From Archangium sp. (GTDB lineage: Bacteria; Myxococcota; Myxococcia; Myxococcales; Myxococcaceae): a stretch of DNA of 64,000 bases. Below the pieces are notes generated by a model. It had not been told where the DNA came from. It made no database searches and saw nothing but the letters and a program-made list of their open reading frames with translations. Positions 1 through 64,000 of the stretch are shown here, one piece after another (positions within the stretch are counted from its first letter, which is position 1; every line of letters starts with the position of its first letter). The stretch lies in contig JAUYRZ010000079.1 in the NCBI GenBank assembly GCA_030695565.1, forward strand, positions 62,001 through 126,000, in the 5' to 3' direction. The translations under genes were made by a program, and so were the position numbers.

Positions 1-290
1 GAAACGCGAACCCTGCCGCTCATCGATCGCACCAGCTTCACGCCTTCTTTGGCCAGGTGCCGCGCCTGCTCAGCCGCCACTTGAGGCGCGAGCGAGCCGT
101 CACTGCGCAGCACCCGCCACCAGGGAATCCCCCCCAACTTGTGCAGCGCCTGCACCACCGCGCGGGCCGCGCCCGGTTTGCCCGACATCAACGCGACGCG
201 CGCGTAGCTCGCCGTCTGCCCTTTCGGAATGCCCCGCACCGCGCGATCGACTGCGGTCAACCAAGGAGAGAGCGTCGTCGTCTTCTTCAT
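1..290 (-). CDS. Alkyltransferase-like protein (ATL/MGMT family), 3' end cut by the window
   Basis: The reading frame opens at an ATG at 290 on the minus strand and is still open at base 1, giving about 96 residues. The sequence matches the DNA-binding domain of O6-alkylguanine methyltransferases: IPKGQTASYARVA, then the pattern of helix-turn-helix and active-site loop. At the active site, where repair enzymes have PCHRV, this protein reads IPWWRVLRSDG, so the acceptor cysteine is replaced by tryptophan. Proteins of this kind (ATL) bind alkylated guanine without removing the alkyl group and hand the lesion to nucleotide excision repair. Typical ATL length is 100-110 residues, so only a few C-terminal residues should be missing. 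The ATL assignment comes from the visible motif; the pathway role is family knowledge. Confidence 0.82.
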   Translation of the reverse strand, partial: MKKTTTLSPWLTAVDRAVRGIPKGQTASYARVALMSGKPGAARAVVQALHKLGGIPWWRVLRSDGSLAPQVAAEQARHLAKEGVKLVRSMSGRVRV

Positions 291-361
291 GAAGGAACCG
301 TGAAGGTGTCGTGAACCCGCCGTGGAGCCGCGAGGCGGAGAGGCATCGCATTGTTCCTCCC

Positions 362-1129
362 ATGAACAAAGCGCTCCTGACCCTCCTCGCCGTCCTCTCC
401 GCTGGCTGCGCGATGTCCCGGGCGGCCACGCCCACGCTGCAGCCGTACGCGCTCTCTGCACCCGCCCAGGTGCTCGAAGAGAATCACTTCAGCCGCGATC
501 GCATGGGCGTGGGCGAAGCCGAGCTGCGGCAGATCCTCGCCGCGCCCATCTTCCTCGAGGAGCACGCGCGCATCGGCGTGTTGCCCGTGAGCACCGGCTA
601 CGCACCTGACGGCGCCGTTCCCGTCGAGACCGCCCCGGCCACGCTCACCGCGGCGCTCGAAGGCAGTGGCCTGTTCGATCTCGCCTCTGAGATCAGCGCC
701 GACTGGCCGAGCACCTCAGGTACCGCCGGCCTGCGTGAGCTCGCCGCGCGCTACCGCACCGAATACGTGCTGCTCTACCGCCACCGCTTCGAAGACGCGA
801 CGCGCCCCAACGGCTTCGCGGCCGGCTTCATCACGCTCATCGGCGCGTTCGTCTTGCCCGGCACCACCATCGAGTCGGAAGGCGTGCTCGAGGCCACGCT
901 CTTCGACGTCAAGACCGGCACCATTCTCTTCACGGTCAACGAGCGCGTGCGGCAGGAGAAGCTGTCGCTGCCGACCAACGTGCCTTCGAACCTCGCCGAC
1001 ATGCACCGCGCGATGATCTCCGACGCGGCCAGGAAGCTCTCAGACCAGGTACTTTTGCGCTGCCAGAGGCTGGTGGCCACCCGTCCCGCAAATGCTGCGC
1101 CGGTCGCCGAGCTCATCCCCAGCACTTGA
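362..1129 (+). CDS. Predicted lipoprotein of unknown function
   Basis: This encodes 255 residues starting MNKALLTLLAVLSAGCAMSR, a lipoprotein signal with a probable acylated Cys at residue 16. An in-frame ATG lies 51 bp upstream, but the start at 362 is the one that places the signal peptide at the N terminus. The body has no domain I recognise with certainty. The stretch with YVLLYRHRFEDATRPNG, a hydrophobic GAFVLPG turn and EATLFDVKTGTILFTV resembles the family called rhombotarget lipoproteins, but I cannot confirm this. It lies 41 bp upstream of a cytochrome gene in the same direction, so the two may be cotranscribed. The likely location is the periplasmic face of a membrane. Confidence 0.7.
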   Translation: MNKALLTLLAVLSAGCAMSRAATPTLQPYALSAPAQVLEENHFSRDRMGVGEAELRQILAAPIFLEEHARIGVLPVSTGYAPDGAVPVETAPATLTAALEGSGLFDLASEISADWPSTSGTAGLRELAARYRTEYVLLYRHRFEDATRPNGFAAGFITLIGAFVLPGTTIESEGVLEATLFDVKTGTILFTVNERVRQEKLSLPTNVPSNLADMHRAMISDAARKLSDQVLLRCQRLVATRPANAAPVAELIPST

Positions 1130-1170
1130 GGGAGGTTGCACGGGGCATGTGGGATGCATTTCTTTCGCGC

Positions 1171-1611
1171 ATGCGAACCTCTCTTCTTCTGGTCGCTGCT
1201 CTTGCACTCCCCGCGTTTGCCCAAGGCAGCATCTTCCCCGATCCCAACACCAAGAAGGCCTCCAAGCAGCTCGAGTGGGCCAACGTCTCTGAAGAGTCGA
1301 AGGCGTTCCTCAAGTCGAAGATGAAGCACCACGGCAAGGAGATGAAAGACCTCTCGCTCGCCGTGGCCACCGTGCGGTTGGCCGAGGTGCAGCGGCTGGC
1401 GCAAGACGTCGCCAACCAGCCGCGGCTCGACGCCACCTCGGGGCCGGCCATGAAGCTGCCGCCGATGTTCTTCGAGCTGCAGGACGACCTGCGGAAGAAC
1501 GCTCAGGCGCTCTCGGATGCGGCGAAGGCGAAGGAGACCGACGTCCTTCACGCGCGGTTTTCAGCCGTGATGGAGAACTGCATGACGTGCCACGTGGCCT
1601 TCAAGAAGTAA
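1171..1611 (+). CDS. Cytochrome c'-like periplasmic monoheme protein
   Basis: This encodes 146 residues. The first 18 form a signal peptide (MRTSLLLVAALALPAFAQ), which is why this start is preferred over an upstream in-frame ATG at 1126. The only heme-binding motif, CMTCH, lies nine residues from the C terminus. A C-terminal CxxCH after a mostly helical chain with many Lys, Ala and Glu is the hallmark of cytochrome c', a four-helix-bundle protein of the periplasm that binds gases or carries electrons. The length fits (family about 125-150 residues). The lack of other conserved positions that I can verify by eye makes 'cytochrome c-prime family' an inference from architecture. Confidence 0.72.
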   Translation: MRTSLLLVAALALPAFAQGSIFPDPNTKKASKQLEWANVSEESKAFLKSKMKHHGKEMKDLSLAVATVRLAEVQRLAQDVANQPRLDATSGPAMKLPPMFFELQDDLRKNAQALSDAAKAKETDVLHARFSAVMENCMTCHVAFKK

Positions 1612-1648
1612 CAAGGCCGCCCCTCGTGACTGAGTGGCGGCCTCGAAC

Positions 1649-1691
1649 TCCCTCACCCTGACCCTCTCCCGAAAGGCCCGAAAGGAGAGGG
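1649..1691. repeat. REP-like palindrome between convergent genes
   Basis: The sequence contains CCCTCACCCTGACCCTCTCC, then a short spacer and the matching GGAGAGGG. This is one copy of a dispersed family that also occurs at 7754-7792, 20530-20565, 48629-48651 and twice at 55149-55255. It lies between the convergent cytochrome and rpoD genes, where its stem could act as a two-way terminator. Confidence 0.6.
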
Positions 1692-1702
1692 AAAGAGTTG
1701 GT

Positions 1703-3907
<2,205 letters not shown>

Positions 3908-4006
3908 GAAAGGTGGTCTCCGACAGGAGGAACGAACGCTGCGGTACTGGTGAACCGGCCGCCCTTAGCTCAACTGCAGGGCTTCATACAATGAACCGGT
4001 GAGACT

Positions 4007-5761
4007 TCACTTTTGTGACAGCTGCCTTTTCAGGGCGAGCAATTCGCCCCGTTCGGTCAGGAGGTCACGGGAGTCCTGGGTGAGTTCCGAGGTTCCCCCG
4101 AGGGTGTTCGCCGTTTCGCGGGCGATGTAACCGAGCCGGTCGTCGATGGCCCGCAACTTGAGTCTTTTACACACCGAGACGAAGGCCTGTTCCAACGAGC
4201 TCTCGTCGGCGGGCAGCATGTCCCGGCTCTTGTTCAGCGCGTTTTTGGTGGCCTCCCCTGTCTCGTAGAGGGCGTCTTCCAGGTTGCCACCCGATTGCAG
4301 CGCCGCCACAAGGTGCCGTAATCCCATGTGTTTGAGCTCGTCGCGCACCCGGTGTTCATCGCGCGCCAGCAGCTTGCGGTCTTTGAGGATCATCGCCATC
4401 CAGCTCGCCTCGAGCTGATCAGGGGGCGGCCCATCGGGCACCCTGGGCGCGGCCGGTTTGGGCACCGCTTTGACCACCGGGGCCTTGTTCCTCAAGGCGG
4501 TCTCCAGCTCGGAGGCGGGCAGGGCGAAGTGTTTGGCCATCGCCCCGAACAACGCGCTGCGGGTCAGCCCCACCGGCACCTGGGCGGCGATCGGCCGAAA
4601 GCGGTCGAGGGCGGCCATTTTTTCTTCGAACTCGGCGTTGGGGCCCGCCGGCAGCAGGGTCATGAACAGGTGGGCGCTCAACGAAGGGGCCTCGCGCACC
4701 AGGTCTTGCACCGCTTCGGCGCCGGCTTTGCGGGCAAAGGTGTCGGGGTCTTCACCCTGGGGGAGCACGGCCACCCGGCAGTTCACCCCACCGGCGAACA
4801 GCGCCCCGGCCAGCCGCTCCACTGCGTTGCGGCCGGCGTCGTCGCCATCGAGCAGCAGCACCAGCTCCTTCGCTTCCAGGCGGCCCAGCAGCGCCAGGTG
4901 ACCGGGCGTGAGCGCGGTCGAACACAGGGCCAGCGCGTTCTTCACGCCCGCCTGGTGCATGCCGATGGCGTCGAAGTAGCCCTCGCAGAGCACCGCCGAC
5001 TTCTTCTTGCGGATCTCGTCGCGCGCCTGGTCGGTGGCGTAGAGGATGTCGGACTTGTTGTAGAGCCGGTTCTCCTTGGAGTTGAGGTACTTCGGCCCGT
5101 CGTCGCCTTCCAGCAGGCGCCCACCGAACGCGATGGTGCGGCCTTCAGGCGAACGGATGGGGATGATCACCCGGCCGCGGAACATGTCGTAGTAGCCGTC
5201 GCCCTTGGTGCGCGGCGAACACAGCCCGGCCTTTTCTCCGAAGGACAGCAGGCCCCGTTCACGCAGCTGATCAGCCAGCTCCGTCCAGGCAAGCGGCGCC
5301 CAGCCCAGGCCGAACGACTTGATCAGTTCATCGGTGAGCCCGCGGCTGTGCAGGTAATCGCGCGCGTGACGCCCCACGACGGGGTCCCACAGCCGCTCGG
5401 CGAAGTGGGTGGCCGCGAAGTCGGTGGCGTCTTTGACCTGCTGCTTCTCCTGCATGCCCGGGTCGACGGCCGCTTCGATGTCGACGCCGAGCTCCTTCGC
5501 GAGATCCCGAACCGTGTCGAGGAAGGTCTTGCCCATCAACCGCTGCACGAAGCTGATCGCGTCGCCGCCGGCCTGACAGCCGAAGCACTTGAAGCGCTTC
5601 TCTTCGGGCCACACGTAGAACGAAGGCGATTTCTCGCCGTGAAACGGACACAGGCCCTTGTAGCTGCGACCCGATTTTTTCAGATCCACCCCATGGCGTT
5701 GAACCAGCGCGATCATGTCGACGCGCTCACGCACCTCCTGAATTTTGGAGTCGGGGATCAC
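4007..5761 (-). CDS. dnaG: DNA primase DnaG
   Basis: This encodes 584 residues. The N-terminal zinc-binding domain carries C38, H41, C59 and C62 (CPFHGEKSPSF and CFGC). The RNA polymerase and TOPRIM core follows, with the signatures LCEGYFDAIG and LLLDGDDAGRNAVERL. The C-terminal helicase-interaction region is divergent, as usual. DnaG makes RNA primers for lagging-strand synthesis at the replication fork. It starts 7 bp downstream of yqeY and precedes rpoD, the classical macromolecular-synthesis arrangement. The size is typical (580-620 residues). Confidence 0.96.
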   Translation of the reverse strand: MIPDSKIQEVRERVDMIALVQRHGVDLKKSGRSYKGLCPFHGEKSPSFYVWPEEKRFKCFGCQAGGDAISFVQRLMGKTFLDTVRDLAKELGVDIEAAVDPGMQEKQQVKDATDFAATHFAERLWDPVVGRHARDYLHSRGLTDELIKSFGLGWAPLAWTELADQLRERGLLSFGEKAGLCSPRTKGDGYYDMFRGRVIIPIRSPEGRTIAFGGRLLEGDDGPKYLNSKENRLYNKSDILYATDQARDEIRKKKSAVLCEGYFDAIGMHQAGVKNALALCSTALTPGHLALLGRLEAKELVLLLDGDDAGRNAVERLAGALFAGGVNCRVAVLPQGEDPDTFARKAGAEAVQDLVREAPSLSAHLFMTLLPAGPNAEFEEKMAALDRFRPIAAQVPVGLTRSALFGAMAKHFALPASELETALRNKAPVVKAVPKPAAPRVPDGPPPDQLEASWMAMILKDRKLLARDEHRVRDELKHMGLRHLVAALQSGGNLEDALYETGEATKNALNKSRDMLPADESSLEQAFVSVCKRLKLRAIDDRLGYIARETANTLGGTSELTQDSRDLLTERGELLALKRQLSQK

Positions 5762-5768
5762 AGGAAGT

Positions 5769-6227
5769 TCAGCCCAGCTTACCGAGCTGCGCCTTCACTT
5801 CGTCGCTGATGGCCTTGCCTTCAGCCTGCCCTTTGAGGCGGGGAGTGACGATCTTCATCACGTTGCCCAGATCCTTCACCGACTTGGCGCCCGCTTCGGC
5901 GATCGCCTTGGCGATCTCGGCGGTGAGCTGCTCGGCGCTCAGCTGGGTCGGCAGGTAGTTCTGGAGAATGGCGATCTCCTTCTCTTCCTTCTCGGCGAGA
6001 TCGGCGCGGTTCGCGGCCTTGTACTCGGCGGCGGCATCGCGGCGCTGCTTCACCTGCGTGACGATCACCTGGATGATCGCGGGCTCGTCGAGCACCTTGT
6101 TGGCCGCTTCGACTTCTTTGTACTTCACGGCACTCTTGATCGCGCGAATGGTGGTGAGCTTCATCTCGTCCTTCGCTCGCATCGCGTCTTTCAAGTCGGC
6201 GTCGAGTCGCTCTCGCAGGGTGGCCAT
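5769..6227 (-). CDS. yqeY: GatB/YqeY-domain protein
   Basis: This encodes 152 residues starting MATLRERLDADLKDAMRAKD, a typical YqeY N terminus. The start at 6227 is chosen because AAAGGA lies 8 bases upstream. An in-frame ATG at 6251 has no ribosome-binding site and would add eight unrelated residues. The domain resembles the tRNA-interacting tail of GatB, but YqeY proteins stand alone and their role is not settled. It sits directly upstream of dnaG (7 bp), and the two are surely cotranscribed. An intrinsic terminator separates it from rpsU. Confidence 0.92.
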   Translation of the reverse strand: MATLRERLDADLKDAMRAKDEMKLTTIRAIKSAVKYKEVEAANKVLDEPAIIQVIVTQVKQRRDAAAEYKAANRADLAEKEEKEIAILQNYLPTQLSAEQLTAEIAKAIAEAGAKSVKDLGNVMKIVTPRLKGQAEGKAISDEVKAQLGKLG

Positions 6228-6256
6228 GATCTTGATCCTTTCACAGGGCATGAAAC

Positions 6257-6292
6257 GAAAAACGGAGGTTGGCAGTTGATGCCAACCTCCGT
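6257..6292 (-). terminator. Intrinsic terminator downstream of rpsU
   Basis: There is a perfect 13-bp inverted repeat (ACGGAGGTTGGCA, 5-base loop, TGCCAACCTCCGT). On the minus strand it is followed at once by a T tract (TTTTCGTTTC). It lies between the rpsU stop and the yqeY start, so it should end or attenuate rpsU transcripts before yqeY-dnaG-rpoD. The E. coli rpsU-dnaG-rpoD operon has a terminator in the equivalent place. Confidence 0.88.
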
Positions 6293-6316
6293 GTACTCCT
6301 GACGGCCTTCAGGCGG

Positions 6317-6511
6317 TCAGTAAGACCGGCGATTCTTCTTCACCGCGCGCTTCTTCGCCGCGATCGCCTTCTTCTTCTTCTTCACGGAGGGCTTCTCGTA
6401 GTGCTCGCGCTTACGGATCTCGGAAAGGATGCCGGCTTTCTCGGTGGCCTTCTTGAAACGCTTGAGGGCACCTTCGATGGACTCGCCGTCCTTCAGTTTG
6501 ACTGTGGTCAT
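6317..6511 (-). CDS. rpsU: 30S ribosomal protein S21
   Basis: This encodes 64 residues starting [20 protein letters not shown] with a strongly basic C terminus ([19 protein letters not shown]), the S21 pattern. A strong Shine-Dalgarno sequence (AAGGAGGTGACAA) precedes the ATG. S21 is a small subunit protein that helps base-pairing of the 16S rRNA 3' end with mRNA. It heads the macromolecular-synthesis cluster and is separated from yqeY by a terminator at 6257-6292, which would allow much higher expression of S21 than of the genes downstream. Confidence 0.97.
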
Positions 6512-6584
6512 TTGTCACCTCCTTCCGAGAGTTACAGCTTCAGGGCGGGGCGTGTTGCACAGCCCACGGGCCCCACGCAAGCAA

Positions 6585-7724
6585 TCATCTCGAAGTGACG
6601 CGGAAGACCGTGCTGCCCAGGCGAACGCGCGTGCCCTCAGGCAGCTTCCGTTCACCGCTGGGAGGCAACATCGCAAACGTGCCCGCGCGCGCCGACTTGT
6701 CGACGATCTCGAGGGCATTTCCGGCAGGGCGCAGCTCGGCGTGCACGAGGGCGATCGCGTCGTCTTCGGGGAAACGCACCAGGGTGCCCTCCCGCCCGAT
6801 GGTCACCACGCCTCGCAGCACCCAGGTACGGGCCGCCCGGCCGCCCACCAGCACGTGCTCCAACCGCCACGACGCCGCGGGCCGGGGCGCACCGTAAGGC
6901 CAGGGCTGTTCTGCGGGCGCGGTGTCGAGCGGGCCCAGGTACTTGAGGCGCTGCAGGCCCACCGAGAACGACTCGCCCGGCTGCAGGCGAACGGGCGCAT
7001 CGATGCTCACCCAGGTGCCCGAAGCGCTGCCGCCATCGGAGATCCACAGCTCGCCGCCCCGCTGAAAGAACGAGGCGTGGGCCGACGACATGAAGAGGTC
7101 TTCTTCGACGTCGAGCACGCCCAGGCCCTTGCCGATCAACATCGGGCGTTTGCTCACCGGCAGGCTGGTGCCCACGTGGGGGCCGGTCAGCACCTCGAGC
7201 GACCAGCTCTTCGCCAGCGCAGCCCCTCGGGCCACCACGGGGGCGAGCGGCGGCGGCGTCGAGGTGGGGGTGTCCTCCACCACCAGGGCGAGGTGGCGGT
7301 CGGTGCGTTCTTCACGCTTCGAGGCGATCGCGCTGGGCGTCGAGACGAAGGGCAGATCGGTGCTTGGCAGCTCGTACGGCGCGCCCGTACCGGGAAGGGT
7401 GTTGCGGCGCATGAGACCCGGCGGCACGTCGCGCTGCAAGGCAGGCAGCGGCTCGAGGGGCGTGCTGGCGGGATCGACCGGGGCGACCCGCATCAGGCCG
7501 GGGGGAATCAGGGGCACCGTGGCGTTGGGCACCGGAGGCTGGGGCGCCAGGGCGCCTGGGCTGGTGGGCGCGCCGGCAGACTTCATGGCCTGCCGAGCAC
7601 GCTCATGCGTGGGGTCGATGCGCAGCACCTGTGCGAGGAGATCCTCGGCACCGGCGCGATCACCTTGAACCATCAGCCAGATGGCTGCTTCGACCATCTG
7701 GTCGATGGACCGCGAACCCGTCAC
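6585..7724 (-). CDS. Double FHA-domain protein with N-terminal TPR-like segment
   Basis: This encodes 379 residues. Residues 1-50 look like one helix-turn-helix repeat unit (AGAEDLLAQVLRIDPTHERARQAM), as in TPR proteins. A Pro/Ala-rich linker follows with two PPGLMR copies. The C-terminal 190 residues hold two FHA-like folds; the first shows SSAHASFF and DGGSASGTWVS, the second IGREGTLVRF and DKSARAGTF. FHA domains bind phosphothreonine peptides, so the protein probably reads signals from Ser/Thr kinases, which are abundant in myxobacteria. The second FHA lacks the usual Ser-x-x-His motif (it reads ALVHAEL), so only the first may bind phosphate. It is cytoplasmic by composition and its partner is unknown. 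Confidence 0.78.
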   Translation of the reverse strand: MTGSRSIDQMVEAAIWLMVQGDRAGAEDLLAQVLRIDPTHERARQAMKSAGAPTSPGALAPQPPVPNATVPLIPPGLMRVAPVDPASTPLEPLPALQRDVPPGLMRRNTLPGTGAPYELPSTDLPFVSTPSAIASKREERTDRHLALVVEDTPTSTPPPLAPVVARGAALAKSWSLEVLTGPHVGTSLPVSKRPMLIGKGLGVLDVEEDLFMSSAHASFFQRGGELWISDGGSASGTWVSIDAPVRLQPGESFSVGLQRLKYLGPLDTAPAEQPWPYGAPRPAASWRLEHVLVGGRAARTWVLRGVVTIGREGTLVRFPEDDAIALVHAELRPAGNALEIVDKSARAGTFAMLPPSGERKLPEGTRVRLGSTVFRVTSR

Positions 7725-7753
7725 AGAAACGGGGATAGCACGAGCACAACTGA

Positions 7754-7792
7754 ACTCCCTCTCCCTTTGGGAGCGGGTTGGGGTGAGGGCCC
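7754..7792. repeat. REP-like palindrome
   Basis: CTCCCTCTCCCTTTGGGAGC is followed by GGGTTGGGGTGAGGG. It is a member of the dispersed intergenic family, located between two minus-strand genes (PHP lipoprotein and FHA protein). Confidence 0.55.
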
Positions 7793-7796
7793 CACT

Positions 7797-10700
7797 TCAA
7801 GGCGCAAACGGCGGGTGATCGTACCCATTGCCATCGGCATCAATGAGGATCGGGTTCGTAAACGCGAACGGAGTCGCGGTCGTGCCACCGCCCGGGTACG
7901 GGTAGAGCAGGGGGCCGATCGACCGCGACCCATAAACCATCGCGACGACCCAGTTGTCCGTGGTCGGAGCGGGCAGCCGAAAGTTCACGACCTTTCGATA
8001 TCGGTAAAACGAAAGAGCACCATCGGTGGTCACCAGCTCGCGATCGCCCGCGGTGAGCGTCACGGCCTGAGTCGCGCTGATGCTGGCCGCCGGCCAATTG
8101 GAATTCGTCACGCCGCCACACGACACCCGCGTGGTGCGAGCGCGAGGGCTCATCGGGTCGAGCGGGCACCGGGCATCATCGCCAGCCACGTGCAGGTAGA
8201 GCTCGACCTTCGTGATGTCGAGATACTCCGGCACCTGCACCTCGATCGTCACGCCGAGCTCACGCGAATCCGGAGGCACGACTCCACCAATACCCACCGG
8301 AGCCGTGACCATCGCGCCCGCTGCGTTCACCCGATACGCGCGCGCCGTGACGAAAGGCGCATTCGAGGTGACCGCCCGCATCGCGTTGAGCCGGGTGCTC
8401 AACAACGTCGGCTCGAGCAGCGAAGGCTGATCGACCCCGACCTCGACCCAGGTGCGCCAGCCGGTCGCGAGCAGCGCGTAGTGCGTGTCTGAGACGCCCG
8501 TACCCGCCACCAGCAGTCCGCGAGAGAGCAGGGTGAACCAGTCGTTGAACTTCCCGCGCGCGAGCGTGGTGGTGCCATCGAGGTTGTCGTCGCCCGGGTT
8601 CAAGATCTCCAGCGCATCGAAGTCCGAGCTGATCAGCTTCGTGTCTTGGGCCGTCGCGCCCGCCTGAGGCGCCATGCGCAAGAGCTCCGGGTTGACGTGC
8701 GTGGCCAAAGTATCGGTGTCGACCTGCAACGCCGAGAACCCGCCCAGCGATCCACGCGCGTGATTGACCTGAATGGTGCGAGCGCCGAGGCGCCGGCCTT
8801 CAGCGAAGATCTCGCCGACCGAGAGCGTCGGGCCCTCACCACCCGCCCAGTCGAGCGCGCCGCCATTCGTGCGATTGGTCGGATCGAAGGTGAGCGGAAA
8901 GAGATTGTAGTGGCCCCACTCCATCGGGCTGACCTCTTCGCCGATCACCGACGCGAGGAAAGGGCTGAGCCCGGTCTGCGCGATGATCGGCGCGAAGTCG
9001 GTGACCGAGTCGTGATCCGTGCTCACGATGATGTCGAGGCCATCACCTGCGAAGGTGAGCACGCGTTTCGCGTTGTCGACGATCGAGTCGGGGCTGTTCA
9101 CGGCGTGAACGTGAAAGTCCGCGCTCATCCATCCCGTGGTGTCGATCACCCGCGCCAGCACGGCGTTGACCGTGACGTCGGTGGTCCGCACGTCGATCGC
9201 CTGGCCTGGGATCGTCGGATACGCGGGCGGATGCACGGAGTACTCCGGGCCGCGGCTCACCAGCACCGCGTATTGCCCCGCGGGAAGTTCGAAGGTCGCC
9301 GTGCCACCCGGGCCCACCCAGCCCACGTGCGCGATCTGATCAGGCAGCGGATCCTTGGTGACGTCCGAATAGAGAATGAGCGAGCGATTGGGGATCGCGC
9401 ACGGCCCGTTGGCGCACAAGACGGTGACCTTCGCAGGGAGCGGCCCTCCGTTCGCTTCCCGCACGTTGACGGTCAGCCGCCGCACGGCCGCGAGGTCGAA
9501 GCTGAGGGTGGTGGGCGTGACCGACAACGGCACGTTCTGTTTCGCGCTGGGCGCGCGCCCTGCGATCCACGCCGAGGCCCGGTACGCGCCCGCGGGCAGC
9601 TTCCCCGAGAAGGTGCCGTCGGCCGCCGTGAAGAACACCGCCCGATCGACGCCTCCTTCGAACACCACCCGCGCACCGGCCACCGGCGTCGCGCCCGATC
9701 GCACCGTGCCGCTGAAGTCGCCGAGCACCGCCCCCGTGAGCGGAGCGCGACTCGACTCGATCAACGTGGAGACCGCGCCGAGATCTTTCGCCACCCAGAA
9801 ATCACGCGCGAGCACGCCGAAACCACGCGGGGGAATGCGGAGCTCCCCATCACGGGGCTGCGCGCTCTCCTGCACCCACGATCCCAGGCCCAGCAGTCCG
9901 TTCGCGCCGACGATGGTGCCGGTGATGCCGGCCACCGAGAGCGTCGCGTTCTGCGGTTCGGCGATGAGCGCGCTGCCGCCCCGATACGGCGCGTAGCCGT
10001 ACGCCACGCCGTCGCCCTGGTAGCCAAACCACGACATCTGATCGAGCGAGAAGCACAGCCCTCCGAAGCCGAACCCACTGGTGCATGCGCGCGGGTTGAA
10101 GAACTCGAGCACGTAGCCGGGATCGGTCAGGTCACCCACGGCCAGCGCGGTGATCTCTCGGTTGTCGGTGCTGCAGAAGCCGGTGATGAAACGAACGCGC
10201 TGCTCACCGGGGTTGAGCACGAAGTAGTTGGTGATGCGCAACGGCATGGCGACGTACGGATCGGCGTAGGGCACCCGGCCCAGCGACTCGTTCAACTTGT
10301 TGCGAATCGAGAGGTAGTCGTTGGCGGTGTCGTTGCCGCTGATCGCCACCACCACCGAGCCGCCATCGAGCCCGTCGCTCAGCAGCTCATACTGATCAGG
10401 CTTCACCGTGCGGCCGAAGTTGTAGAGCAGGCCCACTTCACCGAACTGATCATTGCCCGCGTTCGCACCGACCAGGTCCGCGTCGATGATCGTGCCGCCG
10501 TAGGGCAGGGGGCCGAAGGCACGTCCTTCGGCCTGCACCACCACCCTGATCTTCTCGTTCTCCAGCCGGAAGTCGCCCACCTTGCCGACCGCGTTGGGCC
10601 CACCGAGGAGCTGACTGGCCGTGTCGATCCGGCTGCCGCGCGCGGCGCCTGCTCCGTCGATGAAGCCCGAGAGCTCGACCTCGCACCGGCCACTCGGAGT

Positions 10701-10817
10701 GCCCGCATCGAACCCGGCGTCGACGCCTGAGTCAGGGCCCGCGTCGGGCTCGCCGCCGCCGTCGCAGGTACAGCCCGTGAGGAAGATCAACGAAAGCGCG
10801 GCAATGCGACGGAACAC
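7797..10817 (-). CDS. CehA/McbA-type PHP-domain metallohydrolase, lipoprotein
   Basis: This encodes about 1006 residues from a GTG at 10817, five bases after the preceding gene's stop; an ATG at 10868 would overlap that gene by 46 bp. The N terminus (FRRIAALSLIFLTGCTC) is a lipoprotein signal, followed by a Gly/Asp/Pro-rich tether. The middle contains carboxypeptidase-regulatory-like beta domains (SGTVRSGATPVAGARVVFEGG). The PHP catalytic region starts with SADFHVHAVNSPDS (metal-binding HxH), then STDHDSVTDF, later VNHARGS and GVSDTHYALL. These match the CehA/McbA branch of PHP hydrolases. The chain is much longer than simple members (about 400 residues). It should sit on the periplasmic or outer face of a membrane. 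The substrate cannot be read from sequence. Confidence 0.8.
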   Translation of the reverse strand: MFRRIAALSLIFLTGCTCDGGGEPDAGPDSGVDAGFDAGTPSGRCEVELSGFIDGAGAARGSRIDTASQLLGGPNAVGKVGDFRLENEKIRVVVQAEGRAFGPLPYGGTIIDADLVGANAGNDQFGEVGLLYNFGRTVKPDQYELLSDGLDGGSVVVAISGNDTANDYLSIRNKLNESLGRVPYADPYVAMPLRITNYFVLNPGEQRVRFITGFCSTDNREITALAVGDLTDPGYVLEFFNPRACTSGFGFGGLCFSLDQMSWFGYQGDGVAYGYAPYRGGSALIAEPQNATLSVAGITGTIVGANGLLGLGSWVQESAQPRDGELRIPPRGFGVLARDFWVAKDLGAVSTLIESSRAPLTGAVLGDFSGTVRSGATPVAGARVVFEGGVDRAVFFTAADGTFSGKLPAGAYRASAWIAGRAPSAKQNVPLSVTPTTLSFDLAAVRRLTVNVREANGGPLPAKVTVLCANGPCAIPNRSLILYSDVTKDPLPDQIAHVGWVGPGGTATFELPAGQYAVLVSRGPEYSVHPPAYPTIPGQAIDVRTTDVTVNAVLARVIDTTGWMSADFHVHAVNSPDSIVDNAKRVLTFAGDGLDIIVSTDHDSVTDFAPIIAQTGLSPFLASVIGEEVSPMEWGHYNLFPLTFDPTNRTNGGALDWAGGEGPTLSVGEIFAEGRRLGARTIQVNHARGSLGGFSALQVDTDTLATHVNPELLRMAPQAGATAQDTKLISSDFDALEILNPGDDNLDGTTTLARGKFNDWFTLLSRGLLVAGTGVSDTHYALLATGWRTWVEVGVDQPSLLEPTLLSTRLNAMRAVTSNAPFVTARAYRVNAAGAMVTAPVGIGGVVPPDSRELGVTIEVQVPEYLDITKVELYLHVAGDDARCPLDPMSPRARTTRVSCGGVTNSNWPAASISATQAVTLTAGDRELVTTDGALSFYRYRKVVNFRLPAPTTDNWVVAMVYGSRSIGPLLYPYPGGGTTATPFAFTNPILIDADGNGYDHPPFAP

Positions 10818-10822
10818 GTTCG

Positions 10823-11533
10823 TTACAGTAGCTGCTTCTTCGAAACGACGCGCCACGCCGCGATCCACAACGCGGCTTCTTTCCTGGTCAACTTGCCGCG
10901 CACCAGGGAGGCCATCATGTCGGACACCGCGTGCCGATCATCGGTGTCTGCCTGCAGAAAACCCGAGGCCGACATGCCCTTCTCCATCGACTCGCGCACC
11001 TGCCGCAGCGCCGCGTCATCGGCCAGCACCGGGCTGGGCGAATACACCACCCCGCGACGCGCCATCGCCAGCTCGTAGCCGTACACCACCACTGCTTGAG
11101 CGAGGTTCAAGGAAGGCTGCTCGTCGGCCGAAGGGATGAAGGACAAGGCGTGGCACTGCACGATGTCTTCGTTGATGAGCCCGTTGCGTTCGTCGCCGAA
11201 GACCAGCGCCCAGGTCTCGTCGGTGCGTTCACTGCCCGCTTCCGCCAGCTCGCGGGGCGTGAGGCGGCGTTTGCCGTCGATGAGCCGCATGGTGGTGCCC
11301 ACCACCCAGCTGCAGTCGGCGATGGCTTCTTTGAAGGTGTCGACACGGCGCACCGATTCGAGCAGCTCACCAGATTTCACGGCGAGGCGGTTGAGCCCCG
11401 GGACCTCGAGCAGCAGCGGGTTGGGTGAGACGACCACCCAGTCCGTGAGGCCGAAGTTCTTCATCGCGCGGGCGATGGCCCCGAGGTTGTCGGCGTTGCG
11501 GGGGCGCAGAAAGACGAGGCGCGGCGGCTTCAT
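10823..11533 (-). CDS. TrmJ-type tRNA/rRNA 2'-O-methyltransferase (SpoU family)
   Basis: This encodes 236 residues. The SPOUT knot features are clear: RLVFLRPRNADNLGAIARAM at the N terminus (motif 1, with the conserved N and R of SpoU enzymes), LVFGDERNGL (motif 2) and PSLNLAQAVVVYGYEL (motif 3). This arrangement matches TrmJ, which methylates the ribose of residue 32 in tRNA anticodon loops using S-adenosylmethionine. The TrmJ C-terminal extension is short here. It probably forms an operon with the PHP lipoprotein downstream, though no functional link is evident. Confidence 0.88.
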   Translation of the reverse strand: MKPPRLVFLRPRNADNLGAIARAMKNFGLTDWVVVSPNPLLLEVPGLNRLAVKSGELLESVRRVDTFKEAIADCSWVVGTTMRLIDGKRRLTPRELAEAGSERTDETWALVFGDERNGLINEDIVQCHALSFIPSADEQPSLNLAQAVVVYGYELAMARRGVVYSPSPVLADDAALRQVRESMEKGMSASGFLQADTDDRHAVSDMMASLVRGKLTRKEAALWIAAWRVVSKKQLL

Positions 11534-11677
11534 GAGCGGTTGCTGTACCCGCTGCGGGCCATCAGCGGAATAGCGACTTCAGACGCTGGTCGTCGGACGT
11601 CGCGAGTTCGCGGGCGACATGCGCGAGTTACCACGGCCAGTCTTGAACCTTCGCGCTCACGCCGTCCTCCGACACAC

Positions 11678-12250
11678 TCAGATCCGCGGGTCTTCCACCA
11701 CGGTCGTGTTGGCGAACCTGTCGTGCAGGCGTCGATGCGGGGCGGTGACGAACATGCCCAGGTCGACCAAGCCGGGAATGCCGCAGGCACCGTACAGCAG
11801 GTAGGGGATCGCGTTCCGCATGAACAGGATCTGCAGCACGTTCGCGGTCAGCCCGTCGGACTGGAGGACCCGCAGCCCCAGGAGCCACTTGCCGAATGAC
11901 CGGCCGAGCACGACCTGACAAGCGATCTGGGCAAGGCAGACAACCAGGAACGCCGCCATGAAGGCCAACCCCCCTTCGCTGAGCGGCACCTGGCTCACAG
12001 GTCTGCCGCGCGCCGCCAAAGCCATTCCAGCAAACTGCATCAACATCGGCGGCACGACGAGCACGGCACCATCCACGAGGTGAGCGAGGGCGCGGAGCGT
12101 CAACCGGGCCGGGGGACGGTTGGCCAGAGGGCAACTGGGGCAGAAGCCGCGCTGCGCGAACCAGGCCGCGCATGCCTCGCACTGCTCGGAACGGCACCGT
12201 GCGCAGGCCCGGGTCGACGGCGAATCAACGTGTCGGTCACAGAAAGCCAT
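11678..12250 (-). CDS. RDD-family membrane protein with N-terminal zinc-binding motif
   Basis: This encodes 190 residues from the ATG at 12250; GAGAG just upstream and a family-like N terminus (MAFCDRHVDSPSTRACARC) support this start. The first 45 residues contain eight cysteines in CxxC-like pairs (CARCRSEQC, CEAC, CPSC), a small zinc-binding unit like those on many myxobacterial RDD proteins. The RDD domain follows, with LTLRALAHLVDG, SFGKWLLGLRVL and a PHRRLHDRFANT end. About three membrane helices are predicted. RDD proteins have uncertain roles (some act in ion exchange). It is divergent from the gene at 12322, with a 71 bp gap. The 144 bp between 11534 and 11677 hold nothing recognisable. 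Confidence 0.82.
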   Translation of the reverse strand: MAFCDRHVDSPSTRACARCRSEQCEACAAWFAQRGFCPSCPLANRPPARLTLRALAHLVDGAVLVVPPMLMQFAGMALAARGRPVSQVPLSEGGLAFMAAFLVVCLAQIACQVVLGRSFGKWLLGLRVLQSDGLTANVLQILFMRNAIPYLLYGACGIPGLVDLGMFVTAPHRRLHDRFANTTVVEDPRI

Positions 12251-12321
12251 AAATCTCTCTAGCGCATGGCGCCGCCGCAGGGGTGGCCCGCGAGCTGAAT
12301 CGGGGGCTATACGGCCACTCC

Positions 12322-13386
12322 GTGAGCACCGCCGCGCCGTCACTCGCCATCATTTCCCCCGTGAAGGACTTCCTCTTTTTCTTCGCGTCGGCTGGCGTGG
12401 TGCTGGTCGCCTGGTTCGCCTCATCCGTCCTTCACGTCGACGGCTACACCATCCTCGCCACCGTCGCGGTCGCCTCGAACGGCCCGCACCTCGTCTCGAC
12501 CTGGACGCGCGTCTACTTCGACCCGAAAGAGTGGCGTTCACGCCCCCTCGCTACCGTGGGCATGCCGCTCTTCATCTTCGGGCTCGTCTTCCTCTTGAAC
12601 TGGAAGCTCGAGGCCTACGGACCGCGCGTGTTGAACTCGACGATCCTCTACTGGGCCACCTGGCACTTCGTCGCTCAGAACTGGGGCATCCTCCGCATCT
12701 ACCAGCGCAAGTCAGGCGAGCCAGTGACCTCGTGGGCGACGAAGCTTGAGCGTCCGCTGCTCATGCTCATCGTGCTCTTCTGCGTCTCGCACCGCCTCTA
12801 CACCGGCCCGCGCATGCTCTTCGGAGTCGAGATCTTCTACCCGACGCTCCCCCGCGCGCTGGTGCTGGGCCTGCTCGCGCCGATCTTCTTCCTGCTCGGT
12901 TCTCTGCTCGTCGCGCGCATTCGGGAACGCCATCAGCCCTGGGCGAAAGCGTCGTGGCTGCGCCTGGCGTTCATCGGCTGTTCTTTTCTCGGCTTCTTCG
13001 TGCCGTTTCAGCTGATCACCTCTGACGACACTTCCGCGTTCGCCGCGGCCGCCTGCTGGCACGGCTTTCAGTACCTGGGGATGATGCGCCACTACAACCT
13101 CAACGCCTGGAAGGGCGGGGTGAGTGAAGACGCGAAGGTGATCTCCTGGCTCTCGCAGCCGGGGTGGACACGCGGCTTTCTCTACTGGGCGCTGCTGATG
13201 TCACTCGCGGGCGCCGTCTACGTGGTCGTCTTCGGGCTCTCGCTGGTGACCAGCTGGAGCTTCTTCACGTGGGCCGGGGTGATCTGGGTGAGCCTGACGC
13301 TCTCGCACTATTGGATCGACGGCGTGATCTGGAAGCTGCGCAGGCCTGAGCTCGCGGCCCGCGTGGGCATCACCTCACCTGCGTAG
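12322..13386 (+). CDS. Polytopic membrane protein with conserved-looking histidines, unknown function
   Basis: This encodes about 354 residues from a GTG at 12322; an ATG at 12283 is possible but would extend into the promoter gap toward the divergent RDD gene. About eight to ten hydrophobic helices are visible. Several polar motifs lie near helix ends: SNGPHLVSTWTRVYFDP, YWATWHFVAQNWG, CWHGFQYLGMMRHYN and LSHYWIDGVIWKLRRPE. The repeated His residues within or next to membrane helices suggest a metal site, as in membrane oxygenases and desaturases, but I cannot match it to a named family. It overlaps tail to tail by 17 bp with a small minus-strand gene (13370-13567). Confidence 0.7.
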   Translation: MSTAAPSLAIISPVKDFLFFFASAGVVLVAWFASSVLHVDGYTILATVAVASNGPHLVSTWTRVYFDPKEWRSRPLATVGMPLFIFGLVFLLNWKLEAYGPRVLNSTILYWATWHFVAQNWGILRIYQRKSGEPVTSWATKLERPLLMLIVLFCVSHRLYTGPRMLFGVEIFYPTLPRALVLGLLAPIFFLLGSLLVARIRERHQPWAKASWLRLAFIGCSFLGFFVPFQLITSDDTSAFAAAACWHGFQYLGMMRHYNLNAWKGGVSEDAKVISWLSQPGWTRGFLYWALLMSLAGAVYVVVFGLSLVTSWSFFTWAGVIWVSLTLSHYWIDGVIWKLRRPELAARVGITSPA

Positions 13387-13567
13387 AAGACTTGTTGCTG
13401 GAAGAAGACGAACCAGCGGAATCCGATGGGACCGCGGCGTGCGTAGGTTGCGAGCGACCGCCGGAGCTGGGTTTCGATTCGCCCCCACTGTTCTTCTTCC
13501 CGAAGCGCGCCTCGGCGATCCCGGCGTGCAGCGAAGCGATGAGCAACACCACCTGTGAGATCCGCAT
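13370..13567 (-). CDS. Small secreted Ser-rich protein (candidate)
   Basis: This encodes 65 residues, MRISQVVLLIASLHAGIAEA then RFGKKN and a Ser/Gly/Lys-rich tail. The N terminus is a good signal peptide, and GGGAGG lies six bases before the ATG, a strong ribosome-binding site. The ARFGK start of the mature part followed by a Ser-rich stretch recalls a type of small exported protein I associate with myxobacteria; this is from memory and not verified. Against it, its start codon overlaps the start codon chosen for the SGNH hydrolase on the other strand, and third-position GC is a little lower than in neighbouring genes. Confidence 0.45.
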   Translation of the reverse strand: MRISQVVLLIASLHAGIAEARFGKKNSGGESKPSSGGRSQPTHAAVPSDSAGSSSSSNKSSTQVR

Positions 13568-14246
13568 GAGCGCCTCCCGCCACCACGATATTTCGTTTCG
13601 CAGGTTCGCTCTCGTGGTGGCGCTGTTGTCGGGCTTCGACGCACCTGCCGCAGACTCTGGTTCCATCATCAGGTACCTGGCGCTCGGAGACAGCTTCACC
13701 ATCGGCACCGGCAGCCCGCCTGATCTGGCCTTTCCTTCTCAGCTCAAGCGCCTCCTCCTCAAGCGCGGAGTGGAAGTGCGGCTCGAGAACGTCGCAGTGA
13801 ATGGCTACTCCACCAACGAGCTCATCGAGCGTGAGCTCGAGGCGCTGCCCCGCTTCAAGCCCGACACGGTCACGCTGGCGATCGGCGCCAACGATCTGGT
13901 GCGTGCTGACGACGCGAAGGCCTACCGCGCGAACCTGAAGGTGATCTTCAAGGCGATCGCGAAGGCGGGCGTGAAGCGCACCTTCGTCCTGCCGCAGCCC
14001 GACTGGTCTCAGTCACCCGTGGCCGCGGGCTTCGGCGATCCTGCTGAGCTGCGCGGGCGCATCGAGGCCTACAACACCATCCTCGCCGAAGAATCGAAGC
14101 TCGCCGGAGCGACGTACCTCGATCTCTTCCCCCAGTTCGTCGAGCAGGCGAAGCAGGGCTTCATCGCCCCCGACGGCCTGCACCCGTCACCGAAGGCCTA
14201 CGCCGCATGGGCGGAGTCGCTCATCGGGAGCTTTCTGGCAAAGTGA
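13566..14246 (+). CDS. SGNH/GDSL-family hydrolase, secreted
   Basis: This encodes 226 residues from ATG 13566, with a signal-like N terminus (FRRFALVVALLSGFDAPAA). The frame is open to 13392 but the upstream part lacks a plausible signal. Catalytic blocks of the SGNH fold are visible: block I LALGDSFTIG (nucleophile Ser), block II NVAVNGYSTNEL, block III AIGANDLVRADD (oxyanion Gly and Asn) and block V APDGLHPS (Asp and His). Members are lipases, esterases and acetyl-esterases. The exported location suggests action on lipids or polysaccharide esters. It ends four bases before the glycosylase gene, so the two are probably cotranscribed. The exact start is uncertain because no clear ribosome-binding site is visible. 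Confidence 0.82.
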   Translation: MSASRHHDISFRRFALVVALLSGFDAPAADSGSIIRYLALGDSFTIGTGSPPDLAFPSQLKRLLLKRGVEVRLENVAVNGYSTNELIERELEALPRFKPDTVTLAIGANDLVRADDAKAYRANLKVIFKAIAKAGVKRTFVLPQPDWSQSPVAAGFGDPAELRGRIEAYNTILAEESKLAGATYLDLFPQFVEQAKQGFIAPDGLHPSPKAYAAWAESLIGSFLAK

Positions 14247-14250
14247 GGCC

Positions 14251-15165
14251 GTGCCCGAGTATCCGGACCTGGAGCTCTATCTCTCCTCACTCGCCCCGCG
14301 GGTGATGGGGCAGCCGCTCGAACGGGTGCGGCTGGGCAGTCCCTTCGTGTTGCGCAGCGTCGAGCCGCCGCTCAGCAGCACCTTCGGCAAGAAGCTGGTC
14401 GCACTGCGCCGCCTGGGGAAACGCCTCATCTTCGAGCTCGAAGGTGAGCTGTTCATCGTCATTCACCTGATGATCGCCGGCCGCTTTCAGTGGAAGCCCG
14501 CGGGCTTCAAGCTCCCCGGGCGTGCGGGGCTCGCCGCCTTCGATTTTCCCTCGGGCACGCTGCTGCTGACCGAGGTCTCCACCAAGAAGCGCGCTTCGAT
14601 TCACGTGGCCTCGGGTGAAGCGGCGCTGCGCAGCTTCGATCGCGGCGGCCTCGACCCGATGAAGGCGCACCTCGACGACTTCGCCAACCGCGCCCGGCTC
14701 GAGAACCACACCCTCAAACGCACCCTCACCGACCCGCGGCTCTTCGCGGGCATCGGCAACGCGTACTCCGATGAGATCCTCCACCGCGCCAAACTCTCGC
14801 CGGTGAAGCAGACCAAGACCCTCACCGGCGAAGAACTCTCCCGGCTCTACGAGGCGACCCGCAGCGTGCTCGCCGAGTGGCTGGAGCGCCTGAGGGCCGA
14901 AACCGGCGAAGACTGGCCCGAAAAGGTCACCGCTTTTCGCCCCGAAATGGCCGTGCATGGCAAACACAAGCAGCCATGCCCGGTGTGCGGCGCGCTGGTG
15001 CAGCGCATCGTTCACGCCGATAACGAGACGAATTACTGCGCGCGGTGCCAGACCGGTGGCAAGTTGCTCGCCGATCGATCGCTCTCGCGACTGCTCAAAG
15101 AAGACTGGCCGGCGACCCTCGAAGAGCTTGAGGAATATGTGGCCTCACGGGGACCCACACAGTAG
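14251..15165 (+). CDS. Fpg/Nei-family DNA glycosylase
   Basis: This encodes 304 residues from a GTG codon. Pro2 and Glu3 (MPEYPDLE) are the catalytic residues of the Fpg/Nei superfamily, which fixes the start exactly. Further features are LRRLGKRLIFEL with the conserved Lys, HLMIAGRF, the helix-two-turn-helix GIGNAYSDEILH, and a C-terminal zinc finger (CPVCGA ... CARCQTGG) ending in DRSLSRLLK. These enzymes excise oxidised bases and cut the strand by beta/delta elimination. The C-terminal end differs from classical MutM, so the substrate range may lie between Fpg and Nei. It is four bases downstream of the SGNH hydrolase. Confidence 0.88.
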   Translation: MPEYPDLELYLSSLAPRVMGQPLERVRLGSPFVLRSVEPPLSSTFGKKLVALRRLGKRLIFELEGELFIVIHLMIAGRFQWKPAGFKLPGRAGLAAFDFPSGTLLLTEVSTKKRASIHVASGEAALRSFDRGGLDPMKAHLDDFANRARLENHTLKRTLTDPRLFAGIGNAYSDEILHRAKLSPVKQTKTLTGEELSRLYEATRSVLAEWLERLRAETGEDWPEKVTAFRPEMAVHGKHKQPCPVCGALVQRIVHADNETNYCARCQTGGKLLADRSLSRLLKEDWPATLEELEEYVASRGPTQ

Positions 15166-15181
15166 AAGCTCCTGAGAAACC

Positions 15182-16825
15182 ATGGACTTGCAGAAACCCT
15201 ACGGCGTGGCACTGGTGTTGGCGCTGACCCTCGCGTTGGCCCCTTCGGCAGCGTTGGCTCAGAAGACGTTGTGGTTGGTTCGCCCGCTGTACCCGGGACA
15301 GGAAACGCTCGTCGATCGCACTGAAAAGGCGCTCGACAAGTTGATGCCCGGCGATGCCCGGAAAGACTCGGTCATCGGCCACCAGGAGCTCGCGGCCGCG
15401 CTCAAGGGGCAGACCGTCGCCGAGGTGCCGTGCTTCTCCGCTGACACCCGTTGTCCAGATCCGATCGACGTGTTCGTCGCGGGTCTCGGCTTCGAGCGCA
15501 TCGTGATGATCCAGGGCGGTCAAGACGAGGCCGGCTTCAAGTACCGGGTGGCCGCCTACGACCCGAAGACCGGCAAGAGCAACCCGGCCGTCGCCACCAA
15601 CTCGAACCTCGAGAAGGCGCTGCTGGGCGCGCTCGCCAAGGTCGTTCCCGCCGCCTCCACCCTCGACGTGCGCAGCACGCCCGCGGGCGCCACGGTCTTC
15701 ATCGACGACGTGAAGGTCGGCGTCACGCCGCTCAACACCCAGGTGCTGCCGGGCGAGCGCGTGATTCGGTTCGATCTCAAGCTTCACCAGCCCGTCGAAG
15801 AGACCATTCTGATTCCGATTCGCGGCGCGGCCAGCCTCGAGAAGACGCTCGACAAGGTCGCCGCTCGTATCGTGATCAACGCGTTGCCCGTGGGCACCGA
15901 GATCTCCATCGACGGTGCGCCCATCGGCAAGGACAAGGTCGATCGCGGCATCGCGCCCGGCGAACACGTCATTCGCCTCAGCGCCGAGAACCACAAGTCG
16001 TTCGAGCAGACCATCTCGGTCAAGCCCGACCAGCAGTACTCCCTCGACAAGACGCTCGAGTCGAACCTGCCGGTGAAAGACCCGAACGGCAAAGCCGCGG
16101 TCGCGGGCAAGGGTGAACCCGCGCAGCCGGTCACGCCCCCTCCGCCTCCCAAGCCCGCCACCATCGAAGATCAGATCTACGAGCGCCGCTCGTACTTCCA
16201 CGTCACCTTCGAGACGGCCACGCTCAACGGCAGCCGCCTGGTGGGCCGCCGCTTCGACACCGAAGGTTTTGGCCGCACCACCTCGTTCATCACGCCCAGC
16301 CGCACGCTGGTGGGTGCGAGCGCCGAGTTCGGCACCTTCGGCAAGTACTTCGGCATCACCGTGTTCGGCCTCTCCTGGCTGACCAACATCGACAACTGGC
16401 GCATGAACGTCGGGTACACGCCGGGCGAACGCTGCGAGGCCTCGCTGGGCACGTGCTTCGCCACCGCGCTCGACTCGGTGAAGACCAACCTCGTCGTCAT
16501 TCGCGCGCTGCAGCCGCAGGTGCGCATCGCGTTGTGGCGCTTCCAACTCGCGCTGCAGCTCGGCCTCGAGTTCCGCACCGGCCAGATCATCGGCCTCGAC
16601 GAAGGCATGACCACCACCCGCTACAAGGACGGCTTCGTGCCGCTCGACATGTTGCTGGCCGGCCGCTTCAACGTGCGCTTCTTCGTGGTCGACGGAATGT
16701 TCCTGCAGCTCTCGGCGAACTACACCAAGTACCTCATCGGCGAACGTTCGACCGACGACTCGGGCACCCTCTTCTCGTCGCCTGACAGCCTCGGCTTCAA
16801 CGGAGGTCTCGGTTATGCGTTCTGA
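15182..16825 (+). CDS. PEGA-domain outer-membrane barrel protein
   Basis: This encodes 547 residues with signal peptide MDLQKPYGVALVLALTLALA and a cut after AALA. Residues about 160-225 and 235-300 form two PEGA-like repeats (DVRSTPAGATVFIDDVKVG; NALPVGTEISIDGAPIGK), surface beta domains that often bind cell-wall material. A Pro-rich linker (TPPPPPKP) leads to a C-terminal domain with alternating hydrophobic strands and a final GFNGGLGYAF, typical of a beta barrel ending in Phe. The gene overlaps the following TPR gene by 11 bp, so they are coupled. It probably acts at the outer membrane; the partner and cargo are unknown. Confidence 0.75.
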   Translation: MDLQKPYGVALVLALTLALAPSAALAQKTLWLVRPLYPGQETLVDRTEKALDKLMPGDARKDSVIGHQELAAALKGQTVAEVPCFSADTRCPDPIDVFVAGLGFERIVMIQGGQDEAGFKYRVAAYDPKTGKSNPAVATNSNLEKALLGALAKVVPAASTLDVRSTPAGATVFIDDVKVGVTPLNTQVLPGERVIRFDLKLHQPVEETILIPIRGAASLEKTLDKVAARIVINALPVGTEISIDGAPIGKDKVDRGIAPGEHVIRLSAENHKSFEQTISVKPDQQYSLDKTLESNLPVKDPNGKAAVAGKGEPAQPVTPPPPPKPATIEDQIYERRSYFHVTFETATLNGSRLVGRRFDTEGFGRTTSFITPSRTLVGASAEFGTFGKYFGITVFGLSWLTNIDNWRMNVGYTPGERCEASLGTCFATALDSVKTNLVVIRALQPQVRIALWRFQLALQLGLEFRTGQIIGLDEGMTTTRYKDGFVPLDMLLAGRFNVRFFVVDGMFLQLSANYTKYLIGERSTDDSGTLFSSPDSLGFNGGLGYAF

Positions 16826-17786
16826 ACTCCGCTGGTCTGCGCTCACGTTGGTGATCGCTTCGACGTCGTTCGCCCAGGCGCTGGTCGGCTCGGGCGTGGG
16901 CAACGCCGACACCTTCGTCTCCGAGGGCAGCAAGCTCTTCAACAAGAAGCAGTACGCCAAGGCCGCCGACTCGTTCTTGAAGGCCACCCGCGCCAACCCC
17001 GCGCTCCCGCAGACCTACGCGCAGCTCGCCCGCGCCCAGCTGCTCGCCAAAGAACTGCAGCGCGCCTGCTACGCCTACCGCGTCTATCTGAAGTCGGTGC
17101 CCGACAGCCCCGATCGCAAGAAGGCCGCCGCCGAGAGCGATCAGTGCGAGCGCCAGGTGAAGGGCCTGCGCAAGCCTCCCGAGGATCCCACCAGGGGGTT
17201 CGTCGATCAGCGCGCTGCGTTCTTCACGGCGCTCGACGCCAAGCAGCTGCTCGGTGCGGGCTCTGCTTCGGAGACCCTGCGCGCCCTGGTGAAAGAAGGC
17301 TTCCTCGGGCCCGAGCTGGGCGAGATGGCCACCAAGCTGGGCGCCGCTGCCACCGCTGAAGCCGAAGCCGTGCACAAGCAGGCGCTCGCGGGGGCTCAGC
17401 TGACCCCCGAAGTGCTGCGCAGCGCACGCCCGCTGTACCAGGTGGCGCAAGACGTGGGCTCCACCGCTGCCGATGCCCGCGGCCGCATGGCCTTCCTCGA
17501 CGGTCTGGCAGAGCTCAACGAGAAGTCGTGGAAGAAGGCCGAAGCGCACTTCGTGGAGGCCGCCAGGAGCGACCCCGACAACAAGGAGTATGTCTTCTTC
17601 AAGGGCCTCGCCCTCGTTCAGGCAGGTGACCGCGCCGCCGCGCTCAAGGTGATGGAAACGCAGTTGAAAGACGACCCGCGGACGGCGGTGTTGCGTGCAG
17701 CGCTCGCGCTGGGCGATTCTCCCGTCTCCGGCGCCACGGAGCTCGAGAAGCTCCTCTTCAACACGCGCTATCCGCCGGAGAAGTAG
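16815..17786 (+). CDS. Periplasmic TPR-repeat protein
   Basis: This encodes 323 residues. The N terminus (ELRWSALTLVIASTSFAQ) is a signal peptide. At least two TPR-type helix pairs are visible (GSKLFNKKQYAKAADSFLKATRANPALPQ, split here by eye, and later KSWKKAEAHFVEAARSDP), with a helical Ala-rich middle. It overlaps the PEGA-barrel gene by 11 bp and probably acts with it as a periplasmic scaffold. No enzymatic motif is present. Confidence 0.75.
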   Translation: MRSELRWSALTLVIASTSFAQALVGSGVGNADTFVSEGSKLFNKKQYAKAADSFLKATRANPALPQTYAQLARAQLLAKELQRACYAYRVYLKSVPDSPDRKKAAAESDQCERQVKGLRKPPEDPTRGFVDQRAAFFTALDAKQLLGAGSASETLRALVKEGFLGPELGEMATKLGAAATAEAEAVHKQALAGAQLTPEVLRSARPLYQVAQDVGSTAADARGRMAFLDGLAELNEKSWKKAEAHFVEAARSDPDNKEYVFFKGLALVQAGDRAAALKVMETQLKDDPRTAVLRAALALGDSPVSGATELEKLLFNTRYPPEK

Positions 17787-17879
17787 TTCCGCGCGGCCAG
17801 AACGCAGCCGTCCCTGCGCGAGCAGGGCCAAGCAGCTGAAGCGCAGCGGAAGATGCGCCGAGGCGGAGTGACCGGGAAA

Positions 17880-19622
17880 ATGGCTGTCTTCATTTGTCAG
17901 GGGTGTGGGGCGGAACACTCGAGCTGGGGTGGCAAGTGCCCCCAGTGCGGCACCTCTGAGACCATTCGCCTCGCGCCGGCGACCGATCGCATGGTCGACC
18001 GGGTGGTGAAGGGGAAGTTCAAGATCATCCGCAAGCTGGGGCAGGGCGGCATGGGCGCCGTCTACCTCGCGGAGCAGCTGGGCATCGGCCACCGGGTCGC
18101 CCTCAAGTTCCTCAAGTCGGAGTTCTCCTCCGACGCCGAGATCGCCCGCCGCTTCTTGAACGAAGCCAAGTCGTACGCGCGCGTGGCGCACCCCAACGCG
18201 GTGGCCCTGCATGACTTCGGGCAAGACGAAGAGGGCAACCTCTTCATCGCCATGGAGTACTGCGAAGGCGTCGACCTCAAGAAGGTGATCGCCGAGCAGG
18301 GCCGGCTGCCCCTCATCGAGGCGATCGAGATCGTGCTGCAGGTCGCCGACGTGTTGGCCAACGCCCATGAGAAGGGCGTCATTCACCGCGACCTGAAGCC
18401 TGAGAACATCATGATTCGCCGCGGCATCCGCGGGGTGCACGCCAAGGTGCTCGACTTCGGCATCGCGCGCTTGATGGATGCGGGCACCAAGCTCACCGTC
18501 GCGGGCGCCATCGCCGGCACGCCCCGCTACATGTCGCCCGAGCAGGTGGAGGGCAAAGAGGTCGACGCGCGCGCCGACGTCTACTCGCTGGGCATCGTGC
18601 TCTTCGAGTCGCTCACCGGCCGGCAGCCGTTCGATGGCACCACCATCTCCGAGATCCTCCGCCGCCAGGTGATGGATCCGCTCCCCCCGCTGGCCACCTA
18701 CGCGCAAGATCTCGACTACCCCGATCTCGAGGCGGTGCTTCAACGCGCCTGCCAGAAGGGCATCGAGGGGCGTTGGCCCGACATGTTGTCCTTCGCCAGC
18801 GCGCTCTCGCAGGCGATCCCCACGCAGGCGCACCTGTCCGTGCCGCCCCTGCAGCGCAGCAACACCAACGTGCGCGCCGTGGTGCCGATGGCCACGCCCA
18901 TTCCCCTGAACAACCTCTCAGGTATCGCCTCGCCCGGCGCGCTGGCCGATCACGACTCGACCGCGCACACCCTGATCAAGACGGGGGAAGCTTCGGCCGT
19001 CGAGAAGCGGCCCGCAGTGAAGTCGATCGGAGACATTCAGCTCGATGGCCGCCCCGGTGCCGCCACGCAGATGGGCGACGCGTCGACTCCGCCCACCGTG
19101 CAGAAATCGAAGGCGCCGCTGATCGCCGTCGCGGCGATCGGGGTGCTGGCGCTCGCAGGCATCGGCTACGCGGTCACCCGGCCCGACCCGGCCCAGCCGG
19201 TGGTGGTGGTGAAGAACGATCCGCCGCTGGTGAAGGAGCCCGAGACGCCGCGGGTCGACCCCGGCCTCGAGGCGATGAAGCTCTTGCGCGAGCAGGAGCT
19301 GCGCACCCGCGAAGAGAACGCGCGCGCCAGCCTCGGCAAGGGCAAGACCGAATTCGAGGTCGCCAAGCTCGATGAGGCCGAGACGTATTTGAAGTCGGTG
19401 GCTGCCGACTCCGAGGCCTCGGTCGAAGCGAAGGCGCTCCTCGGGAAGATCGACACCATCCGCGAGAAGTTGAAGGTCGCCGGTGGCCTGCGTTCGCGTG
19501 GCCAGTGCGATCAGGCGCTCCCTCTCTTCAAGGCCGTGCTCGACCTGAACGGCCGGGTGAAAGACGCGCTCGACGGCGCTGCCGACTGCCGCCGCAGCAT
19601 GGTCAGCCCCACGATGGAATGA
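17880..19622 (+). CDS. Membrane-anchored Ser/Thr protein kinase with N-terminal zinc ribbon
   Basis: This encodes 580 residues from ATG 17880. Residues 1-25 form a zinc ribbon (C6, C9, C20, C23). The kinase domain spans about 45-310, with the glycine loop LGQGGMGAVYLAE, Lys in HRVALKFLK, catalytic loop HRDLKPENIM, DFGIAR and TPRYMSPEQV. All catalytic residues are present. A linker is followed by one membrane helix (APLIAVAAIGVLALAGIGYAV) and a C-terminal periplasmic helical, TPR-like region. This layout is common for myxobacterial PknB-type kinases. The stop codon overlaps the start of the acyltransferase gene (ATGA), so the two are translated together. FHA proteins in this window are possible readers of its phosphorylation, which is inference. 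Confidence 0.92.
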   Translation: MAVFICQGCGAEHSSWGGKCPQCGTSETIRLAPATDRMVDRVVKGKFKIIRKLGQGGMGAVYLAEQLGIGHRVALKFLKSEFSSDAEIARRFLNEAKSYARVAHPNAVALHDFGQDEEGNLFIAMEYCEGVDLKKVIAEQGRLPLIEAIEIVLQVADVLANAHEKGVIHRDLKPENIMIRRGIRGVHAKVLDFGIARLMDAGTKLTVAGAIAGTPRYMSPEQVEGKEVDARADVYSLGIVLFESLTGRQPFDGTTISEILRRQVMDPLPPLATYAQDLDYPDLEAVLQRACQKGIEGRWPDMLSFASALSQAIPTQAHLSVPPLQRSNTNVRAVVPMATPIPLNNLSGIASPGALADHDSTAHTLIKTGEASAVEKRPAVKSIGDIQLDGRPGAATQMGDASTPPTVQKSKAPLIAVAAIGVLALAGIGYAVTRPDPAQPVVVVKNDPPLVKEPETPRVDPGLEAMKLLREQELRTREENARASLGKGKTEFEVAKLDEAETYLKSVAADSEASVEAKALLGKIDTIREKLKVAGGLRSRGQCDQALPLFKAVLDLNGRVKDALDGAADCRRSMVSPTME

Positions 19623-20560
19623 GCGCGCGCACTCTCGCACTGGCTGACCGAACGCCCAGTCAGCCGGGGCCCGCCTCTCGCCTTGCCACGCTGGCGGTGG
19701 GCACTGCGCTCCAGTTGTTGCGACGACTGCCCCGCGGCGCGCGCGAACGGTTCGCTTCTTTCGTGGGCTGGGCCGTCTGGGTTCTGCGCGTTCGCCGCCG
19801 CGTCGCGCTCGAGAACGTGCAGCTCGCATTCCCCGAGCTCACCCCGGTCGAGCACCGACGCATCGTGCGCGGGGCCTTCGCCTCGATGTCGCAGGCGATG
19901 CTCGAGTCGGTCACCTCGGATCTGCTGACCGATGCCGAGGTCGAACGCGCCGTCTCGGTGGCCGACTGGAAGGGCCTCGACGTGCTGCTCGCCACGCACC
20001 AGCCCGTGCTCATCGCGTCGGCCCACCTGGGCAGCTGGGAGCTCTTCGCCGAAGTGATGGCGCGCCGGGGCCACGTGTTCTCCGCGGTGGTGCGGCCGCT
20101 CACCGGCGCCTTCAACGAGTGGCTGGTGCGCAGCCGCGAGCGCGCGGGGGTCGAGCTCGTCCTCCAACGCGGCGCCTTGCGGAACATGCTCAAGGCGATG
20201 CGGCGGGGGCGGGCCGTGGTGCAGTTGATCGATCAGGCGCTGCCCGGGCCCGAAGCGCTCTGGGTGCCGTTCTTCGGGCGGCCCGCGTCGACCACGCCGG
20301 CGATCTCCATGGCCGCGCTGCGCTCAGGGGCGCCCGTCTACGTGGTGGTGGCCGTGCGTCACGAAGGCCGGCTTCAGATGCGGGTCGAGGGCCCGGTGCC
20401 GATGCCCGACAAGCCGACCCGCCGCGAGTCACTCGAGGCGCACACCGCCGCGCTCACCGCGGTCATCGAGACCTTCGTGCGCCAGCACCCCGAGCAGTGG
20501 CTCTGGCTGCACCGCCGCTGGAAGAGCGCTCCCTCCCCCCTCGGGAGAGGGTCGGGGTGA
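19619..20560 (+). CDS. LpxL/HtrB-type lipid A acyltransferase
   Basis: This encodes 313 residues from the ATG at 19619, which overlaps the kinase stop. The frame extends upstream but only within the kinase gene. The acyltransferase signature SAHLGSWELFAE (H-x4-E) is present, with upstream RRRVALENVQLAFPELTP and the later segment QLIDQALPGPEALWVPFFG typical of late acyltransferases. These inner-membrane enzymes add secondary acyl chains to lipid A. The last residues (APSPLGRGSG) are encoded by a copy of the dispersed REP-like palindrome, so the native end of the protein has been replaced or extended by the repeat. Confidence 0.85.
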   Translation: MSARTLALADRTPSQPGPASRLATLAVGTALQLLRRLPRGARERFASFVGWAVWVLRVRRRVALENVQLAFPELTPVEHRRIVRGAFASMSQAMLESVTSDLLTDAEVERAVSVADWKGLDVLLATHQPVLIASAHLGSWELFAEVMARRGHVFSAVVRPLTGAFNEWLVRSRERAGVELVLQRGALRNMLKAMRRGRAVVQLIDQALPGPEALWVPFFGRPASTTPAISMAALRSGAPVYVVVAVRHEGRLQMRVEGPVPMPDKPTRRESLEAHTAALTAVIETFVRQHPEQWLWLHRRWKSAPSPLGRGSG

Positions 20561-20565
20561 GGGGC
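20530..20565. repeat. REP-like palindrome covering the end of the acyltransferase gene
   Basis: CCCTCCCCCCTCGGGAGAGG is followed by GTCGGGGTGAGGGG. This copy contributes the final codons and stop of the LpxL-like gene and lies between two convergent genes, where it may help transcription termination. Confidence 0.55.
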
Positions 20566-20580
20566 TCGTTCGTCTACCGC

Positions 20581-22179
20581 CTAGATCGCCAGCCGCAACA
20601 ACACGCCGGCCTGAACCAGGGGCGGGTACCGCAATGGGCTCAACGAGCTGCGAACCTGAGCACCTGACCCCGGCGTGCCGAGCTCCGAGATGTTCGCGAT
20701 GTCGTTGATGGTCTGCGCCGAGAGCTTGAAGCGCAGCTGGCCACCGGGCTGCCCGTAGAACACCGAGCCGAACGCCTGCACGCTCAAGAAGTTGAGCACG
20801 CGGAAGATGACGTCGAGGCGGGTGATCGCCGCCGGATCATTCATGATGATCACGTTCGAGAGCGACACGGTGATCCAGTCGGCGCCGGGAAGGCCGGGCG
20901 CGGCGATGGTGACGCCCAGGTTGTGCTTGCCCTGGTAGAGCGCCACGCTCTGAATCGGGTCGAGCGTCTTGCCCAGCACCGCGGGCGCGAACGTCTGCAC
21001 CTGGTAGCCGACCGGTGAGTCGTAGCCGACGGGGTTGTAGAAGTACTCCACCGCGACCACCGCGAAGTTCTTGTCGGTGTAGTTGAACTGAAAGCTCGCG
21101 CCGCCCGAGGCCTGCACCACCACACGAGGCGAGTCTTTGCTGGTGATGTTGCCCACGTTGGCCAGCAGGTTGTCTTCGGTCAGCCCGTCAGGGAACGAGA
21201 AGAGCGCGAAGTCCTGCCCGTCACGGAAGGCGGCCTCGGCGTAGATGTCGAACGGACCGACCGCGGTGCTCACGTCGAGCGCGTAGCGCTGGCGCCGACC
21301 TTCTTGCCACACGCCGCCGATGCCGATCTCTGCGGGGCCGATCACGAACTCCCCGCGCACCGCGCCGCCCAACTGGTTGAGCTTGAGCCCGCTGCTGCCC
21401 ACGTTCACGCCCTCGAGCAGGCCGTAGGCGTAGAAGTTCCAGCCCAACGATTCGACCGGCACGTGCACCTTGACCGCGTTGACGCCGAGTCGAACGTCGA
21501 AGGGGTTGAACGCATCGCGGGGCCGCGAGTTGAGGAAGTCGGTGGGGTACCAGATGCGCGAGACACCCCAGCGGATCTTCTGGCGGCCGATGGTGAGGTA
21601 CACCTTTCGTGCGATGTCGAAGCGCAGCCAGAGTTGATCGAGGAACACCGACGGGTTCGCGCGGGTGGCCGGCGTCAACCCCACGAAGGTGCCGGTGCCC
21701 TGGGCGGCGTTCATGTTGTTGGTGGCGCTCGCGCCATCGCCCGCCGGGAAAGTCGGGTCGAACTGCAGGCGGCCGTTCACGAACGCGCGCAGGCGATCGT
21801 TGGGGCGGCCATCGAGATACACGTCGAGGATCATCGGCGCCGAGAGCGCGCCGTCGAGGAAGGGCCGCGTCTCCTGGAAATAGCCCTGCGCGAACATCAG
21901 CAACGAGCCGCCGATCTTCAACGGATCGGAGACGGCCTCGGCCGTGTCGAACTTCGAGACCAGCGGGCCCGAGCCCAGCTGATCGCTGTCGCGATCGAGG
22001 CCGCCGTCGGGCTTCTCCACCACCGGCTCGTCGCCGAAGATCGACCCTTCATCGGGCCGCACCACGCCGGCGTCGGAGCCCGCAGGCGTCTCGGATGGAT
22101 CGCCGAACATGTCTGCTTCGTTTGGGCGGGCTTCGGCCTGCGTCAACAGCAGCGCTGCGGCGACGAGAAGGGGGTTCAT
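20581..22179 (-). CDS. Outer-membrane beta-barrel protein of the ABC export operon
   Basis: This encodes 532 residues with a short signal peptide (MNPLLVAAALLLTQAEA). An acidic Pro/Gly-rich segment with two near-copies of the motif MFGDPSETP / IFGDEPVVE follows. The remaining 430 residues show regular alternation of hydrophobic residues and turns, ending in LLRLAI, as in large outer-membrane barrels. It is the last gene of an operon with a LolA-like protein, two permeases and an ATPase. The set suggests a pathway that moves a lipid, lipoprotein or hydrophobic product to or through the outer membrane. The cargo is not identifiable. Confidence 0.72.
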   Translation of the reverse strand: MNPLLVAAALLLTQAEARPNEADMFGDPSETPAGSDAGVVRPDEGSIFGDEPVVEKPDGGLDRDSDQLGSGPLVSKFDTAEAVSDPLKIGGSLLMFAQGYFQETRPFLDGALSAPMILDVYLDGRPNDRLRAFVNGRLQFDPTFPAGDGASATNNMNAAQGTGTFVGLTPATRANPSVFLDQLWLRFDIARKVYLTIGRQKIRWGVSRIWYPTDFLNSRPRDAFNPFDVRLGVNAVKVHVPVESLGWNFYAYGLLEGVNVGSSGLKLNQLGGAVRGEFVIGPAEIGIGGVWQEGRRQRYALDVSTAVGPFDIYAEAAFRDGQDFALFSFPDGLTEDNLLANVGNITSKDSPRVVVQASGGASFQFNYTDKNFAVVAVEYFYNPVGYDSPVGYQVQTFAPAVLGKTLDPIQSVALYQGKHNLGVTIAAPGLPGADWITVSLSNVIIMNDPAAITRLDVIFRVLNFLSVQAFGSVFYGQPGGQLRFKLSAQTINDIANISELGTPGSGAQVRSSLSPLRYPPLVQAGVLLRLAI

Positions 22180-22192
22180 GGTGAGCTCGGGT

Positions 22193-22966
22193 TCAGCGGC
22201 TCTTCGATTCCAGCCACGCCTTGGTGAACATGTTCTGGTCGAGCTTCGAGAGATCGATGGTCTTCATCAGCACCAGCGTGGAGTTCGACTTCTCCACCTC
22301 GTCGAAGAAGCGCATCTCGCCGGGGAACCACACGTCGGCCTTCTTCGACTCCGAAAAGAGCTTCTGCCACTTCGGGTAATACGCGGTGCGCATCAGGCGG
22401 CCCGAGAGCGCGAACTCCTGCCGCTTGAGGATGTTGTGGTTGACCTTGTCGATCCACAGCTTCACCACCGGGTACGCCACGTCGACGCCGTCTTTGACCT
22501 TGAGCTCGAGCTTCACCGTCTCGAACTTGCCGAGTTTCTCTTCGCCCTCGAACTTCGGCTCGAACTCTTCGGCCAGGCGCGACTCGTCGAAGTCGCTGCG
22601 GCGCGAGTTGGTGCCGCCGATGCGTTCACGTTCGGTGGCGCGCTCCCACTTGCCGGTGCCCGGGTCGTAGCTCCACAGGTTCTTGTCGAGGCGCAGGTAG
22701 CCCTTGCCCTCTTCGCTCTTGGGCTTGGTGAAGAGCAGCATCAGCTTGTCGTCGCTGTCGCGGCGGAAGATCATCAGCTCGCGCACGACGTCGGCTTTGT
22801 CCTTCTCCTTCTGCTCCAGGTACGCCAGCGCCTTGTAGTCGCCGCCGTTGCGCTGGCGATCGTCGAGCTCGACGAGGAGCTTGTGCATCTCCTCCTTGGT
22901 CAGATCCGCCGCGAAGGCCGGGGCGGCAAGCGTGAGTGACAGCGTCAACAGGAGCGCGTTTCGCAT
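22193..22966 (-). CDS. Outer membrane lipoprotein-sorting (LolA-like) protein
   Basis: This encodes 257 residues from the ATG at 22966, where a clear signal peptide begins (MRNALLLTLSLTLAAPAFA). The frame is open far upstream, but that part lies inside the permease gene and is not coding. Visible blocks such as RDSDDKLMLLFTKPKSEEGKG, YLRLDKNLWSYDP and AYPVVKLWIDKVNHNILKR match the family annotated as outer membrane lipoprotein-sorting proteins, which share the LolA/LolB lipid-binding half-barrel. It is probably a periplasmic carrier working with the adjacent permeases, handing a hydrophobic cargo toward the barrel protein at 20581-22179. Confidence 0.84.
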   Translation of the reverse strand: MRNALLLTLSLTLAAPAFAADLTKEEMHKLLVELDDRQRNGGDYKALAYLEQKEKDKADVVRELMIFRRDSDDKLMLLFTKPKSEEGKGYLRLDKNLWSYDPGTGKWERATERERIGGTNSRRSDFDESRLAEEFEPKFEGEEKLGKFETVKLELKVKDGVDVAYPVVKLWIDKVNHNILKRQEFALSGRLMRTAYYPKWQKLFSESKKADVWFPGEMRFFDEVEKSNSTLVLMKTIDLSKLDQNMFTKAWLESKSR

Positions 22967-22971
22967 GGTGG

Positions 22972-24285
22972 TTACCCGACGTGAGACATCGCCGTGATCG
23001 GCTTGAGCCGGGCGGCGAGGAAGGAGGGGATGATCGAGATGAGGGTGATGACCGCGGTGATGAAGCCCACCGAGAAGAGCACCCAGAAGAGAGTGGGCGA
23101 GATGACCAGCCGCTCGGAGAAGAAGACGAACTGCCAGCTGGTGGGCAACCCGATGTGCGCGCGGGTCAGCCCCACTGAGAGCAGCACGCCCAGCAGCCCG
23201 CCCAGCACGGTGCTCATCACGCCCAACAAGGTGCCTTCGGCCACGAACATGGCCAGCACCGCCTGCCGCTGCATGCCCACCGCGCGCAGGGTGCCGATCT
23301 CGCGGGTGCGTTCGCGAATGCTGATCCACATCACGTTCATGATCCCCACCCCGATGATCATCATCAACACGAAGATCACGATGGTGGCCAACGCGGTCAA
23401 GGCCGTGACGATCCACTGCACGAAGCTGGTCTCGTCTTCCCAGTTGGTGACGTCGAGCTTCTGCCCCGTCCAATTCTCGCGGTTCACCGAGTCGAACTTG
23501 GCGAAGTAGGGCCGGGGATCGGGGTCGAGCAGCTCGAAGCCCGAAGCGGCGAGCACCCGGCGCAGGCGTTCTTGCACTGGCTTCACCTGATCGATGTCCT
23601 TCAAGTACAGCTGGAGCGCCCCGGTCGACTCGTCGTTGAGCTGGTACAGCTGACGCAGCCCCTGGTCGTTCATGAAGGTGTTCCAGCTCGAGAGCATGCC
23701 GATGTCGGCGGCGATCGCGACCAGGATGACGTCGACCGTGTTGCTGGTGCCGCGGAACGTGGGCGCCACGATGGTCATGGTGTCGCCCACCTTCACGCCC
23801 AGCTTCCGGGCCTGCGCCTCGAAGATCAGCATGCCGTTGGGCTTGGTGAGATCGTCGAGCTTGCCCTCTTTGATCTGCACCACCTGGCGAAAGCCGGGCT
23901 CGTTGGTGATGTCGATGCCGCCGATGCCCACCTGCTGCGCGCCCGATTCACTGACCAGCTTGGCCCAGCCGCGGCCGCGCTGAACCACGTAGTCGAGCTC
24001 AGGCACCTCGGAGTCGATGATCGCGCGCACCTTCTTGTAGTTGGTCACCACCGGGGCGCCCGCGCTGGCCGAAGCCTTGTAGAAACCCGCCACGTTCACG
24101 TGACCACTCATCAGCGTGGTGGCCGAGAGCAGCAGGGTGCTGCGAATGCCCACGAAGGCGCCGGTGAGCGTCACCAACAGAGCGGTCACCCCGGCGATGG
24201 CGGCGCCCAGGATGAAGGTGCGCACCCGGTGCTGCAGCAGGCTGCGAAAGGCGATCACCCAGAGCATGGGGCTCAAGAACGTCAT
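22972..24285 (-). CDS. FtsX/LolE-type ABC transporter permease
   Basis: This encodes 437 residues. There is one N-terminal membrane helix (RTFILGAAIAGVTALLVTLTG), then a periplasmic domain of about 230 residues, then three C-terminal helices. The last part contains the FtsX-domain pattern (ISIRERTREIGTLRAVGMQR). This topology is that of LolC/E and MacB permeases, which extract lipoproteins or push substrates without a channel. The start overlaps the stop of the larger permease gene by four bases (ATGA). It works with the ATPase at 26408-27160. Confidence 0.88.
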   Translation of the reverse strand: MTFLSPMLWVIAFRSLLQHRVRTFILGAAIAGVTALLVTLTGAFVGIRSTLLLSATTLMSGHVNVAGFYKASASAGAPVVTNYKKVRAIIDSEVPELDYVVQRGRGWAKLVSESGAQQVGIGGIDITNEPGFRQVVQIKEGKLDDLTKPNGMLIFEAQARKLGVKVGDTMTIVAPTFRGTSNTVDVILVAIAADIGMLSSWNTFMNDQGLRQLYQLNDESTGALQLYLKDIDQVKPVQERLRRVLAASGFELLDPDPRPYFAKFDSVNRENWTGQKLDVTNWEDETSFVQWIVTALTALATIVIFVLMMIIGVGIMNVMWISIRERTREIGTLRAVGMQRQAVLAMFVAEGTLLGVMSTVLGGLLGVLLSVGLTRAHIGLPTSWQFVFFSERLVISPTLFWVLFSVGFITAVITLISIIPSFLAARLKPITAMSHVG

Positions 24286-26411
24286 TCGTCGGCCTGCATC
24301 GCCCGCAGGGGGCTCACGCGCATGGCCATCAGCGCAGGGAGGAGGGTGGAGCCGACCGTCACCACCAGGATGATCACCAGCGCCACCACCAGCGGCCAGG
24401 TCGACAGCTGGGGGATCAACCGGGGCCCCGAGAAGAAGAAATACATCACGTCGTTCGGCGCTGCGATGCCCTGCGTGGCGATGAGCGAGATCGCGCCTGC
24501 ACCGGCCAGCATGCCCAGCCCGCCGAAGAGGAGCCCCAGCACCAACGACTCGACCAACACCATCGAGAGAATGAGCCCGCGCTGAGCGCCGATCGCCCGC
24601 ATGGTGCCGAACATCTGCGTGCGTTGGAGCGTGGCCATCAGCACCGAGAGGTACATGATCAACATCGCCGCGATGAAGATGATGCCCACCGCCACGAAGA
24701 GCAGCGCGCGGAACACGTTGATGATTTGCCCCAGCAGCCCCGACGCCTTCTGCCAGCTGACCACCTGAATGCCGAGGCCCTGTTCGTTCGAGACCTGGGT
24801 GATGCGCTCGATGGTCTCGTCCATGCGGGTGGGGTCTTCCAGCATGACCGCCGCGTGCAGCACCACCCCGTCGTCCAACTGCTGCTGCGTGTAGACCCGG
24901 CGAATCAGATCTTCTTCGCGCAGCTTGCGGCCCGTGCCCGCGAGCGCCGCGTCGGGGTCGATGATGCCCGGCGTCGCTTCGGCGATCACCTCAGCGCCGT
25001 CACCGAAGAGCTCGTCTTCCGCGTTCTCCCGGCTGACCGTCCTGGCGCCCGTGTTGCGTTGGATCTCCTTGAGCTCCTCGGCCTTGTCTGAGGTGAGGTA
25101 ACCGAACAGCTCGCGGAAGCTCATCAGGTCCATCAGGCTGGTCGCTCCGGCGAGCGGCGACTTCTCCAGGCCCGTGAACGCAAAGGTGCCGTACACCCGC
25201 ACGTTCACGTTCTGGATGTAGCCTGACTTGGTGAACGCCTTGATGGTGAGCATGTCGCCCACCTTCACCCGGTAGAGCTGCACCTGCGGCACCACCAACT
25301 CGTAGAACTGGGTGAAGCGCTGGTCGAAGTTCTCGTCGGTGGTGGCCAGCAGCTCGGAGAGCAGCGCGTCGATGGAGTCCTTCTTCGACGGCAACGCGTC
25401 TTGCAGCGTCTTGACCAGCGCGGCCGTCTTGATGCCGTCGAGCTGCAGCACCAGCTCACGCGTCTGGTGGGTGTTCTCCTTGACGAAGCGCTTGAGCTCA
25501 TCGTCGGTGGCGATCAGCCGGCCGTTCGCGCGAGCGTCTTTGATCTTGTCGAGCCGGCGCGCGGTCTTCAGCTTCATCTGATCTTCGTGCATCAGATCGG
25601 CGATCAAGAACCCACGTTGGCCCTGCGGCACCGGCGAGCCCTTCACGATGCGCATGCGATCGAACGACTTCTGGAACTTGTCGAGGTCGGTGCCCACGTA
25701 GCGCAGGAAGACCAGCGACGTGTCGGTGACGATCGGCGCGATGCGGTTCTCGAGGAACTCGAGGTTCGTGTACGGGTCTTTCTCGAAGTCGGCCCAGAAC
25801 GCGTCCTGCTCCACCCGCTGCAGCGCCTCGATGTTGCGCGGCTCGACCGACTTCGCGTTCATCATGTCGGCCATCGCCTTCTCCACGTCGCCGCGCAGCA
25901 CCTTGATGATCTGCCGCACGTGGGCGATCTCACTGGCGATGCGCAGCGCGAGCTCTTCACGGGGTACCCCCTCGAGTTTGGGGTCGCCCGGTTGGCCATC
26001 GCGCGCCTTGTAGAGGTTGCGCAGTTTTTCCAGGGTGCCGTCGACGATGTTGCCCGAGGTGATGATCGCCGCCGAGATGCCCATGGGCACCACGACCTTG
26101 ACGTTCTCCACCTTCGAGAGCGCCTCCTGGATCTTCGGGAAGTCGTTGATCGCCGGCAGCTCGGGGAAATTGCCCATCTGGCCGAACAGCGCCAGCTCGT
26201 CTTTCGACTTGGCCGAATAGATCTGCAGGTGCCCGGCGAGGCTGCCCACCACCGACTTCTGCATCGACTGGTTCAACGAGTCGAGCATGCCGCCCAGCAA
26301 CACGAACACCATCGTCCCCAGCAGGATCAAACCGCCGATGAGCAGGTTGATCGGGCTCGCCAACAAGTTGCGGATGGCGATCCGAACCAGCAGGACGACC
26401 CGGTCCATCAC
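24282..26411 (-). CDS. Large FtsX/LolC-type ABC transporter permease
   Basis: This encodes 709 residues beginning MMDRVVLLVRIAIRNLLAS. It has the same topology as its partner, but with a periplasmic domain of about 500 residues, roughly twice the usual size. The FtsX segment near the C terminus reads TLQRTQMFGTMRAIGAQRG, followed by two helices. The long insert contains Lys/Glu-rich helical stretches (residues about 100-330). It overlaps both neighbours by four bases. The enlarged periplasmic domain probably contacts the LolA-like carrier; that is inference from context. Confidence 0.86.
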   Translation of the reverse strand: MMDRVVLLVRIAIRNLLASPINLLIGGLILLGTMVFVLLGGMLDSLNQSMQKSVVGSLAGHLQIYSAKSKDELALFGQMGNFPELPAINDFPKIQEALSKVENVKVVVPMGISAAIITSGNIVDGTLEKLRNLYKARDGQPGDPKLEGVPREELALRIASEIAHVRQIIKVLRGDVEKAMADMMNAKSVEPRNIEALQRVEQDAFWADFEKDPYTNLEFLENRIAPIVTDTSLVFLRYVGTDLDKFQKSFDRMRIVKGSPVPQGQRGFLIADLMHEDQMKLKTARRLDKIKDARANGRLIATDDELKRFVKENTHQTRELVLQLDGIKTAALVKTLQDALPSKKDSIDALLSELLATTDENFDQRFTQFYELVVPQVQLYRVKVGDMLTIKAFTKSGYIQNVNVRVYGTFAFTGLEKSPLAGATSLMDLMSFRELFGYLTSDKAEELKEIQRNTGARTVSRENAEDELFGDGAEVIAEATPGIIDPDAALAGTGRKLREEDLIRRVYTQQQLDDGVVLHAAVMLEDPTRMDETIERITQVSNEQGLGIQVVSWQKASGLLGQIINVFRALLFVAVGIIFIAAMLIMYLSVLMATLQRTQMFGTMRAIGAQRGLILSMVLVESLVLGLLFGGLGMLAGAGAISLIATQGIAAPNDVMYFFFSGPRLIPQLSTWPLVVALVIILVVTVGSTLLPALMAMRVSPLRAMQADE

Positions 26412-27160
26412 GACGCGCGCACCTCGGTGCTCCTGGTGTCGAGGCCTTCCATCTCGTGGGCCACTGCGTCTTGCGGGCTCTCGCGGCCCGTCACCTTGCC
26501 GTCGGCGATGCGCACCACCGCGTTCGCGTAGCGCATCACCCGGTGATCGTGCGTCGAGAAGATGAAGGTGGTGCCCTTCTTCTGGTTGAGCGACTTCATC
26601 AGGTCGAGGATCGCCTGGCCCGTCTCGGAGTCGAGGTTGGCCGTCGGTTCGTCTGCGAGCACGATGAGCGGGTCGGTCACCAACGCGCGCGCGATCGCCA
26701 CGCGCTGCCGCTGCCCCCCTGACAGCTCGTTGGGGCGGTGCTTCAGGTGCGTCTTGAGGCCGACCTGCTCCAGCAGCCCCTCCACGCGCTCCTTGCGGTC
26801 CTTCGCGCTGAGCTTGTTCTGCAGCAGCAGGGGAAACTCTACGTTTTGGAAGACCGTCAACACCGAGACCAGGTTGAAGGACTGGAAGATGAAGCCGATG
26901 GTGTTGAGGCGCAGGTTGGTCAGCTCGCGCTCTGACATCTTCGCGGTGTTCTGGCCCGCCACCTCGACCACCCCGCGCGTCGCGGTGTCGACGCAGCCGA
27001 TGAGGTTGAGCAGCGTCGTCTTGCCGCTGCCCGAGGGGCCGGCGATGGAGATGAACTCGCCCTTGTCGACGGTCAGGTTCACGCCGCGCAAGGCCTGAAC
27101 GACGGTCGCACCGAGGCTGTACTCCTTGACGACGTCCTGGATCGTGACGATGGCGCTCAT
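26408..27160 (-). CDS. LolD/MacB-type ABC transporter ATP-binding protein
   Basis: This encodes 250 residues. Walker A is GPSGSGKTTLLN, the Q-loop lies in FIFQSFNLVSVLTVFQNVEFPL (here split by position: Q after GFIF), the signature is LSGGQRQRVAIARAL and Walker B is LIVLADEPTANLD, followed by the H-loop FSTHDHR. The sequence belongs to the LolD/FtsE/MacB class that drives mechanotransmission-type permeases. It is the first gene of a five-gene minus-strand operon. The intergenic region to the divergent T3S-side gene at 27278 is 117 bp. Confidence 0.93.
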   Translation of the reverse strand: MSAIVTIQDVVKEYSLGATVVQALRGVNLTVDKGEFISIAGPSGSGKTTLLNLIGCVDTATRGVVEVAGQNTAKMSERELTNLRLNTIGFIFQSFNLVSVLTVFQNVEFPLLLQNKLSAKDRKERVEGLLEQVGLKTHLKHRPNELSGGQRQRVAIARALVTDPLIVLADEPTANLDSETGQAILDLMKSLNQKKGTTFIFSTHDHRVMRYANAVVRIADGKVTGRESPQDAVAHEMEGLDTRSTEVRAS

Positions 27161-27277
27161 GCGTGTACTGCTAGCTCAGCCCCCCAGCAGCCGCATGAAG
27201 AATGATGAAGCGCGTACATTCGTTGATGAAGCACAGTGATTCCTCTACCGTCCGCTGCTCTCCTCGGGAGGAGCCGA
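27161..27277. promoter_or_regulatory. Divergent promoter region between ABC export operon and T3S-side genes
   Basis: This 117 bp gap lies between two divergent starts and is less GC-rich than its surroundings (for example ATGAAGAATGATGAAGCG). A GGGAGGAGC ribosome-binding site precedes the plus-strand ATG. Promoters for both directions must lie here or inside the flanking genes. I cannot assign exact -10/-35 boxes with confidence. Confidence 0.5.
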
Positions 27278-28081
27278 ATGAACGAAGAACAGATCGCGGA
27301 AAAGCTCGCTGAGTTCGAACCGGCGTGGGCGGGCCGGCCGAACCTCTTCGACAAACAGATCGCCTCGAAAGACGTGAAGGCGCTCGTGGCGCGGCTCGAT
27401 GATCAGCTGCCCGGCGTGCGCGCTGACGCCGCTGAAGCGCTGGGCCGGCTCAAAGAGCTCTCTGCCACCGCGCAGCTCAAGGCGCTCCTGCGTGATCCCG
27501 AACCGTCCGTCCGGCGATCGGCGGCGGTGGGCCTCGCTTCGCTGGGCGACGAAGGCATCAGCCAGGAGTTCGTCAAGGCCCTGCTCGACCCCTCCGCGAA
27601 GGTCGTCGCGGGTGCGGCCGAGGCGCTCGGCCTGTCTGGTTTCAAGGCGGCCGTGCCGTACCTGCTCAAGGCCTACCGCACCGATCACCCGCGCGTGGCC
27701 GCGGCCATCGCCGTCGCGCTGGGCCGGTTGAAAGATCGCCAGGCGGTGCCGTGGTTGCTCCAGGCCCTCAAGTCGGGGCTCGCGCCCGTCGAAGCCGCCA
27801 TGGCGCTCGGTGAGCTGGGCGATGCGGGCGCCACCCGCGGGTTGTGTGAGGCGCTCGGTCACGACCTTCCCTCATTGCGTGCCGCGGCCGCCCGATCGCT
27901 CGGCCAGCTCGCCCGGGGGGGCAACTTCGACTTCATTCAGAAAGACACCGCCGTCAGCGCGCTTCACCGGCTGGTGAGCGACAGCGACCCCCGCGTCCAG
28001 TTCTGCGCGGCCCTGGGTCTGGCTGGTTTCGGAGATCCCGTCGGGAAACAAAAGCTCCAGCAGCACCTTTCTTCCACCTGA
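27278..28081 (+). CDS. HEAT-repeat protein
   Basis: This encodes 267 residues from ATG 27278, chosen because of the ribosome-binding site GGGAGGAG. It is built of repeated 30-31 residue helix pairs with the PBS-lyase/HEAT pattern, for example VRADAAEALGRLKEL, VRRSAAVGLASLGD, VVAGAAEALGLSGF and VQFCAALGLAGFGDP: about seven repeats in all. Such proteins are docking scaffolds. It is the first plus-strand gene at the edge of the T3S locus and 20 bp upstream of a small gene that leads into it. Whether it belongs to the secretion system is not known. Confidence 0.82.
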   Translation: MNEEQIAEKLAEFEPAWAGRPNLFDKQIASKDVKALVARLDDQLPGVRADAAEALGRLKELSATAQLKALLRDPEPSVRRSAAVGLASLGDEGISQEFVKALLDPSAKVVAGAAEALGLSGFKAAVPYLLKAYRTDHPRVAAAIAVALGRLKDRQAVPWLLQALKSGLAPVEAAMALGELGDAGATRGLCEALGHDLPSLRAAAARSLGQLARGGNFDFIQKDTAVSALHRLVSDSDPRVQFCAALGLAGFGDPVGKQKLQQHLSST

Positions 28082-28101
28082 ACCCCACAGCGAAAGTCCC
28101 C

Positions 28102-28392
28102 ATGGCCACCGCGAAAAAAGAAAAAGCGCCGACCCCCGCCGAGCCGCAGGTTCTCCCCGAGCAGAGCTACCCCGTGCTCGAGGGCTTCGTCGAAAAAGCA
28201 ACGTCAGATGACATTGGAGCCCTCTTCAAGGACTTGAAGACCCAATTGGGCGCGCTCAAGGGACCCAAGGCCGAGCAGGGCAAGAAGGTCGGCAAGGCCA
28301 TCGAACGTACAGAGGAGCTGTTGTCCTACCTCCTGCAAGTTCGCGAAAAGCTTGAGGCTGACCGCAAGGGCAAGGGTGCCAAGCGCCGCTGA
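28102..28392 (+). CDS. Small Lys-rich helical protein, unknown
   Basis: This encodes 96 residues with Lys-rich ends (MATAKKEKAPTPAE ... KLEADRKGKGAKRR) and two amphipathic helices between them. There is no membrane segment or signal peptide. It starts 20 bp after the HEAT-repeat gene and precedes the first putative T3S substrate. Small charged helical proteins in T3S loci are often chaperones or cytosolic adaptors, but I see no motif that decides this. Confidence 0.65.
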   Translation: MATAKKEKAPTPAEPQVLPEQSYPVLEGFVEKATSDDIGALFKDLKTQLGALKGPKAEQGKKVGKAIERTEELLSYLLQVREKLEADRKGKGAKRR

Positions 28393-28411
28393 AAAATGAT
28401 CCACCGGGCGT

Positions 28412-28441
28412 CACGCAACTCGCCTTCTCAGTGCGCGATAA
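28412..28441 (+). promoter_or_regulatory. Candidate sigma-28-like promoter of the first putative substrate gene
   Basis: TCACGCAACT (from 28411) is followed 12 bases later by GCGCGATAA (28433-28441). The GATAA-ending box resembles the -10 element GCCGATAA of FliA-type sigma factors. A near-identical pair occurs before the second putative substrate (44415-44445), and a FliA-like sigma gene lies at 30069. No experiment is implied; this is a pattern match between two upstream regions. Confidence 0.45.
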
Positions 28442-28521
28442 TCGAATCACAGGGCGCCTCCGACAAGGGTCGGGGGAACGGAACCCTGGAAACTTCCCGC
28501 TGTTTCCTCAAGGAGAATCAC

Positions 28522-29064
28522 ATGAGCAACATCAACGGTATCAACGGTGGCATGCCGAACCGCATCTCGATGAACGTCACGGTCGCCAAGCAGAGCCAGG
28601 GCGCCACGTTCGGTGAGAAGGTCAACGCCGGTCTCCACGCGGCCGGTTCGGCCATCGGCCAGGGCGCTTCGCTCCTCGGTGGCGCGCTCCCCGGTGGTTC
28701 GGTCATCTCGGCGGCGGTCTCGTCGGTCGGTAGCCTCGCTGGTGGCCCTGGTACCGCAGCGGCGGCCAGCTACGCCGCGACCGGCGTGGTGGGCTTCTCG
28801 GGCGGCGCCGGTGGCGCGGCCGTCGGTGGCAGCCCCATCTCGGTGGGCGCGGGCTCTGCCGCTGGCCCGAACCTCACCGCAGGCGCCGGCACCAACGGCA
28901 TGGGCGCGTACAACAACGACATCGCCTCGATGTCGGCCCAGAACAGCCAGATGCTCCAGGTTCAGATGGCGATGCAGCGCGAGAACACGATGTTCTCCTC
29001 GATCTCGAACGTCCTGAAGACCAAGCACGACACGGCGAAGAACTCGGTCGGCAACATCCGCTGA
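28522..29064 (+). CDS. Putative T3S export substrate / extracellular structural subunit (paralogue 1)
   Basis: This encodes 180 residues starting MSNINGINGGMPNRISMN with a good ribosome-binding site (AAGGAG). There is no Sec signal peptide. The N terminus is polar and the middle (residues 40-120) is Gly/Ala/Ser-rich and mildly hydrophobic. The last 50 residues form a predicted amphipathic helix ending KHDTAKNSVGNIR. That ending is shared with the protein at 44501-45163 (SHDQTRGSMIQNLR). A short, secreted, helix-ended protein made from its own transcription unit (possible promoter upstream, hairpin downstream) inside a T3S locus fits a needle, filament or translocator subunit. I cannot match it to SctF by sequence, so the role is inference. 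Confidence 0.6.
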   Translation: MSNINGINGGMPNRISMNVTVAKQSQGATFGEKVNAGLHAAGSAIGQGASLLGGALPGGSVISAAVSSVGSLAGGPGTAAAASYAATGVVGFSGGAGGAAVGGSPISVGAGSAAGPNLTAGAGTNGMGAYNNDIASMSAQNSQMLQVQMAMQRENTMFSSISNVLKTKHDTAKNSVGNIR

Positions 29065-29091
29065 GCTCGAACTAGAATACGCAGTCACGCG

Positions 29092-29122
29092 AGGGCGGCC
29101 CTGGTGGCCGCCCTTCGTGTTA
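29092..29122 (+). terminator. Hairpin after the first putative substrate gene
   Basis: A 9-bp stem AGGGCGGCC / GGCCGCCCT with a five-base loop is followed by a T-rich stretch (TCGTGTTATTAT). The T run is interrupted, so this may be a weak terminator or an mRNA-stabilising hairpin. It sits 28 bp after the stop codon. Confidence 0.6.
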
Positions 29123-29195
29123 TTATCGCCTCGCGTTTCTCCCCACCTCTCTGAAGCCACGAAGAGCGGCTTCACTTGCAAGGACAAAGAGCCCC

Positions 29196-29645
29196 ATGAC
29201 GGAAGCGAAGTCGGACATCGCCGGCAGCCTCGTCCCGATGAGCAAGCAGCAAGCGATGCTCATGCTCGAAGCCGGCTACCTGTGGATGGATCTGGGCAAG
29301 TTCGACCACGCGCGCGAGCTGCTGTCGGGCGCGTCGTTGCTCATGCCCAAGAGCGAAGTGCCGCAGATCGCGTTGGGCAGCCTCGAGTTCAACCAGGGGC
29401 ATTTCGACAAAGCGCTTCAGGTGTTCAGGCGGGCCCAGCAGTTGGCGCCCCGGGCCTCATTGCCACGCGCTCACTGCGGTGAGACGCTGCTGTTCATGGG
29501 CAAGGTGAACGAAGCCATGAAGGAGCTCAAGTCGGCACTCGAGCTCGAGCCCAAGAGTGACGGCGCCCGTTTCGCCGAAGCGCTCATCGCAGCCAAAGAG
29601 ACCGGCGCGCTCCCGCCCCCGGCCAAGCAGCAGAAAGCGAAGTAA
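29196..29645 (+). CDS. TPR protein, probable T3S chaperone (SctG/SycD-like)
   Basis: This encodes 149 residues made of about three TPR units (AGYLWMDLGKFDHARELL; GSLEFNQGHFDKALQVFRRA; HCGETLLFMGKVNEAMKELKSA). T3S loci carry short TPR proteins that hold needle subunits or translocators before export. Its position directly after the first putative substrate suggests that protein as client. It is followed at 7 bp by the gene at 29652, and probably forms an operon with it and the sigma factor. Confidence 0.75.
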   Translation: MTEAKSDIAGSLVPMSKQQAMLMLEAGYLWMDLGKFDHARELLSGASLLMPKSEVPQIALGSLEFNQGHFDKALQVFRRAQQLAPRASLPRAHCGETLLFMGKVNEAMKELKSALELEPKSDGARFAEALIAAKETGALPPPAKQQKAK

Positions 29646-29651
29646 CGAACC

Positions 29652-30062
29652 ATGTCTGTTCGAGGAGTCGGTCGCGGAGGCAAAGCAGGCGGCGCCAGAG
29701 GAGCCTCTGGTGCTGGAGGTGCGTCGAAAGCCGGCGCAGCCAGCGGTGCCTTCGGGGCCAAGGTCGACAAAGCCGAGTCGTTGGTCGGGCCTTCGGGCGC
29801 GGCAGGCTCGTCGAACGTCGGCAACGTCGGCCCGACTGATCCCGTCACCGCGCAGGCGATGGACCTCGTTCGGCAGCTCCGTTCAGGCCAGCTGAAGAGC
29901 CGTGAAGAGGCGACCAAGAAGCTGGTGGCCGACATTCTGCGCGACAAGGTGCGCACGCAGTCGAAGAAGCTGACCGAGAAGATCTTCGAGCAGCTCAAGG
30001 ACGATCCCCGTCTCAACCAGACCCTCGAGCGCTTGTGGGATCGCGCCGAGGAGCAGGAGTAA
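29652..30062 (+). CDS. Unknown protein upstream of the sigma factor; possible FlgM-like regulator
   Basis: This encodes 136 residues. The first 60 are Gly/Ala/Ser-rich and unstructured. The rest is helical and charged. The segment MDLVRQLRSGQLKSREEATK followed by KLVADIL resembles in pattern the sigma-binding end of FlgM (helix, LRxxIxxGxLxxD, then IAxxLI). It lies 6 bp before the FliA-type sigma gene. FlgM proteins inhibit FliA and are exported through the flagellar T3S. An anti-sigma role here is an inference from position and a weak pattern match. A T3S-specific chaperone or adaptor is equally possible. Confidence 0.5.
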   Translation: MSVRGVGRGGKAGGARGASGAGGASKAGAASGAFGAKVDKAESLVGPSGAAGSSNVGNVGPTDPVTAQAMDLVRQLRSGQLKSREEATKKLVADILRDKVRTQSKKLTEKIFEQLKDDPRLNQTLERLWDRAEEQE

Positions 30063-30068
30063 TCGGCC

Positions 30069-30836
30069 GTGGCGCTCGGGGAAACGAAGCCGCAGATCCT
30101 CGAGAAGTACGGTCCGTACGTACGGTCTCTGGCTGCCCAGGTTCGCAAGCAGTTCAACTCGCAGTTCGAGATGGACGAGCTCGTCGCGTGGGGCCAGATC
30201 GGCCTGCTGGAAGCCGCGGAGCGTTTCGATGCCCGGGTGGGCGCCAACTTCCTCACCTTTGCCCACTACCGCATCAAGGGCGCCATCTACGACGGCCTGC
30301 GGAAGATGGGCGTGCTGAAGGGTGGGGCGGCGGCGTCAGAGCGCGCCAACGCCTACATGACGAACCTCTCCGATCGCGGGGGGGGTGGCACCTCCCTCGA
30401 TGACGACGTCCGGGAAATCTCCGGCGCTGTAACGGGTCTTGCCATGGTCTTCGCGACCAGCCTGGAGGGGAGCGAAGGCCTTCAGGTCACCGACGAAGCC
30501 CTGCCGGCCGACGAGAAGATTCAGCTCGAGCAGATGCGCCGCCGGGTGCGCGCGGCCATCGAGAAGCTCCCGGAAAAAGAGCGGAAATTGCTCCAGGGCT
30601 ACTACTTCCAGAACAAGACGCTGGAAGAGGCCGGGGCCGAAATTGGCCAGTCAAAAAGCTGGGCCAGCCGCCTGCACGCCCGCGCAGTTGAGACGCTGAA
30701 GCAACTTCTCGACGAAGACGACGACAACCCGTCAGACCACAACAGGAGCAATGACCATGGCCGGACCACTGGCAGGAATCTCGGCAGCGCAGATCGCCCA
30801 GCAGAAGCTCCCCGACCAGGCCGCACAGCAGGCTAA
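30069..30836 (+). CDS. FliA/WhiG-type RNA polymerase sigma factor
   Basis: This encodes 255 residues from a GTG. Region 2 is clear (EMDELVAWGQIGLLEAAERF, then FLTFAHYRIKGAIYDGLRKMG, the typical FliA/SigF/WhiG sequence), as is region 4 (EKLPEKERKLLQGYYFQNKT, AEIGQSKSWASRLHARAVE). The middle (about residues 85-145) is less conserved. The C-terminal tail, from the Asp run to the stop, overlaps the next gene (sctI) by 86 bp in another frame and looks non-conserved, so the real product may effectively end near region 4. Its presence inside a T3S locus suggests local control, for example of the two putative substrate genes. Confidence 0.88.
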   Translation: MALGETKPQILEKYGPYVRSLAAQVRKQFNSQFEMDELVAWGQIGLLEAAERFDARVGANFLTFAHYRIKGAIYDGLRKMGVLKGGAAASERANAYMTNLSDRGGGGTSLDDDVREISGAVTGLAMVFATSLEGSEGLQVTDEALPADEKIQLEQMRRRVRAAIEKLPEKERKLLQGYYFQNKTLEEAGAEIGQSKSWASRLHARAVETLKQLLDEDDDNPSDHNRSNDHGRTTGRNLGSADRPAEAPRPGRTAG

Positions 30837-31281
30837 GGCCGGGCCGAGCAAGTTCGATCAGAGCCTCAAGGGCCAGGGCCCCGACGCCGCCGGCAAGGTC
30901 GGCCACGCTCAGCAGGTTCAGCAGGTTCAGAAGCTCGACCAGATCAAGCACGTCGACCAGGTCCAGAAGATGGACAAGGCGGGCCTCAACAAGCTCGACA
31001 AGAACGTCACCGGCAAGGGCATGGATCCCGTCGCCCAGAAGACCGAAGTCTCCAAGTCTTCTTCGATGATGTCCTCGATGATGGCCAACCTCGAGAAGGG
31101 TCAGGCCCACATCGACAAGCTCATCAACGGCGGCATCTCCAACGGCAAGTCGATGTCGAACCAGGAGCTGCTCTCGATGCAGGCCGGCATGTACAAGTAC
31201 ACGCAGGAGCTCGACCTCGTTTCGAAGGTCGTCGAGAAGGCCACCAGCGGCCTGAAAGACACGCTCAAGACCCAGGTCTGA
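30751..31281 (+). CDS. sctI: T3S inner rod protein SctI
   Basis: This encodes 176 residues. AGGAGC precedes the ATGs at 30751 and 30757; either may be used. The C terminus carries the family pattern ELLSMQAGMYKYTQELDLVS followed by KVVEKATSGLK and a short tail, which matches YscI/PrgJ/SctI rod subunits (a LLxxQxxxxxYxxxxELxSKxxxxxxxG core). The N-terminal 100 residues are Gln/Lys-rich and longer than in classical SctI (about 110-140 residues in total). SctI forms the inner rod below the needle in the export channel. The gene lies between the sigma factor and sctJ and ends at a strong terminator. Confidence 0.8.
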   Translation: MTMAGPLAGISAAQIAQQKLPDQAAQQAKAGPSKFDQSLKGQGPDAAGKVGHAQQVQQVQKLDQIKHVDQVQKMDKAGLNKLDKNVTGKGMDPVAQKTEVSKSSSMMSSMMANLEKGQAHIDKLINGGISNGKSMSNQELLSMQAGMYKYTQELDLVSKVVEKATSGLKDTLKTQV

Positions 31282-31311
31282 ACCTCGAGCCGGTTCCCAG
31301 TACTTCAAAGA

Positions 31312-31342
31312 GGCGGTCTCCTTCGCGGAGGCCGCCTTTTTT
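31312..31342 (+). terminator. Intrinsic terminator after sctI
   Basis: GGCGGTCTCC / GGAGGCCGCC forms a 10-bp stem with a TTCGC loop, followed at once by six T. It ends the transcript of the upstream group before sctJ. The start of the sctJ operon must therefore have its own promoter in the roughly 27 bp that follow, or rely on read-through. Confidence 0.88.
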
Positions 31343-31369
31343 CGTTTCTTTGGTATGGTCTGCGCCCTC

Positions 31370-32164
31370 ATGAGCCGTTTCGTGCGCTCCACTCTTTTCG
31401 TCGGTGTGATCCTCCTCGCTTCTGCGTGCACCCTCGAGGTGCAGCACGATCTGACGGAGGACGACGCGAACGACATCTACGTGCTGCTCCAGGGCGAAAA
31501 CATCGACGCCACCAAGCACAAAGAAGGCGAAGGCAAAGAGGCCCGCTACAACATCTCGGTGCCCAAGGCCGACGTGGCCAACGCCGCCAAGCTGCTGCGC
31601 GAGTACTCGTTGCCCCGCCCGCGCTCCGACGGCCTGGCCATCTTCAAGATGACCAAGGGCATGATCCCCACGCAGACCGAAGAGCGCGCGATGTTCATCG
31701 AAGCGCTCGGCGGTGAGGTGAGCAACGCGCTCAACCGCATTCCCGGCGTGCTCGAGGCGAGGACCATCGTGATGCTGCCCGAGGTCAACGATCTCACCCA
31801 GCCCGAGAAGAAGCCGCTCCCGTCGGCCTCGGTGTTGATCAAGTACATGGTCAACAAAGACGACAAGGCACCGGTGGCCGTCGACGACGTGCAGAGCTTC
31901 GTGGCCAACGCCGTTCCCGAGCTGAAGAAAGAGAACGTCAAGGTGCTGATGACGGAGGCCAAGTTCGAGAAGACCACCGACACCACCGAGCGCACCGTGT
32001 TCATCCTCGGCGTGAAGGTAGAGAAGTCGAGCGCTGGCACCTTCAAGACCATCATCGGCGTGTTCGCGCTGCTGTTCATCTCGATGGCCGGCCTCACCGG
32101 CTTCATGGTGATCCGCAAGCCCGCGTCACGTCCGGCCCCCCGCAAGAACACTACGGAAGGCTGA
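31370..32164 (+). CDS. sctJ: T3S inner-membrane ring lipoprotein SctJ
   Basis: This encodes 264 residues with lipobox LLASAC (Cys20). The YscJ/FliF ring-building motifs are visible: LTEDDANDIYVLLQGENIDA, then SLPRPRSDG, RAMFIEALGGEVSNALNRIPGV (split by motif) and SVLIKYM, followed by a C-terminal membrane helix (about residues 228-250). The length agrees with SctJ (about 245-270) and is far shorter than flagellar FliF (about 550). This, together with the lipid anchor, marks the system as non-flagellar. It forms the inner-membrane ring that surrounds the export gate. It is the first gene of a long operon running through sctV. Confidence 0.94.
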   Translation: MSRFVRSTLFVGVILLASACTLEVQHDLTEDDANDIYVLLQGENIDATKHKEGEGKEARYNISVPKADVANAAKLLREYSLPRPRSDGLAIFKMTKGMIPTQTEERAMFIEALGGEVSNALNRIPGVLEARTIVMLPEVNDLTQPEKKPLPSASVLIKYMVNKDDKAPVAVDDVQSFVANAVPELKKENVKVLMTEAKFEKTTDTTERTVFILGVKVEKSSAGTFKTIIGVFALLFISMAGLTGFMVIRKPASRPAPRKNTTEG

Positions 32165-32201
32165 GCGGCTCCCGGCCGGGGGCTGCCTCAGGTGGTGAGC
32201 T

Positions 32202-33656
32202 GTGGAGCAATTCTTCACGTCGCTGTCCAAGCGGCAGACGATGCTCCTGTTGACCTCTCTGGCCTTCGGCGGCTCGGAGGCCGTCGGGGCATACGAACAT
32301 CTCGACCAGGGTGAAGAAGAGCTGCTCAAGCACCGCGCTGCCGGGGTGCTGCAGATCCCCCGCGAGAAGCGCGTCCCGCTCCTGGTGCAGGAGATCAAAC
32401 GCCTGGTCACCCAGCGCCGCCGCCAGCTGGCCGCGGCCGACCCCAAACGCCTCGCCGTGCTGCTCAAGAAAGAACGCTCCACCGTGGTCGAGGTGGTGCT
32501 GGGTGCGTTGGCCTCTGATCTCGCCAACGCAGTGCGCGCCGAGATGGGCAACCCCGCGCCGGTGAAGCTGCTGCGCGACGTGAACCCCGAGGTGCTCTCG
32601 ATCGTGCGCTGGAAGCTGGAAGACGCGATGCGCTCCAACGCGCCGCAGGTGGGCAGCTTCCGCTTCACCGATCTGTCGATGATGCAGCAGCGCGAGATCC
32701 TCGCGGTGGCCGATCGCATGGGCGCGCGGGTGTTGGCGACCGCGGTGGCCGGCCTGCCCGAAGAAGATCGCCAGGCCTTCTTCGGCAAGCTGCCGCCTGA
32801 TCAGCGCGTGCTGGCGGCGCGGGCGGCCGAAGCGGGCGCCACCCGAAGGCTCACCGAAAAAGACGCCAAGCTCGTGCTCGAGATGCACGGCGCGCTGGAG
32901 AACCCCTCGCTGGGCATGCGCAGCGCCGGCATTCAGCGAATCATTCGCGCCTGCTACGCGCAGTCGCCCGAGTTCGCGCAGCGTTTCGCCGAGCGGCACC
33001 AGGGCGAGATCGGCAAGCTGCTCAACCGCTGGCTGCGCGAAGAGAAGGGCAAGCCCATCAAGGGTGACGGCGGCCGGCTCGACATCGTGGAGCAGATCGA
33101 GCGGCTCGCGCAGAAGGGCATCATCGATCGCCCGATGCGCCTGCCGCCCCCCATGAAGGCCCCGGCCGCGCCGCCCATGCTCCGCCCGCCGCCGGGCAGC
33201 GCCGCGCCTTCGAACCCGCAGAACCCGCAGTCGAAGGTGTTGGTGGCGCCGCCAGCTCGCCGTTCGACCGGGTCGGTGGCGCAGGCCCCGGCGTTGCCTT
33301 CCGCACCCCGCAGCCGGCCGATCGCCGCCGCGCCTGGCGCCCCGCCCCGGAGGGATCTGATGGCCGACCGGGAGGCCCGACGCGCGGGTGCTGCCGGCTC
33401 GGGTGTGGTGCCCAACTCGAAGCCCGGCGCTCGGCCCACCGACTCGCAAGTGCGAGCGCAACGTGTGCTGCGTGACGGCAAACCGTTGCCCAACGATCAG
33501 CTCGAGACGCGCCCACCCCAGCGCTCCCAGTCGTCGCCGGTGTCGGCGATCCCGAAACGACGTGAGCCGCCCGGGTCGGCCGGGAGCACCACCAACCCCC
33601 AGCGATCCCCGGTGCTCAAGGGTCCTGGTCGTGGACCGGCCGGTGGTTCGCGTTAG
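32202..33656 (+). CDS. FliG-like protein in the SctK position
   Basis: This encodes 484 residues from a GTG. Residues about 80-116 (DPKRLAVLLKKERSTVVEVV...) resemble the FliG middle-domain pattern. Residues 152-212 resemble FliG_C: FRFTDLSMMQQREILAVAD, then LATAVAGLPEEDRQAFFGKL, matching F-x-D-L...R-x-I...L-A-x-A-L-x-G...F-F-x-x-M. A Pro/Ala-rich tail of about 160 residues follows. FliG is the rotor/switch protein of flagella, placed between FliF and FliH. Here it lies between sctJ and sctL, where classical T3S loci have sctK. I cannot test the relation by search, so FliG-like or SctK-analogue remain alternatives. Confidence 0.62.
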   Translation: MEQFFTSLSKRQTMLLLTSLAFGGSEAVGAYEHLDQGEEELLKHRAAGVLQIPREKRVPLLVQEIKRLVTQRRRQLAAADPKRLAVLLKKERSTVVEVVLGALASDLANAVRAEMGNPAPVKLLRDVNPEVLSIVRWKLEDAMRSNAPQVGSFRFTDLSMMQQREILAVADRMGARVLATAVAGLPEEDRQAFFGKLPPDQRVLAARAAEAGATRRLTEKDAKLVLEMHGALENPSLGMRSAGIQRIIRACYAQSPEFAQRFAERHQGEIGKLLNRWLREEKGKPIKGDGGRLDIVEQIERLAQKGIIDRPMRLPPPMKAPAAPPMLRPPPGSAAPSNPQNPQSKVLVAPPARRSTGSVAQAPALPSAPRSRPIAAAPGAPPRRDLMADREARRAGAAGSGVVPNSKPGARPTDSQVRAQRVLRDGKPLPNDQLETRPPQRSQSSPVSAIPKRREPPGSAGSTTNPQRSPVLKGPGRGPAGGSR

Positions 33657-33667
33657 AGTAGGGGTCG

Positions 33668-34396
33668 ATGGATGACGGGCCGCGCGACGAACGAAGACCT
33701 TCAGGTGGTGCACCCCGGGTGATCGGTAAGGTCATCAAGGGTGACAGTGGAGAGATCTCTCCGCTGGTTCCCGTTGCGCCCCCGAGCGGTGGTGGCGGTC
33801 CTCCGCCCCGCCGTGGCGTGGTGAACGCCGAGGAGTACGAGGCGAAGACGGTCGCCAAACAGATCATCGCCGACGCTCAAGCCAAGGCCGAAGAGATCAA
33901 GGCAGAGGCGCTGCGCTTCAAAGAAGAGGTCTTCGCCAAGGCGCGCGACGAGGCCAAGGCCGACGTGCAGGCCCGCCAGGCCGAAGAGCTGGCGCGCGCC
34001 AAGATGCAGGCCGGGCAGATCATCGCCGACAGCGAAAAAGACGTGCTGGAGCTCGCGCTCAAGGTGGCCGCGAAGATCATCAGCCGTGACCTCGAGCGTG
34101 ATCCCGAGCTGGTGATGGAGATCGTGGCCAGCTGCACCGAGGCCGCTCGCAGCAGCAAGGCGATGATCATGAAGGTGCACCCCGAAGACGGGAAGCTCCT
34201 GCGTGAGAAGAAGCCGCGCCTCATCGAGCTCATCGGGCGCGCGGTGGACATCTCGATTCGCGACGACTCCGAGGTCGAACGCGGCGGCTGCATCATTCAG
34301 ACGGAGTACGGCACCATCGACGGCCAGATCCGCACGCAGTTCGAGATGCTGCGCAACGTGCTGATGCCGGCAGACGCCAAAAGAGAAGTGAAGTGA
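33668..34396 (+). CDS. sctL: T3S stator protein SctL (FliH/YscL family)
   Basis: This encodes 242 residues. The N terminus is Pro/Gly-rich, then comes a long Lys/Glu/Ala coiled coil (AKQIIADAQAKAEEIKAEAL), and the C-terminal domain (ALKVAAKIISRDLERDPE; GCIIQTEYGTIDGQIRTQFE) is typical of FliH/SctL. SctL is the stator of the SctN ATPase. The stop codon overlaps the start of the ATPase gene. It is encoded 11 bp after the FliG-like gene, consistent with one operon. Confidence 0.93.
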   Translation: MDDGPRDERRPSGGAPRVIGKVIKGDSGEISPLVPVAPPSGGGGPPPRRGVVNAEEYEAKTVAKQIIADAQAKAEEIKAEALRFKEEVFAKARDEAKADVQARQAEELARAKMQAGQIIADSEKDVLELALKVAAKIISRDLERDPELVMEIVASCTEAARSSKAMIMKVHPEDGKLLREKKPRLIELIGRAVDISIRDDSEVERGGCIIQTEYGTIDGQIRTQFEMLRNVLMPADAKREVK

Positions 34397-35715
34397 TGGC
34401 GATCGATCTCCGCCGCTACGCGGATCTCGTGAAGACCACCCAGACCGTGCGCGTGCGCGGCCGGGTGACCGAGCTGACGGGCCTGGTGATCAAAGCCGCG
34501 GTGCCCAACGTGCGCATCGGCGAGGTCTGTTTGATTCGCAGCGGCCGCTCTGAAGTGCGCGCCGAGGTGGTCGGTTTTCAGGGCGAGACGGTGATGCTCA
34601 TGCCGCTGGGCGAGTTGTCCGGCATCGGCCCCGACTCTGAGGTCGTACCCACTGGCAGGCCGCTGATGGTCTGGGCGGGTGATGGGCTGCTCGGGCGCGT
34701 GCTCAACGGGCTGGGCGAGCCCATCGACGGCCGGCCGCTGCCCACCGAGACGATGGTGCCCTGGGCGGTGGACCGCGATTGTCCCGACCCGTTCAAGCGC
34801 CAGCGCATCACCCGGCCGCTCTCTCTGGGCGTGCGCTGCATCGACGGCCTGCTCACCGTGGGCGAAGGCCAGCGCATCGGGCTCTTCGCAGGCTCCGGCG
34901 TCGGTAAGTCGACGCTGATGGGTCAGATCGCAAGGCAGACGTCGGCTGAGCTCTCGGTCATCGCGCTCATCGGCGAACGCGGCCGCGAAGTGCTGGAGTT
35001 CATGGAAGACGCCTTGGGCGAAGAGGGCATGAAGCGCTCCGTGGTGGTCTGCGCGACCTCCGATCAGCCCGCGCTGGTGCGTCTGCGCGCAGGCTACGTG
35101 GCCACCGCCATCGCCGAATACTTCCGCGAACGCGGAGGCAACGTGCTCTTCATGCTCGACACGGTGACTCGTCTCGCGCGCGCCCAGCGTGACATTGGCC
35201 TCGCCATCGGTGAGCCGCCCGCCCGCCAGGGCTACCCGCCGTCGGTCTTCTCGATGTTGCCGCGCATGATGGAGCGCACGGGGAACTCGGAGAAGGGCAA
35301 GTGCACCGCCATCTACACCTGCCTGGTGGCCGGTGGAGACATGGAAGAGCCCATCGCCGACGAAGTGCGCGGCATTCTCGATGGTCACTTCATCTTGAAC
35401 CGCGCCATCGGTGAACGAAACCAGTGGCCCGCGATGGACGTGCTGGCCTCGCTGTCCCGCGTGATGAGCCAGATCGTGTCGAAGGAGCACAAGAAAGCCG
35501 GCGGTAAGCTCCGCGAGACGCTGTCGACCTACGAGAAGCAGCGCGACCTGATTCTGCTGGGCGCCTACCAGTACGGCACCGACCCGCGCACCGACTACGC
35601 CATCGACAAGTACGACCAGATCATCGGCTTCTTGAAGCAGGACACGCACGAGAACTGCCCCTTCGAAGAGACGGTGCAGCGCCTGGTCGACATGTTCGCT
35701 GACGCGGCCGAGTGA
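34396..35715 (+). CDS. sctN: T3S ATPase SctN
   Basis: This encodes 439 residues from the ATG at 34396 (TGATG overlap with sctL); a GTG immediately upstream is also possible. Walker A is AGSGVGKST (about residues 165-173), Walker B FMLDTVTRLARAQRDIG, and the T3S/FliI marker GYPPSVFSMLPRMMERTG is present. The length is normal (430-460). SctN hexamers unfold and chaperone-strip substrates at the base of the export channel. In operon with sctL upstream and sctO downstream, as usual. Confidence 0.96.
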   Translation: MAIDLRRYADLVKTTQTVRVRGRVTELTGLVIKAAVPNVRIGEVCLIRSGRSEVRAEVVGFQGETVMLMPLGELSGIGPDSEVVPTGRPLMVWAGDGLLGRVLNGLGEPIDGRPLPTETMVPWAVDRDCPDPFKRQRITRPLSLGVRCIDGLLTVGEGQRIGLFAGSGVGKSTLMGQIARQTSAELSVIALIGERGREVLEFMEDALGEEGMKRSVVVCATSDQPALVRLRAGYVATAIAEYFRERGGNVLFMLDTVTRLARAQRDIGLAIGEPPARQGYPPSVFSMLPRMMERTGNSEKGKCTAIYTCLVAGGDMEEPIADEVRGILDGHFILNRAIGERNQWPAMDVLASLSRVMSQIVSKEHKKAGGKLRETLSTYEKQRDLILLGAYQYGTDPRTDYAIDKYDQIIGFLKQDTHENCPFEETVQRLVDMFADAAE

Positions 35716-35781
35716 TGTAGGTGTCGGGCCTGCCTTGATGTCGCACCACGGCGGTGGGGCCGGTGTAAGCTGCGGCTCGCC

Positions 35782-36279
35782 ATGCCTCCGTATCGACTGC
35801 AGGTCCTGCTCGACATCCGCACCAAGGCCGAAGAGGCCGCGAAAGATGCGTTCGCCGAGGCGCTCAAGGCGGCCGACAAGGAAAAGAAGCAGCTGGCCAG
35901 CATGAACCAGCAGCTCGAGCGCATGAAGGTCGAGCGCAAGGCCAAGGTGCAGGCCTTCCTTCAAGAGATGACGGCCAAGGGCGGCGGCATCACCGCCTTC
36001 CAGCAGATGGGCCGCTTCGAGCAGCGCCTGAAGGACGAAGAAGCCCAGTTCATGCTCGACATCGAGCGGCAGAAAGAGGTCGTCATTCAGGCCGACGCGC
36101 TGGTCGAACAGCGCCGCGCTGAGATGGCCGAGGCCGCCAAAGAGAAGAAGGCGATCGAGAAGAACAAAGAGAACTGGGCCAAAGAGGTCAAAAAAGAGCG
36201 CCAGACGAAGGAAGAAGCCAACCAGGAAGAGATCGGGGCCGTGCTTCACCTCGCTCGCACCCGCCGGGAAAACTCATGA
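35782..36279 (+). CDS. sctO: T3S stalk protein SctO (FliJ/YscO-like)
   Basis: This encodes 165 residues, almost entirely charged coiled-coil helix with a PPYRLQVLLDIRTKAEEAAK start like FliJ. FliJ/SctO form the central stalk of the ATPase ring and connect it with SctV. The position after sctN and before sctP fits. Sequence identity in this family is low, so assignment is mainly from length, composition and order. The end overlaps the following gene by four bases (ATGA). Confidence 0.82.
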   Translation: MPPYRLQVLLDIRTKAEEAAKDAFAEALKAADKEKKQLASMNQQLERMKVERKAKVQAFLQEMTAKGGGITAFQQMGRFEQRLKDEEAQFMLDIERQKEVVIQADALVEQRRAEMAEAAKEKKAIEKNKENWAKEVKKERQTKEEANQEEIGAVLHLARTRRENS

Positions 36280-37274
36280 GCCGCGTCGACGACGATCGAG
36301 ATGCCGCCCGCGTCGCAGCCCGGCTCGCCGAGGCCAAGCGCACGCAGGAGGGCCAGAAGACCAAGAAGGCCGCCGAGAACAACGCCTTCTCCAAGCTGGT
36401 GGCGGGCCAGAAGCAGGAGACCCAGGTCAAGCAGGAGGGCAACCTCGCGCGCAGCGCCATCGCTCAGATGCTGGAGGCCGCTGAGTCAGGCCACGCTGAC
36501 GAAGCCAAACACCTCGAGCAGGGCGCCCAGGGCACGCAGCAGGAGTCGGCCTTCAAGTCGAAGCTCGGCTCCAAGGGGCAGGAGCAGAAGGTTCAGCAGA
36601 ACTCGCGCTCCGACGGCCAGCAGACCGCGCAGGTCAAAGAGCAGGGCGATCAAGGCCTCTCTCAGACCGCGAACAGCCGGCAGGCCGATCAGTCTGGCAA
36701 CGCCAAAGCAGCGCAGGGCCGCAGCGGCGACGCGAAGGTGGGCCGGGAGCGGCTGGAGGAGCGCAAAGAAGCAGGCGGGAGCAGCGGCAGCTCGGGCGCG
36801 ACGGGCGGGGTCTCCGCCAAGGGTGAGAAGGGCGACCTCAAGACCGACTCCGACAAGGGCGGCGGTCAGCAGGGCGGCGGGAGCAAAGACGGCAAAGACG
36901 GAGCGGCCGCGGCCAACCCCGGCTTCCGCTTCAACCCCGCGCTGATGGCCCCCATGTCGGTGGCCAAGCCCAAAGAAGCCACGGGCTCCGAGCGGCTGCG
37001 CAAGGTGGCCAACGAGCTGGCGCAGAAGATCGTCGAGAAGGTGCGCATCGGCACCAACGCGATGGGCAAGACCGAGTTCCAGATCGACTTGAAAGGCGAC
37101 GTGCTGGCCGGTTTGTCCGTGAAGGTGTCGGCGAAAAACGGAAAGATCTCGGCGGTGTTCTCGGGCTCCGACAAAGACGTGCTCAAGCTCATCGAAGAGC
37201 AGGGTGAGGCGCTCAAGGCGGCCCTGGGTGCGCGTGGCCTGACCCTCGAAGACTTCAAGACCGAGGCGCGGTGA
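36276..37274 (+). CDS. sctP: T3S length-control protein SctP (FliK/YscP-like)
   Basis: This encodes 332 residues. The first 220 are low-complexity (Gln, Lys, Gly, Ser), typical for needle/hook length rulers. The final 100 residues form a compact domain (KTEFQIDLKGDVLAGLSVKV; ISAVFSGSDKDVLKLIEEQG; LGARGLTLEDF) matching the FliK C-terminal pattern. FliK/SctP measure length and switch substrate specificity through FlhB/SctU. The gene overlaps both neighbours by four bases. In this system the ruler implies that an extracellular rod or needle is built. Confidence 0.82.
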   Translation: MSRVDDDRDAARVAARLAEAKRTQEGQKTKKAAENNAFSKLVAGQKQETQVKQEGNLARSAIAQMLEAAESGHADEAKHLEQGAQGTQQESAFKSKLGSKGQEQKVQQNSRSDGQQTAQVKEQGDQGLSQTANSRQADQSGNAKAAQGRSGDAKVGRERLEERKEAGGSSGSSGATGGVSAKGEKGDLKTDSDKGGGQQGGGSKDGKDGAAAANPGFRFNPALMAPMSVAKPKEATGSERLRKVANELAQKIVEKVRIGTNAMGKTEFQIDLKGDVLAGLSVKVSAKNGKISAVFSGSDKDVLKLIEEQGEALKAALGARGLTLEDFKTEAR

Positions 37275-38626
37275 GTTCTCGGACGACGGGCAAGTCGCCC
37301 GAGCAGACGATGATGATCAAGGCACCCACGTTCTCCAAGTCGGGGCGAGCGTGGCGGCCCTTCGTCTTCAGCAACCTCGAGAAGGTCAGCAAGCGTCACG
37401 CGCAACTGGTGAAGAACCTCGAGTGGATGCTGCCCAACGTGCGCTCGACCGGTGAGGTGTCGAGCTCGGTGCGCAAGCGCCTGCAGGAGATGCTGGAAGA
37501 GCCCGTCTCGGTGCAAGCCGAGTACGTGCACGTGGTGCCGATGTCGCAGCTGCAGCACTACATCGGCGAGACCACTTTTCTCGCGGTGCTCGCGCCCCAG
37601 CCCAACAAGACGCGAGGGCTGCTCGAGGTCGAGCTGGGCCTCGCGCACCACGCGATCGACATGCTGCTGGGCGGCGCAGGGGAAGCCGTGGCGTTGCGCC
37701 CGCTGACGGACATCGAAGAGGGCGTGATGACCTACGTCATCATCGAGACGCTCAAGGCGCTCTCGCCCGCGCTCGACCCCTCGTTGCCCAAGCTGCGCAT
37801 CGAAGGCGTGGTGCGGGGCTTCGAAGAGATCCAGGGCCTGATTCCCGAGAACGAGAACCTGGCGGTGGTGCAGCTCAAGGCCGTCTTCGGGAATCACGCG
37901 GGCTACCTGCGGCTGGTGATCCCCGAAGAGGTGCTGGCGACGGCCAACCCGCCCGCCGACGCCGCGGTTCGCCGCGCGCGCCGGGCCTCTGACGCCGAGG
38001 CGCACCTCACTCGCCTTCGCCACGTGAAGACCTCGCTGCGCGCCGAGATCGGCAACGTCGAGATCACCGGTGGCGAGCTCTCCCAGCTGCGTGAACGCGA
38101 CGTCGTGCTGGTCGACTCGCTCAGCTGCCGGCCCGATCAGGGAGAGGGCGGCACCGCGAAGCTCAGGGTGGGGCTCGGGCGGGCAGGGCACTTCGACGCG
38201 GAGATCGTGGTCGAGAAGGGCCGCTACAAGGCGAAGATCACGGGCGTGAGCATCGGTGGGCCGCCGCCGCCCGGGGGTGACCAACCTCTGCGCGAGGCGC
38301 CGGGCGAAGAAGAGTCAGCAGGTGATGACGAAGATGAATCGACCACACCTGGTTCAATTCGAGGGAGAAACGACGTGGACGACGCACAGGGCGCCGGTGG
38401 CGCCGACCTGATGAACGACATCCCCCTGCAGATCTCGATCGAGCTGGGCCGCGTGTCCACCACCGCCGAAGAGCTAGTGGCGCTCAAGGTGGGGCACGTG
38501 TTCGACTTGAACCGCGTCGCGGGAGAACCGCTCGATCTGTCCGTGAACAGCAAGGTCGTGGCGCGGGGAGAACTGGTCGAGATCGACGGGAACCTCGGCA
38601 TCCGGATCCTCTCGTTGGCTGGGTGA
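37271..38626 (+). CDS. sctQ: T3S cytosolic sorting-platform protein SctQ (FliM/FliN-like)
   Basis: This encodes 451 residues from a GTG overlapping the sctP stop. The middle has FliM-like segments (LLEVELGLAHHAIDMLLGG, PLTDIEEGVMTYVIIETL). Two SpoA domains follow: a first one at about 254-330 (LRAEIGNVEITGGELSQL) and a second, canonical one at about 378-451 (IPLQISIELGRVSTTAEELV; ARGELVEIDGNLGIRIL). An acidic linker separates them. The protein thus combines FliM-like and FliN-like parts, as in YscQ-type SctQ. It forms the cytosolic platform that sorts substrates. An internal start at 38375 may give a separate short form. Confidence 0.92.
   Translation: MSSRTTGKSPEQTMMIKAPTFSKSGRAWRPFVFSNLEKVSKRHAQLVKNLEWMLPNVRSTGEVSSSVRKRLQEMLEEPVSVQAEYVHVVPMSQLQHYIGETTFLAVLAPQPNKTRGLLEVELGLAHHAIDMLLGGAGEAVALRPLTDIEEGVMTYVIIETLKALSPALDPSLPKLRIEGVVRGFEEIQGLIPENENLAVVQLKAVFGNHAGYLRLVIPEEVLATANPPADAAVRRARRASDAEAHLTRLRHVKTSLRAEIGNVEITGGELSQLRERDVVLVDSLSCRPDQGEGGTAKLRVGLGRAGHFDAEIVVEKGRYKAKITGVSIGGPPPPGGDQPLREAPGEEESAGDDEDESTTPGSIRGRNDVDDAQGAGGADLMNDIPLQISIELGRVSTTAEELVALKVGHVFDLNRVAGEPLDLSVNSKVVARGELVEIDGNLGIRILSLAG
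38363..38368 (+). promoter_or_regulatory. Internal ribosome-binding site in sctQ
   Basis: GGGAGA lies 6 bases before an in-frame GTG codon (38375), inside a locally A-rich segment of the linker between the two SpoA domains. This would start translation of SctQ-C. Confidence 0.5.
38375..38626 (+). CDS. Predicted short C-terminal form of SctQ (internal start)
   Basis: This is the same frame as sctQ, starting at codon 369 (GTG, reading VDDAQGAGGADLMND). It would give 83 residues that hold just the second SpoA domain. In Yersinia, Salmonella and Shigella T3S, an internal start in the sctQ gene produces such a FliN-like product, which binds the full-length protein. Here I see the ribosome-binding site, the start codon and the domain boundary in the right places; production of the short form is inference. 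Confidence 0.5.
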   Translation: MDDAQGAGGADLMNDIPLQISIELGRVSTTAEELVALKVGHVFDLNRVAGEPLDLSVNSKVVARGELVEIDGNLGIRILSLAG

Positions 38627-38657
38627 CCTTGCGCCACGCGTCAGGTACCGTGCGCCC

Positions 38658-39248
38658 GTGCTTCGGTTGCCGGTCTCCCTCCTTTTCGTTGCTCTGACGG
38701 CCGCCCCCGTGGCGTGGGCTGAAGAGACCGTGGCGGCGCCCCCCGTCGCAGCGCCCGCGCCCCCGAACGTGGCGCCCAGCCCCTTGCCTCGCGACGAAGC
38801 GAACCGCCTGGCCGAACCCGAGATCCCCCGGTCTGAACCGCCGGAGCTCGCGGTGGAAGACTTCAGCCTCGGGTGGACGCTCATTCGCACCATGATCGTG
38901 CTCGCGATCGTGGTGGCGCTCGCCTACCTGACGCTCAACATCGGCCTGCGCAGGTTGCTCGGCATACGGGCGCCGCTGGGCACCTCGGTGGTCACGGTGC
39001 TCGAGCGGGTGACCCTCGATCAGAAGCGCTCGTTGTTCGTGGTCGAAGCGGGCGGCGAGGTGCTGCTCATCGGCGGCGGTGACAGCGGCCTCTCCTTGAT
39101 CTCCAAGCTCGACCGCACGGCGATCGACAAGGCGCGCAGCGCCCCGTCGTCATCGGCGGTGCAGCTGAGCCCGTTTCTTCGCAAGCTGCTGGGCCGCAAA
39201 GAGCCGGCAACTCTCCCGCCTGCGCCTGACCTGGACGGAAAATCGTGA
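38658..39248 (+). CDS. FliO-like membrane protein
   Basis: This encodes 196 residues from a GTG. A signal-like N terminus (LPVSLLFVALTAAPVAWA) and a Pro-rich periplasmic part precede a membrane helix at about 74-97 and a cytoplasmic domain with VVTVLERVTLDQKRSLFVVE and EVLLIGGGDSGLSLISKL. That is the pattern of FliO, whose cytoplasmic part has the sequence type 'rxxLdxkrslxlVexgxxxxLlG'. FliO assists FliP assembly in flagella and is normally absent from injectisomes. Here it lies directly before sctR (the FliP homologue), exactly as fliO-fliP do. The stop overlaps the sctR start. Confidence 0.78.
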   Translation: MLRLPVSLLFVALTAAPVAWAEETVAAPPVAAPAPPNVAPSPLPRDEANRLAEPEIPRSEPPELAVEDFSLGWTLIRTMIVLAIVVALAYLTLNIGLRRLLGIRAPLGTSVVTVLERVTLDQKRSLFVVEAGGEVLLIGGGDSGLSLISKLDRTAIDKARSAPSSSAVQLSPFLRKLLGRKEPATLPPAPDLDGKS

Positions 39249-40069
39249 CGACTCGTCTCTCCACCCCCCTGCGCGCGAAGCTGTTCCTGTTCTCGGCCGC
39301 GCTCCTGCTCCAGCCCGCACTCGCCTTCGCGCAGAAGAAGGGCCGGGGCGCTGCGCCTTCGGCGGTCGACGTGGGCGACGTGCCGCTCTCGGGCGGCGAC
39401 TCGTTTGCCAACAAGCCGCTGGTGCTGATGATGGCGCTGGCGGCGATGAGCCTCGCGCCGTTCGTGCTGTTGATGGTGACCAGCTTCGTGAAGATCTCGG
39501 TGGTGCTGTCCATCGTGCGCTCGGCGCTCGGTACGCAGCAGATTCCGCCCACCCAGGTGATCACCGGGCTGGCGACGATCCTCACCGTCTACATCATGTC
39601 GCCGGTGGGTCAGGCGATGTTCCGGGCAGCCGACGCGACGGGCGTCACCCAGGAAGGAGGGCTCATGAGCGCGAAGACCGTCGACACGCTCATCCAGGCG
39701 GCGAACCGCGCCAAGGAGCCCATGCGTGACTTTCTCTTGAAGAAGGTCACGCTCAAAGATCGCACGCTCTTCTATTCGCTGGCCCTCAAGCTGCGAAAAC
39801 CGGAAGACCGCGTGGGCATCGGCGAGAAAGACTTCCTGGTGCTGGTGCCTTCGTTCGTGGTCTCCGAGCTCAAGGAGGCGTTCCAGATCGGGTTCATGTT
39901 GTTCCTCCCGTTCCTGGTGATCGACATGGTGGTCGCGAACATCTTGCTCGCCTTAGGCATGCAGATGCTCTCGCCGACGACCATCTCGATGCCCTTCAAA
40001 TTATTACTCTTCGTGATGGTCGACGGTTGGTACCTGATCGCGAAGGGCCTCGTCATCGGATACCTCTGA
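39245..40069 (+). CDS. sctR: T3S export-gate protein SctR (FliP/YscR)
   Basis: This encodes 274 residues from a GTG overlapping the previous stop. Unlike most SctR proteins, it has an N-terminal signal peptide (LFLFSAALLLQPALAFA), a feature of flagellar FliP. The core motifs are intact: LAPFVLLMVTSFVKISVVLS, QIPPTQVITGL and the C-terminal PSFVVSELKEAFQIGFMLFL. Five copies with SctS and SctT form the export gate. It is followed one base later by sctS. Confidence 0.96.
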   Translation: MTTRLSTPLRAKLFLFSAALLLQPALAFAQKKGRGAAPSAVDVGDVPLSGGDSFANKPLVLMMALAAMSLAPFVLLMVTSFVKISVVLSIVRSALGTQQIPPTQVITGLATILTVYIMSPVGQAMFRAADATGVTQEGGLMSAKTVDTLIQAANRAKEPMRDFLLKKVTLKDRTLFYSLALKLRKPEDRVGIGEKDFLVLVPSFVVSELKEAFQIGFMLFLPFLVIDMVVANILLALGMQMLSPTTISMPFKLLLFVMVDGWYLIAKGLVIGYL

Positions 40070-40070
40070 C

Positions 40071-40337
40071 ATGCACCAGCTCAACAACGTCATTCAGCAG
40101 GCGCTGATCCTCGTGCTGGTGGTCTCCGGGCCGCCGATTCTCCTGTCGCTGGTGATCGGCTTCATGGTCTCGGTGTTCCAGGCGGCCACGCAGATCCAGG
40201 AGCAGACGCTCTCCTTCGCGCCCAAGCTGGTGGTGATCTTCGGGGTGCTGGCGCTGGCCGGCCCGTGGATGGGCTCGATGATCCTCCGCTACACCTTCAA
40301 CATCTTCGATCGTTTCCCCGTGTTGATCGGGCACTGA
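40071..40337 (+). CDS. sctS: T3S export-gate protein SctS (FliQ/YscS)
   Basis: This encodes 88 residues with two membrane helices (ALILVLVVSGPPILLSLVIG; VFGVLALAGPWMGSMIL) and the family stretch VFQAATQIQEQTLSFAPK between them. It is small and complete. Four SctS subunits wrap around the SctR/SctT core of the export gate. It sits between sctR and sctT without intergenic space. Confidence 0.96.
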   Translation: MHQLNNVIQQALILVLVVSGPPILLSLVIGFMVSVFQAATQIQEQTLSFAPKLVVIFGVLALAGPWMGSMILRYTFNIFDRFPVLIGH

Positions 40338-40343
40338 CGAGCC

Positions 40344-41183
40344 ATGGGCGCTGCTGAAGCTCAAGAACTGGTCGCCGCGCTCCGGCACGAGCTGGGCATT
40401 CAGCTCGACTTCACCCAGATCCTCCTCGCGTTCGCGTTGTTGATGGCGCGCGTGCTGCCGGTGGTCATCCTCACCCCGTTCCTCGGCGGAGAGACCGTGC
40501 CGCAGGAAGTGAAGCTGGGTTTGGGCGTGATGATCGGCATGGTGCTGTACCCGGTGCTGATCGCCCAGGTGCGCGAGATACCGATCAGCGCGGTGTTGTT
40601 CATCGCCCTGATGCTCAAGGAGCTGTTCTTAGGGCTGACGCTCTCGTTCATCGTGGGGTTGGTGTTCGACGCAGCCAACTCGGCGGGCTCGCTCATCGAC
40701 TCGATGTCAGGCACCAACCAGGCGCAGCTGATGGTGCCGCAGATGGGCCAGAACGCGTCGCTCTTCTCGAACCTGCAGCTGCAGATGACCACCGTGCTCT
40801 TCCTCACCCTGGGCGGCCATCACATCGTCTTCCAGGTGTTCGGCGAGAGCCTGACCCAGATCCCCCTCGATCAGTACCCGCGCTTCAGCCATGGCACCTG
40901 GGGCTTCTTCGAGACGATCTTGCGCATCTTCGGCGACATGATCCGCATCGCGCTGGCGCTCGCTTCACCGGTGTTGCTGGCGACCTTCATGGTCGACCTC
41001 GCGCTGGGCATGATCAACCGCGTCGCGCCGCAGGTGCAGGTCTTCTTCGTGGCGATGCAGATCAAGCCCGTGGTCAGCGTGCTCATCATGGTGACCGCCA
41101 TTCACCTCATCACCGACCGCCTCATCGGAGAGTACGGGGTGATGTTCCGCTGGCTGCGCCGCGCCTTCGAGCTGCTCTCGTGA
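40344..41183 (+). CDS. sctT: T3S export-gate protein SctT (FliR/YscT)
   Basis: This encodes 279 residues with about six to eight membrane helices. FliR/SctT patterns are visible: ARVLPVVILTPFLGGETVPQ, LSFIVGLVFDAANSAGSLID and the C-terminal PQVQVFFVAMQIKPVVSVLI. One SctT caps the SctR5 ring. It is 9 bp upstream of sctU. Standard length for the family (about 260). Confidence 0.95.
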   Translation: MGAAEAQELVAALRHELGIQLDFTQILLAFALLMARVLPVVILTPFLGGETVPQEVKLGLGVMIGMVLYPVLIAQVREIPISAVLFIALMLKELFLGLTLSFIVGLVFDAANSAGSLIDSMSGTNQAQLMVPQMGQNASLFSNLQLQMTTVLFLTLGGHHIVFQVFGESLTQIPLDQYPRFSHGTWGFFETILRIFGDMIRIALALASPVLLATFMVDLALGMINRVAPQVQVFFVAMQIKPVVSVLIMVTAIHLITDRLIGEYGVMFRWLRRAFELLS

Positions 41184-41192
41184 GGAGGCCTC

Positions 41193-42248
41193 GTGTCTGA
41201 AGGTGGCGACAAGACAGAGGAACCGTCTCAAAAGAAGATCGACGATGCCCGCAAGAAGGGCAACGTCTGGAAGAGCAAGGATCTGTCGGGCGTCTTCGCG
41301 CTCGCCGTCGCCATGAGCGTGGTGGGCGGCACCTGGGGCGCGTTCGAGACCCGCATCAAGGAGCTCTTCCTCTTCGGCGTCGATCACATCGCGCACCCCG
41401 ATGATCTCGCGCTGGCCACCACCCAGCTGATCTATCTGTCGCTGCAGGCGCTCCTGCTCACCTGCATCCCCATCGCGTTCTCCGCGGCGATCGCCGGCGG
41501 CCTGATGGAGTTTCTCCAGGTCGGGGCGCTGCTCGCGCTCGACGCGGTGATGCCCAAGCTCGAGAAGCTCAACCCCATCGAGGGCCTGAAGAACCTGGTG
41601 GGCAAGAAGCAGCTGGTCGAGCTCTTCAAGTCGATGTTCAAGCTGAGCGTCACTGGCTACGTGGTGTGGGGCGTGGTGCACGACGCGATGGGCCTGGTGG
41701 TGGCCACCATTCACGGCGACGCGGCGATCACCATGATGGTGATGGGCGAGCTGGTCACCCGCATCTGCAAGAAGGTGATCTTGATGTTCGTGGGCTTCGC
41801 CATCTTCGACGTCTGGTGGCAGCACAAGAGCTACATGAAGGACCAGATGATGTCGAAGGACGACGTCAAGAAGGAATACAAGGAGTCGGAAGGCGACCCG
41901 CACCACAAGGCCAAGCGCAAGGAGCTCGCGCACGAGCTGCTGGAGAGCGCGCAGATGGACTCGGTCAAAGGCGCCGACGTGATCGTCACCAACCCCGATC
42001 ACGTGGCCATCGCGCTCAAGTACGACAAGGCCAACGACGGCGCGCCGCGCATCATCGCCAAGGGCATCGAGCTGCGGGCCGAAGGCATTCGTGAGCTCGC
42101 GCGCAAGTACGACGTGCCCATGCTGCGCAACGTGCCGCTCGCGCACGCGCTGCTGCGCATCGACGTGAACCAGGAAGTGCCCGAGGAGCTCTACGACGCG
42201 GTCGCCGAGGTGCTCAACTTCGTCTACCAGTTGAAGAAGTCGGCTTGA
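41193..42248 (+). CDS. sctU: T3S switch protein SctU (FlhB/YscU)
   Basis: This encodes 351 residues from a GTG with GAGGAGG upstream. The N terminus (GDKTEEPSQKKIDDARKKGN) is canonical, then four membrane helices, then a cytoplasmic domain with the autocleavage motif NPDH at residues 267-270 (family NPTH, with NPxH variants known). Self-cleavage between Asn and Pro allows substrate switching by SctP. The C-terminal 85 residues are nearly duplicated in the small gene at 43184-43459. It closes the sctRSTU block. Confidence 0.95.
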   Translation: MSEGGDKTEEPSQKKIDDARKKGNVWKSKDLSGVFALAVAMSVVGGTWGAFETRIKELFLFGVDHIAHPDDLALATTQLIYLSLQALLLTCIPIAFSAAIAGGLMEFLQVGALLALDAVMPKLEKLNPIEGLKNLVGKKQLVELFKSMFKLSVTGYVVWGVVHDAMGLVVATIHGDAAITMMVMGELVTRICKKVILMFVGFAIFDVWWQHKSYMKDQMMSKDDVKKEYKESEGDPHHKAKRKELAHELLESAQMDSVKGADVIVTNPDHVAIALKYDKANDGAPRIIAKGIELRAEGIRELARKYDVPMLRNVPLAHALLRIDVNQEVPEELYDAVAEVLNFVYQLKKSA

Positions 42249-42280
42249 TCGACGCGCGCCCGCGCGACCACGATGACGGG

Positions 42281-43141
42281 ATGAAGGTCGACGCAGCAAT
42301 TCTGGACGAGGCGTGCGGCGTGTTGTCAGCCGGTGGCGTGCCGATGCTCGCGGTGCTCGAGCTCCACGAGCGCCTGGAGTCGGGTGCCGCCCGCGCTGTC
42401 TTCTCCCGCACTGAAGAGGGCCAGGCAGTGATGGTGGTCGACGATCGCGGCTCGTGGCGCCAGGTGGTGGCGGCAGGTGGCCCCGAATCGGCGTTGCTGG
42501 CCGGGCTTCACGAACTGAGAGGCACCTCCGAGGCCCTGGTGTGGGACGAGGACTGCGTGAAGATCGCCCCGGCCACGCTCGACGAGCTCGGCTTTCGGCT
42601 GCTGCTGCGCCAGGTCTTCACTCAGGAGCTCTCGCGGGTGCCGCTCGATCAACCCGAGCCCGCGGGCCTCGAAGTGTCGCTCCTGGGTGACACCTCGCTG
42701 GCCGAGTCGCGGGCCCTCTTCGCGCGCACGCACGCCGGCAGCGTCGAGGGGCTCTACGCCACCTTGCCGCACGCCCCCACCGACGCGCAGTGCGGGCTGG
42801 CCTTCGACGGGTATCTGAGCGGTGCGCTGGGCGTGCCCGTGCCGTCGGCCTGTGTGGTGATTCGCCACGAGGGCAGGGTGGGAGGGGTGATCTGCTGCGC
42901 GGCCTCCGAGGAGAAAGACACCGGCACGTTGCTGGGGTTGGCAGTCGACCCGACGGTGCGAGGCAAAGGGCTTTCGCGGGTGCTGGTGCGAAGGGCCCAG
43001 AAGGCGCTGCACGCCGCCGGCTTTGCGAAAATGTTGTTCCTCACCACCGATCGCAATGCGCCGGTGCACCGGCTCTTCACGCTCGAGGAGATCGTCAAGA
43101 CCGAGACCTTTCCTACCCGGCTGTGGCTGCGGAGCAGGTAG
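42281..43141 (+). CDS. GNAT-family acetyltransferase within the T3S locus
   Basis: This encodes 286 residues from ATG 42281; a TTG overlapping the sctU stop (42245) would add 12 residues. The C-terminal half has the acetyl-CoA-binding GNAT motif A (TLLGLAVDPTVRGKGLSRVL, then RRAQKAL) and motif B with MLFLTTDRNAPVHRLF. The N-terminal 120 residues have no clear domain. GNAT enzymes transfer acetyl groups to amines on proteins or small molecules. Placement between sctU and its C-domain duplicate suggests it is part of the operon, and it might modify a secretion component; this is speculative. Confidence 0.78.
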   Translation: MKVDAAILDEACGVLSAGGVPMLAVLELHERLESGAARAVFSRTEEGQAVMVVDDRGSWRQVVAAGGPESALLAGLHELRGTSEALVWDEDCVKIAPATLDELGFRLLLRQVFTQELSRVPLDQPEPAGLEVSLLGDTSLAESRALFARTHAGSVEGLYATLPHAPTDAQCGLAFDGYLSGALGVPVPSACVVIRHEGRVGGVICCAASEEKDTGTLLGLAVDPTVRGKGLSRVLVRRAQKALHAAGFAKMLFLTTDRNAPVHRLFTLEEIVKTETFPTRLWLRSR

Positions 43142-43183
43142 CCCCCTTTTCGGGAAGAGCGTCTCGGGACACACTGCGGCCCC

Positions 43184-43459
43184 ATGCCTGAAGATGCCGA
43201 CATCGCCATCGCCCTCAAGTACGACCGCGAGAAGGACAACGCGCCGCGGGTCATCGCCAAGGGCATGCGGCTCAAGGCCGAGAAGATTCGCGAGATCGCC
43301 AAGCAGTACGGCGTGCCGTTCATGAAGAACACCACCCTCGCCGGCGCGCTGTACCGGGTGGACGTCGGCCAGGAAGTGCCCGAAGAGCTCTATGACGCGG
43401 TGGCCGAAGTGCTGAACTTCGTGAACGCGCTGCAGCAGCAGGCCAACAGCAAGAAGTGA
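43184..43459 (+). CDS. Stand-alone FlhB/SctU C-terminal-domain protein (FlhX-like)
   Basis: This encodes 91 residues, almost collinear with SctU from its cleavage site onward (IAIALKYD, APRVIAKGMRLKAEKIREIA, QEVPEELYDAVAEVLNFV). At the position of NPDH in SctU this protein has EDAD, so it cannot self-cleave, and it has no membrane helices. It thus mimics the released C-terminal fragment of SctU. Similar free FlhB C-domain proteins (FlhX) are known beside flagellar loci. It probably arose by a duplication of the sctU end, with the GNAT gene now between the two copies. Confidence 0.88.
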   Translation: MPEDADIAIALKYDREKDNAPRVIAKGMRLKAEKIREIAKQYGVPFMKNTTLAGALYRVDVGQEVPEELYDAVAEVLNFVNALQQQANSKK

Positions 43460-43474
43460 TGGAGGAGATTGACC

Positions 43475-43954
43475 ATGGCGAAGATCGGACAACCGCAGAC
43501 ACGCGCTCCAGCCTGGCCGTGGGGTGGCCCCACCGGCGTACGCGAGAAGCTCGTCAACAAGGCGCAGCTCGACCGCAAGAACGTCCGCAAGAAGGGCGAC
43601 CCCAAGAACCCCGCGCTCGCTTCGGCCGCGCTGCTCGATTCGATTGGCCCCGCGCGCTCGGCAGAAGAAATCCGCCTGCCCATGCCTCCCGGCCCCGCGG
43701 GTCACGACTCCGATCTCGAGGGCTACACCGATCGCGGGCCGCTCTTCTCGGTCGCCGAGCGCCTCGCCGAAGCGAACCAGGAGGCGATGCAGCGGGGCCT
43801 GGGCACCTTGCGCGCGCCGCCCGATCGCGTGGAGCGCCTCAAGTCGTTGCTGGCCCGTGAGTCGTCGATGCTCGAGCTGGTCGGCACGGTGAGCAACGAC
43901 ATGGCGGAGATCGAACGCCGCCGCCGCGAAGAGACGATGGAAGAGGGCTACTGA
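43475..43954 (+). CDS. T3S-locus protein of unknown function
   Basis: This encodes 159 residues from ATG 43475, seven bases after GGAGGAG. It is basic and Pro-rich at the N terminus (TRAPAWPWGGP, KAQLDRKNVRKKGDPKNP) and helical and acidic at the C terminus. There is no signal peptide or membrane helix. It lies between the FlhX-like gene and a SycD-like TPR gene, with which it is contiguous (stop and start adjacent). It could be a chaperone partner, gatekeeper or substrate, but nothing in the sequence decides this. Confidence 0.65.
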   Translation: MAKIGQPQTRAPAWPWGGPTGVREKLVNKAQLDRKNVRKKGDPKNPALASAALLDSIGPARSAEEIRLPMPPGPAGHDSDLEGYTDRGPLFSVAERLAEANQEAMQRGLGTLRAPPDRVERLKSLLARESSMLELVGTVSNDMAEIERRRREETMEEGY

Positions 43955-44407
43955 ATGTCTGACGACGCGGCCCTCGCCCAGCGGCTCCAGAAGTGGGCCG
44001 ACGGCAAGGCGACCCTCAAAGACGTGCGCGGCTACACCGATGAGGAGCTCTACTCAATCGCGCGCACGGGTTACTACTTCTACTACCAGGGCAAGGTGAA
44101 CGAGGCCCGCACGGTCTTTCAGGGCCTCTACGCCATCAACCCGATGGATCCGTACTTCGCCAAGGCGCTGGGCGTGGTGGAGATGGCCGCGGGCAACCCT
44201 GCGGGTGCGGTCGCGGCTTACGACGTGGCGCTCAAGATCGCGCCGCAAGACGCCACGGCGTACCTGGGGCGGGCGGAAGTGAAGCTTCTCCAGGGTCAAA
44301 AGGCCCAGGCGATGGATGATTTGAAGCGCGCGCTTCAGTTCTCGAAGCCCGAATCGGCCGAAAACATGAAGGTTTCCGCGATGATGGCGGTTCTCTCAAA
44401 AAAATAG
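43955..44407 (+). CDS. SycD/LcrH-type TPR chaperone of T3S
   Basis: This encodes 150 residues. After a helix with GYTDEELYSIARTGYYFYYQ there are three TPR units (GKVNEARTVFQGLYAINPMD; AKALGVVEMAAGNPAGAVAAY; AYLGRAEVKLLQGQKAQAMDDL). This is the architecture of class II chaperones (SycD, IpgC, SicA), which protect translocator proteins before export. The next gene (44501) encodes a putative secreted protein with a hydrophobic N terminus, a likely client. The gap to it holds the candidate promoter. Confidence 0.82.
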   Translation: MSDDAALAQRLQKWADGKATLKDVRGYTDEELYSIARTGYYFYYQGKVNEARTVFQGLYAINPMDPYFAKALGVVEMAAGNPAGAVAAYDVALKIAPQDATAYLGRAEVKLLQGQKAQAMDDLKRALQFSKPESAENMKVSAMMAVLSKK

Positions 44408-44414
44408 AAATGCT

Positions 44415-44445
44415 CACGAAACTGCGCGAGCAGGCCATGCGATAA
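44415..44445 (+). promoter_or_regulatory. Candidate sigma-28-like promoter of the second putative substrate gene
   Basis: TCACGAAACT (44414-44423) is followed by TGCGATAA (44438-44445). The block is similar to 28411-28441 upstream of the other putative substrate: the same TCACG[A/C]AACT element and a GCGATAA-type box, with spacing different by one base. The FliA consensus is TAAA-N15-GCCGATAA. Confidence 0.45.
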
Positions 44446-44500
44446 CTCTGCAACTGCCGGGGAATAACTCTCCGGCATCACACGAAAGAAGAGGCTCACA

Positions 44501-45163
44501 ATGGGTGGTGCACTTAAGTCTATCGGCGGTGCTATCGGTGGCGTCATCAAGCAGGTTGCCCCGTCGGTCATCAAGGCGATCGCCCCTGCGGCGAGCAAGC
44601 TCCTCGGCGGCATCGCTGGCGACATCTTCCAGAAGGGCGCTGGCTTCATCAAGAACGCGCTCGCTGCTTCGCCCCTGCCCGGTCCCCTCAAGGCGATTGG
44701 TGAGAAGCTCCTCGGCACCGGCCTCGACAAGCTGACCCAGTTCGCTCAGGGCGGCATCGACAAGCTGATCCAGTCGCTCGGTGACATGGTCACCAAGCGC
44801 TTCGCCCCCGGCGCCGGCAACATCGCGCTGCCCGGCCTGCCCGGCCGCCAGGATGCCATCGCGAACAACAACCCGGCCGCTCCGTCCTCGTCGTCCAGCG
44901 CCGCCACCGGCTCGTCGTCGAGCGCCGCCACGGGCAGCACCGGCAGCTCGAACCCCTCGGGCGCCTCCTCCAGCAGCAACCTTCCTCCCAAGCCGCTGAC
45001 CGGCGAAGAGGCGAAGGACGTTGGCAAGCAGAACGAGTACAACCAGAAGATGTTCGACTACCAGCAGGCGATGTCGAACATGAACAAGTTCTGGGAAATG
45101 ATGTCGACCGTGCAGAAGTCGCACGACCAGACCCGCGGTTCGATGATCCAGAACCTCCGCTAA
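44501..45163 (+). CDS. Putative T3S export substrate / extracellular structural subunit (paralogue 2)
   Basis: This encodes 220 residues starting MGGALKSIGGAIGGVIKQVA, with AAGAGG upstream. There is no Sec signal. The first 70 residues are amphipathic and hydrophobic (Gly/Ala/Ile/Leu), like membrane-inserting translocators. A Ser/Ala-rich linker (SSSSAATGSSSSAATGS) follows. The last 50 residues are helical and end SHDQTRGSMIQNLR, closely similar to the end of the protein at 28522-29064. It is flanked by SycD-like TPR genes, has its own candidate promoter and a very strong terminator. This suggests an abundant exported protein, such as translocator or filament. No named family matched by eye. 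Confidence 0.62.
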   Translation: MGGALKSIGGAIGGVIKQVAPSVIKAIAPAASKLLGGIAGDIFQKGAGFIKNALAASPLPGPLKAIGEKLLGTGLDKLTQFAQGGIDKLIQSLGDMVTKRFAPGAGNIALPGLPGRQDAIANNNPAAPSSSSSAATGSSSSAATGSTGSSNPSGASSSSNLPPKPLTGEEAKDVGKQNEYNQKMFDYQQAMSNMNKFWEMMSTVQKSHDQTRGSMIQNLR

Positions 45164-45187
45164 AAAGCGAAAGTTCGAAATTTTCAA

Positions 45188-45222
45188 GGCTGGGAACCTT
45201 CGGGTTCCCGGCCTTTTTTTTT
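45188..45222 (+). terminator. Strong intrinsic terminator after the second putative substrate gene
   Basis: GGCTGGGAACC / GGTTCCCGGCC pairs over 11 positions (one G-T) around a TTCG tetraloop and is followed by nine T. It ends a monocistronic unit. The genes 45295 onward need their own promoter in the roughly 70 bp gap that follows. Confidence 0.93.
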
Positions 45223-45294
45223 GATGCCTCACGCGAACAGCTGTGGTGCAGTCCGCGCGCTTCGAATTCGAAATCACTCAGGGGAGACAGCACG

Positions 45295-45882
45295 ATGAGC
45301 GAAAAGAAGAAGGAAGAGTCCACGGGCATCGCGAGCGCGATCCCGGGCATCGAAGTGGTCAAAGAAGCGACGCCCAACTGGGAGAAGCTCCTCTACACCC
45401 CCGAGCGCAAGGCTGCGTTCCAGAAGGGGGAGATGAACCTTCGCGACTACCACGCGATCAGCGGCCCCGAGATGCTGCAGATGGCGCTCATCGGCTTCCG
45501 TCTCTACGAGCAGGGCAAGTACAGCGAAGCGAAGACCATCTTCTCGGGTCTCATCTCGCTGGAGCCCACCGAGTCGTATTACCACACGGCGCTCGGCGCG
45601 GTGTTCCTGGCCGAAGAAGACCTGGAGATGGCGCGCGGTTACTTCGACGTGGCGATCGGGCTGAACCCGAAAGAGGTCGCCCCGTACGTCAACCGCGGTG
45701 AAGTGAACCTGCGCGACGGCAAGATCCTCGAGGCCGCCGAAGACTTCGCCAAGGCCGTCGAGCTCGATCCCAAGTTCGAAGATCCGCTCACCCAGCGTGC
45801 CCGCGTGCTCGCCGCCGCTGCGCTCGAGATGATCGAAGCGGCGACGAAGGACGAGCCCAAGAAGGACGCGAAGAAGAAGTGA
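45295..45882 (+). CDS. SycD-like TPR protein of the T3S locus
   Basis: This encodes 195 residues. A Lys/Glu-rich head leads into three or four TPR units (ALIGFRLYEQGKYSEAKTIF; ALGAVFLAEEDLEMARGYFD; NRGEVNLRDGKILEAAEDFA), ending in a Lys-rich tail. GGGGAG precedes the ATG. It is homologous in layout to the proteins at 43955 and 45891. It follows the second putative substrate and probably serves as its second chaperone or links it to the export machine. Confidence 0.78.
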   Translation: MSEKKKEESTGIASAIPGIEVVKEATPNWEKLLYTPERKAAFQKGEMNLRDYHAISGPEMLQMALIGFRLYEQGKYSEAKTIFSGLISLEPTESYYHTALGAVFLAEEDLEMARGYFDVAIGLNPKEVAPYVNRGEVNLRDGKILEAAEDFAKAVELDPKFEDPLTQRARVLAAAALEMIEAATKDEPKKDAKKK

Positions 45883-45890
45883 AGTAGTCG

Positions 45891-46445
45891 ATGACGCGCG
45901 GCTCCAAACCGGTCGAGATCGTCTACTACCCGAAGAAGGCGCGGGGCCCTGTGCCCAAGCGCATTCAGACGGTGGAGACCCTCATCACCGAGGAGCCGCC
46001 CGAAGTCGATCGCCGGCCCTCTCGCAAGGGCCGGAAGACGTTGACCGATGAGACCGTCGATCCGGCCGAACAGGCGTTCGTCGATCTCACCCGGTTGGGC
46101 CACGAAGCGTTCGAGGCGGGCCGCGCTGATGAAGCGCGGGTCATCTTCGAGTCGCTGGTGGCGTTGGGCCGGCGAGACCCTTTTGCCCACACCATGCTGG
46201 GCACCATCTTGTTGGGCGGCAACGCCCTCGACGGCGCGCTGGAGCAGTTCGAGGCCGCGCTCGCCATCGACCCGGACGATCTGGCTGCACTGGTCTACCG
46301 GGGGGAGATTCGCCTCTCGCGGCGTAAGGTCGCCCGGGCGGTGGAAGACCTGGAGCGCGCCGTTGCGTTGGGCCATGCGTCAGACCCGTTCGTTGCAAGA
46401 GCGCGGAAACTGCTGACGCTGGCACGCGCGAATCGCACGTCGTGA
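45891..46445 (+). CDS. TPR protein of the T3S locus
   Basis: This encodes 184 residues. The first 60 residues are basic and unstructured (PVEIVYYPKKARGPVPKRIQ), then TPR units follow (HEAFEAGRADEARVIFESLV; HTMLGTILLGGNALDGALEQ). It starts 8 bp after the previous TPR gene and ends 27 bp before sctV. The basic N-terminal extension differs from the other TPR proteins here and may bind acidic partners. The exact role is unknown. Confidence 0.75.
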   Translation: MTRGSKPVEIVYYPKKARGPVPKRIQTVETLITEEPPEVDRRPSRKGRKTLTDETVDPAEQAFVDLTRLGHEAFEAGRADEARVIFESLVALGRRDPFAHTMLGTILLGGNALDGALEQFEAALAIDPDDLAALVYRGEIRLSRRKVARAVEDLERAVALGHASDPFVARARKLLTLARANRTS

Positions 46446-46472
46446 GTCGTTTGCGGTAACCTCCGCCGCCTC

Positions 46473-48617
46473 ATGGCAGCCGGTCCAGCGGGTTCAGGCA
46501 AAGGTTTCATCAACAAGTACTCGGACGTCGTGCTCGCCATCGTCGTGATGTCGATCATCGGGATGTTGATCGTCCCGCTCCCGACGTTCCTGTTGGACAT
46601 CCTCCTCACCATCAACATCAGCCTGTCGGTGATCATCCTGCTGATGTCGCTCTACATTCCGGGCGCATTGCAGTTCAGCGTGTTCCCCACGCTGCTGCTG
46701 ATCACCACGATGTACCGGTTGGCGCTCACCGTCTCGACCACACGACTGATCTTGTCGGTCGGTGATGCAGGCGAGGTCGTCTACGCGTTCGGTAACTTCG
46801 TCGCGCGCGGCAACTTCGTGGTCGGTGGCATCGTCTTCGTGATCCTCGTGATCGTGAACTTCATCGTGATCGCCAAGGGTTCTGAGCGTGTCGCCGAAGT
46901 GGCCGCCCGCTTCACCCTCGACGCCATGCCCGGCAAGCAGATGTCGATCGACGCCGACCTGCGCGCAGGCTCGATCGAGATGGAAGACGGCAAGCGCAAG
47001 CGCCGCGATCTCGAGCGCGAATCACAGCTCTTCGGCGCGATGGACGGCGCCATGAAGTTCGTCAAGGGCGACGCCATCGCCGGCATCATCATCACGGTGG
47101 TGAACATCGTCGGCGGCCTGGCGATCGGCGTGGCGCAGAAGGGCATGACGGTGGGTGAGGCGGCCAAGAAGTACGCGCTGCTCACCATCGGTGACGGCCT
47201 GGTCGGCATGATCCCCGCCATCCTCATCTCCACCGCGGCAGGCATCATCGTGACGCGCGTGGGCGGCGAAGAAGAAGGCGCCCACCTCGGCAAGGACATC
47301 AGCTCGCAGCTGATCGCCTACCCGCGCGCCATCGGCATCGCCGGCGGCATGTTGATCGTGCTGGGCCTGGTGCCCGGCTTGCCCAAGGTACCGTTTCTCC
47401 TGCTGGGCTCGGCGGCCGCTGGTGGCGCGTACATGATGATCAAGCGCCAGAAGAAGATCGACAGCGGCGAGCTGGGCGCTGACGGCGAGGCGCCGGGAGC
47501 AGAAGGCGAAGACGAGAAGGCCCAGGCCACCGAGCCCGCCCCCAAAGAGCCGATCAACCCCGACTCCGAGCTCTTCATCCCCGTGGTCACGCCCATCGTG
47601 TTGGAGGTCTCCGACGCGTTGGTGCCCTTCGTCGACTCGCGGCAAGACGGCGGCAAGTTCCTCTTCGAGCTGGTGCCCTTCATGCGCGACGGTTTGTTCG
47701 TCGAGCTGGGCGTTCGGTTCCCCGGTGTGCGCGCGCGCGGAAACCCCGGCCTGCCGCCGGGCGCGTACCAGATTCAGATCAACGAAGTGCCCGTGGTCAC
47801 CGGCCAGGCGACGCTGGGCCACATTCTGGTCAACGACACCGTCGATCGCCTGCGGCTGATGAACATCGAAGGTTTCGATGCGATCAACCCGGCCACCCGT
47901 CAGCCAGCGGCCTGGGTGCCCGAAGCGAACAAGGACATGCTGGAGGCCGCCGGCCTCACCACCTGGGACGTGCCCGGCTACATGATCCTCCACGTGGCCT
48001 CCGTGCTGCGCCGCCACGCGCGCGAGTTCGTCGGCGTGCAGGAAGTGCAGACGATGCTCGACCAACTCGAGAAGGCCTTCCCGGCCATCGTGAAGGAGGT
48101 CGTGCCGAAGGTCGTCACGGTGCTCAAGCTCACCGACATCCTCGGGCGCCTGGTCGAAGAAGAGATCTCCATTCGCGACCTGCGCGGCATTCTCCAGGCG
48201 CTGGCGGAGCAGGGCCAGATGGAGGCCGACAGCGTGATGCTCACCGAGCACGTGCGCAGCTCGCTCAAGCGCTACGTCTCGCACAAGTACGCCCGCGGCA
48301 CGAACACCCTGGTGGTGTACCTGCTCGACCCGCAGATCGAAGACGCCATTCGCAGCTCGATCAAGCGCACCTCGGCCGGCACGCACCTCGCGCTCGAGCC
48401 CGACATCGCGCAGGAGATCGTGCAGGCGGTGAAGAACGAGTGTGGCCACCTCCCGCCCACCGCGCAGCGCCCGGTGATCCTCACCTCGATGGACATTCGA
48501 CGGTACGTGCGCAAGTTGCTCGAGTACGAGTTCAACCCGCCGTTCTCGGTGGTGAGCTACCAGGAGCTTTCGCCTGAGCTGAACATTCAGCCCGTGGCTC
48601 GCATCAGCACCCGGTGA
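46473..48617 (+). CDS. sctV: T3S export-gate protein SctV (FlhA/LcrD)
   Basis: This encodes 714 residues. Seven to eight membrane helices fill the first 330 residues and include the FHIPEP-type region, here NFIVIAKGSERVAEVAARFT and DAMPGKQMSIDADLRAG. A linker of about 60 residues precedes the cytoplasmic domain of four subdomains (ISIRDLRGILQALAEQGQ and the end PELNIQPVARIS). Nine copies form the ring that receives chaperone-substrate complexes. The size is normal (about 690-710). It is the last gene of the locus, as the TPR chaperones immediately upstream would suit. Confidence 0.96.
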   Translation: MAAGPAGSGKGFINKYSDVVLAIVVMSIIGMLIVPLPTFLLDILLTINISLSVIILLMSLYIPGALQFSVFPTLLLITTMYRLALTVSTTRLILSVGDAGEVVYAFGNFVARGNFVVGGIVFVILVIVNFIVIAKGSERVAEVAARFTLDAMPGKQMSIDADLRAGSIEMEDGKRKRRDLERESQLFGAMDGAMKFVKGDAIAGIIITVVNIVGGLAIGVAQKGMTVGEAAKKYALLTIGDGLVGMIPAILISTAAGIIVTRVGGEEEGAHLGKDISSQLIAYPRAIGIAGGMLIVLGLVPGLPKVPFLLLGSAAAGGAYMMIKRQKKIDSGELGADGEAPGAEGEDEKAQATEPAPKEPINPDSELFIPVVTPIVLEVSDALVPFVDSRQDGGKFLFELVPFMRDGLFVELGVRFPGVRARGNPGLPPGAYQIQINEVPVVTGQATLGHILVNDTVDRLRLMNIEGFDAINPATRQPAAWVPEANKDMLEAAGLTTWDVPGYMILHVASVLRRHAREFVGVQEVQTMLDQLEKAFPAIVKEVVPKVVTVLKLTDILGRLVEEEISIRDLRGILQALAEQGQMEADSVMLTEHVRSSLKRYVSHKYARGTNTLVVYLLDPQIEDAIRSSIKRTSAGTHLALEPDIAQEIVQAVKNECGHLPPTAQRPVILTSMDIRRYVRKLLEYEFNPPFSVVSYQELSPELNIQPVARISTR

Positions 48618-48628
48618 GTTGAGGAGAT

Positions 48629-48651
48629 CCCCTCTCCCTCTGGGAGCGGGT
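48629..48651. repeat. REP-like palindrome between sctV and the FHA gene
   Basis: CCCCTCTCCCTCTGGGAGCG followed by GGT is a truncated copy of the dispersed family, lying between convergent genes. Confidence 0.5.
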
Positions 48652-48663
48652 GTTCGTTTCGGC

Positions 48664-49737
48664 TCAAAACCCTGCGACGAGCATGATGATCAACACCAAC
48701 CCGACCAGCACCATCGCGCCGCCGACGCCGAGCGCGACGAGGTGCTGCTTGTTGCTGAAGTCGATGAGCTTGCCCGAGCCTTCTTCGGCAGGTGCTTCCT
48801 CGTCTTGAGGGGGCTCTTCGTCCTGGGGCGGCTCTTCTTCGGCCGGTGGATCGTCTTCGGTCTTCTGCGGCTCGTCTTCGACCGCGGGCTCTTCGACCGC
48901 CGGCTCTTCTTCAGCGGGCGGCGCCTCTTCTTCCTGCTTCACCTCGACCGACGGCGGATCGTCTTCGGGCTTGTTCGCGAGCGTGCCTTCTTCGTCGTCC
49001 TGGCTCGATGACATGACGACGGGATCTTCGCGGACCTCCGAAGGATCGATGAAGAGCAGCCTGACCCCACCGATCTCGAGTTCGTCGCGATCCTTGATGG
49101 TGGCCTTGCGGGTGCGCTTCTTGTTGAGCTTGATGCCGTTGCGGCTACCGAGGTCTTCGACGTGCGTGCCCGACCAGTCGCGGCGCACCTTCACGTGTTT
49201 GCGTGAGACCAGGTCATCGTTGAGCACGATGTCGGCGTCGGCAGCGTCACGGCCGAAGATGTATTCCTGGGCGTCGGCGATCTCGATGCGCTGACCCTCG
49301 GTCGCGCCGTTCATCACCCGGAAGTAGGCGTTCTCGCCGCCCGCGGCGAGGCCCTTCATCACGTCTTTGACGACCTTGCGCGAAAGGAAGCTGGTCTTGT
49401 TCGAGACGTCTTCGCTGCTGGCTTCGGCCACCCGATCGAAGGTGACGTCGAACTGCGCGATGGCGATCACGTCGCCGTTGCGCAGCAGCCGCTTCTCACC
49501 CTTGGGCAGCTTCTGCCCGTTGACCGAGGTGCCGAAGCTGGAGCCCAGGTCTTCCAGAAAGAAGAGGGTGCCATCGCGCGAGATGCGCGCGTGGTTACGG
49601 GAGACCGCCTGCTGGGCGAGCACGACCTGACAGGTCTGATCACGCCCGAAGGTGATGGTCTCCTCGTCGAGCAGTACCGTCTTTGTCTGATCGGCACCGC
49701 TCCCGCTCTTCATTTTGACTGTGAGTCGGACTCCCAT
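48664..49737 (-). CDS. Tail-anchored double FHA-domain protein next to the T3S locus
   Basis: This encodes 357 residues. FHA1 at about 5-100 (TFGRDQTCQVVLAQQAVSRN, HARISRDG, GSSFGTSVNG) and FHA2 at about 145-235 (FGRDAADADIVLNDDLVSRK, HVKVRRDW, GSRNGIKLNK) both keep the Gly-Arg, Ser-Arg-x-His and Asn-Gly positions. An acidic Glu/Pro/Asp-rich linker of about 80 residues leads to one membrane helix at the C terminus (HLVALGVGGAMVLVGLVLII). In injectisomes, SctD is an inner-membrane protein with a cytosolic FHA-like domain. This one has no periplasmic domain, so it could at most partly replace SctD. The upstream TPR lipoprotein is in the same operon (13 bp apart). Confidence 0.8.
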   Translation of the reverse strand: MGVRLTVKMKSGSGADQTKTVLLDEETITFGRDQTCQVVLAQQAVSRNHARISRDGTLFFLEDLGSSFGTSVNGQKLPKGEKRLLRNGDVIAIAQFDVTFDRVAEASSEDVSNKTSFLSRKVVKDVMKGLAAGGENAYFRVMNGATEGQRIEIADAQEYIFGRDAADADIVLNDDLVSRKHVKVRRDWSGTHVEDLGSRNGIKLNKKRTRKATIKDRDELEIGGVRLLFIDPSEVREDPVVMSSSQDDEEGTLANKPEDDPPSVEVKQEEEAPPAEEEPAVEEPAVEDEPQKTEDDPPAEEEPPQDEEPPQDEEAPAEEGSGKLIDFSNKQHLVALGVGGAMVLVGLVLIIMLVAGF

Positions 49738-49750
49738 CGAGCGCTTCGCT

Positions 49751-50791
49751 TCAGTCGCCGACGTACTGGCGGCACATGGCCACCTGGGTCTGAAAGTCTG
49801 ATTCGCTGGCGAACTTCAGGAAGTTTTTGCAGGCCACCGACGCGTTCTTCTCGTCGCTGCGGTTCTTGAAGAGCTCGAACAGGCCGTAGTGGCACAACGC
49901 GTACTTCGCGTCGTACTTGAGGCAGCGTTTGTAGGCGCGCTCTTCGTCGTTCACGAGCCCCTTCTCCTTCGCCTGCACGGCCACCGAGTACTCGCTCTCG
50001 GGCGTCTTCGCTCCGGCGGCACGGGCCTTCACGTCGTCGAGCGCCTTGTCCTGCAGTTTGCACTTCTTCTCGGCCACGATGATGTTGTTGCGGCACTGGG
50101 GGAAGTTCTCGTCGACCTCGAGGCAGCTCGAGAAGGTGTCCTTGGCTTCGCAGGGTTTGCCGACCTCCATGAAGGCGTTGCCGAGCACCATCCAGGCGGC
50201 GGTGAACTTGGGGTCGAGCTGAGTGGACTTGGTGAGGTACTCGATGGCCGCTTCGTTCTCGCCTTCTTCTACGGCGATCTGACCCAGCTGCGCCCACGCG
50301 TCAGAGAGGTCGGGCCTCACGTGGAGCAGCGTGCGCAGCTCTTTCTTGGCCTTGTCGGGCTGATTGAGGGCCTTGAAGGCGAGGGCGAGGTTGTAGCGGG
50401 CCTCGAGGTAGTCGGGGTTCACGCGGAGCGCGCGCTGGAAGTTGTCGTGCGCTTTTCCGTAGGCCTGCTCCTTCATGTAGAGGTTGCCGAGGTTGTTGTA
50501 GGCCTGAGCTTGATCCTGGTTCAGGCGCAGCGCCTTGATCAGGTACTCCTTGGCCTTGGCGTCTTGCCCGCGGGAGTAGGCGATCACGCCCTTGTTGGCC
50601 CAGAGGTCTGCGTACTGCGGCGAGAACTGGATGCCGAGGTCGCACTGATCTTCTGCGGCCTGCAGGTTGCCCATGCCGATGTACTGGGCGCAGAGCTCAT
50701 TGCATTCGAGGGCGCGGGGGTGGGGCGCAGGTACTGACATACAGCCCGCAGCCAGGAGGCCCGCGGCGAGAGCCAAACGGAGTCGATTCAT
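49751..50791 (-). CDS. TPR-repeat lipoprotein with many cysteines
   Basis: This encodes 346 residues from the ATG at 50791, where a lipoprotein signal starts (MNRLRLALAAGLLAAGC). At least six TPR units follow, such as YADLWANKGVIAYSRGQDAK, AYNNLGNLYMKEQAYGKAHD and ARYNLALAFKALNQPDKAKK. The C-terminal half has many Cys residues (CEAKDTFSSC, CLKYDAKYALCHY, MCRQY), suggesting disulfides in the periplasm. Its downstream neighbour is the FHA protein. It may be a periplasmic or outer-membrane assembly factor. An in-frame upstream extension to 51058 overlaps the divergent gene and is not likely coding. Confidence 0.82.
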   Translation of the reverse strand: MNRLRLALAAGLLAAGCMSVPAPHPRALECNELCAQYIGMGNLQAAEDQCDLGIQFSPQYADLWANKGVIAYSRGQDAKAKEYLIKALRLNQDQAQAYNNLGNLYMKEQAYGKAHDNFQRALRVNPDYLEARYNLALAFKALNQPDKAKKELRTLLHVRPDLSDAWAQLGQIAVEEGENEAAIEYLTKSTQLDPKFTAAWMVLGNAFMEVGKPCEAKDTFSSCLEVDENFPQCRNNIIVAEKKCKLQDKALDDVKARAAGAKTPESEYSVAVQAKEKGLVNDEERAYKRCLKYDAKYALCHYGLFELFKNRSDEKNASVACKNFLKFASESDFQTQVAMCRQYVGD

Positions 50792-50888
50792 CGGGCGTCG
50801 AGTGTAGAGAAGCCGCCCATCGGTCGCAATGACGCCGAACGTCGAAACGCGGCTGATTTCCTGATGTTGAGAGGTACGATGCGCCGCC

Positions 50889-51455
50889 ATGGCCAAGAAG
50901 CTCTCGACGTGCGTGTTGGTGTTGGGTCTGCTCGCTGCCACTGAAGCGAATGCGCAGGCGGGGAGCTTCGCGAATCGAAGCCTCGGCCTGGGCGTGTCTG
51001 GCTTCGGCATTCTGGGCGCGGGCGAGTCGGTGGGCATCGACTGGGGCATCCCCATCACGCTCGAAGGCGCGTTCTACATCGAGAGCGGCTTCGAGGTGTT
51101 CCTGCGCATTCCGCTCATGTTCGCGCTGCAGAAGTTCGGCGTTCCGCCCACGGGCGGCGCGGGCATCGTGCTGGCCAGCGGCGGGCAGTTCGGCCTCAAG
51201 TACATGTTCCTGGAAGAATCGATTCGGCCGTACGCCACCATTCACCTGGCGGGCCTCTATTTCATCCGCGACCAGCAGACCGCGGCGCAGCTCAACAACT
51301 TCTTCATCGGGCCCGGCGTCGGTGTGGGCGTCGACTTCTTCGTGGCCGAGAGCGTCTCGTTGGGCGTGCGCGGGTACCTCGACATGTACGTGACGCTCAA
51401 CGTGCCGCCGAACTTTGCGCTGGGCGCTGGCGCGGCCGTGACCACGTACTTCTAA
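50889..51455 (+). CDS. Small outer-membrane beta-barrel protein
   Basis: This encodes 188 residues with signal peptide (KLSTCVLVLGLLAATEANA). The mature part consists of alternating hydrophobic strands and Gly-rich turns (SVGIDWGIPITLEGAFYIES; FIGPGVGVGVDFFVAESVSL) and ends AAVTTYF, a C-terminal Phe as needed for BAM-assisted insertion. An eight-stranded barrel is plausible. It is divergent from the TPR lipoprotein (97 bp between starts), which is a typical setting for coregulated partners. The function is unknown. Confidence 0.76.
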   Translation: MAKKLSTCVLVLGLLAATEANAQAGSFANRSLGLGVSGFGILGAGESVGIDWGIPITLEGAFYIESGFEVFLRIPLMFALQKFGVPPTGGAGIVLASGGQFGLKYMFLEESIRPYATIHLAGLYFIRDQQTAAQLNNFFIGPGVGVGVDFFVAESVSLGVRGYLDMYVTLNVPPNFALGAGAAVTTYF

Positions 51456-51456
51456 G

Positions 51457-52320
51457 TCACCGCTGCAGGAACCTGCGGGCCGGGGCGGCCTGGCGCCTGG
51501 TGGCGTTCTTCGCCGCGAGCGCAGCCGTCACCAACAACACCAGCTTCTCATCGGAGAGGTGACCGGGCTTGGTGAAGCCGAGATCTTCTTCGAGCCTGCG
51601 GGCCAGGGTGGCGAAGAGGTTCAAGCGCGCCTCCATGCCCAGCTCTTCCCGGCGCAGCGCCGCCGAGAACAACACGGTCTCTTCTTCAGCGGAGAGTTTG
51701 GCCACGCGCGCGCGGAAGTCGGGGTCGGCCAGCAACGAGGTGTCGCCGTCGGGCCGCTCGAGCTGTGCGGGGATCTTGAGGCGGCGCTCGCGCACCACGA
51801 TGGTGCCCGCGAGCAGATCGCCGAGTCGTTGCTGCGTGCCCGAGAACAGGGCCGCCACGCCGCCCACCAGGTAGAGAATCGGGAGCTTGTCGAGCGGCCT
51901 GACCAGGTTGCGCAGGAGTGATTGATAGACGCCGACGCGCACGCCGGTGTCCTGGATCACGCGCAGGCCCATCATCTTCTTGCCCACGGTCTGCCCGCTC
52001 CAGACCGTCTCGAGCAGCACCATGTAGCCCCAGTCGATCAGGAACCAGATGACGAACTGGGCGGCGACGCCCACGCCGAGCAGTTGCTCACCGACGCCTG
52101 CACCACCCACCGCCGCGCCACCCGCCGAGAGCAGCAGCGAGAAGAGCATCACCACGATGAACAGCGCGTAGGTGATGATCAGGCTCAAGACCGTGTCGAC
52201 CAACAGGGCCAGAAAGCGGCTCATCAACCCCGCGAGCACGAAGTTGAACTCGACGTACTCGGGGGTGAGCACGGTGTGGGTGCCGTCGAGTCTCACCGGT
52301 GCATCCAGGGCGGTCGCCAT
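51457..52320 (-). CDS. RDD-family membrane protein
   Basis: This encodes 287 residues from ATG 52320. The RDD domain is at about 30-170 (GLMSRFLALLVDTVLSLIIT; GQTVGKKMMGLRVIQDTG; RNLVRPLDKLPILYLVGG; QQRLGDLLAGTIVV). A cytoplasmic helical tail of about 110 residues follows. RDD genes are commonly found together with SpoIIM, DUF58, MoxR and DUF4129 genes, as here. It is divergent from the SpoIIM gene, with only 31 bp between the starts, so their promoters must overlap. Confidence 0.85.
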   Translation of the reverse strand: MATALDAPVRLDGTHTVLTPEYVEFNFVLAGLMSRFLALLVDTVLSLIITYALFIVVMLFSLLLSAGGAAVGGAGVGEQLLGVGVAAQFVIWFLIDWGYMVLLETVWSGQTVGKKMMGLRVIQDTGVRVGVYQSLLRNLVRPLDKLPILYLVGGVAALFSGTQQRLGDLLAGTIVVRERRLKIPAQLERPDGDTSLLADPDFRARVAKLSAEEETVLFSAALRREELGMEARLNLFATLARRLEEDLGFTKPGHLSDEKLVLLVTAALAAKNATRRQAAPARRFLQR

Positions 52321-52351
52321 GACGTGGTTTGAGTCTAGACTGCTTAAGACC

Positions 52352-53344
52352 ATGGAACTCGCGGAGTTCGTCGAGCAGCGTCGGCCGAAGTGGAGCTCCC
52401 TCGAGCGGCTGCTCGACACCACCGAACGCGACGGCTTGTCGAAGCTGACCCTCGACGACGCGCGCATGCTCTCGCGGCTGTACCGCTCGACCTCGTCGGA
52501 TCTGCTGTGGGTGCGGGCGCGGGCGGGGGCCGCTGATGTGAGCGGCTATCTGAACGATCTCGTCGGCCGCGCCTACGCCATCACCTACCCGGGCAAGCGG
52601 GTGCGAATGGGCGAAGTGGGCCGCTTTCTGACGATGGGTTTCCCCGACGTGATGGCGCGCGAGTGGCGCATGTTCGTGGCCGCCTTCCTGTTGTTCTGGG
52701 GCGGCTTCGGCTTCGGGTGGATCGGGATGATGTTCGACCCCGACGCAGCGCCGTACCTCGTGCCCGGCGATCACCTGAAGCTCGACCCGGAGAAACGTCA
52801 GCAAGAAGAAGCGAAGAACAAGGGCGCCGGCGCGGGTGAGCAGGCGATGTTCACCAGCTTCCTCTTCACCCACAACATCCAGGTGGCGTTCCTCGCCTTC
52901 GCGCTCGGGCTGACTGCGGGCCTGGGCACGGCGATCCTGATGTTCCTCAACGGGGTGATGCTGGGCTCACTCGCGTGGGTCTACACATCGAAGGGCATGG
53001 CCGGCTGGTTCTGGGCGTGGATTCTCCCGCACGGCATTCCAGAGATCTCCGCCATCGTGATCGCCGGCGCCGCAGGCTTCGTGCTCGCGCGTGCGTTGGT
53101 CGCCCCCAAAGGGTTGTCCCGACGCGCGGCGCTCAAACGCGAGGGCAAGACCGCGCTGCAACTGCTGCTGGGCACCCTCGCGCTCTTCGTGCTCGCCGGC
53201 TTCATCGAAGGCACCATCTCGCAGATCCACCCGCCGCGACTCTCCGTCGCGTTCAAGGTGTCTTTCGCGCTGATGATCGGCAGCGGGGTCTACGCGTATC
53301 TCTGGTCGGGCCTCGCCCGGAAGATGTTCAGCGGAACCTCGTGA
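52352..53344 (+). CDS. SpoIIM-family membrane protein
   Basis: This encodes 330 residues from ATG 52352; an open frame upstream overlaps the divergent RDD gene. A cytoplasmic helical domain (about 100 residues, FVEQRRPKWSSLERLLDTT) is followed by five or six membrane helices with family motifs SFLFTHNIQVAFLAFALGLT, LFLNGVMLGSLAW-like (here MFLNGVMLGSLAW) and WILPHGIPEISAIVIAGAAG. SpoIIM/DUF95 proteins resemble the stage II sporulation protein M of Bacillus, but most occur in non-sporulating bacteria and their transport role is unknown. It overlaps tail to tail by 17 bp with the DUF4190 gene. Confidence 0.87.
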   Translation: MELAEFVEQRRPKWSSLERLLDTTERDGLSKLTLDDARMLSRLYRSTSSDLLWVRARAGAADVSGYLNDLVGRAYAITYPGKRVRMGEVGRFLTMGFPDVMAREWRMFVAAFLLFWGGFGFGWIGMMFDPDAAPYLVPGDHLKLDPEKRQQEEAKNKGAGAGEQAMFTSFLFTHNIQVAFLAFALGLTAGLGTAILMFLNGVMLGSLAWVYTSKGMAGWFWAWILPHGIPEISAIVIAGAAGFVLARALVAPKGLSRRAALKREGKTALQLLLGTLALFVLAGFIEGTISQIHPPRLSVAFKVSFALMIGSGVYAYLWSGLARKMFSGTS

Positions 53345-53816
53345 GGGCGTTGATGATCAGGCTGCCGATGGTGAGCAGCAGGCTGGTGCTCCCCAGGATG
53401 ATGCCGACCAGGGCGAACTCCTTGCCCTTCTGCTGACCGTTGGTCGCGTTGATCTGGTTCTGCGCCATCACGCCCGTGACGATCGCGCCGATCGACGCGA
53501 AGGGGATGCAGCACAAGATGCCCAGCACCAACGAGACGATGGCCAGCGTGTTGGTGCTGCCGCTCGAAAGCCCATTGGAGCTGCCGCCAAAGCCCATCGG
53601 CGGCGGACCCACGTAACCGGTGGGGAAGGGCGATGACGAGGGCGGAGGCGCGGTGACCACGGGCCTCGGCGGCGGCGCGATCACCTGGGGCGGCGGCGGT
53701 TGGCTGACCCCACCTTCGCGCGGCACCTCGAAGCTGGCCGTGCAGGCTTTGCAGGTGAGCCGGCCACCGGGCATGCCGTCGTTCTCAGTTCCGCAGTTGG
53801 GGCAGAAGACCTTCAT
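53328..53816 (-). CDS. Zinc-ribbon DUF4190-type membrane protein
   Basis: This encodes 162 residues. The N terminus is a zinc ribbon (CPNCGTEN ... CKAC), followed by a Pro-rich linker and two membrane helices (TLAIVSLVLGILCCIPFASI; ALVGIILGSTSLLLTIGSLI). This is the DUF4190 layout, with a short charged segment between the helices (AQNQINATNGQQKG). It lies 16 bp after the DUF58 gene and probably belongs to the same operon. Confidence 0.82.
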   Translation of the reverse strand: MKVFCPNCGTENDGMPGGRLTCKACTASFEVPREGGVSQPPPPQVIAPPPRPVVTAPPPSSSPFPTGYVGPPPMGFGGSSNGLSSGSTNTLAIVSLVLGILCCIPFASIGAIVTGVMAQNQINATNGQQKGKEFALVGIILGSTSLLLTIGSLIINALTRFR

Positions 53817-53832
53817 GGTGTTTGGCTCCGTC

Positions 53833-55140
53833 TCACAATGTTCCCCGCGCTTTGATCTCGAGGTACTGGTTCACCGCGGCGAGTGACAGTTGATTCGCAT
53901 CGACGTCGACCACCGTCACCCCGTCACGGCCCACCTTGCGCTTCATCGCTTCACGCTCGAGCAGCAACTCGCTTGCCACCGCGTGTTGATAGGCGACCTC
54001 TGCGTCGGGTGGTGAGGTCTCGAGCAACTGGGAGAGCGCGGCGTCTTTCACCGACAGGCACAGCGGCACGTGTCGTTTCGCGAGCCGGCGCATCGGGTCG
54101 ACCATGGTCTGCGCCTGGTCTTCGTCGATGAAGTCGGTGAACACGCACAGCAGGCTGCGCTTGAGCAGCCGCACGTTGAGCTCCTTGAAGAGCGCGAGGT
54201 AGTCGACGTACGTGAGGTGCGGCTTGGCGGTGTAGAGCGCGTCGACGATCTTCCGGTACTGCAGGCGGCCGGCAGAAGGCGCGAGGTAGGTCTTGATGCC
54301 GTCGGCGAAGACCACCAGGCCCACGCGATCTCCGTTGCGCACGGCCACGAAGGCGAGAAACAGCGCGGCGTTCACCGCGTGATCGAGCTTGGTCAGGCCA
54401 TCGACCCGCGCGGCCATCGAACGGCCTGCGTCGACGCCGATGAGCACGGTCTGGCTGCGCTCCGACTCCATCACGCGCGTCACGGGGCGGCCGCGGCGGG
54501 CGGTGGCCTTCCAGTCGACGTCGCGCACCGAGTCGCCCTGGGAGTAGTCGCGCAGGCGGGCGAACTCCGAGCCGCGGCCGTCACGGCGCAGCTGGCGCAG
54601 CCCCAAATTCACGAAGTCGAGCGCCGCATCGGAGAGCAGCAGGCGGCTGGCGCCTCGCATGTCGGGGAACACGCTGACCGCCACGCTCGCGGGCACCGTG
54701 CGCTCGTGCCACACGAAGCCGAACGGGCCCCGCACGCGCAGGTGAATCGCGCCGAACTCGAACTTGCCGCGTTTGCCCGGAGTGGTCGTGTAGTGCAGCT
54801 TGCCGCGGCTGCTCGCAGAGACCGTGAGCGAGAGCACGGCGGGCTTGCTGTCGAAGGCCTCGGGAGAATCGTCGCGCACGTCGAGCCGCAGGGGGCGATT
54901 GCCGGTGTTGATCAGGTGCAGCGTGACGGGGTTGGCCACACCGACCTGCAGGCGCACCGGCAGCTCACGCCAGATCTTGATGGGCGCCCTGCGGGCGAGG
55001 AAGAAGTCGGCGGCCGCGACGAGCAGGAGCATCACGTCGAGCAGCACGATGAGCGGCCCCAGGCCCGTGATGAAGCCCGCCGCCATGGTGGGCAGCGCGA
55101 GCAGACACACGATGAGCCAGAGCCGCCCGGAGGGGATCAT
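53833..55140 (-). CDS. DUF58-domain protein
   Basis: This encodes 435 residues from ATG 55140; the longer open frame upstream runs through a REP element and is not coding. Two N-terminal membrane helices (LWLIVCLLALPTMAAGFITG; LLDVMLLLVAAADFFLA) precede a beta-rich segment and the DUF58 motif (DSVRDVDWKATARRGRPVTR, followed by QTVLIGVDAGRSM with a vWA-like Asp-x-Gly-x-Ser site). Such proteins work with MoxR ATPases in a membrane or cell-wall maintenance complex of unknown detail. It is downstream of moxR and separated from it by two palindromic repeats. Confidence 0.9.
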   Translation of the reverse strand: MIPSGRLWLIVCLLALPTMAAGFITGLGPLIVLLDVMLLLVAAADFFLARRAPIKIWRELPVRLQVGVANPVTLHLINTGNRPLRLDVRDDSPEAFDSKPAVLSLTVSASSRGKLHYTTTPGKRGKFEFGAIHLRVRGPFGFVWHERTVPASVAVSVFPDMRGASRLLLSDAALDFVNLGLRQLRRDGRGSEFARLRDYSQGDSVRDVDWKATARRGRPVTRVMESERSQTVLIGVDAGRSMAARVDGLTKLDHAVNAALFLAFVAVRNGDRVGLVVFADGIKTYLAPSAGRLQYRKIVDALYTAKPHLTYVDYLALFKELNVRLLKRSLLCVFTDFIDEDQAQTMVDPMRRLAKRHVPLCLSVKDAALSQLLETSPPDAEVAYQHAVASELLLEREAMKRKVGRDGVTVVDVDANQLSLAAVNQYLEIKARGTL

Positions 55141-55148
55141 AGAAACCT

Positions 55149-55255
55149 CGCCCTGCAAAGCGGGGAGAGGTCGGCCGAAGGCCGGGTGAGGGGCTTCACG
55201 TGCACCAGGAGGCCCCTCACCCCGACCCTCTCCCCGCTTCGCAAGGAGAGGGAGC
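55149..55255. repeat. Inverted pair of REP-like palindromes
   Basis: Two copies of the dispersed element face each other: 55149-55195 (contains GCGGGGAGAGGTCGG, GGGTGAGGGGC) and 55211-55255 (GGCCCCTCACCCCGACCCTC then TCCCCGCTTCGC). Together they can fold into a long cruciform or mRNA hairpin between moxR and the DUF58 gene. Confidence 0.7.
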
Positions 55256-55258
55256 GCA

Positions 55259-56272
55259 TCAGCGGGGGACCTCGACCGAGGCGACCACTTCACGCAGCAC
55301 GTCGGCCGGCGTCGCGCCGTCGAGCTCGGCATCGGGCGAAAGCAAGAGGCGGTGTTTGAGCACCGGGCCCGCGAGGTAGCGGATGTCGTCAGGCGTGACG
55401 AAGCTGCGGCCGCGCAACGCGGCGAGTGCCTTGCTCGCGAGGAGCAGATGCACCGCCGCGCGGGGACCCGCACCCAGGCGGATGCGCGGTGAACGGCGGG
55501 TGGCCGCCACCAGCTTGCGCACGTACGAGAGCACCGGCGGTTCGATGCGTACGTCGGCCATGGCCAGGCGCGCCTGCTTCACCTGATCCTGCGTGACCGC
55601 GGCCTGCACTCCGGCGCGCTGCAGATCGCCTGCATCGAAGCCCTTGTTCACCGCCGAGAGAATGGCCTCTTCTTCTTCGTCGCTCGGGTAGCCGACGTCG
55701 ATCTTGAAGAGGAAACGATCGAGCTGCGCTTCCGGCAGCGGGTACGTGCCTTCCGACTCCACCGGGTTCTGCGTGGCGAACACGGTGAAGAGGGGTGAGA
55801 GCTGAATGTGTTTTCCCTCGAGCGAGACGGCGCGCTCCTGCATCGCCTCGAGCAGGGCCGACTGGGTCTTCGCTGGGGCGCGGTTGATCTCGTCGGTCAA
55901 CAGCAGGTCCGTGAAGATCGGCCCGCGCACCAACACGAACGACTGCGATTTCAAGTCGAAGATGCTGGTGCCCAGGATGTCGGAGGGCATCAGGTCGGGC
56001 GTGAACTGAATGCGCTTGAACTCCGCGCTCACGCTTCGAGCGAGCGCCTTCGCCATCAGGGTCTTGGCGACGCCGGGCACGCCTTCGAGGAGCACGTGGC
56101 CACCCGCGATGAGGCCGCAGAGCATCAGCTCGAGCGCTTCGTCTTGCCCGACGACTGCCTTGCGCACTTCACGCAGGCTCGCTTCGCGCACGGTGGCCGC
56201 GATGGTCACCGCCGCTGATTGCGGCGCAGCGACTTCAGGCGGCAAGGCAATGGGTTCAGCAATCGGAGTCAT
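55259..56272 (-). CDS. MoxR-family AAA+ ATPase
   Basis: This encodes 337 residues. Walker A is [16 protein letters not shown], followed by [20 protein letters not shown], Walker [21 protein letters not shown] and sensor-1 [20 protein letters not shown], all MoxR hallmarks. MoxR ATPases act as chaperones in complex assembly with vWA/DUF58 proteins. The gene overlaps the DUF4350 gene by four bases. The operon reads zinc-finger protein, DUF4129, DUF4350, MoxR, DUF58, DUF4190. Confidence 0.93.
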
Positions 56273-57549
56273 GTTGCTTTCCTCTGGTGATGGTTCAGGG
56301 ATTTTCGGGCGACGGCCGCGAGCGTGGCGACCCGTTCGACGTCGGCTTCAGTGCTGGTCGCCGCCACGGCGCGGGAGATGTCGAGCAGCGCGCTCGCGAG
56401 ATCCTTGCGACCCTTTACCTCGAGGGCGGCGCCGATCTCCGCGGGCTCCAGCCGGCCGCTCACGCCTGCCTTCACGGCGAAGTCGGCGGCGAGGTGCCTC
56501 AAGATGCTCGAAGCGGCGTGGGCGTGATGCTTGCCTTCCCGGTAGAGCCGGCTGGTGGCGAAGAGCGCGTCGGTGCTGCCGACCCGCAGTTCTTCATCGG
56601 GTGCGCGCGGGCTGCCGAAGCGTTTGAGCGCCAGCGCCCAGAGCATCACGCCCAGCAGCAGCTGACCGACGGCGAAGTGCAGGCCGTAGCGCGCGGCGAA
56701 CTCACCCATCGAACGTTCACCCGTGAAGCCGTGGTGGAACTCGTCGAAGGCGATGGGCCCGCTGCTGGCGACCGCGGAGAACAACGAGTGCCAGAACTGC
56801 GCGTTGTCAGCCACGCCGAGCGAGCGATTCATCGCGAGGTGAGGGGCGCCGATGATGATCACCCGGCCCTGGCCGTAAGGCAGCAGCGCGGCGACCGGCT
56901 TCTCGAACTTCTCGTCGATGAGCAGCGGTACGGCGCCCGGGGGCAGCTCGAGGAACGCGCGCACTTTGGTGACCACGCGCTCCACGCCCTGCACGTAGCG
57001 GCTGGGCTGCGCAGGCACGAGCGTGCGGACGGACAGGGATGAATCGGTGCGCTCGAGGGTGACGTCGAGATCCTCCAGCAGCCGCGCGTCGCGGTAGCTC
57101 GAGGGCACGTAGACGAGGGTGGCGCCGTTGCGCACGTGTTCGAGCAGCTTCTCGCTCTCGTCGTTGCTGATGGGCGGTGACTTGAGCGAGTTGACGCCAC
57201 GCGATTTGAACTCGGCGTCGTTGGCCTCTTCGTCTTCGGGATCATCGACCCCTGCGTCGCTGCCGTCGAAGGCAGTCTTGTCGAAGCCCAGCTCGCGGGA
57301 GAAGCGCGTGCCCAGCAGCACCAGGTTCCGCTTCGGCGGGATGATGGTGAGATCCTGCTGGTGGCGGATGACGGGCAGCCCCGACTCCGAGAGCAACAGG
57401 TAGAGGGCGCGCGCGCCGTCGGGCTCGCTCTTGAAGGTGGAGAGCTGATCCGCAAAACCGCCGCGGCGTGCGCCTTGAAGCAGGAACCAGCCCAGCGCGC
57501 CGATCAGCATCACGCCGCCGACCATCAGCAGTGGAAATCGGTCACGCAC
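56269..57549 (-). CDS. DUF4350-domain protein
   Basis: This encodes 426 residues with an N-terminal membrane helix ([20 protein letters not shown]), a large extracytoplasmic domain with the DUF4350 features ([46 protein letters not shown]) and a second helix ([20 protein letters not shown]), ending in a cytoplasmic helical tail. It overlaps the DUF4129 gene by eight bases. These proteins are genomic partners of MoxR and DUF58; a precise function is not known. Confidence 0.88.
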
Positions 57550-59344
57550 GAGTCGTGCTTCCTTCCGCGGGCACCAGGAGCGGCTCTGCCACCTTGCGGA
57601 ACATCGCGTAGGCCAGCGAGTCGACGCCGAGGTTGCCGTACCAGGCGAAGTCGAAACGGCGGGTCAGATCCTTGAACCCGGCCTTCAAGCTGGAGGCGCC
57701 CTTGAAGGCGAAGAGGTACTCCCAGTTGCTCAAGGTGGGGTCGTAGTCGATGACGCCGTCGCGGTGCAGGCGCGAGAGCAGGGCGAGGTAGAGATGGCGG
57801 ATCGCCTCGCGGTACTCGCCTTTTGCCGCCAGCTCGTCGGCCAGTCCCGCCCAGGTCTCCGGCGGTTTCGACAACGCGCTCATGGTGTCGTGATCGAGCG
57901 GCTGCTGGGTGAGCCCGCCCGTTTCATCGAGCTCGGTCTGGCCGGGCTGCTTGCGCTTGAACGATCTGATCAAGATGAACAGCAGCACCGCCGCGACCAG
58001 CACGATCGCGCCGATCATCACGGCGTTCGCGCCCGCCATCGCTGGAGAAGCCGACACCTCGACCTCCGGAGGAGTCGGCCGATCGTCGTCGCGTTGTTTG
58101 TTGAGCCACTCCCAAAGCGCCTTGAAGAGCTTCGCCAGCCAGCCCGGTTCGTCGGGCGGCGGCTCTTCTTCGGCCGCTTTCTCCGGATCGTTCGAGGTCT
58201 GGAACTCGCGGCGCGAGAGGATTTTTTTGGCCGTGTCCTGCGCATCGAGCGGCGCGGGTTGCGCTTGCAGCTCGGCGTAGAGCCTCAAGCCCTCACGCAG
58301 GTCGGCCTCGGCCGCATCACAGTCATCGTCTTCGAACACCCGCCGCTCCACGCGGGAGATCAGCCGGGTGAGGGAAGACTGCTCGTCATCGGGAATGCCC
58401 TGGCGCTCGAGCGGCGCGAGATCCACCCGCATGGCGCACTCGTCGGTGAGCTTCGCGGCCCGCTCGACCAACGACGACTCGGCGCGCGCGGGCAGGGCGA
58501 AGCAGAGGGCCAGCGCGATGGCCAGCGCCACCCCTCTGGGCTTCTTGCGGCGGGGCAGTTGCTCGACCTGGGCGATCAGATCGAGCCCTTCTTGCCGCAC
58601 CCGGCCGTCGATCAACATCAGGGTCGAGGTCGCCGCCCGCACCGGCTCGAACAAGGCGAAGGTGACCGCCGCCACCGTGGCCAGCCAGGTCGGGTTGTCG
58701 AGCGAGGTGAAACGCTCCACGAAGGTGACGTCGAAGCCGAACAATCCACGGCCCAGCGAGAGCACCATCTGGGTCATCAGGTGCACGTTGAGCGCGAGGA
58801 TGAGCTGGCTGGCGCCGCACACGCGCACCCACGGAGCGATGTGCCGGGTGGGCCCCAGCAACTTGGAGCACGTGCCGTAGATGCCCAGCACGCTGCCCTG
58901 GCCACGCATGGTGGTCGCGTAGCCCGCGGCGTGCGCGCCGACGAAGAGAAAGCCGATGCCGAGGGTGAAGACCCAGAGGGCCAGGTTGATCACCGCCATC
59001 ACGGTCGAGGCGACGATCAGCGCCGGAGCGCGTTTGATCGCCGCGAGCAGGCTGGCGCGTATCGAAGGCGCCGTGGTGCTCACCACCTGTTGATCGACGT
59101 AGTGACACGCGGCGCCCTGGCTGACCGCCCGCAGGATCCACGCGAAGGTCCACGCGGCGACGGGGAAAACGAGCGATTCATGCCGGGTGGTGGCTTCCAC
59201 CAGGGAGAAGGCGGTGGCGACCAACAAGGCCCCGGTGGGCAACGTGATGGCCCACACCCCGGTGGTGGTGGCGCACAACCGCACCGCCGCATCGAAGAGC
59301 GCGACGGCGTTGCGGGGTCTGAGCTCGAGCGCGTCGACGGCCAT
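57542..59344 (-). CDS. DUF4129-domain multi-pass membrane protein
   Basis: This encodes 600 residues. Six or so membrane helices fill residues 20-250, an extracytoplasmic Glu/Arg-rich helical region follows, then another helix (ANAVMIGAIVLVAAVLLFIL) and the C-terminal cytoplasmic DUF4129 domain (GEYREAIRHLYLALLSRLHR; DPTLSNWEYLF). A signal-peptide-like segment (GVALAIALALCFALPARA) in the middle marks the crossing before the periplasmic part. It is the second gene of the MoxR operon. Confidence 0.87.
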   Translation of the reverse strand: MAVDALELRPRNAVALFDAAVRLCATTTGVWAITLPTGALLVATAFSLVEATTRHESLVFPVAAWTFAWILRAVSQGAACHYVDQQVVSTTAPSIRASLLAAIKRAPALIVASTVMAVINLALWVFTLGIGFLFVGAHAAGYATTMRGQGSVLGIYGTCSKLLGPTRHIAPWVRVCGASQLILALNVHLMTQMVLSLGRGLFGFDVTFVERFTSLDNPTWLATVAAVTFALFEPVRAATSTLMLIDGRVRQEGLDLIAQVEQLPRRKKPRGVALAIALALCFALPARAESSLVERAAKLTDECAMRVDLAPLERQGIPDDEQSSLTRLISRVERRVFEDDDCDAAEADLREGLRLYAELQAQPAPLDAQDTAKKILSRREFQTSNDPEKAAEEEPPPDEPGWLAKLFKALWEWLNKQRDDDRPTPPEVEVSASPAMAGANAVMIGAIVLVAAVLLFILIRSFKRKQPGQTELDETGGLTQQPLDHDTMSALSKPPETWAGLADELAAKGEYREAIRHLYLALLSRLHRDGVIDYDPTLSNWEYLFAFKGASSLKAGFKDLTRRFDFAWYGNLGVDSLAYAMFRKVAEPLLVPAEGSTTRA

Positions 59345-59347
59345 TGT

Positions 59348-59617
59348 CTAAAGCCGCACGAGTGCAGCGAGTCCGTAGAAACCGCCGAAGAGCACGGCCA
59401 CCGCCATCAACGCGAGCAGCACGCTCCCGACAGACCAGTCTTTGCGATCGACGAGAGTGCGGGCTTTCGCCAGCCGCGCGCCCAGGCACTGAGCGCACCG
59501 GTTGATGCCCTCGAACTGGGTCGTGCACTCGGTGCAGATGACATTCCTGCACTCGACGCAGATGCCCAGACCTGCGCGCTCTGGGTGGTAGTGGCAACGC
59601 CCTGATCCGAGTGCCAT
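59348..59617 (-). CDS. Small zinc-finger membrane protein
   Basis: This encodes 89 residues. A B-box-like zinc finger (C8, H10 with C20, C23, C28, C31 and later CAQC) occupies the first 45 residues, followed by one membrane helix (VGSVLLALMAVAVLFGGFYG). It opens the operon with DUF4129, DUF4350 and MoxR and lies three bases from the DUF4129 gene. A similar Cys-rich head occurs on the RDD protein at 11678-12250. Confidence 0.82.
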   Translation of the reverse strand: MALGSGRCHYHPERAGLGICVECRNVICTECTTQFEGINRCAQCLGARLAKARTLVDRKDWSVGSVLLALMAVAVLFGGFYGLAALVRL

Positions 59618-59643
59618 CGCGGGCGAAGCCTACCTCCAAAAGC

Positions 59644-61140
59644 TCAAAGCTCTTCGAGGAACTCGTCGTTGTAGGTGTACCGGCCGAGCCGCTTGAGCAG
59701 TGCTTCCATCGCCTCGACGGGCTTGACGGAGAAGAGCATGCCGCGCAGCTTCTTCACCTTCTCGTATTCCTTGTGCACGAAGAGCTTCTCTTCTTTGCGC
59801 GTACCGGACTGAGCGATGTTGATCGCCGGCCAGATGCGCTTCTCGCCGAGCAGGCGATCGAGGGTGACTTCCGAGTTACCGGTGCCCTTGAACTCCTCGA
59901 AGATCACCTCATCCATGCGGCTGCCGCTGTCGATGATGGCGGTGCCCACGATGGTGAGCGTGCCAGCCTCTTCCGTGGCGCGGGCTGCGCCGAAGAGACG
60001 CTTGGGGCGCTCGAGGGCACGGCTGTCGACGCCGCCTGACATGGTGCGGCCCGAGGAGTCGATCTCCTTGTTGTAAGCGCGCGCCAGGCGGGTGATCGAG
60101 TCGAGCAGCACCACGACGTCTTTACCGGCCTCGACCAGACGGCGGGCGCGCTCCATGGCGAGCTCGGCGACGCGCAGGTGATCGGCCGTCTTGTGATCGC
60201 TCGAAGAAGCGAACACCTCGGCCTTGATGTTGCGGCGCATGTCGGTGACTTCTTCAGGACGCTCGTCGATGAGCACCACCATCACGTGCATCTCGGGGTG
60301 GTTGGTCAGCAGCGACTGGGCGATGCGCTGGAGCATGATCGTCTTGCCGGTCTTGGGCGGCGCCACGATGAGCGAACGTTGACCCTTGCCCAGGGGGGCG
60401 ATCAGGTCGAGCACGCGGCCGATGAACTCCTTGTGGCCGTTCTCGAGCTTGATGCGATCGATGGGATCGACCGAGGTGAGATCGGCGAAGTGGGGCAGGC
60501 GAGAGGCGACTTCGACCGGCATGCCGTCGACCGTCTCCACGCTGCTGATGGTGCCCTTGAGGCCCTTCATCTGCGCCTTGGCCACGATGTACTGGCCGGC
60601 GCGCAGGCGGAGCTTCTGCACCAGGTTCTTGGGGATCTCCGCGTCTTCCGGCGACGGGAGCAGGTTCTTCTTGAGGCTGCGCAGCCCCGCGTTCTGACCC
60701 TTCACGTCGAGGTCGAGCACGCCTTCCACGGTCTGCACCGGGACGGAGACGGGCAGACCTTGCGACTGGGCCACGCGCATCTGGGTCTGCTGCTGCGTCT
60801 GGGCCTGCTGCTGCGCCTGGCGCTGCTTGTACTGATCGAGCTCCTGCGCGGTGAGGAAGACGTTGACCACCTGGCCATCGGGCTGGATGACCTTCCGGAA
60901 CGCCTGGCCGTCTTCCGCGAAGAAGACCGGGTTGCCCTTGCGACGGCGGCGCCTGCGCTTGCGGCGGCCTCCGGCCTGACCGGGTTGTCCTGGCTGACCG
61001 GGTTGGCCACCTTGCGCTGCGGGGCCACCTTCGTCGGGGCCTTCGTCACCACCGTCGTCGTCGCCGTCATCACCCTCATCACTGGGGGGCGGGGGCGCGT
61101 TCGTCGGGTCGTTCGGGTCAGGCAGATCCTGTTCACTCAT
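59644..61140 (-). CDS. rho: Transcription termination factor Rho
   Basis: This encodes 498 residues. The first 150 are an unusual extension rich in acidic residues, Gly and Gln ([29 protein letters not shown]), with a basic block [11 protein letters not shown]. The Rho core follows: the RNA-binding domain, Walker [16 protein letters not shown], Walker [16 protein letters not shown] and the Q/R-loop region [11 protein letters not shown]. Rho is the hexameric helicase that ends transcription. The extension is typical of high-GC bacteria and may affect RNA binding. The gene has its own leader upstream. Confidence 0.96.
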
Positions 61141-61354
61141 GCGGCTTCACCAGCCTCGACTCCACGTGTTCGGAGTCAGGCTTCCTCTTCTCGCTGTGGG
61201 GCAGGGTGCTGACCGCGGGGTACGTCGACCAACCACGCGCGCCCTGAACCGACCCGGGGCCTCTTCACGAGGGGCCCGAACGAGCCGGCGGGGCTGTCGT
61301 AGCAGCCACTTACCCAGACTTCACCTGATTTTAAGCCAAAGAGACGGTCGGCCT
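61141..61354 (-). promoter_or_regulatory. rho upstream region
   Basis: This 214 bp region lies between the sppA stop and the rho start. A TAAAAT box on the minus strand (61328-61333) is the best -10 candidate and would give a leader of about 180 nt. A GC-rich inverted repeat with a TTCAC loop lies at about 61254-61279. Rho genes are often autoregulated through their leader. No gene is visible here; one open frame through it (61176-61415, minus) lacks coding features. Confidence 0.35.
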
Positions 61355-63841
61355 TCACTTCACGTCGATGGTGTACTCGAGCCGCGCCTGAACCTTGGGA
61401 GACTCGAGCAGCCACGAGGCGCTGCCGAGCTGCTCCGCGAGTGACTGCAGACCGGGCGGCAGCTGTTGAGACGGCACGGACGCCTGGAGCAACGCATCAG
61501 GAGCCGCCGCGCCGATCAGCGCGCCGATGAGGCCCGGTGAGCTCTGGTAGATGTTGATGTCCAGCTCCCCGAGCACGCCCGACTTCACCTTCGCCAGCGC
61601 GATCGCATCCATCACGCCGCCGAGGTGATCGACCAGGCCACGCGCCTTCGCGTCTTCTCCGCTCCACACCCGCCCGCGCGCCACCTTGTCGACGGCCTCC
61701 TTGGGCATCTTCCGGCTGGAGGCGACCTCGGTGATGAAGGAGTCGTAGAAGTCATCGATCCACTTCTGCGCGGCGACCCGCTGATCCGGCGTCCACGGAT
61801 CGAAGGTATCGGTGATGCCCGAGAGCTTGCCGCGCGAGAGGGTGATCTGCGTGGCGCCGAAGTCTTCCGCGAGCTTCTTGATCGCGGGCTTCGCGAAGAA
61901 GACGCCGATGCTCCCGGTGAGCGTGGTGGAAGACGCCACGATCTCATCAGCACCCATCGCCACGTAGTAGCCGCCCGACGCGGCCACGTCGCCCATCGAG
62001 GCGATCACCGGCTTGCGCTTCTTCGCCTCGAGCACCGCGCGGTACATCAGGTCGCTCGCCAGCCCATCACCACCGCCCGAGTCCACCCGGATCACGATGG
62101 CCGCGACGCTGGGGTCTTCCGTCGCTTCGTTGAGCGCCTCCATGAACGACTGCGCGCCCGCGACCAGGTCACCGGTCAGCGGCGTCGTCTGGTTCTTGCC
62201 GCCCGCGATGTTGCCGAGCACCGGGATCACCGCGATCGACTTCTTCTTGCCCCAGCGCTCGTCGCGCGTGTCGAACGGGCGGTAGTCACGCGACACGCGC
62301 GCGTTGGGCAGCTGCGCGCGGATGTGTTCCTCGAACTGCTGCGGCGTCATCACCGCGTCGAGCTGACGTAGCTCCACCGCGCGTTTGGCCGGCTTGAGCC
62401 CCTCGTCGAGCGCTGCCTGCCAGGCCTCAGGCTCGATGCCCCGTGCCTCTTTGATGCGGGCCGCGATCGTCTTCACGTTGGTGTCGAGGTACGCGTTGAT
62501 CGTCTCGCGCTGCGCGTCGCTCATGTCCTGTCGGGTGAACTGCTCGGGGAACGTCTTGTAGTCACCGACGCGCGCCACATCGACGTCGATGCCAAACCGT
62601 TTGGCGGTGCCGCCGAAGAACGTGACGCTCGAGCGCAGGCCGTCGACCATCACCATCGCCTCAGGGGCGGCGTAGATGCCGTCACAACCCGAGACCATCA
62701 GGTACTCCGCGTCACCGGCGGAGAGCACGTAGGCGTAGACCTTCTTGCCCGCCGCGCGGAGCTTCGCGATCGCCGCCCGCACTTCATCGGCCCGCGCGAG
62801 GCCCACGCCCGCGCCTTCCACCTTGAGCACGAGGCCCGCGAGCTCTGAGTCTTTCGCCGCGTTCTCGAGGAAGCGCACGAAGCGCAGGTAGCGATCTTCG
62901 CTGGCCAGCCCGAGCAACGAGCCCACCGTGGTGCCTCCCGAGCCGGCGAGATCGTTGAGCGAGATGACCGCGATCTTCTGCTGCGGGATCACGCTCTGGT
63001 ACTTGTCCATCGAGAAGCGGCCCGCGAACTGCCAGTTGAGCTCGCCCGACCCGTACGCGACGCCCTGCGTGTAGCCGACGTTCTCGAGATCGAGCCCGAT
63101 GCCGCCATGGAAGTAGAGCGGGTCGACCGGGTTGAAGCTGTGGCTCACGCCCGCCAGCAACCGCACGCCGCCCAGCAGCTTCGCCTGCACGGTGTACTGC
63201 AGCCGGCTGCGGTTGGCGGGCAGCGTCTCGCCGACCACCCAGTCGACGCCGAGGGTGAGGTATTCGCCGAACGGACGCACGCCCACGCCCACCGTCCACT
63301 CGCGGGGGAAGAAGGTGCTCAACCCACTCAGGTTCGCCCGCGGGGCGTTCAAGTTGCGCACGAAGGCGCCCAACGACAACCAGCGCAGCGGCCGCGACTG
63401 CACGCCGACGTCGAGCGTGGTGACCCACTGCGTGTTCTGGCTGGAGAACCAGTTCACCGTGGTGCCGACCGAGAACGACTCGGGACCCGCTGAGAATGCC
63501 AGCGAGGTCTTCGCGCGCTCGATGCCCAACCCGGCGCCGGGGCGCAGCCATTGAAAGCTGACGCCCAGACCGACCATGTCCGCGATGCTGGTGGCGAACC
63601 AGAGGCCGTCGTTGTCCTGCGGGCGGATGTTGCTGCGCTCATGCACGTACCAGGCGTTGAGCCGGCCGACGCGCCCGAGGCCCGCTGGGTTGTAGACCAT
63701 CGAGGTCGCTTCATCGCTCCACGCCGAAGAGCCCGGCAGCAGCGTGGTGCCCCGCGAGGGGTCGGTGCCGCTCAACACCGCGGTCTGGGCGAAGGCAGGG
63801 CAGGCGACGAGGGCGAAGACCAGCGACAGGCGCAAGCGCAT
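61355..63841 (-). CDS. SppA-type signal peptide peptidase fused to an outer-membrane-like barrel domain
   Basis: This encodes 828 residues. A signal peptide (LRLSLVFALVACPAFA) is followed by about 280 residues of alternating strands with SSAWSDEATSMVYNPAGLGR, the N-terminal pattern of PorV/FadL-like barrels. Residues about 300-800 are a tandem SppA: the catalytic Lys is K429 (VGDYKTFPEQF) and the nucleophile S622 (MGDVAASGGYYVAMGA), 193 residues apart, as expected for the 67K type. SppA digests signal peptide remnants in the inner membrane. The replacement of the usual N-terminal membrane helix by a barrel suggests an outer-membrane or periplasmic location here. Confidence 0.85.
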   Translation of the reverse strand: MRLRLSLVFALVACPAFAQTAVLSGTDPSRGTTLLPGSSAWSDEATSMVYNPAGLGRVGRLNAWYVHERSNIRPQDNDGLWFATSIADMVGLGVSFQWLRPGAGLGIERAKTSLAFSAGPESFSVGTTVNWFSSQNTQWVTTLDVGVQSRPLRWLSLGAFVRNLNAPRANLSGLSTFFPREWTVGVGVRPFGEYLTLGVDWVVGETLPANRSRLQYTVQAKLLGGVRLLAGVSHSFNPVDPLYFHGGIGLDLENVGYTQGVAYGSGELNWQFAGRFSMDKYQSVIPQQKIAVISLNDLAGSGGTTVGSLLGLASEDRYLRFVRFLENAAKDSELAGLVLKVEGAGVGLARADEVRAAIAKLRAAGKKVYAYVLSAGDAEYLMVSGCDGIYAAPEAMVMVDGLRSSVTFFGGTAKRFGIDVDVARVGDYKTFPEQFTRQDMSDAQRETINAYLDTNVKTIAARIKEARGIEPEAWQAALDEGLKPAKRAVELRQLDAVMTPQQFEEHIRAQLPNARVSRDYRPFDTRDERWGKKKSIAVIPVLGNIAGGKNQTTPLTGDLVAGAQSFMEALNEATEDPSVAAIVIRVDSGGGDGLASDLMYRAVLEAKKRKPVIASMGDVAASGGYYVAMGADEIVASSTTLTGSIGVFFAKPAIKKLAEDFGATQITLSRGKLSGITDTFDPWTPDQRVAAQKWIDDFYDSFITEVASSRKMPKEAVDKVARGRVWSGEDAKARGLVDHLGGVMDAIALAKVKSGVLGELDINIYQSSPGLIGALIGAAAPDALLQASVPSQQLPPGLQSLAEQLGSASWLLESPKVQARLEYTIDVK

Positions 63842-63944
63842 CCGCGCCGTGTACTACGAGTCTCCCGCTGAAACGGAGCCACCTCGGCAACCACGCGAAT
63901 CTTCGCAAAAGTGCGTCGGCCGCGAACTTGCTCTGCGAGGGCCC

Positions 63945-64000
63945 ATGCCCTCCATCTCGCGCCTCGTATTCGCCGCTGTTCCCCTCGAGCCTGAAGTCGT
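63945..64000 (+). CDS. Possible 5' end of a gene running out of the window
   Basis: An ATG at 63945 opens a frame (MPSISRLVFAAVPLEPEVV) that runs to the window end. GCGAGG lies a few bases upstream. It is divergent from sppA with about 100 bp between starts. Too short for assignment. Confidence 0.3.
   Translation, partial: MPSISRLVFAAVPLEPEV

Follow-up and report, generated by a model that had tools for sequence, protein, structure and literature searches.

We identify the T3SS* locus of Archangium sp. (positions 28102–48617, forward strand, of the window, i.e., the whole stretch of 64,000 nucleotides analyzed) as a "long" Myxo-type non-flagellar type III secretion system (T3SS), which is the T3SS* type of M. 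xanthus; the Pfam calls for the locus fall within this segment on a single strand. Two of its genes, F1 and F2, code for proteins with a C-terminal helix of about 45–60 amino acids that is related to the SctF needle family. We lean toward the explanation that the T3SS* is not truly needleless, and that F1 and F2, along with genes for 71–77 amino acids in related genomes, are distant SctF relatives that would build a periplasmic conduit for Kil-assisted export. The original prediction of a secretin-less Myxococcales-type T3SS that has kept FliG-like, FliO-like and sigma-like genes stands, but not its acceptance of the published picture, in which there is no needle gene.

Gene content and conservation of the locus

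Profile searches with Pfam and NCBIfam agreed with the prediction that SctI, SctJ, SctL, SctN, SctO, SctP, SctQ, SctR, SctS, SctT, SctU and SctV are all encoded. Matches in both databases were obtained for the inner-rod protein SctI (30751–31281), the inner-ring lipoprotein SctJ with a C-terminal transmembrane segment (31355–32164), the ATPase SctN (34393–35715), SctR (39245–40069), SctU with an NPDH autocleavage-type motif (41193–42248) and SctV (46473–48617), of which SctI had a weak match in Pfam (E = 0.03) and a better one in NCBIfam (1.7e-4). Pfam also recognized SctL/FliH (33668–34396), a YscO-like SctO (35782–36279), SctP with a FliK-like C-terminus (36276–37274), SctQ with FliM plus FliN domains (37271–38626), SctS (40071–40337) and SctT (40344–41183). 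SctN, SctR, SctU and SctV scored above the cut-offs of the NCBIfam Sct equivalogs and below those for FlhA, FlhB, FliP and FliI, and the assignment of SctR–V as non-flagellar is based on these cut-offs together with a published tree.

Among the predicted flagellar-type accessory genes, a FliG-like gene (32202–33656) and a FliO-like gene (38658–39248) were supported by Pfam, while the support for the suggested FliA-like gene (30069–30836) extends to a sigma-70 family factor with regions 2 and 4 and no further. The gene located 5' of the sigma factor encodes a protein of 136 amino acids that is conserved by synteny (29652–30062) and had no match as a FlgM-like anti-sigma factor. Another small helical protein of 96 amino acids (28102–28392) is always encoded immediately 5' of F1; this conserved protein has an SctE-like position, but no similarity to SctE was detected in a profile search against PDB, which leaves a role as an SctE co-chaperone unsupported. 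Downstream of SctU, we identified a GNAT acetyltransferase by Pfam (42245–43141), also found in locus L047 of the same genus and not found in L048 or in other genera, and a conserved protein of 161 amino acids without a Pfam match that is recognized by synteny (43469–43954). Between these two genes lies a stand-alone SctU C-terminal domain (43184–43459; Pfam, synteny). Its layout resembles FlhX/YlqH, a stand-alone FlhB C-terminal domain, in that it consists of the SctU/FlhB C-terminal cytoplasmic domain alone, but it is situated within a non-flagellar T3SS locus. All of the genes described so far are on the forward strand.

The gene order is kept in about 20 Myxococcota loci, which is far beyond chance, and is shared with locus L084 of M. 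xanthus AM003, where F1 and the FliG-like gene are found at the same positions as in Archangium. In M. xanthus, the T3SS* corresponds to MXAN_2434–2464, the Myxo long non-flagellar T3SS of Abby and Rocha 2012 (PMC3459982). The two systems share the gene set and its order, and both are without a secretin; the difference is that the M. xanthus T3SS* has been described in print as needleless, lacking both SctF and FliG, whereas the locus type studied here carries needle relatives and a FliG-like protein.

The FliG-like protein, which contains a Pfam FliG_C domain, has a FliG fold across residues 1–311. The top 12 Foldseek matches were all FliG, as were the top 13 VIA rows, with Z scores of 7.5–10 versus 3.9 for unrelated rows. 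It differs from flagellar FliG in that the T3SS* locus has no motor or stator partner and in having a long disordered C-terminal tail. The C-terminal half also aligns with the injectisome SctK protein PscK (VIA Z 6.0, rmsd 3.6, 116 residues), and the protein may take the place of SctK in connecting the SctQ pods with the ring formed by SctJ. Judged by sequence, the published statement that this system lacks FliG looks wrong.

Secretins, SctD and flagellar genes in the genome

Four secretin genes were identified in the genome, two for GspD, one for PilQ and one Tad-like; none of the four is an SctC and none adjoins a T3SS locus, as expected from the predicted absence of SctC. This genome-wide search rules out a secretin in or linked to the locus; on this basis, the objection foreseen in the original prediction, a secretin coregulated with the locus, is taken not to apply. 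A classical SctD had likewise been predicted to be missing, and the periplasmic domain PF16693 was matched within the genome only at E values of at least 0.34. The gene next to SctV on the reverse strand (48664–49737; Pfam, synteny) encodes two FHA/YscD_cpl domains and a C-terminal membrane anchor, at which the protein stops; it resembles the cytoplasmic half of SctD without the periplasmic domain. This gene and one for a TPR protein, also on the reverse strand (49751–51058; Pfam, synteny), are conserved neighbors of the T3SS locus (48664–51058). A canonical injectisome, by contrast, has an SctC secretin as well as an SctD that carries ring domains in the periplasm.

Genes for hook, rod, filament or motor were absent from the T3SS* locus, again as predicted, whereas these genes form one system in the bacterial flagellum. 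A complete flagellum is encoded separately on contig C91 with its own FlhA, FlhB, FliPQR and FliHI, and flagellins on C121 and C129, while a second, "short" T3SS locus is located on C26. The systems are therefore distinct: the flagellar genes elsewhere in the genome are not joined with the locus but have their own export apparatus, which rules out a flagellar identity of the T3SS* locus.

The lack of SctC, of a periplasmic domain in SctD and apparently of SctK could be taken to mean that an injectisome or a flagellum has decayed here and left the locus as a relic. We disfavor this as very improbable, considering that the gene order and intact reading frames are kept over many Myxococcota families and that M. 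xanthus cannot do without its T3SS* in lysing prey (PMC12075869). In the same species, Kil recruits the T3SS* (PMC12075869), and a Kil-type cluster, including a Kil/Tad secretin, is present in the Archangium genome. Since the T3SS* has no secretin of its own, the Kil/Tad secretin is probably the outer-membrane route and would help to cross the outer membrane at the site of prey contact.

Needle-like tails of F1 and F2

F1 (28522–29064, forward strand) encodes a protein of 180 amino acids with a C-terminal SctF-like domain at about residues 128–180, as identified by Pfam, profiles and synteny; start codons further 5' are possible. F2 (44501–45163, forward strand) encodes 220 amino acids, with an amphipathic N-terminal region, a Ser-rich linker and a C-terminal SctF-like domain. 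Both needle-like genes and their candidate TPR chaperones were overlooked in the original inventory. TPR1 (29196–29645; Pfam, synteny) adjoins F1 and is a candidate needle chaperone of the SctG/LcrH type, although it is not separable from generic TPR proteins by sequence search. TPR2 (43955–44407; Pfam, synteny) is a candidate chaperone for F2, and TPR3 (45295–45882) and TPR4 (45891–46445) were identified by Pfam; all four are on the forward strand.

Like the SctF needles (PrgI, MxiH, YscF and EsaG; PF09392), F1 and F2 have a C-terminal helix that stays in register through to the final residue, partner genes for TPR proteins, a place near SctI–SctJ and SctF-sized forms in related genera. They differ in having N-terminal extensions, whereas the needles consist of the needle domain alone, about 80 amino acids, and both score below the curated family cut-off (16.4 bits for F1 versus 29.4 bits). 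F1 was nevertheless the sole match to PF09392 in its own genome (E = 0.168), and in M. xanthus AM003 the only Pfam match of F1 is to this family (0.0081). The F2 protein of one relative matched PF09392 at 1.2e-5, two other Myxococcota genomes exceeded the curated cut-off, both through genes at the F2 position, and many F1, F2 and short F genes in T3SS loci were matched across 195 Myxococcota genomes. Among 32 tail members, PF09392 was the most frequently matched Pfam family (14 members). The AlphaFold model of F1 was poor (pLDDT 49) and too weak for a fold search.

A profile of the Myxococcota tail searched against all PDB sequences gave matches above background to needles only (7Y6C EsaG, PrgI, MxiH and BsaL). 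With set A3, picked without any needle model, the 7Y6C needle chain ranked first at 6.6e-6, followed by PrgI and MxiH, and the short set of 72–77 amino acids gave 1.8e-4 on its own. In the wider set A13, which includes members found by PF09392 and leans toward needles for that reason, unlike A3, all 13 matches at E <= 0.0013 were needles. The similarity spans just about 45–60 helix residues. A profile from F1 only did not reach the needles, and the support for the claim accordingly comes from Pfam matches of individual proteins, from the profiles of mixed sets and of short forms, and from synteny.

It could be argued that the system is needleless as published, with the tail resembling needles through convergence of amphipathic helices, given that single F1 and F2 proteins score low and that the profile searches of Abby and Rocha did not yield SctF (PMC3459982). 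However, with each of three profiles needles were the one PDB family to rise above background, a reversed profile retrieved none of them, and the matches finish in register at the C-terminus. Synteny points in the same direction: F1 is located before SctI–SctJ, the canonical needle position, in the long systems, including named M. xanthus, and an F1 homolog is placed directly 5' of these genes in the short T3SS locus. Moreover, the tail family is present in 122 of 124 genomes with SctO, the two exceptions being 59% and 73% complete (Fisher p = 6e-13, uncorrected for phylogeny). We consider convergence improbable. The publications consulted report no needle in M. xanthus; from the sequences, the label "needleless" looks incorrect for this system, and we read the mismatch in SctF and FliG as an error of the published description rather than as a sign of another system.

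The tail family and what the T3SS* may export

Across the phylum, the tail also ends dozens of variable proteins; on those of 300–1400 amino acids, it would suit cargo better than a filament. In all of the 80 orphan tail proteins examined, the tail is located at most 6 residues from the stop codon, and for 21 of these a TPR gene follows directly on the same strand. Two orphans have a calpain-family protease domain, while most of the orphan N-terminal domains had no match in Pfam. In distant families, the proteins at the F2 position are 430–465 amino acids long, contain hydrophobic segments and are encoded between two TPR genes, as expected of translocators. One genome, G013, has 32 tail proteins and no YscO-like match.

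The C-terminal placement of the tail, the TPR genes next to orphans, the protease domains and the F2-position proteins are what would be expected if F1, F2 and the orphans were all secreted substrates, either translocators or effectors, with the tail as a C-terminal signal for chaperone binding and export and with cargo passed to Kil/Tad without any needle. The tail would then be comparable to the C-terminal helices that are known as export signals, both in flagellar subunits of the early class (PMC10936197) and in SctX (PMC10233624, PMC9163089). This scenario is less easily reconciled with the SctF-sized genes in the F2 part of the locus in relatives, which encode little beyond the tail and occur in up to seven tandem copies of one identical protein with synonymous differences only, or with the canonical needle position of F1 in both long and short systems. 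It is possible, but in our view less likely than the needle-relative explanation.

If F1 and F2 are instead needle relatives, the adjoining TPR proteins would hold the C-terminal helix of the F proteins prior to export, as SctG-type chaperones do; in 7Y6C, a chaperone pair grips the needle helix (PMC9426511). SctN, SctL and SctO together with SctR–V would export the F proteins onto an SctI/SctJ base, where they may polymerize into a needle- or rod-like periplasmic conduit. In SctF needles the N-termini face outward, and the N-terminal extensions of F1 and F2 would therefore be placed on the filament exterior. Needle-tagged proteins could serve as early subunits and as part of the cargo.

The orphan tails suggest needle-tagged cargo, and the occurrence of the tail on many other proteins is a candidate answer to what the T3SS* exports. 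More tentatively, the Myxococcota T3SS may export a large, polymorphic needle-tail family, in which the short forms are needle or rod and the long forms, with variable or enzymatic N-termini such as the calpain-like protease and with dedicated TPR chaperones, ride on or load through the needle. In the evolved Hcp and VgrG proteins of type VI secretion, a structural domain bears variable cargo domains. The likeness is by analogy only, as the protein family and the machine are unrelated and the tails are only putative cargo tags, but if true, type III secretion would have its own equivalent of the cargo-bearing evolved Hcp and VgrG proteins, and the missing predation effectors of the T3SS* would be identified.

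Current models assume that the T3SS* is needleless and an evolutionary intermediate in which SctF had either been lost or not been present. Should the needle relatives prove genuine, a relative of SctF and a protein resembling FliG/SctK would predate the recruitment of secretins, the T3SS* would become testable as an injectisome-like device, and a simple sequence tag would provide a list of candidate predation effectors.

Gene content of the secretin-less locus

In the Archangium genome (8.5 Mb), of which the window forms part, a single strand between 28.1 and 48.6 kb encodes SctI, J, L, N, O, P, Q, R, S, T, U and V, together with a FliG-like protein, FliO, a sigma-70 factor, four TPR proteins and a stand-alone SctU C-terminal domain. 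The Sct set (I, J, L, N-V) and the FliG-like and FliO-like genes of the original prediction were recovered in one locus. SctN, SctR, SctU and SctV passed the NCBIfam cut-offs for non-flagellar Sct proteins, and none of the four reached the flagellar cut-offs. About 20 loci, drawn from many families of Myxococcota and among them that of Myxococcus xanthus AM003, share the same gene order. The locus is of the type that Abby and Rocha described as the “long” Myxo NF-T3SS (PMC3459982), which is T3SS*, the “needleless” system required for prey lysis by M. xanthus (PMC12075869; PMC10433427). A conserved 136 aa protein, encoded at 29652-30062 immediately 5' of the sigma factor gene, might act as an anti-sigma factor that is exported; searches with it gave no match. 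A GNAT acetyltransferase gene (42245-43141) is located between SctU and its C-terminal paralogue, an insertion that is present in a locus of the same genus (L047) and was not found in locus L048 or in other genera.

The four secretins in the genome are two GspD proteins, one PilQ and one short Tad-type protein; none is SctC and no secretin adjoins any T3SS locus, in agreement with the predicted lack of SctC. The periplasmic domain of SctD was not found in the genome. A reverse-strand FHA protein beside SctV, with two FHA/YscD_cpl domains and a membrane anchor at its end, as in all five relatives checked, resembles an SctD reduced to its cytoplasmic half. The three SctV/FlhA genes belong to the window locus, the “short” T3SS locus on contig C26 and the flagellum on contig C91. 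The complete flagellar cluster (L009-L010, C91:12672-51671; names of genes other than the shared export genes assigned from reading the sequences) has its own FliPQR, FlhAB, FliH and FliI along with hook and motor genes, and is therefore a system separate from the window T3SS; the original prediction had named flagellar genes forming one system with the locus as evidence against it. The flagellins are encoded on contigs C121 and C129. A complete flagellar cluster and two non-flagellar T3SS loci occur together in this genome.

FliG was scored as absent by Abby and Rocha (PMC3459982). With the usable part of the predicted FliG-like structure (residues 1-311), the 12 best Foldseek matches and the 13 best VIA matches were all FliG, the latter with Z 7.5-10, as compared to 3.9 and below for unrelated proteins; their high rmsd probably reflects domain shifts. 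The first VIA match after FliG was the SctK sorting-platform protein PscK, which aligns with the model over 116 residues (Z 6.0, rmsd 3.6). The natural reading of the model is that the FliG-like protein would serve as an adaptor that joins the SctJ ring to SctQ, replacing SctK. In a Myxococcus-type genome (L060:5436-7757), the FliG-like protein has a long tail of RVAEGSRVHS-type repeats, which is missing from the window version.

Needle-like tails in F1 and F2

Both F1 (28522-29064) and F2 (44501-45163) are closed by a helix that resembles the end of SctF. Judged by sequence, these proteins are needle relatives; the original prediction was correct about a real and secretin-less locus, but overlooked them. 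An F1 homologue directly precedes SctI-SctJ in the short locus and has the same position in all long loci that extend that far. Proteins of 71-77 aa, scarcely more than this tail domain (short F), are encoded near the F2 position in Myxococcus, Corallococcus and other related genera; seven copies in one genome encode one protein, with DNA differences that are synonymous only.

We compared A3, a profile of 32 tails picked without any needle model, to all PDB sequences. The first match was 7Y6C chain F (E 6.6e-6), with PrgI and MxiH next; in 7Y6C, the needle protein of Edwardsiella, EsaG, is bound by its two co-chaperones (PMC9426511). The same chain was first for a profile of short F proteins alone (1.8e-4), and all 13 matches at E<=0.0013 to A13, a profile of a wider tail set that is not independent because some members were recruited with PF09392, were needle proteins. 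No needle was found in the PDB with a reversed-profile control, and an F1-only profile reached no needle proteins. PF09392 was the Pfam family with the most matched tails (14/32), and among single proteins, M. xanthus F1 matched this family and no other (0.0081) and F2 of a relative matched it at 1.2e-5. F1 was its sole match in the Archangium genome (E 0.168), with window F1 and F2 both below the curated cut-off. Across 195 Myxococcota genomes, many matches were to F1, F2 or short-F genes, and the cut-off was passed in two genomes, by F2-position genes. The predicted F1 structure was a poor model. At the level of sequence comparison, these results contradict the open-access literature where it calls the system “needleless” and where it scores FliG as absent; an earlier report elsewhere is possible.

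Tail proteins outside the T3SS loci

The tail family is present in 164 of the 195 genomes and in 122 of the 124 that carry SctO, the two exceptions being 59% and 73% complete (Fisher p 6e-13, inflated by shared ancestry). Outside T3SS loci, 80 ORFs were chosen by tail match. The tail is at most 6 residues from the stop in all of them, and a small same-strand TPR gene follows within 100 bases in 21. Their N-terminal parts differ, some being 300-500 aa and others longer than 1000 aa, and most had no match in a Pfam search; calpain-family (cysteine) protease domains were identified in two needle-tail proteins (L192:4381-6549, L238:4998-9212). Four proteins in one Myxococcaceae genome (G111) are nearly identical over the last 60 residues and have different N-termini, while a fifth is more distant. 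We infer that such proteins may be T3SS cargo, and the one orphan in the Archangium genome (C22:161419-161577; L184:9417-10766, minus strand), also followed by a TPR gene, is a candidate.

Genome G013 encodes 32 needle-tail proteins (L254, L259, L264 and L272 among others), commonly arranged as a pair of large genes with a TPR gene after them; a YscO-like SctO was searched for in this genome and not found. A protein-arginine deiminase gene (PF03068; L136:3964-8855, Myxococcaceae) is located near an orphan needle-tail gene.

A possible route across the outer membrane

In M. xanthus, Kil brings T3SS* to prey contacts (PMC12075869). The Archangium genome contains a Kil/Tad-type cluster (L015, C112:87001-107000, at 5612-12682) with an FHA-ATPase (FHA-T2SSE) fusion, a short BON-secretin, a prepilin peptidase and FHA proteins, a set that agrees with the described kil cluster I (PMC8460266). 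This cluster is a candidate for the outer-membrane partner of the T3SS. Against the main alternative, in which the tail is nothing more than a chaperone-binding and export signal, we consider it most likely that the inner-membrane and cytoplasmic parts would operate as in other T3SS, that TPR proteins would guard the needle tails from aggregation, that a short periplasmic rod or needle would be assembled on SctI/SctJ from early substrates, and that the Kil/Tad machine would serve the crossing of the outer membrane.
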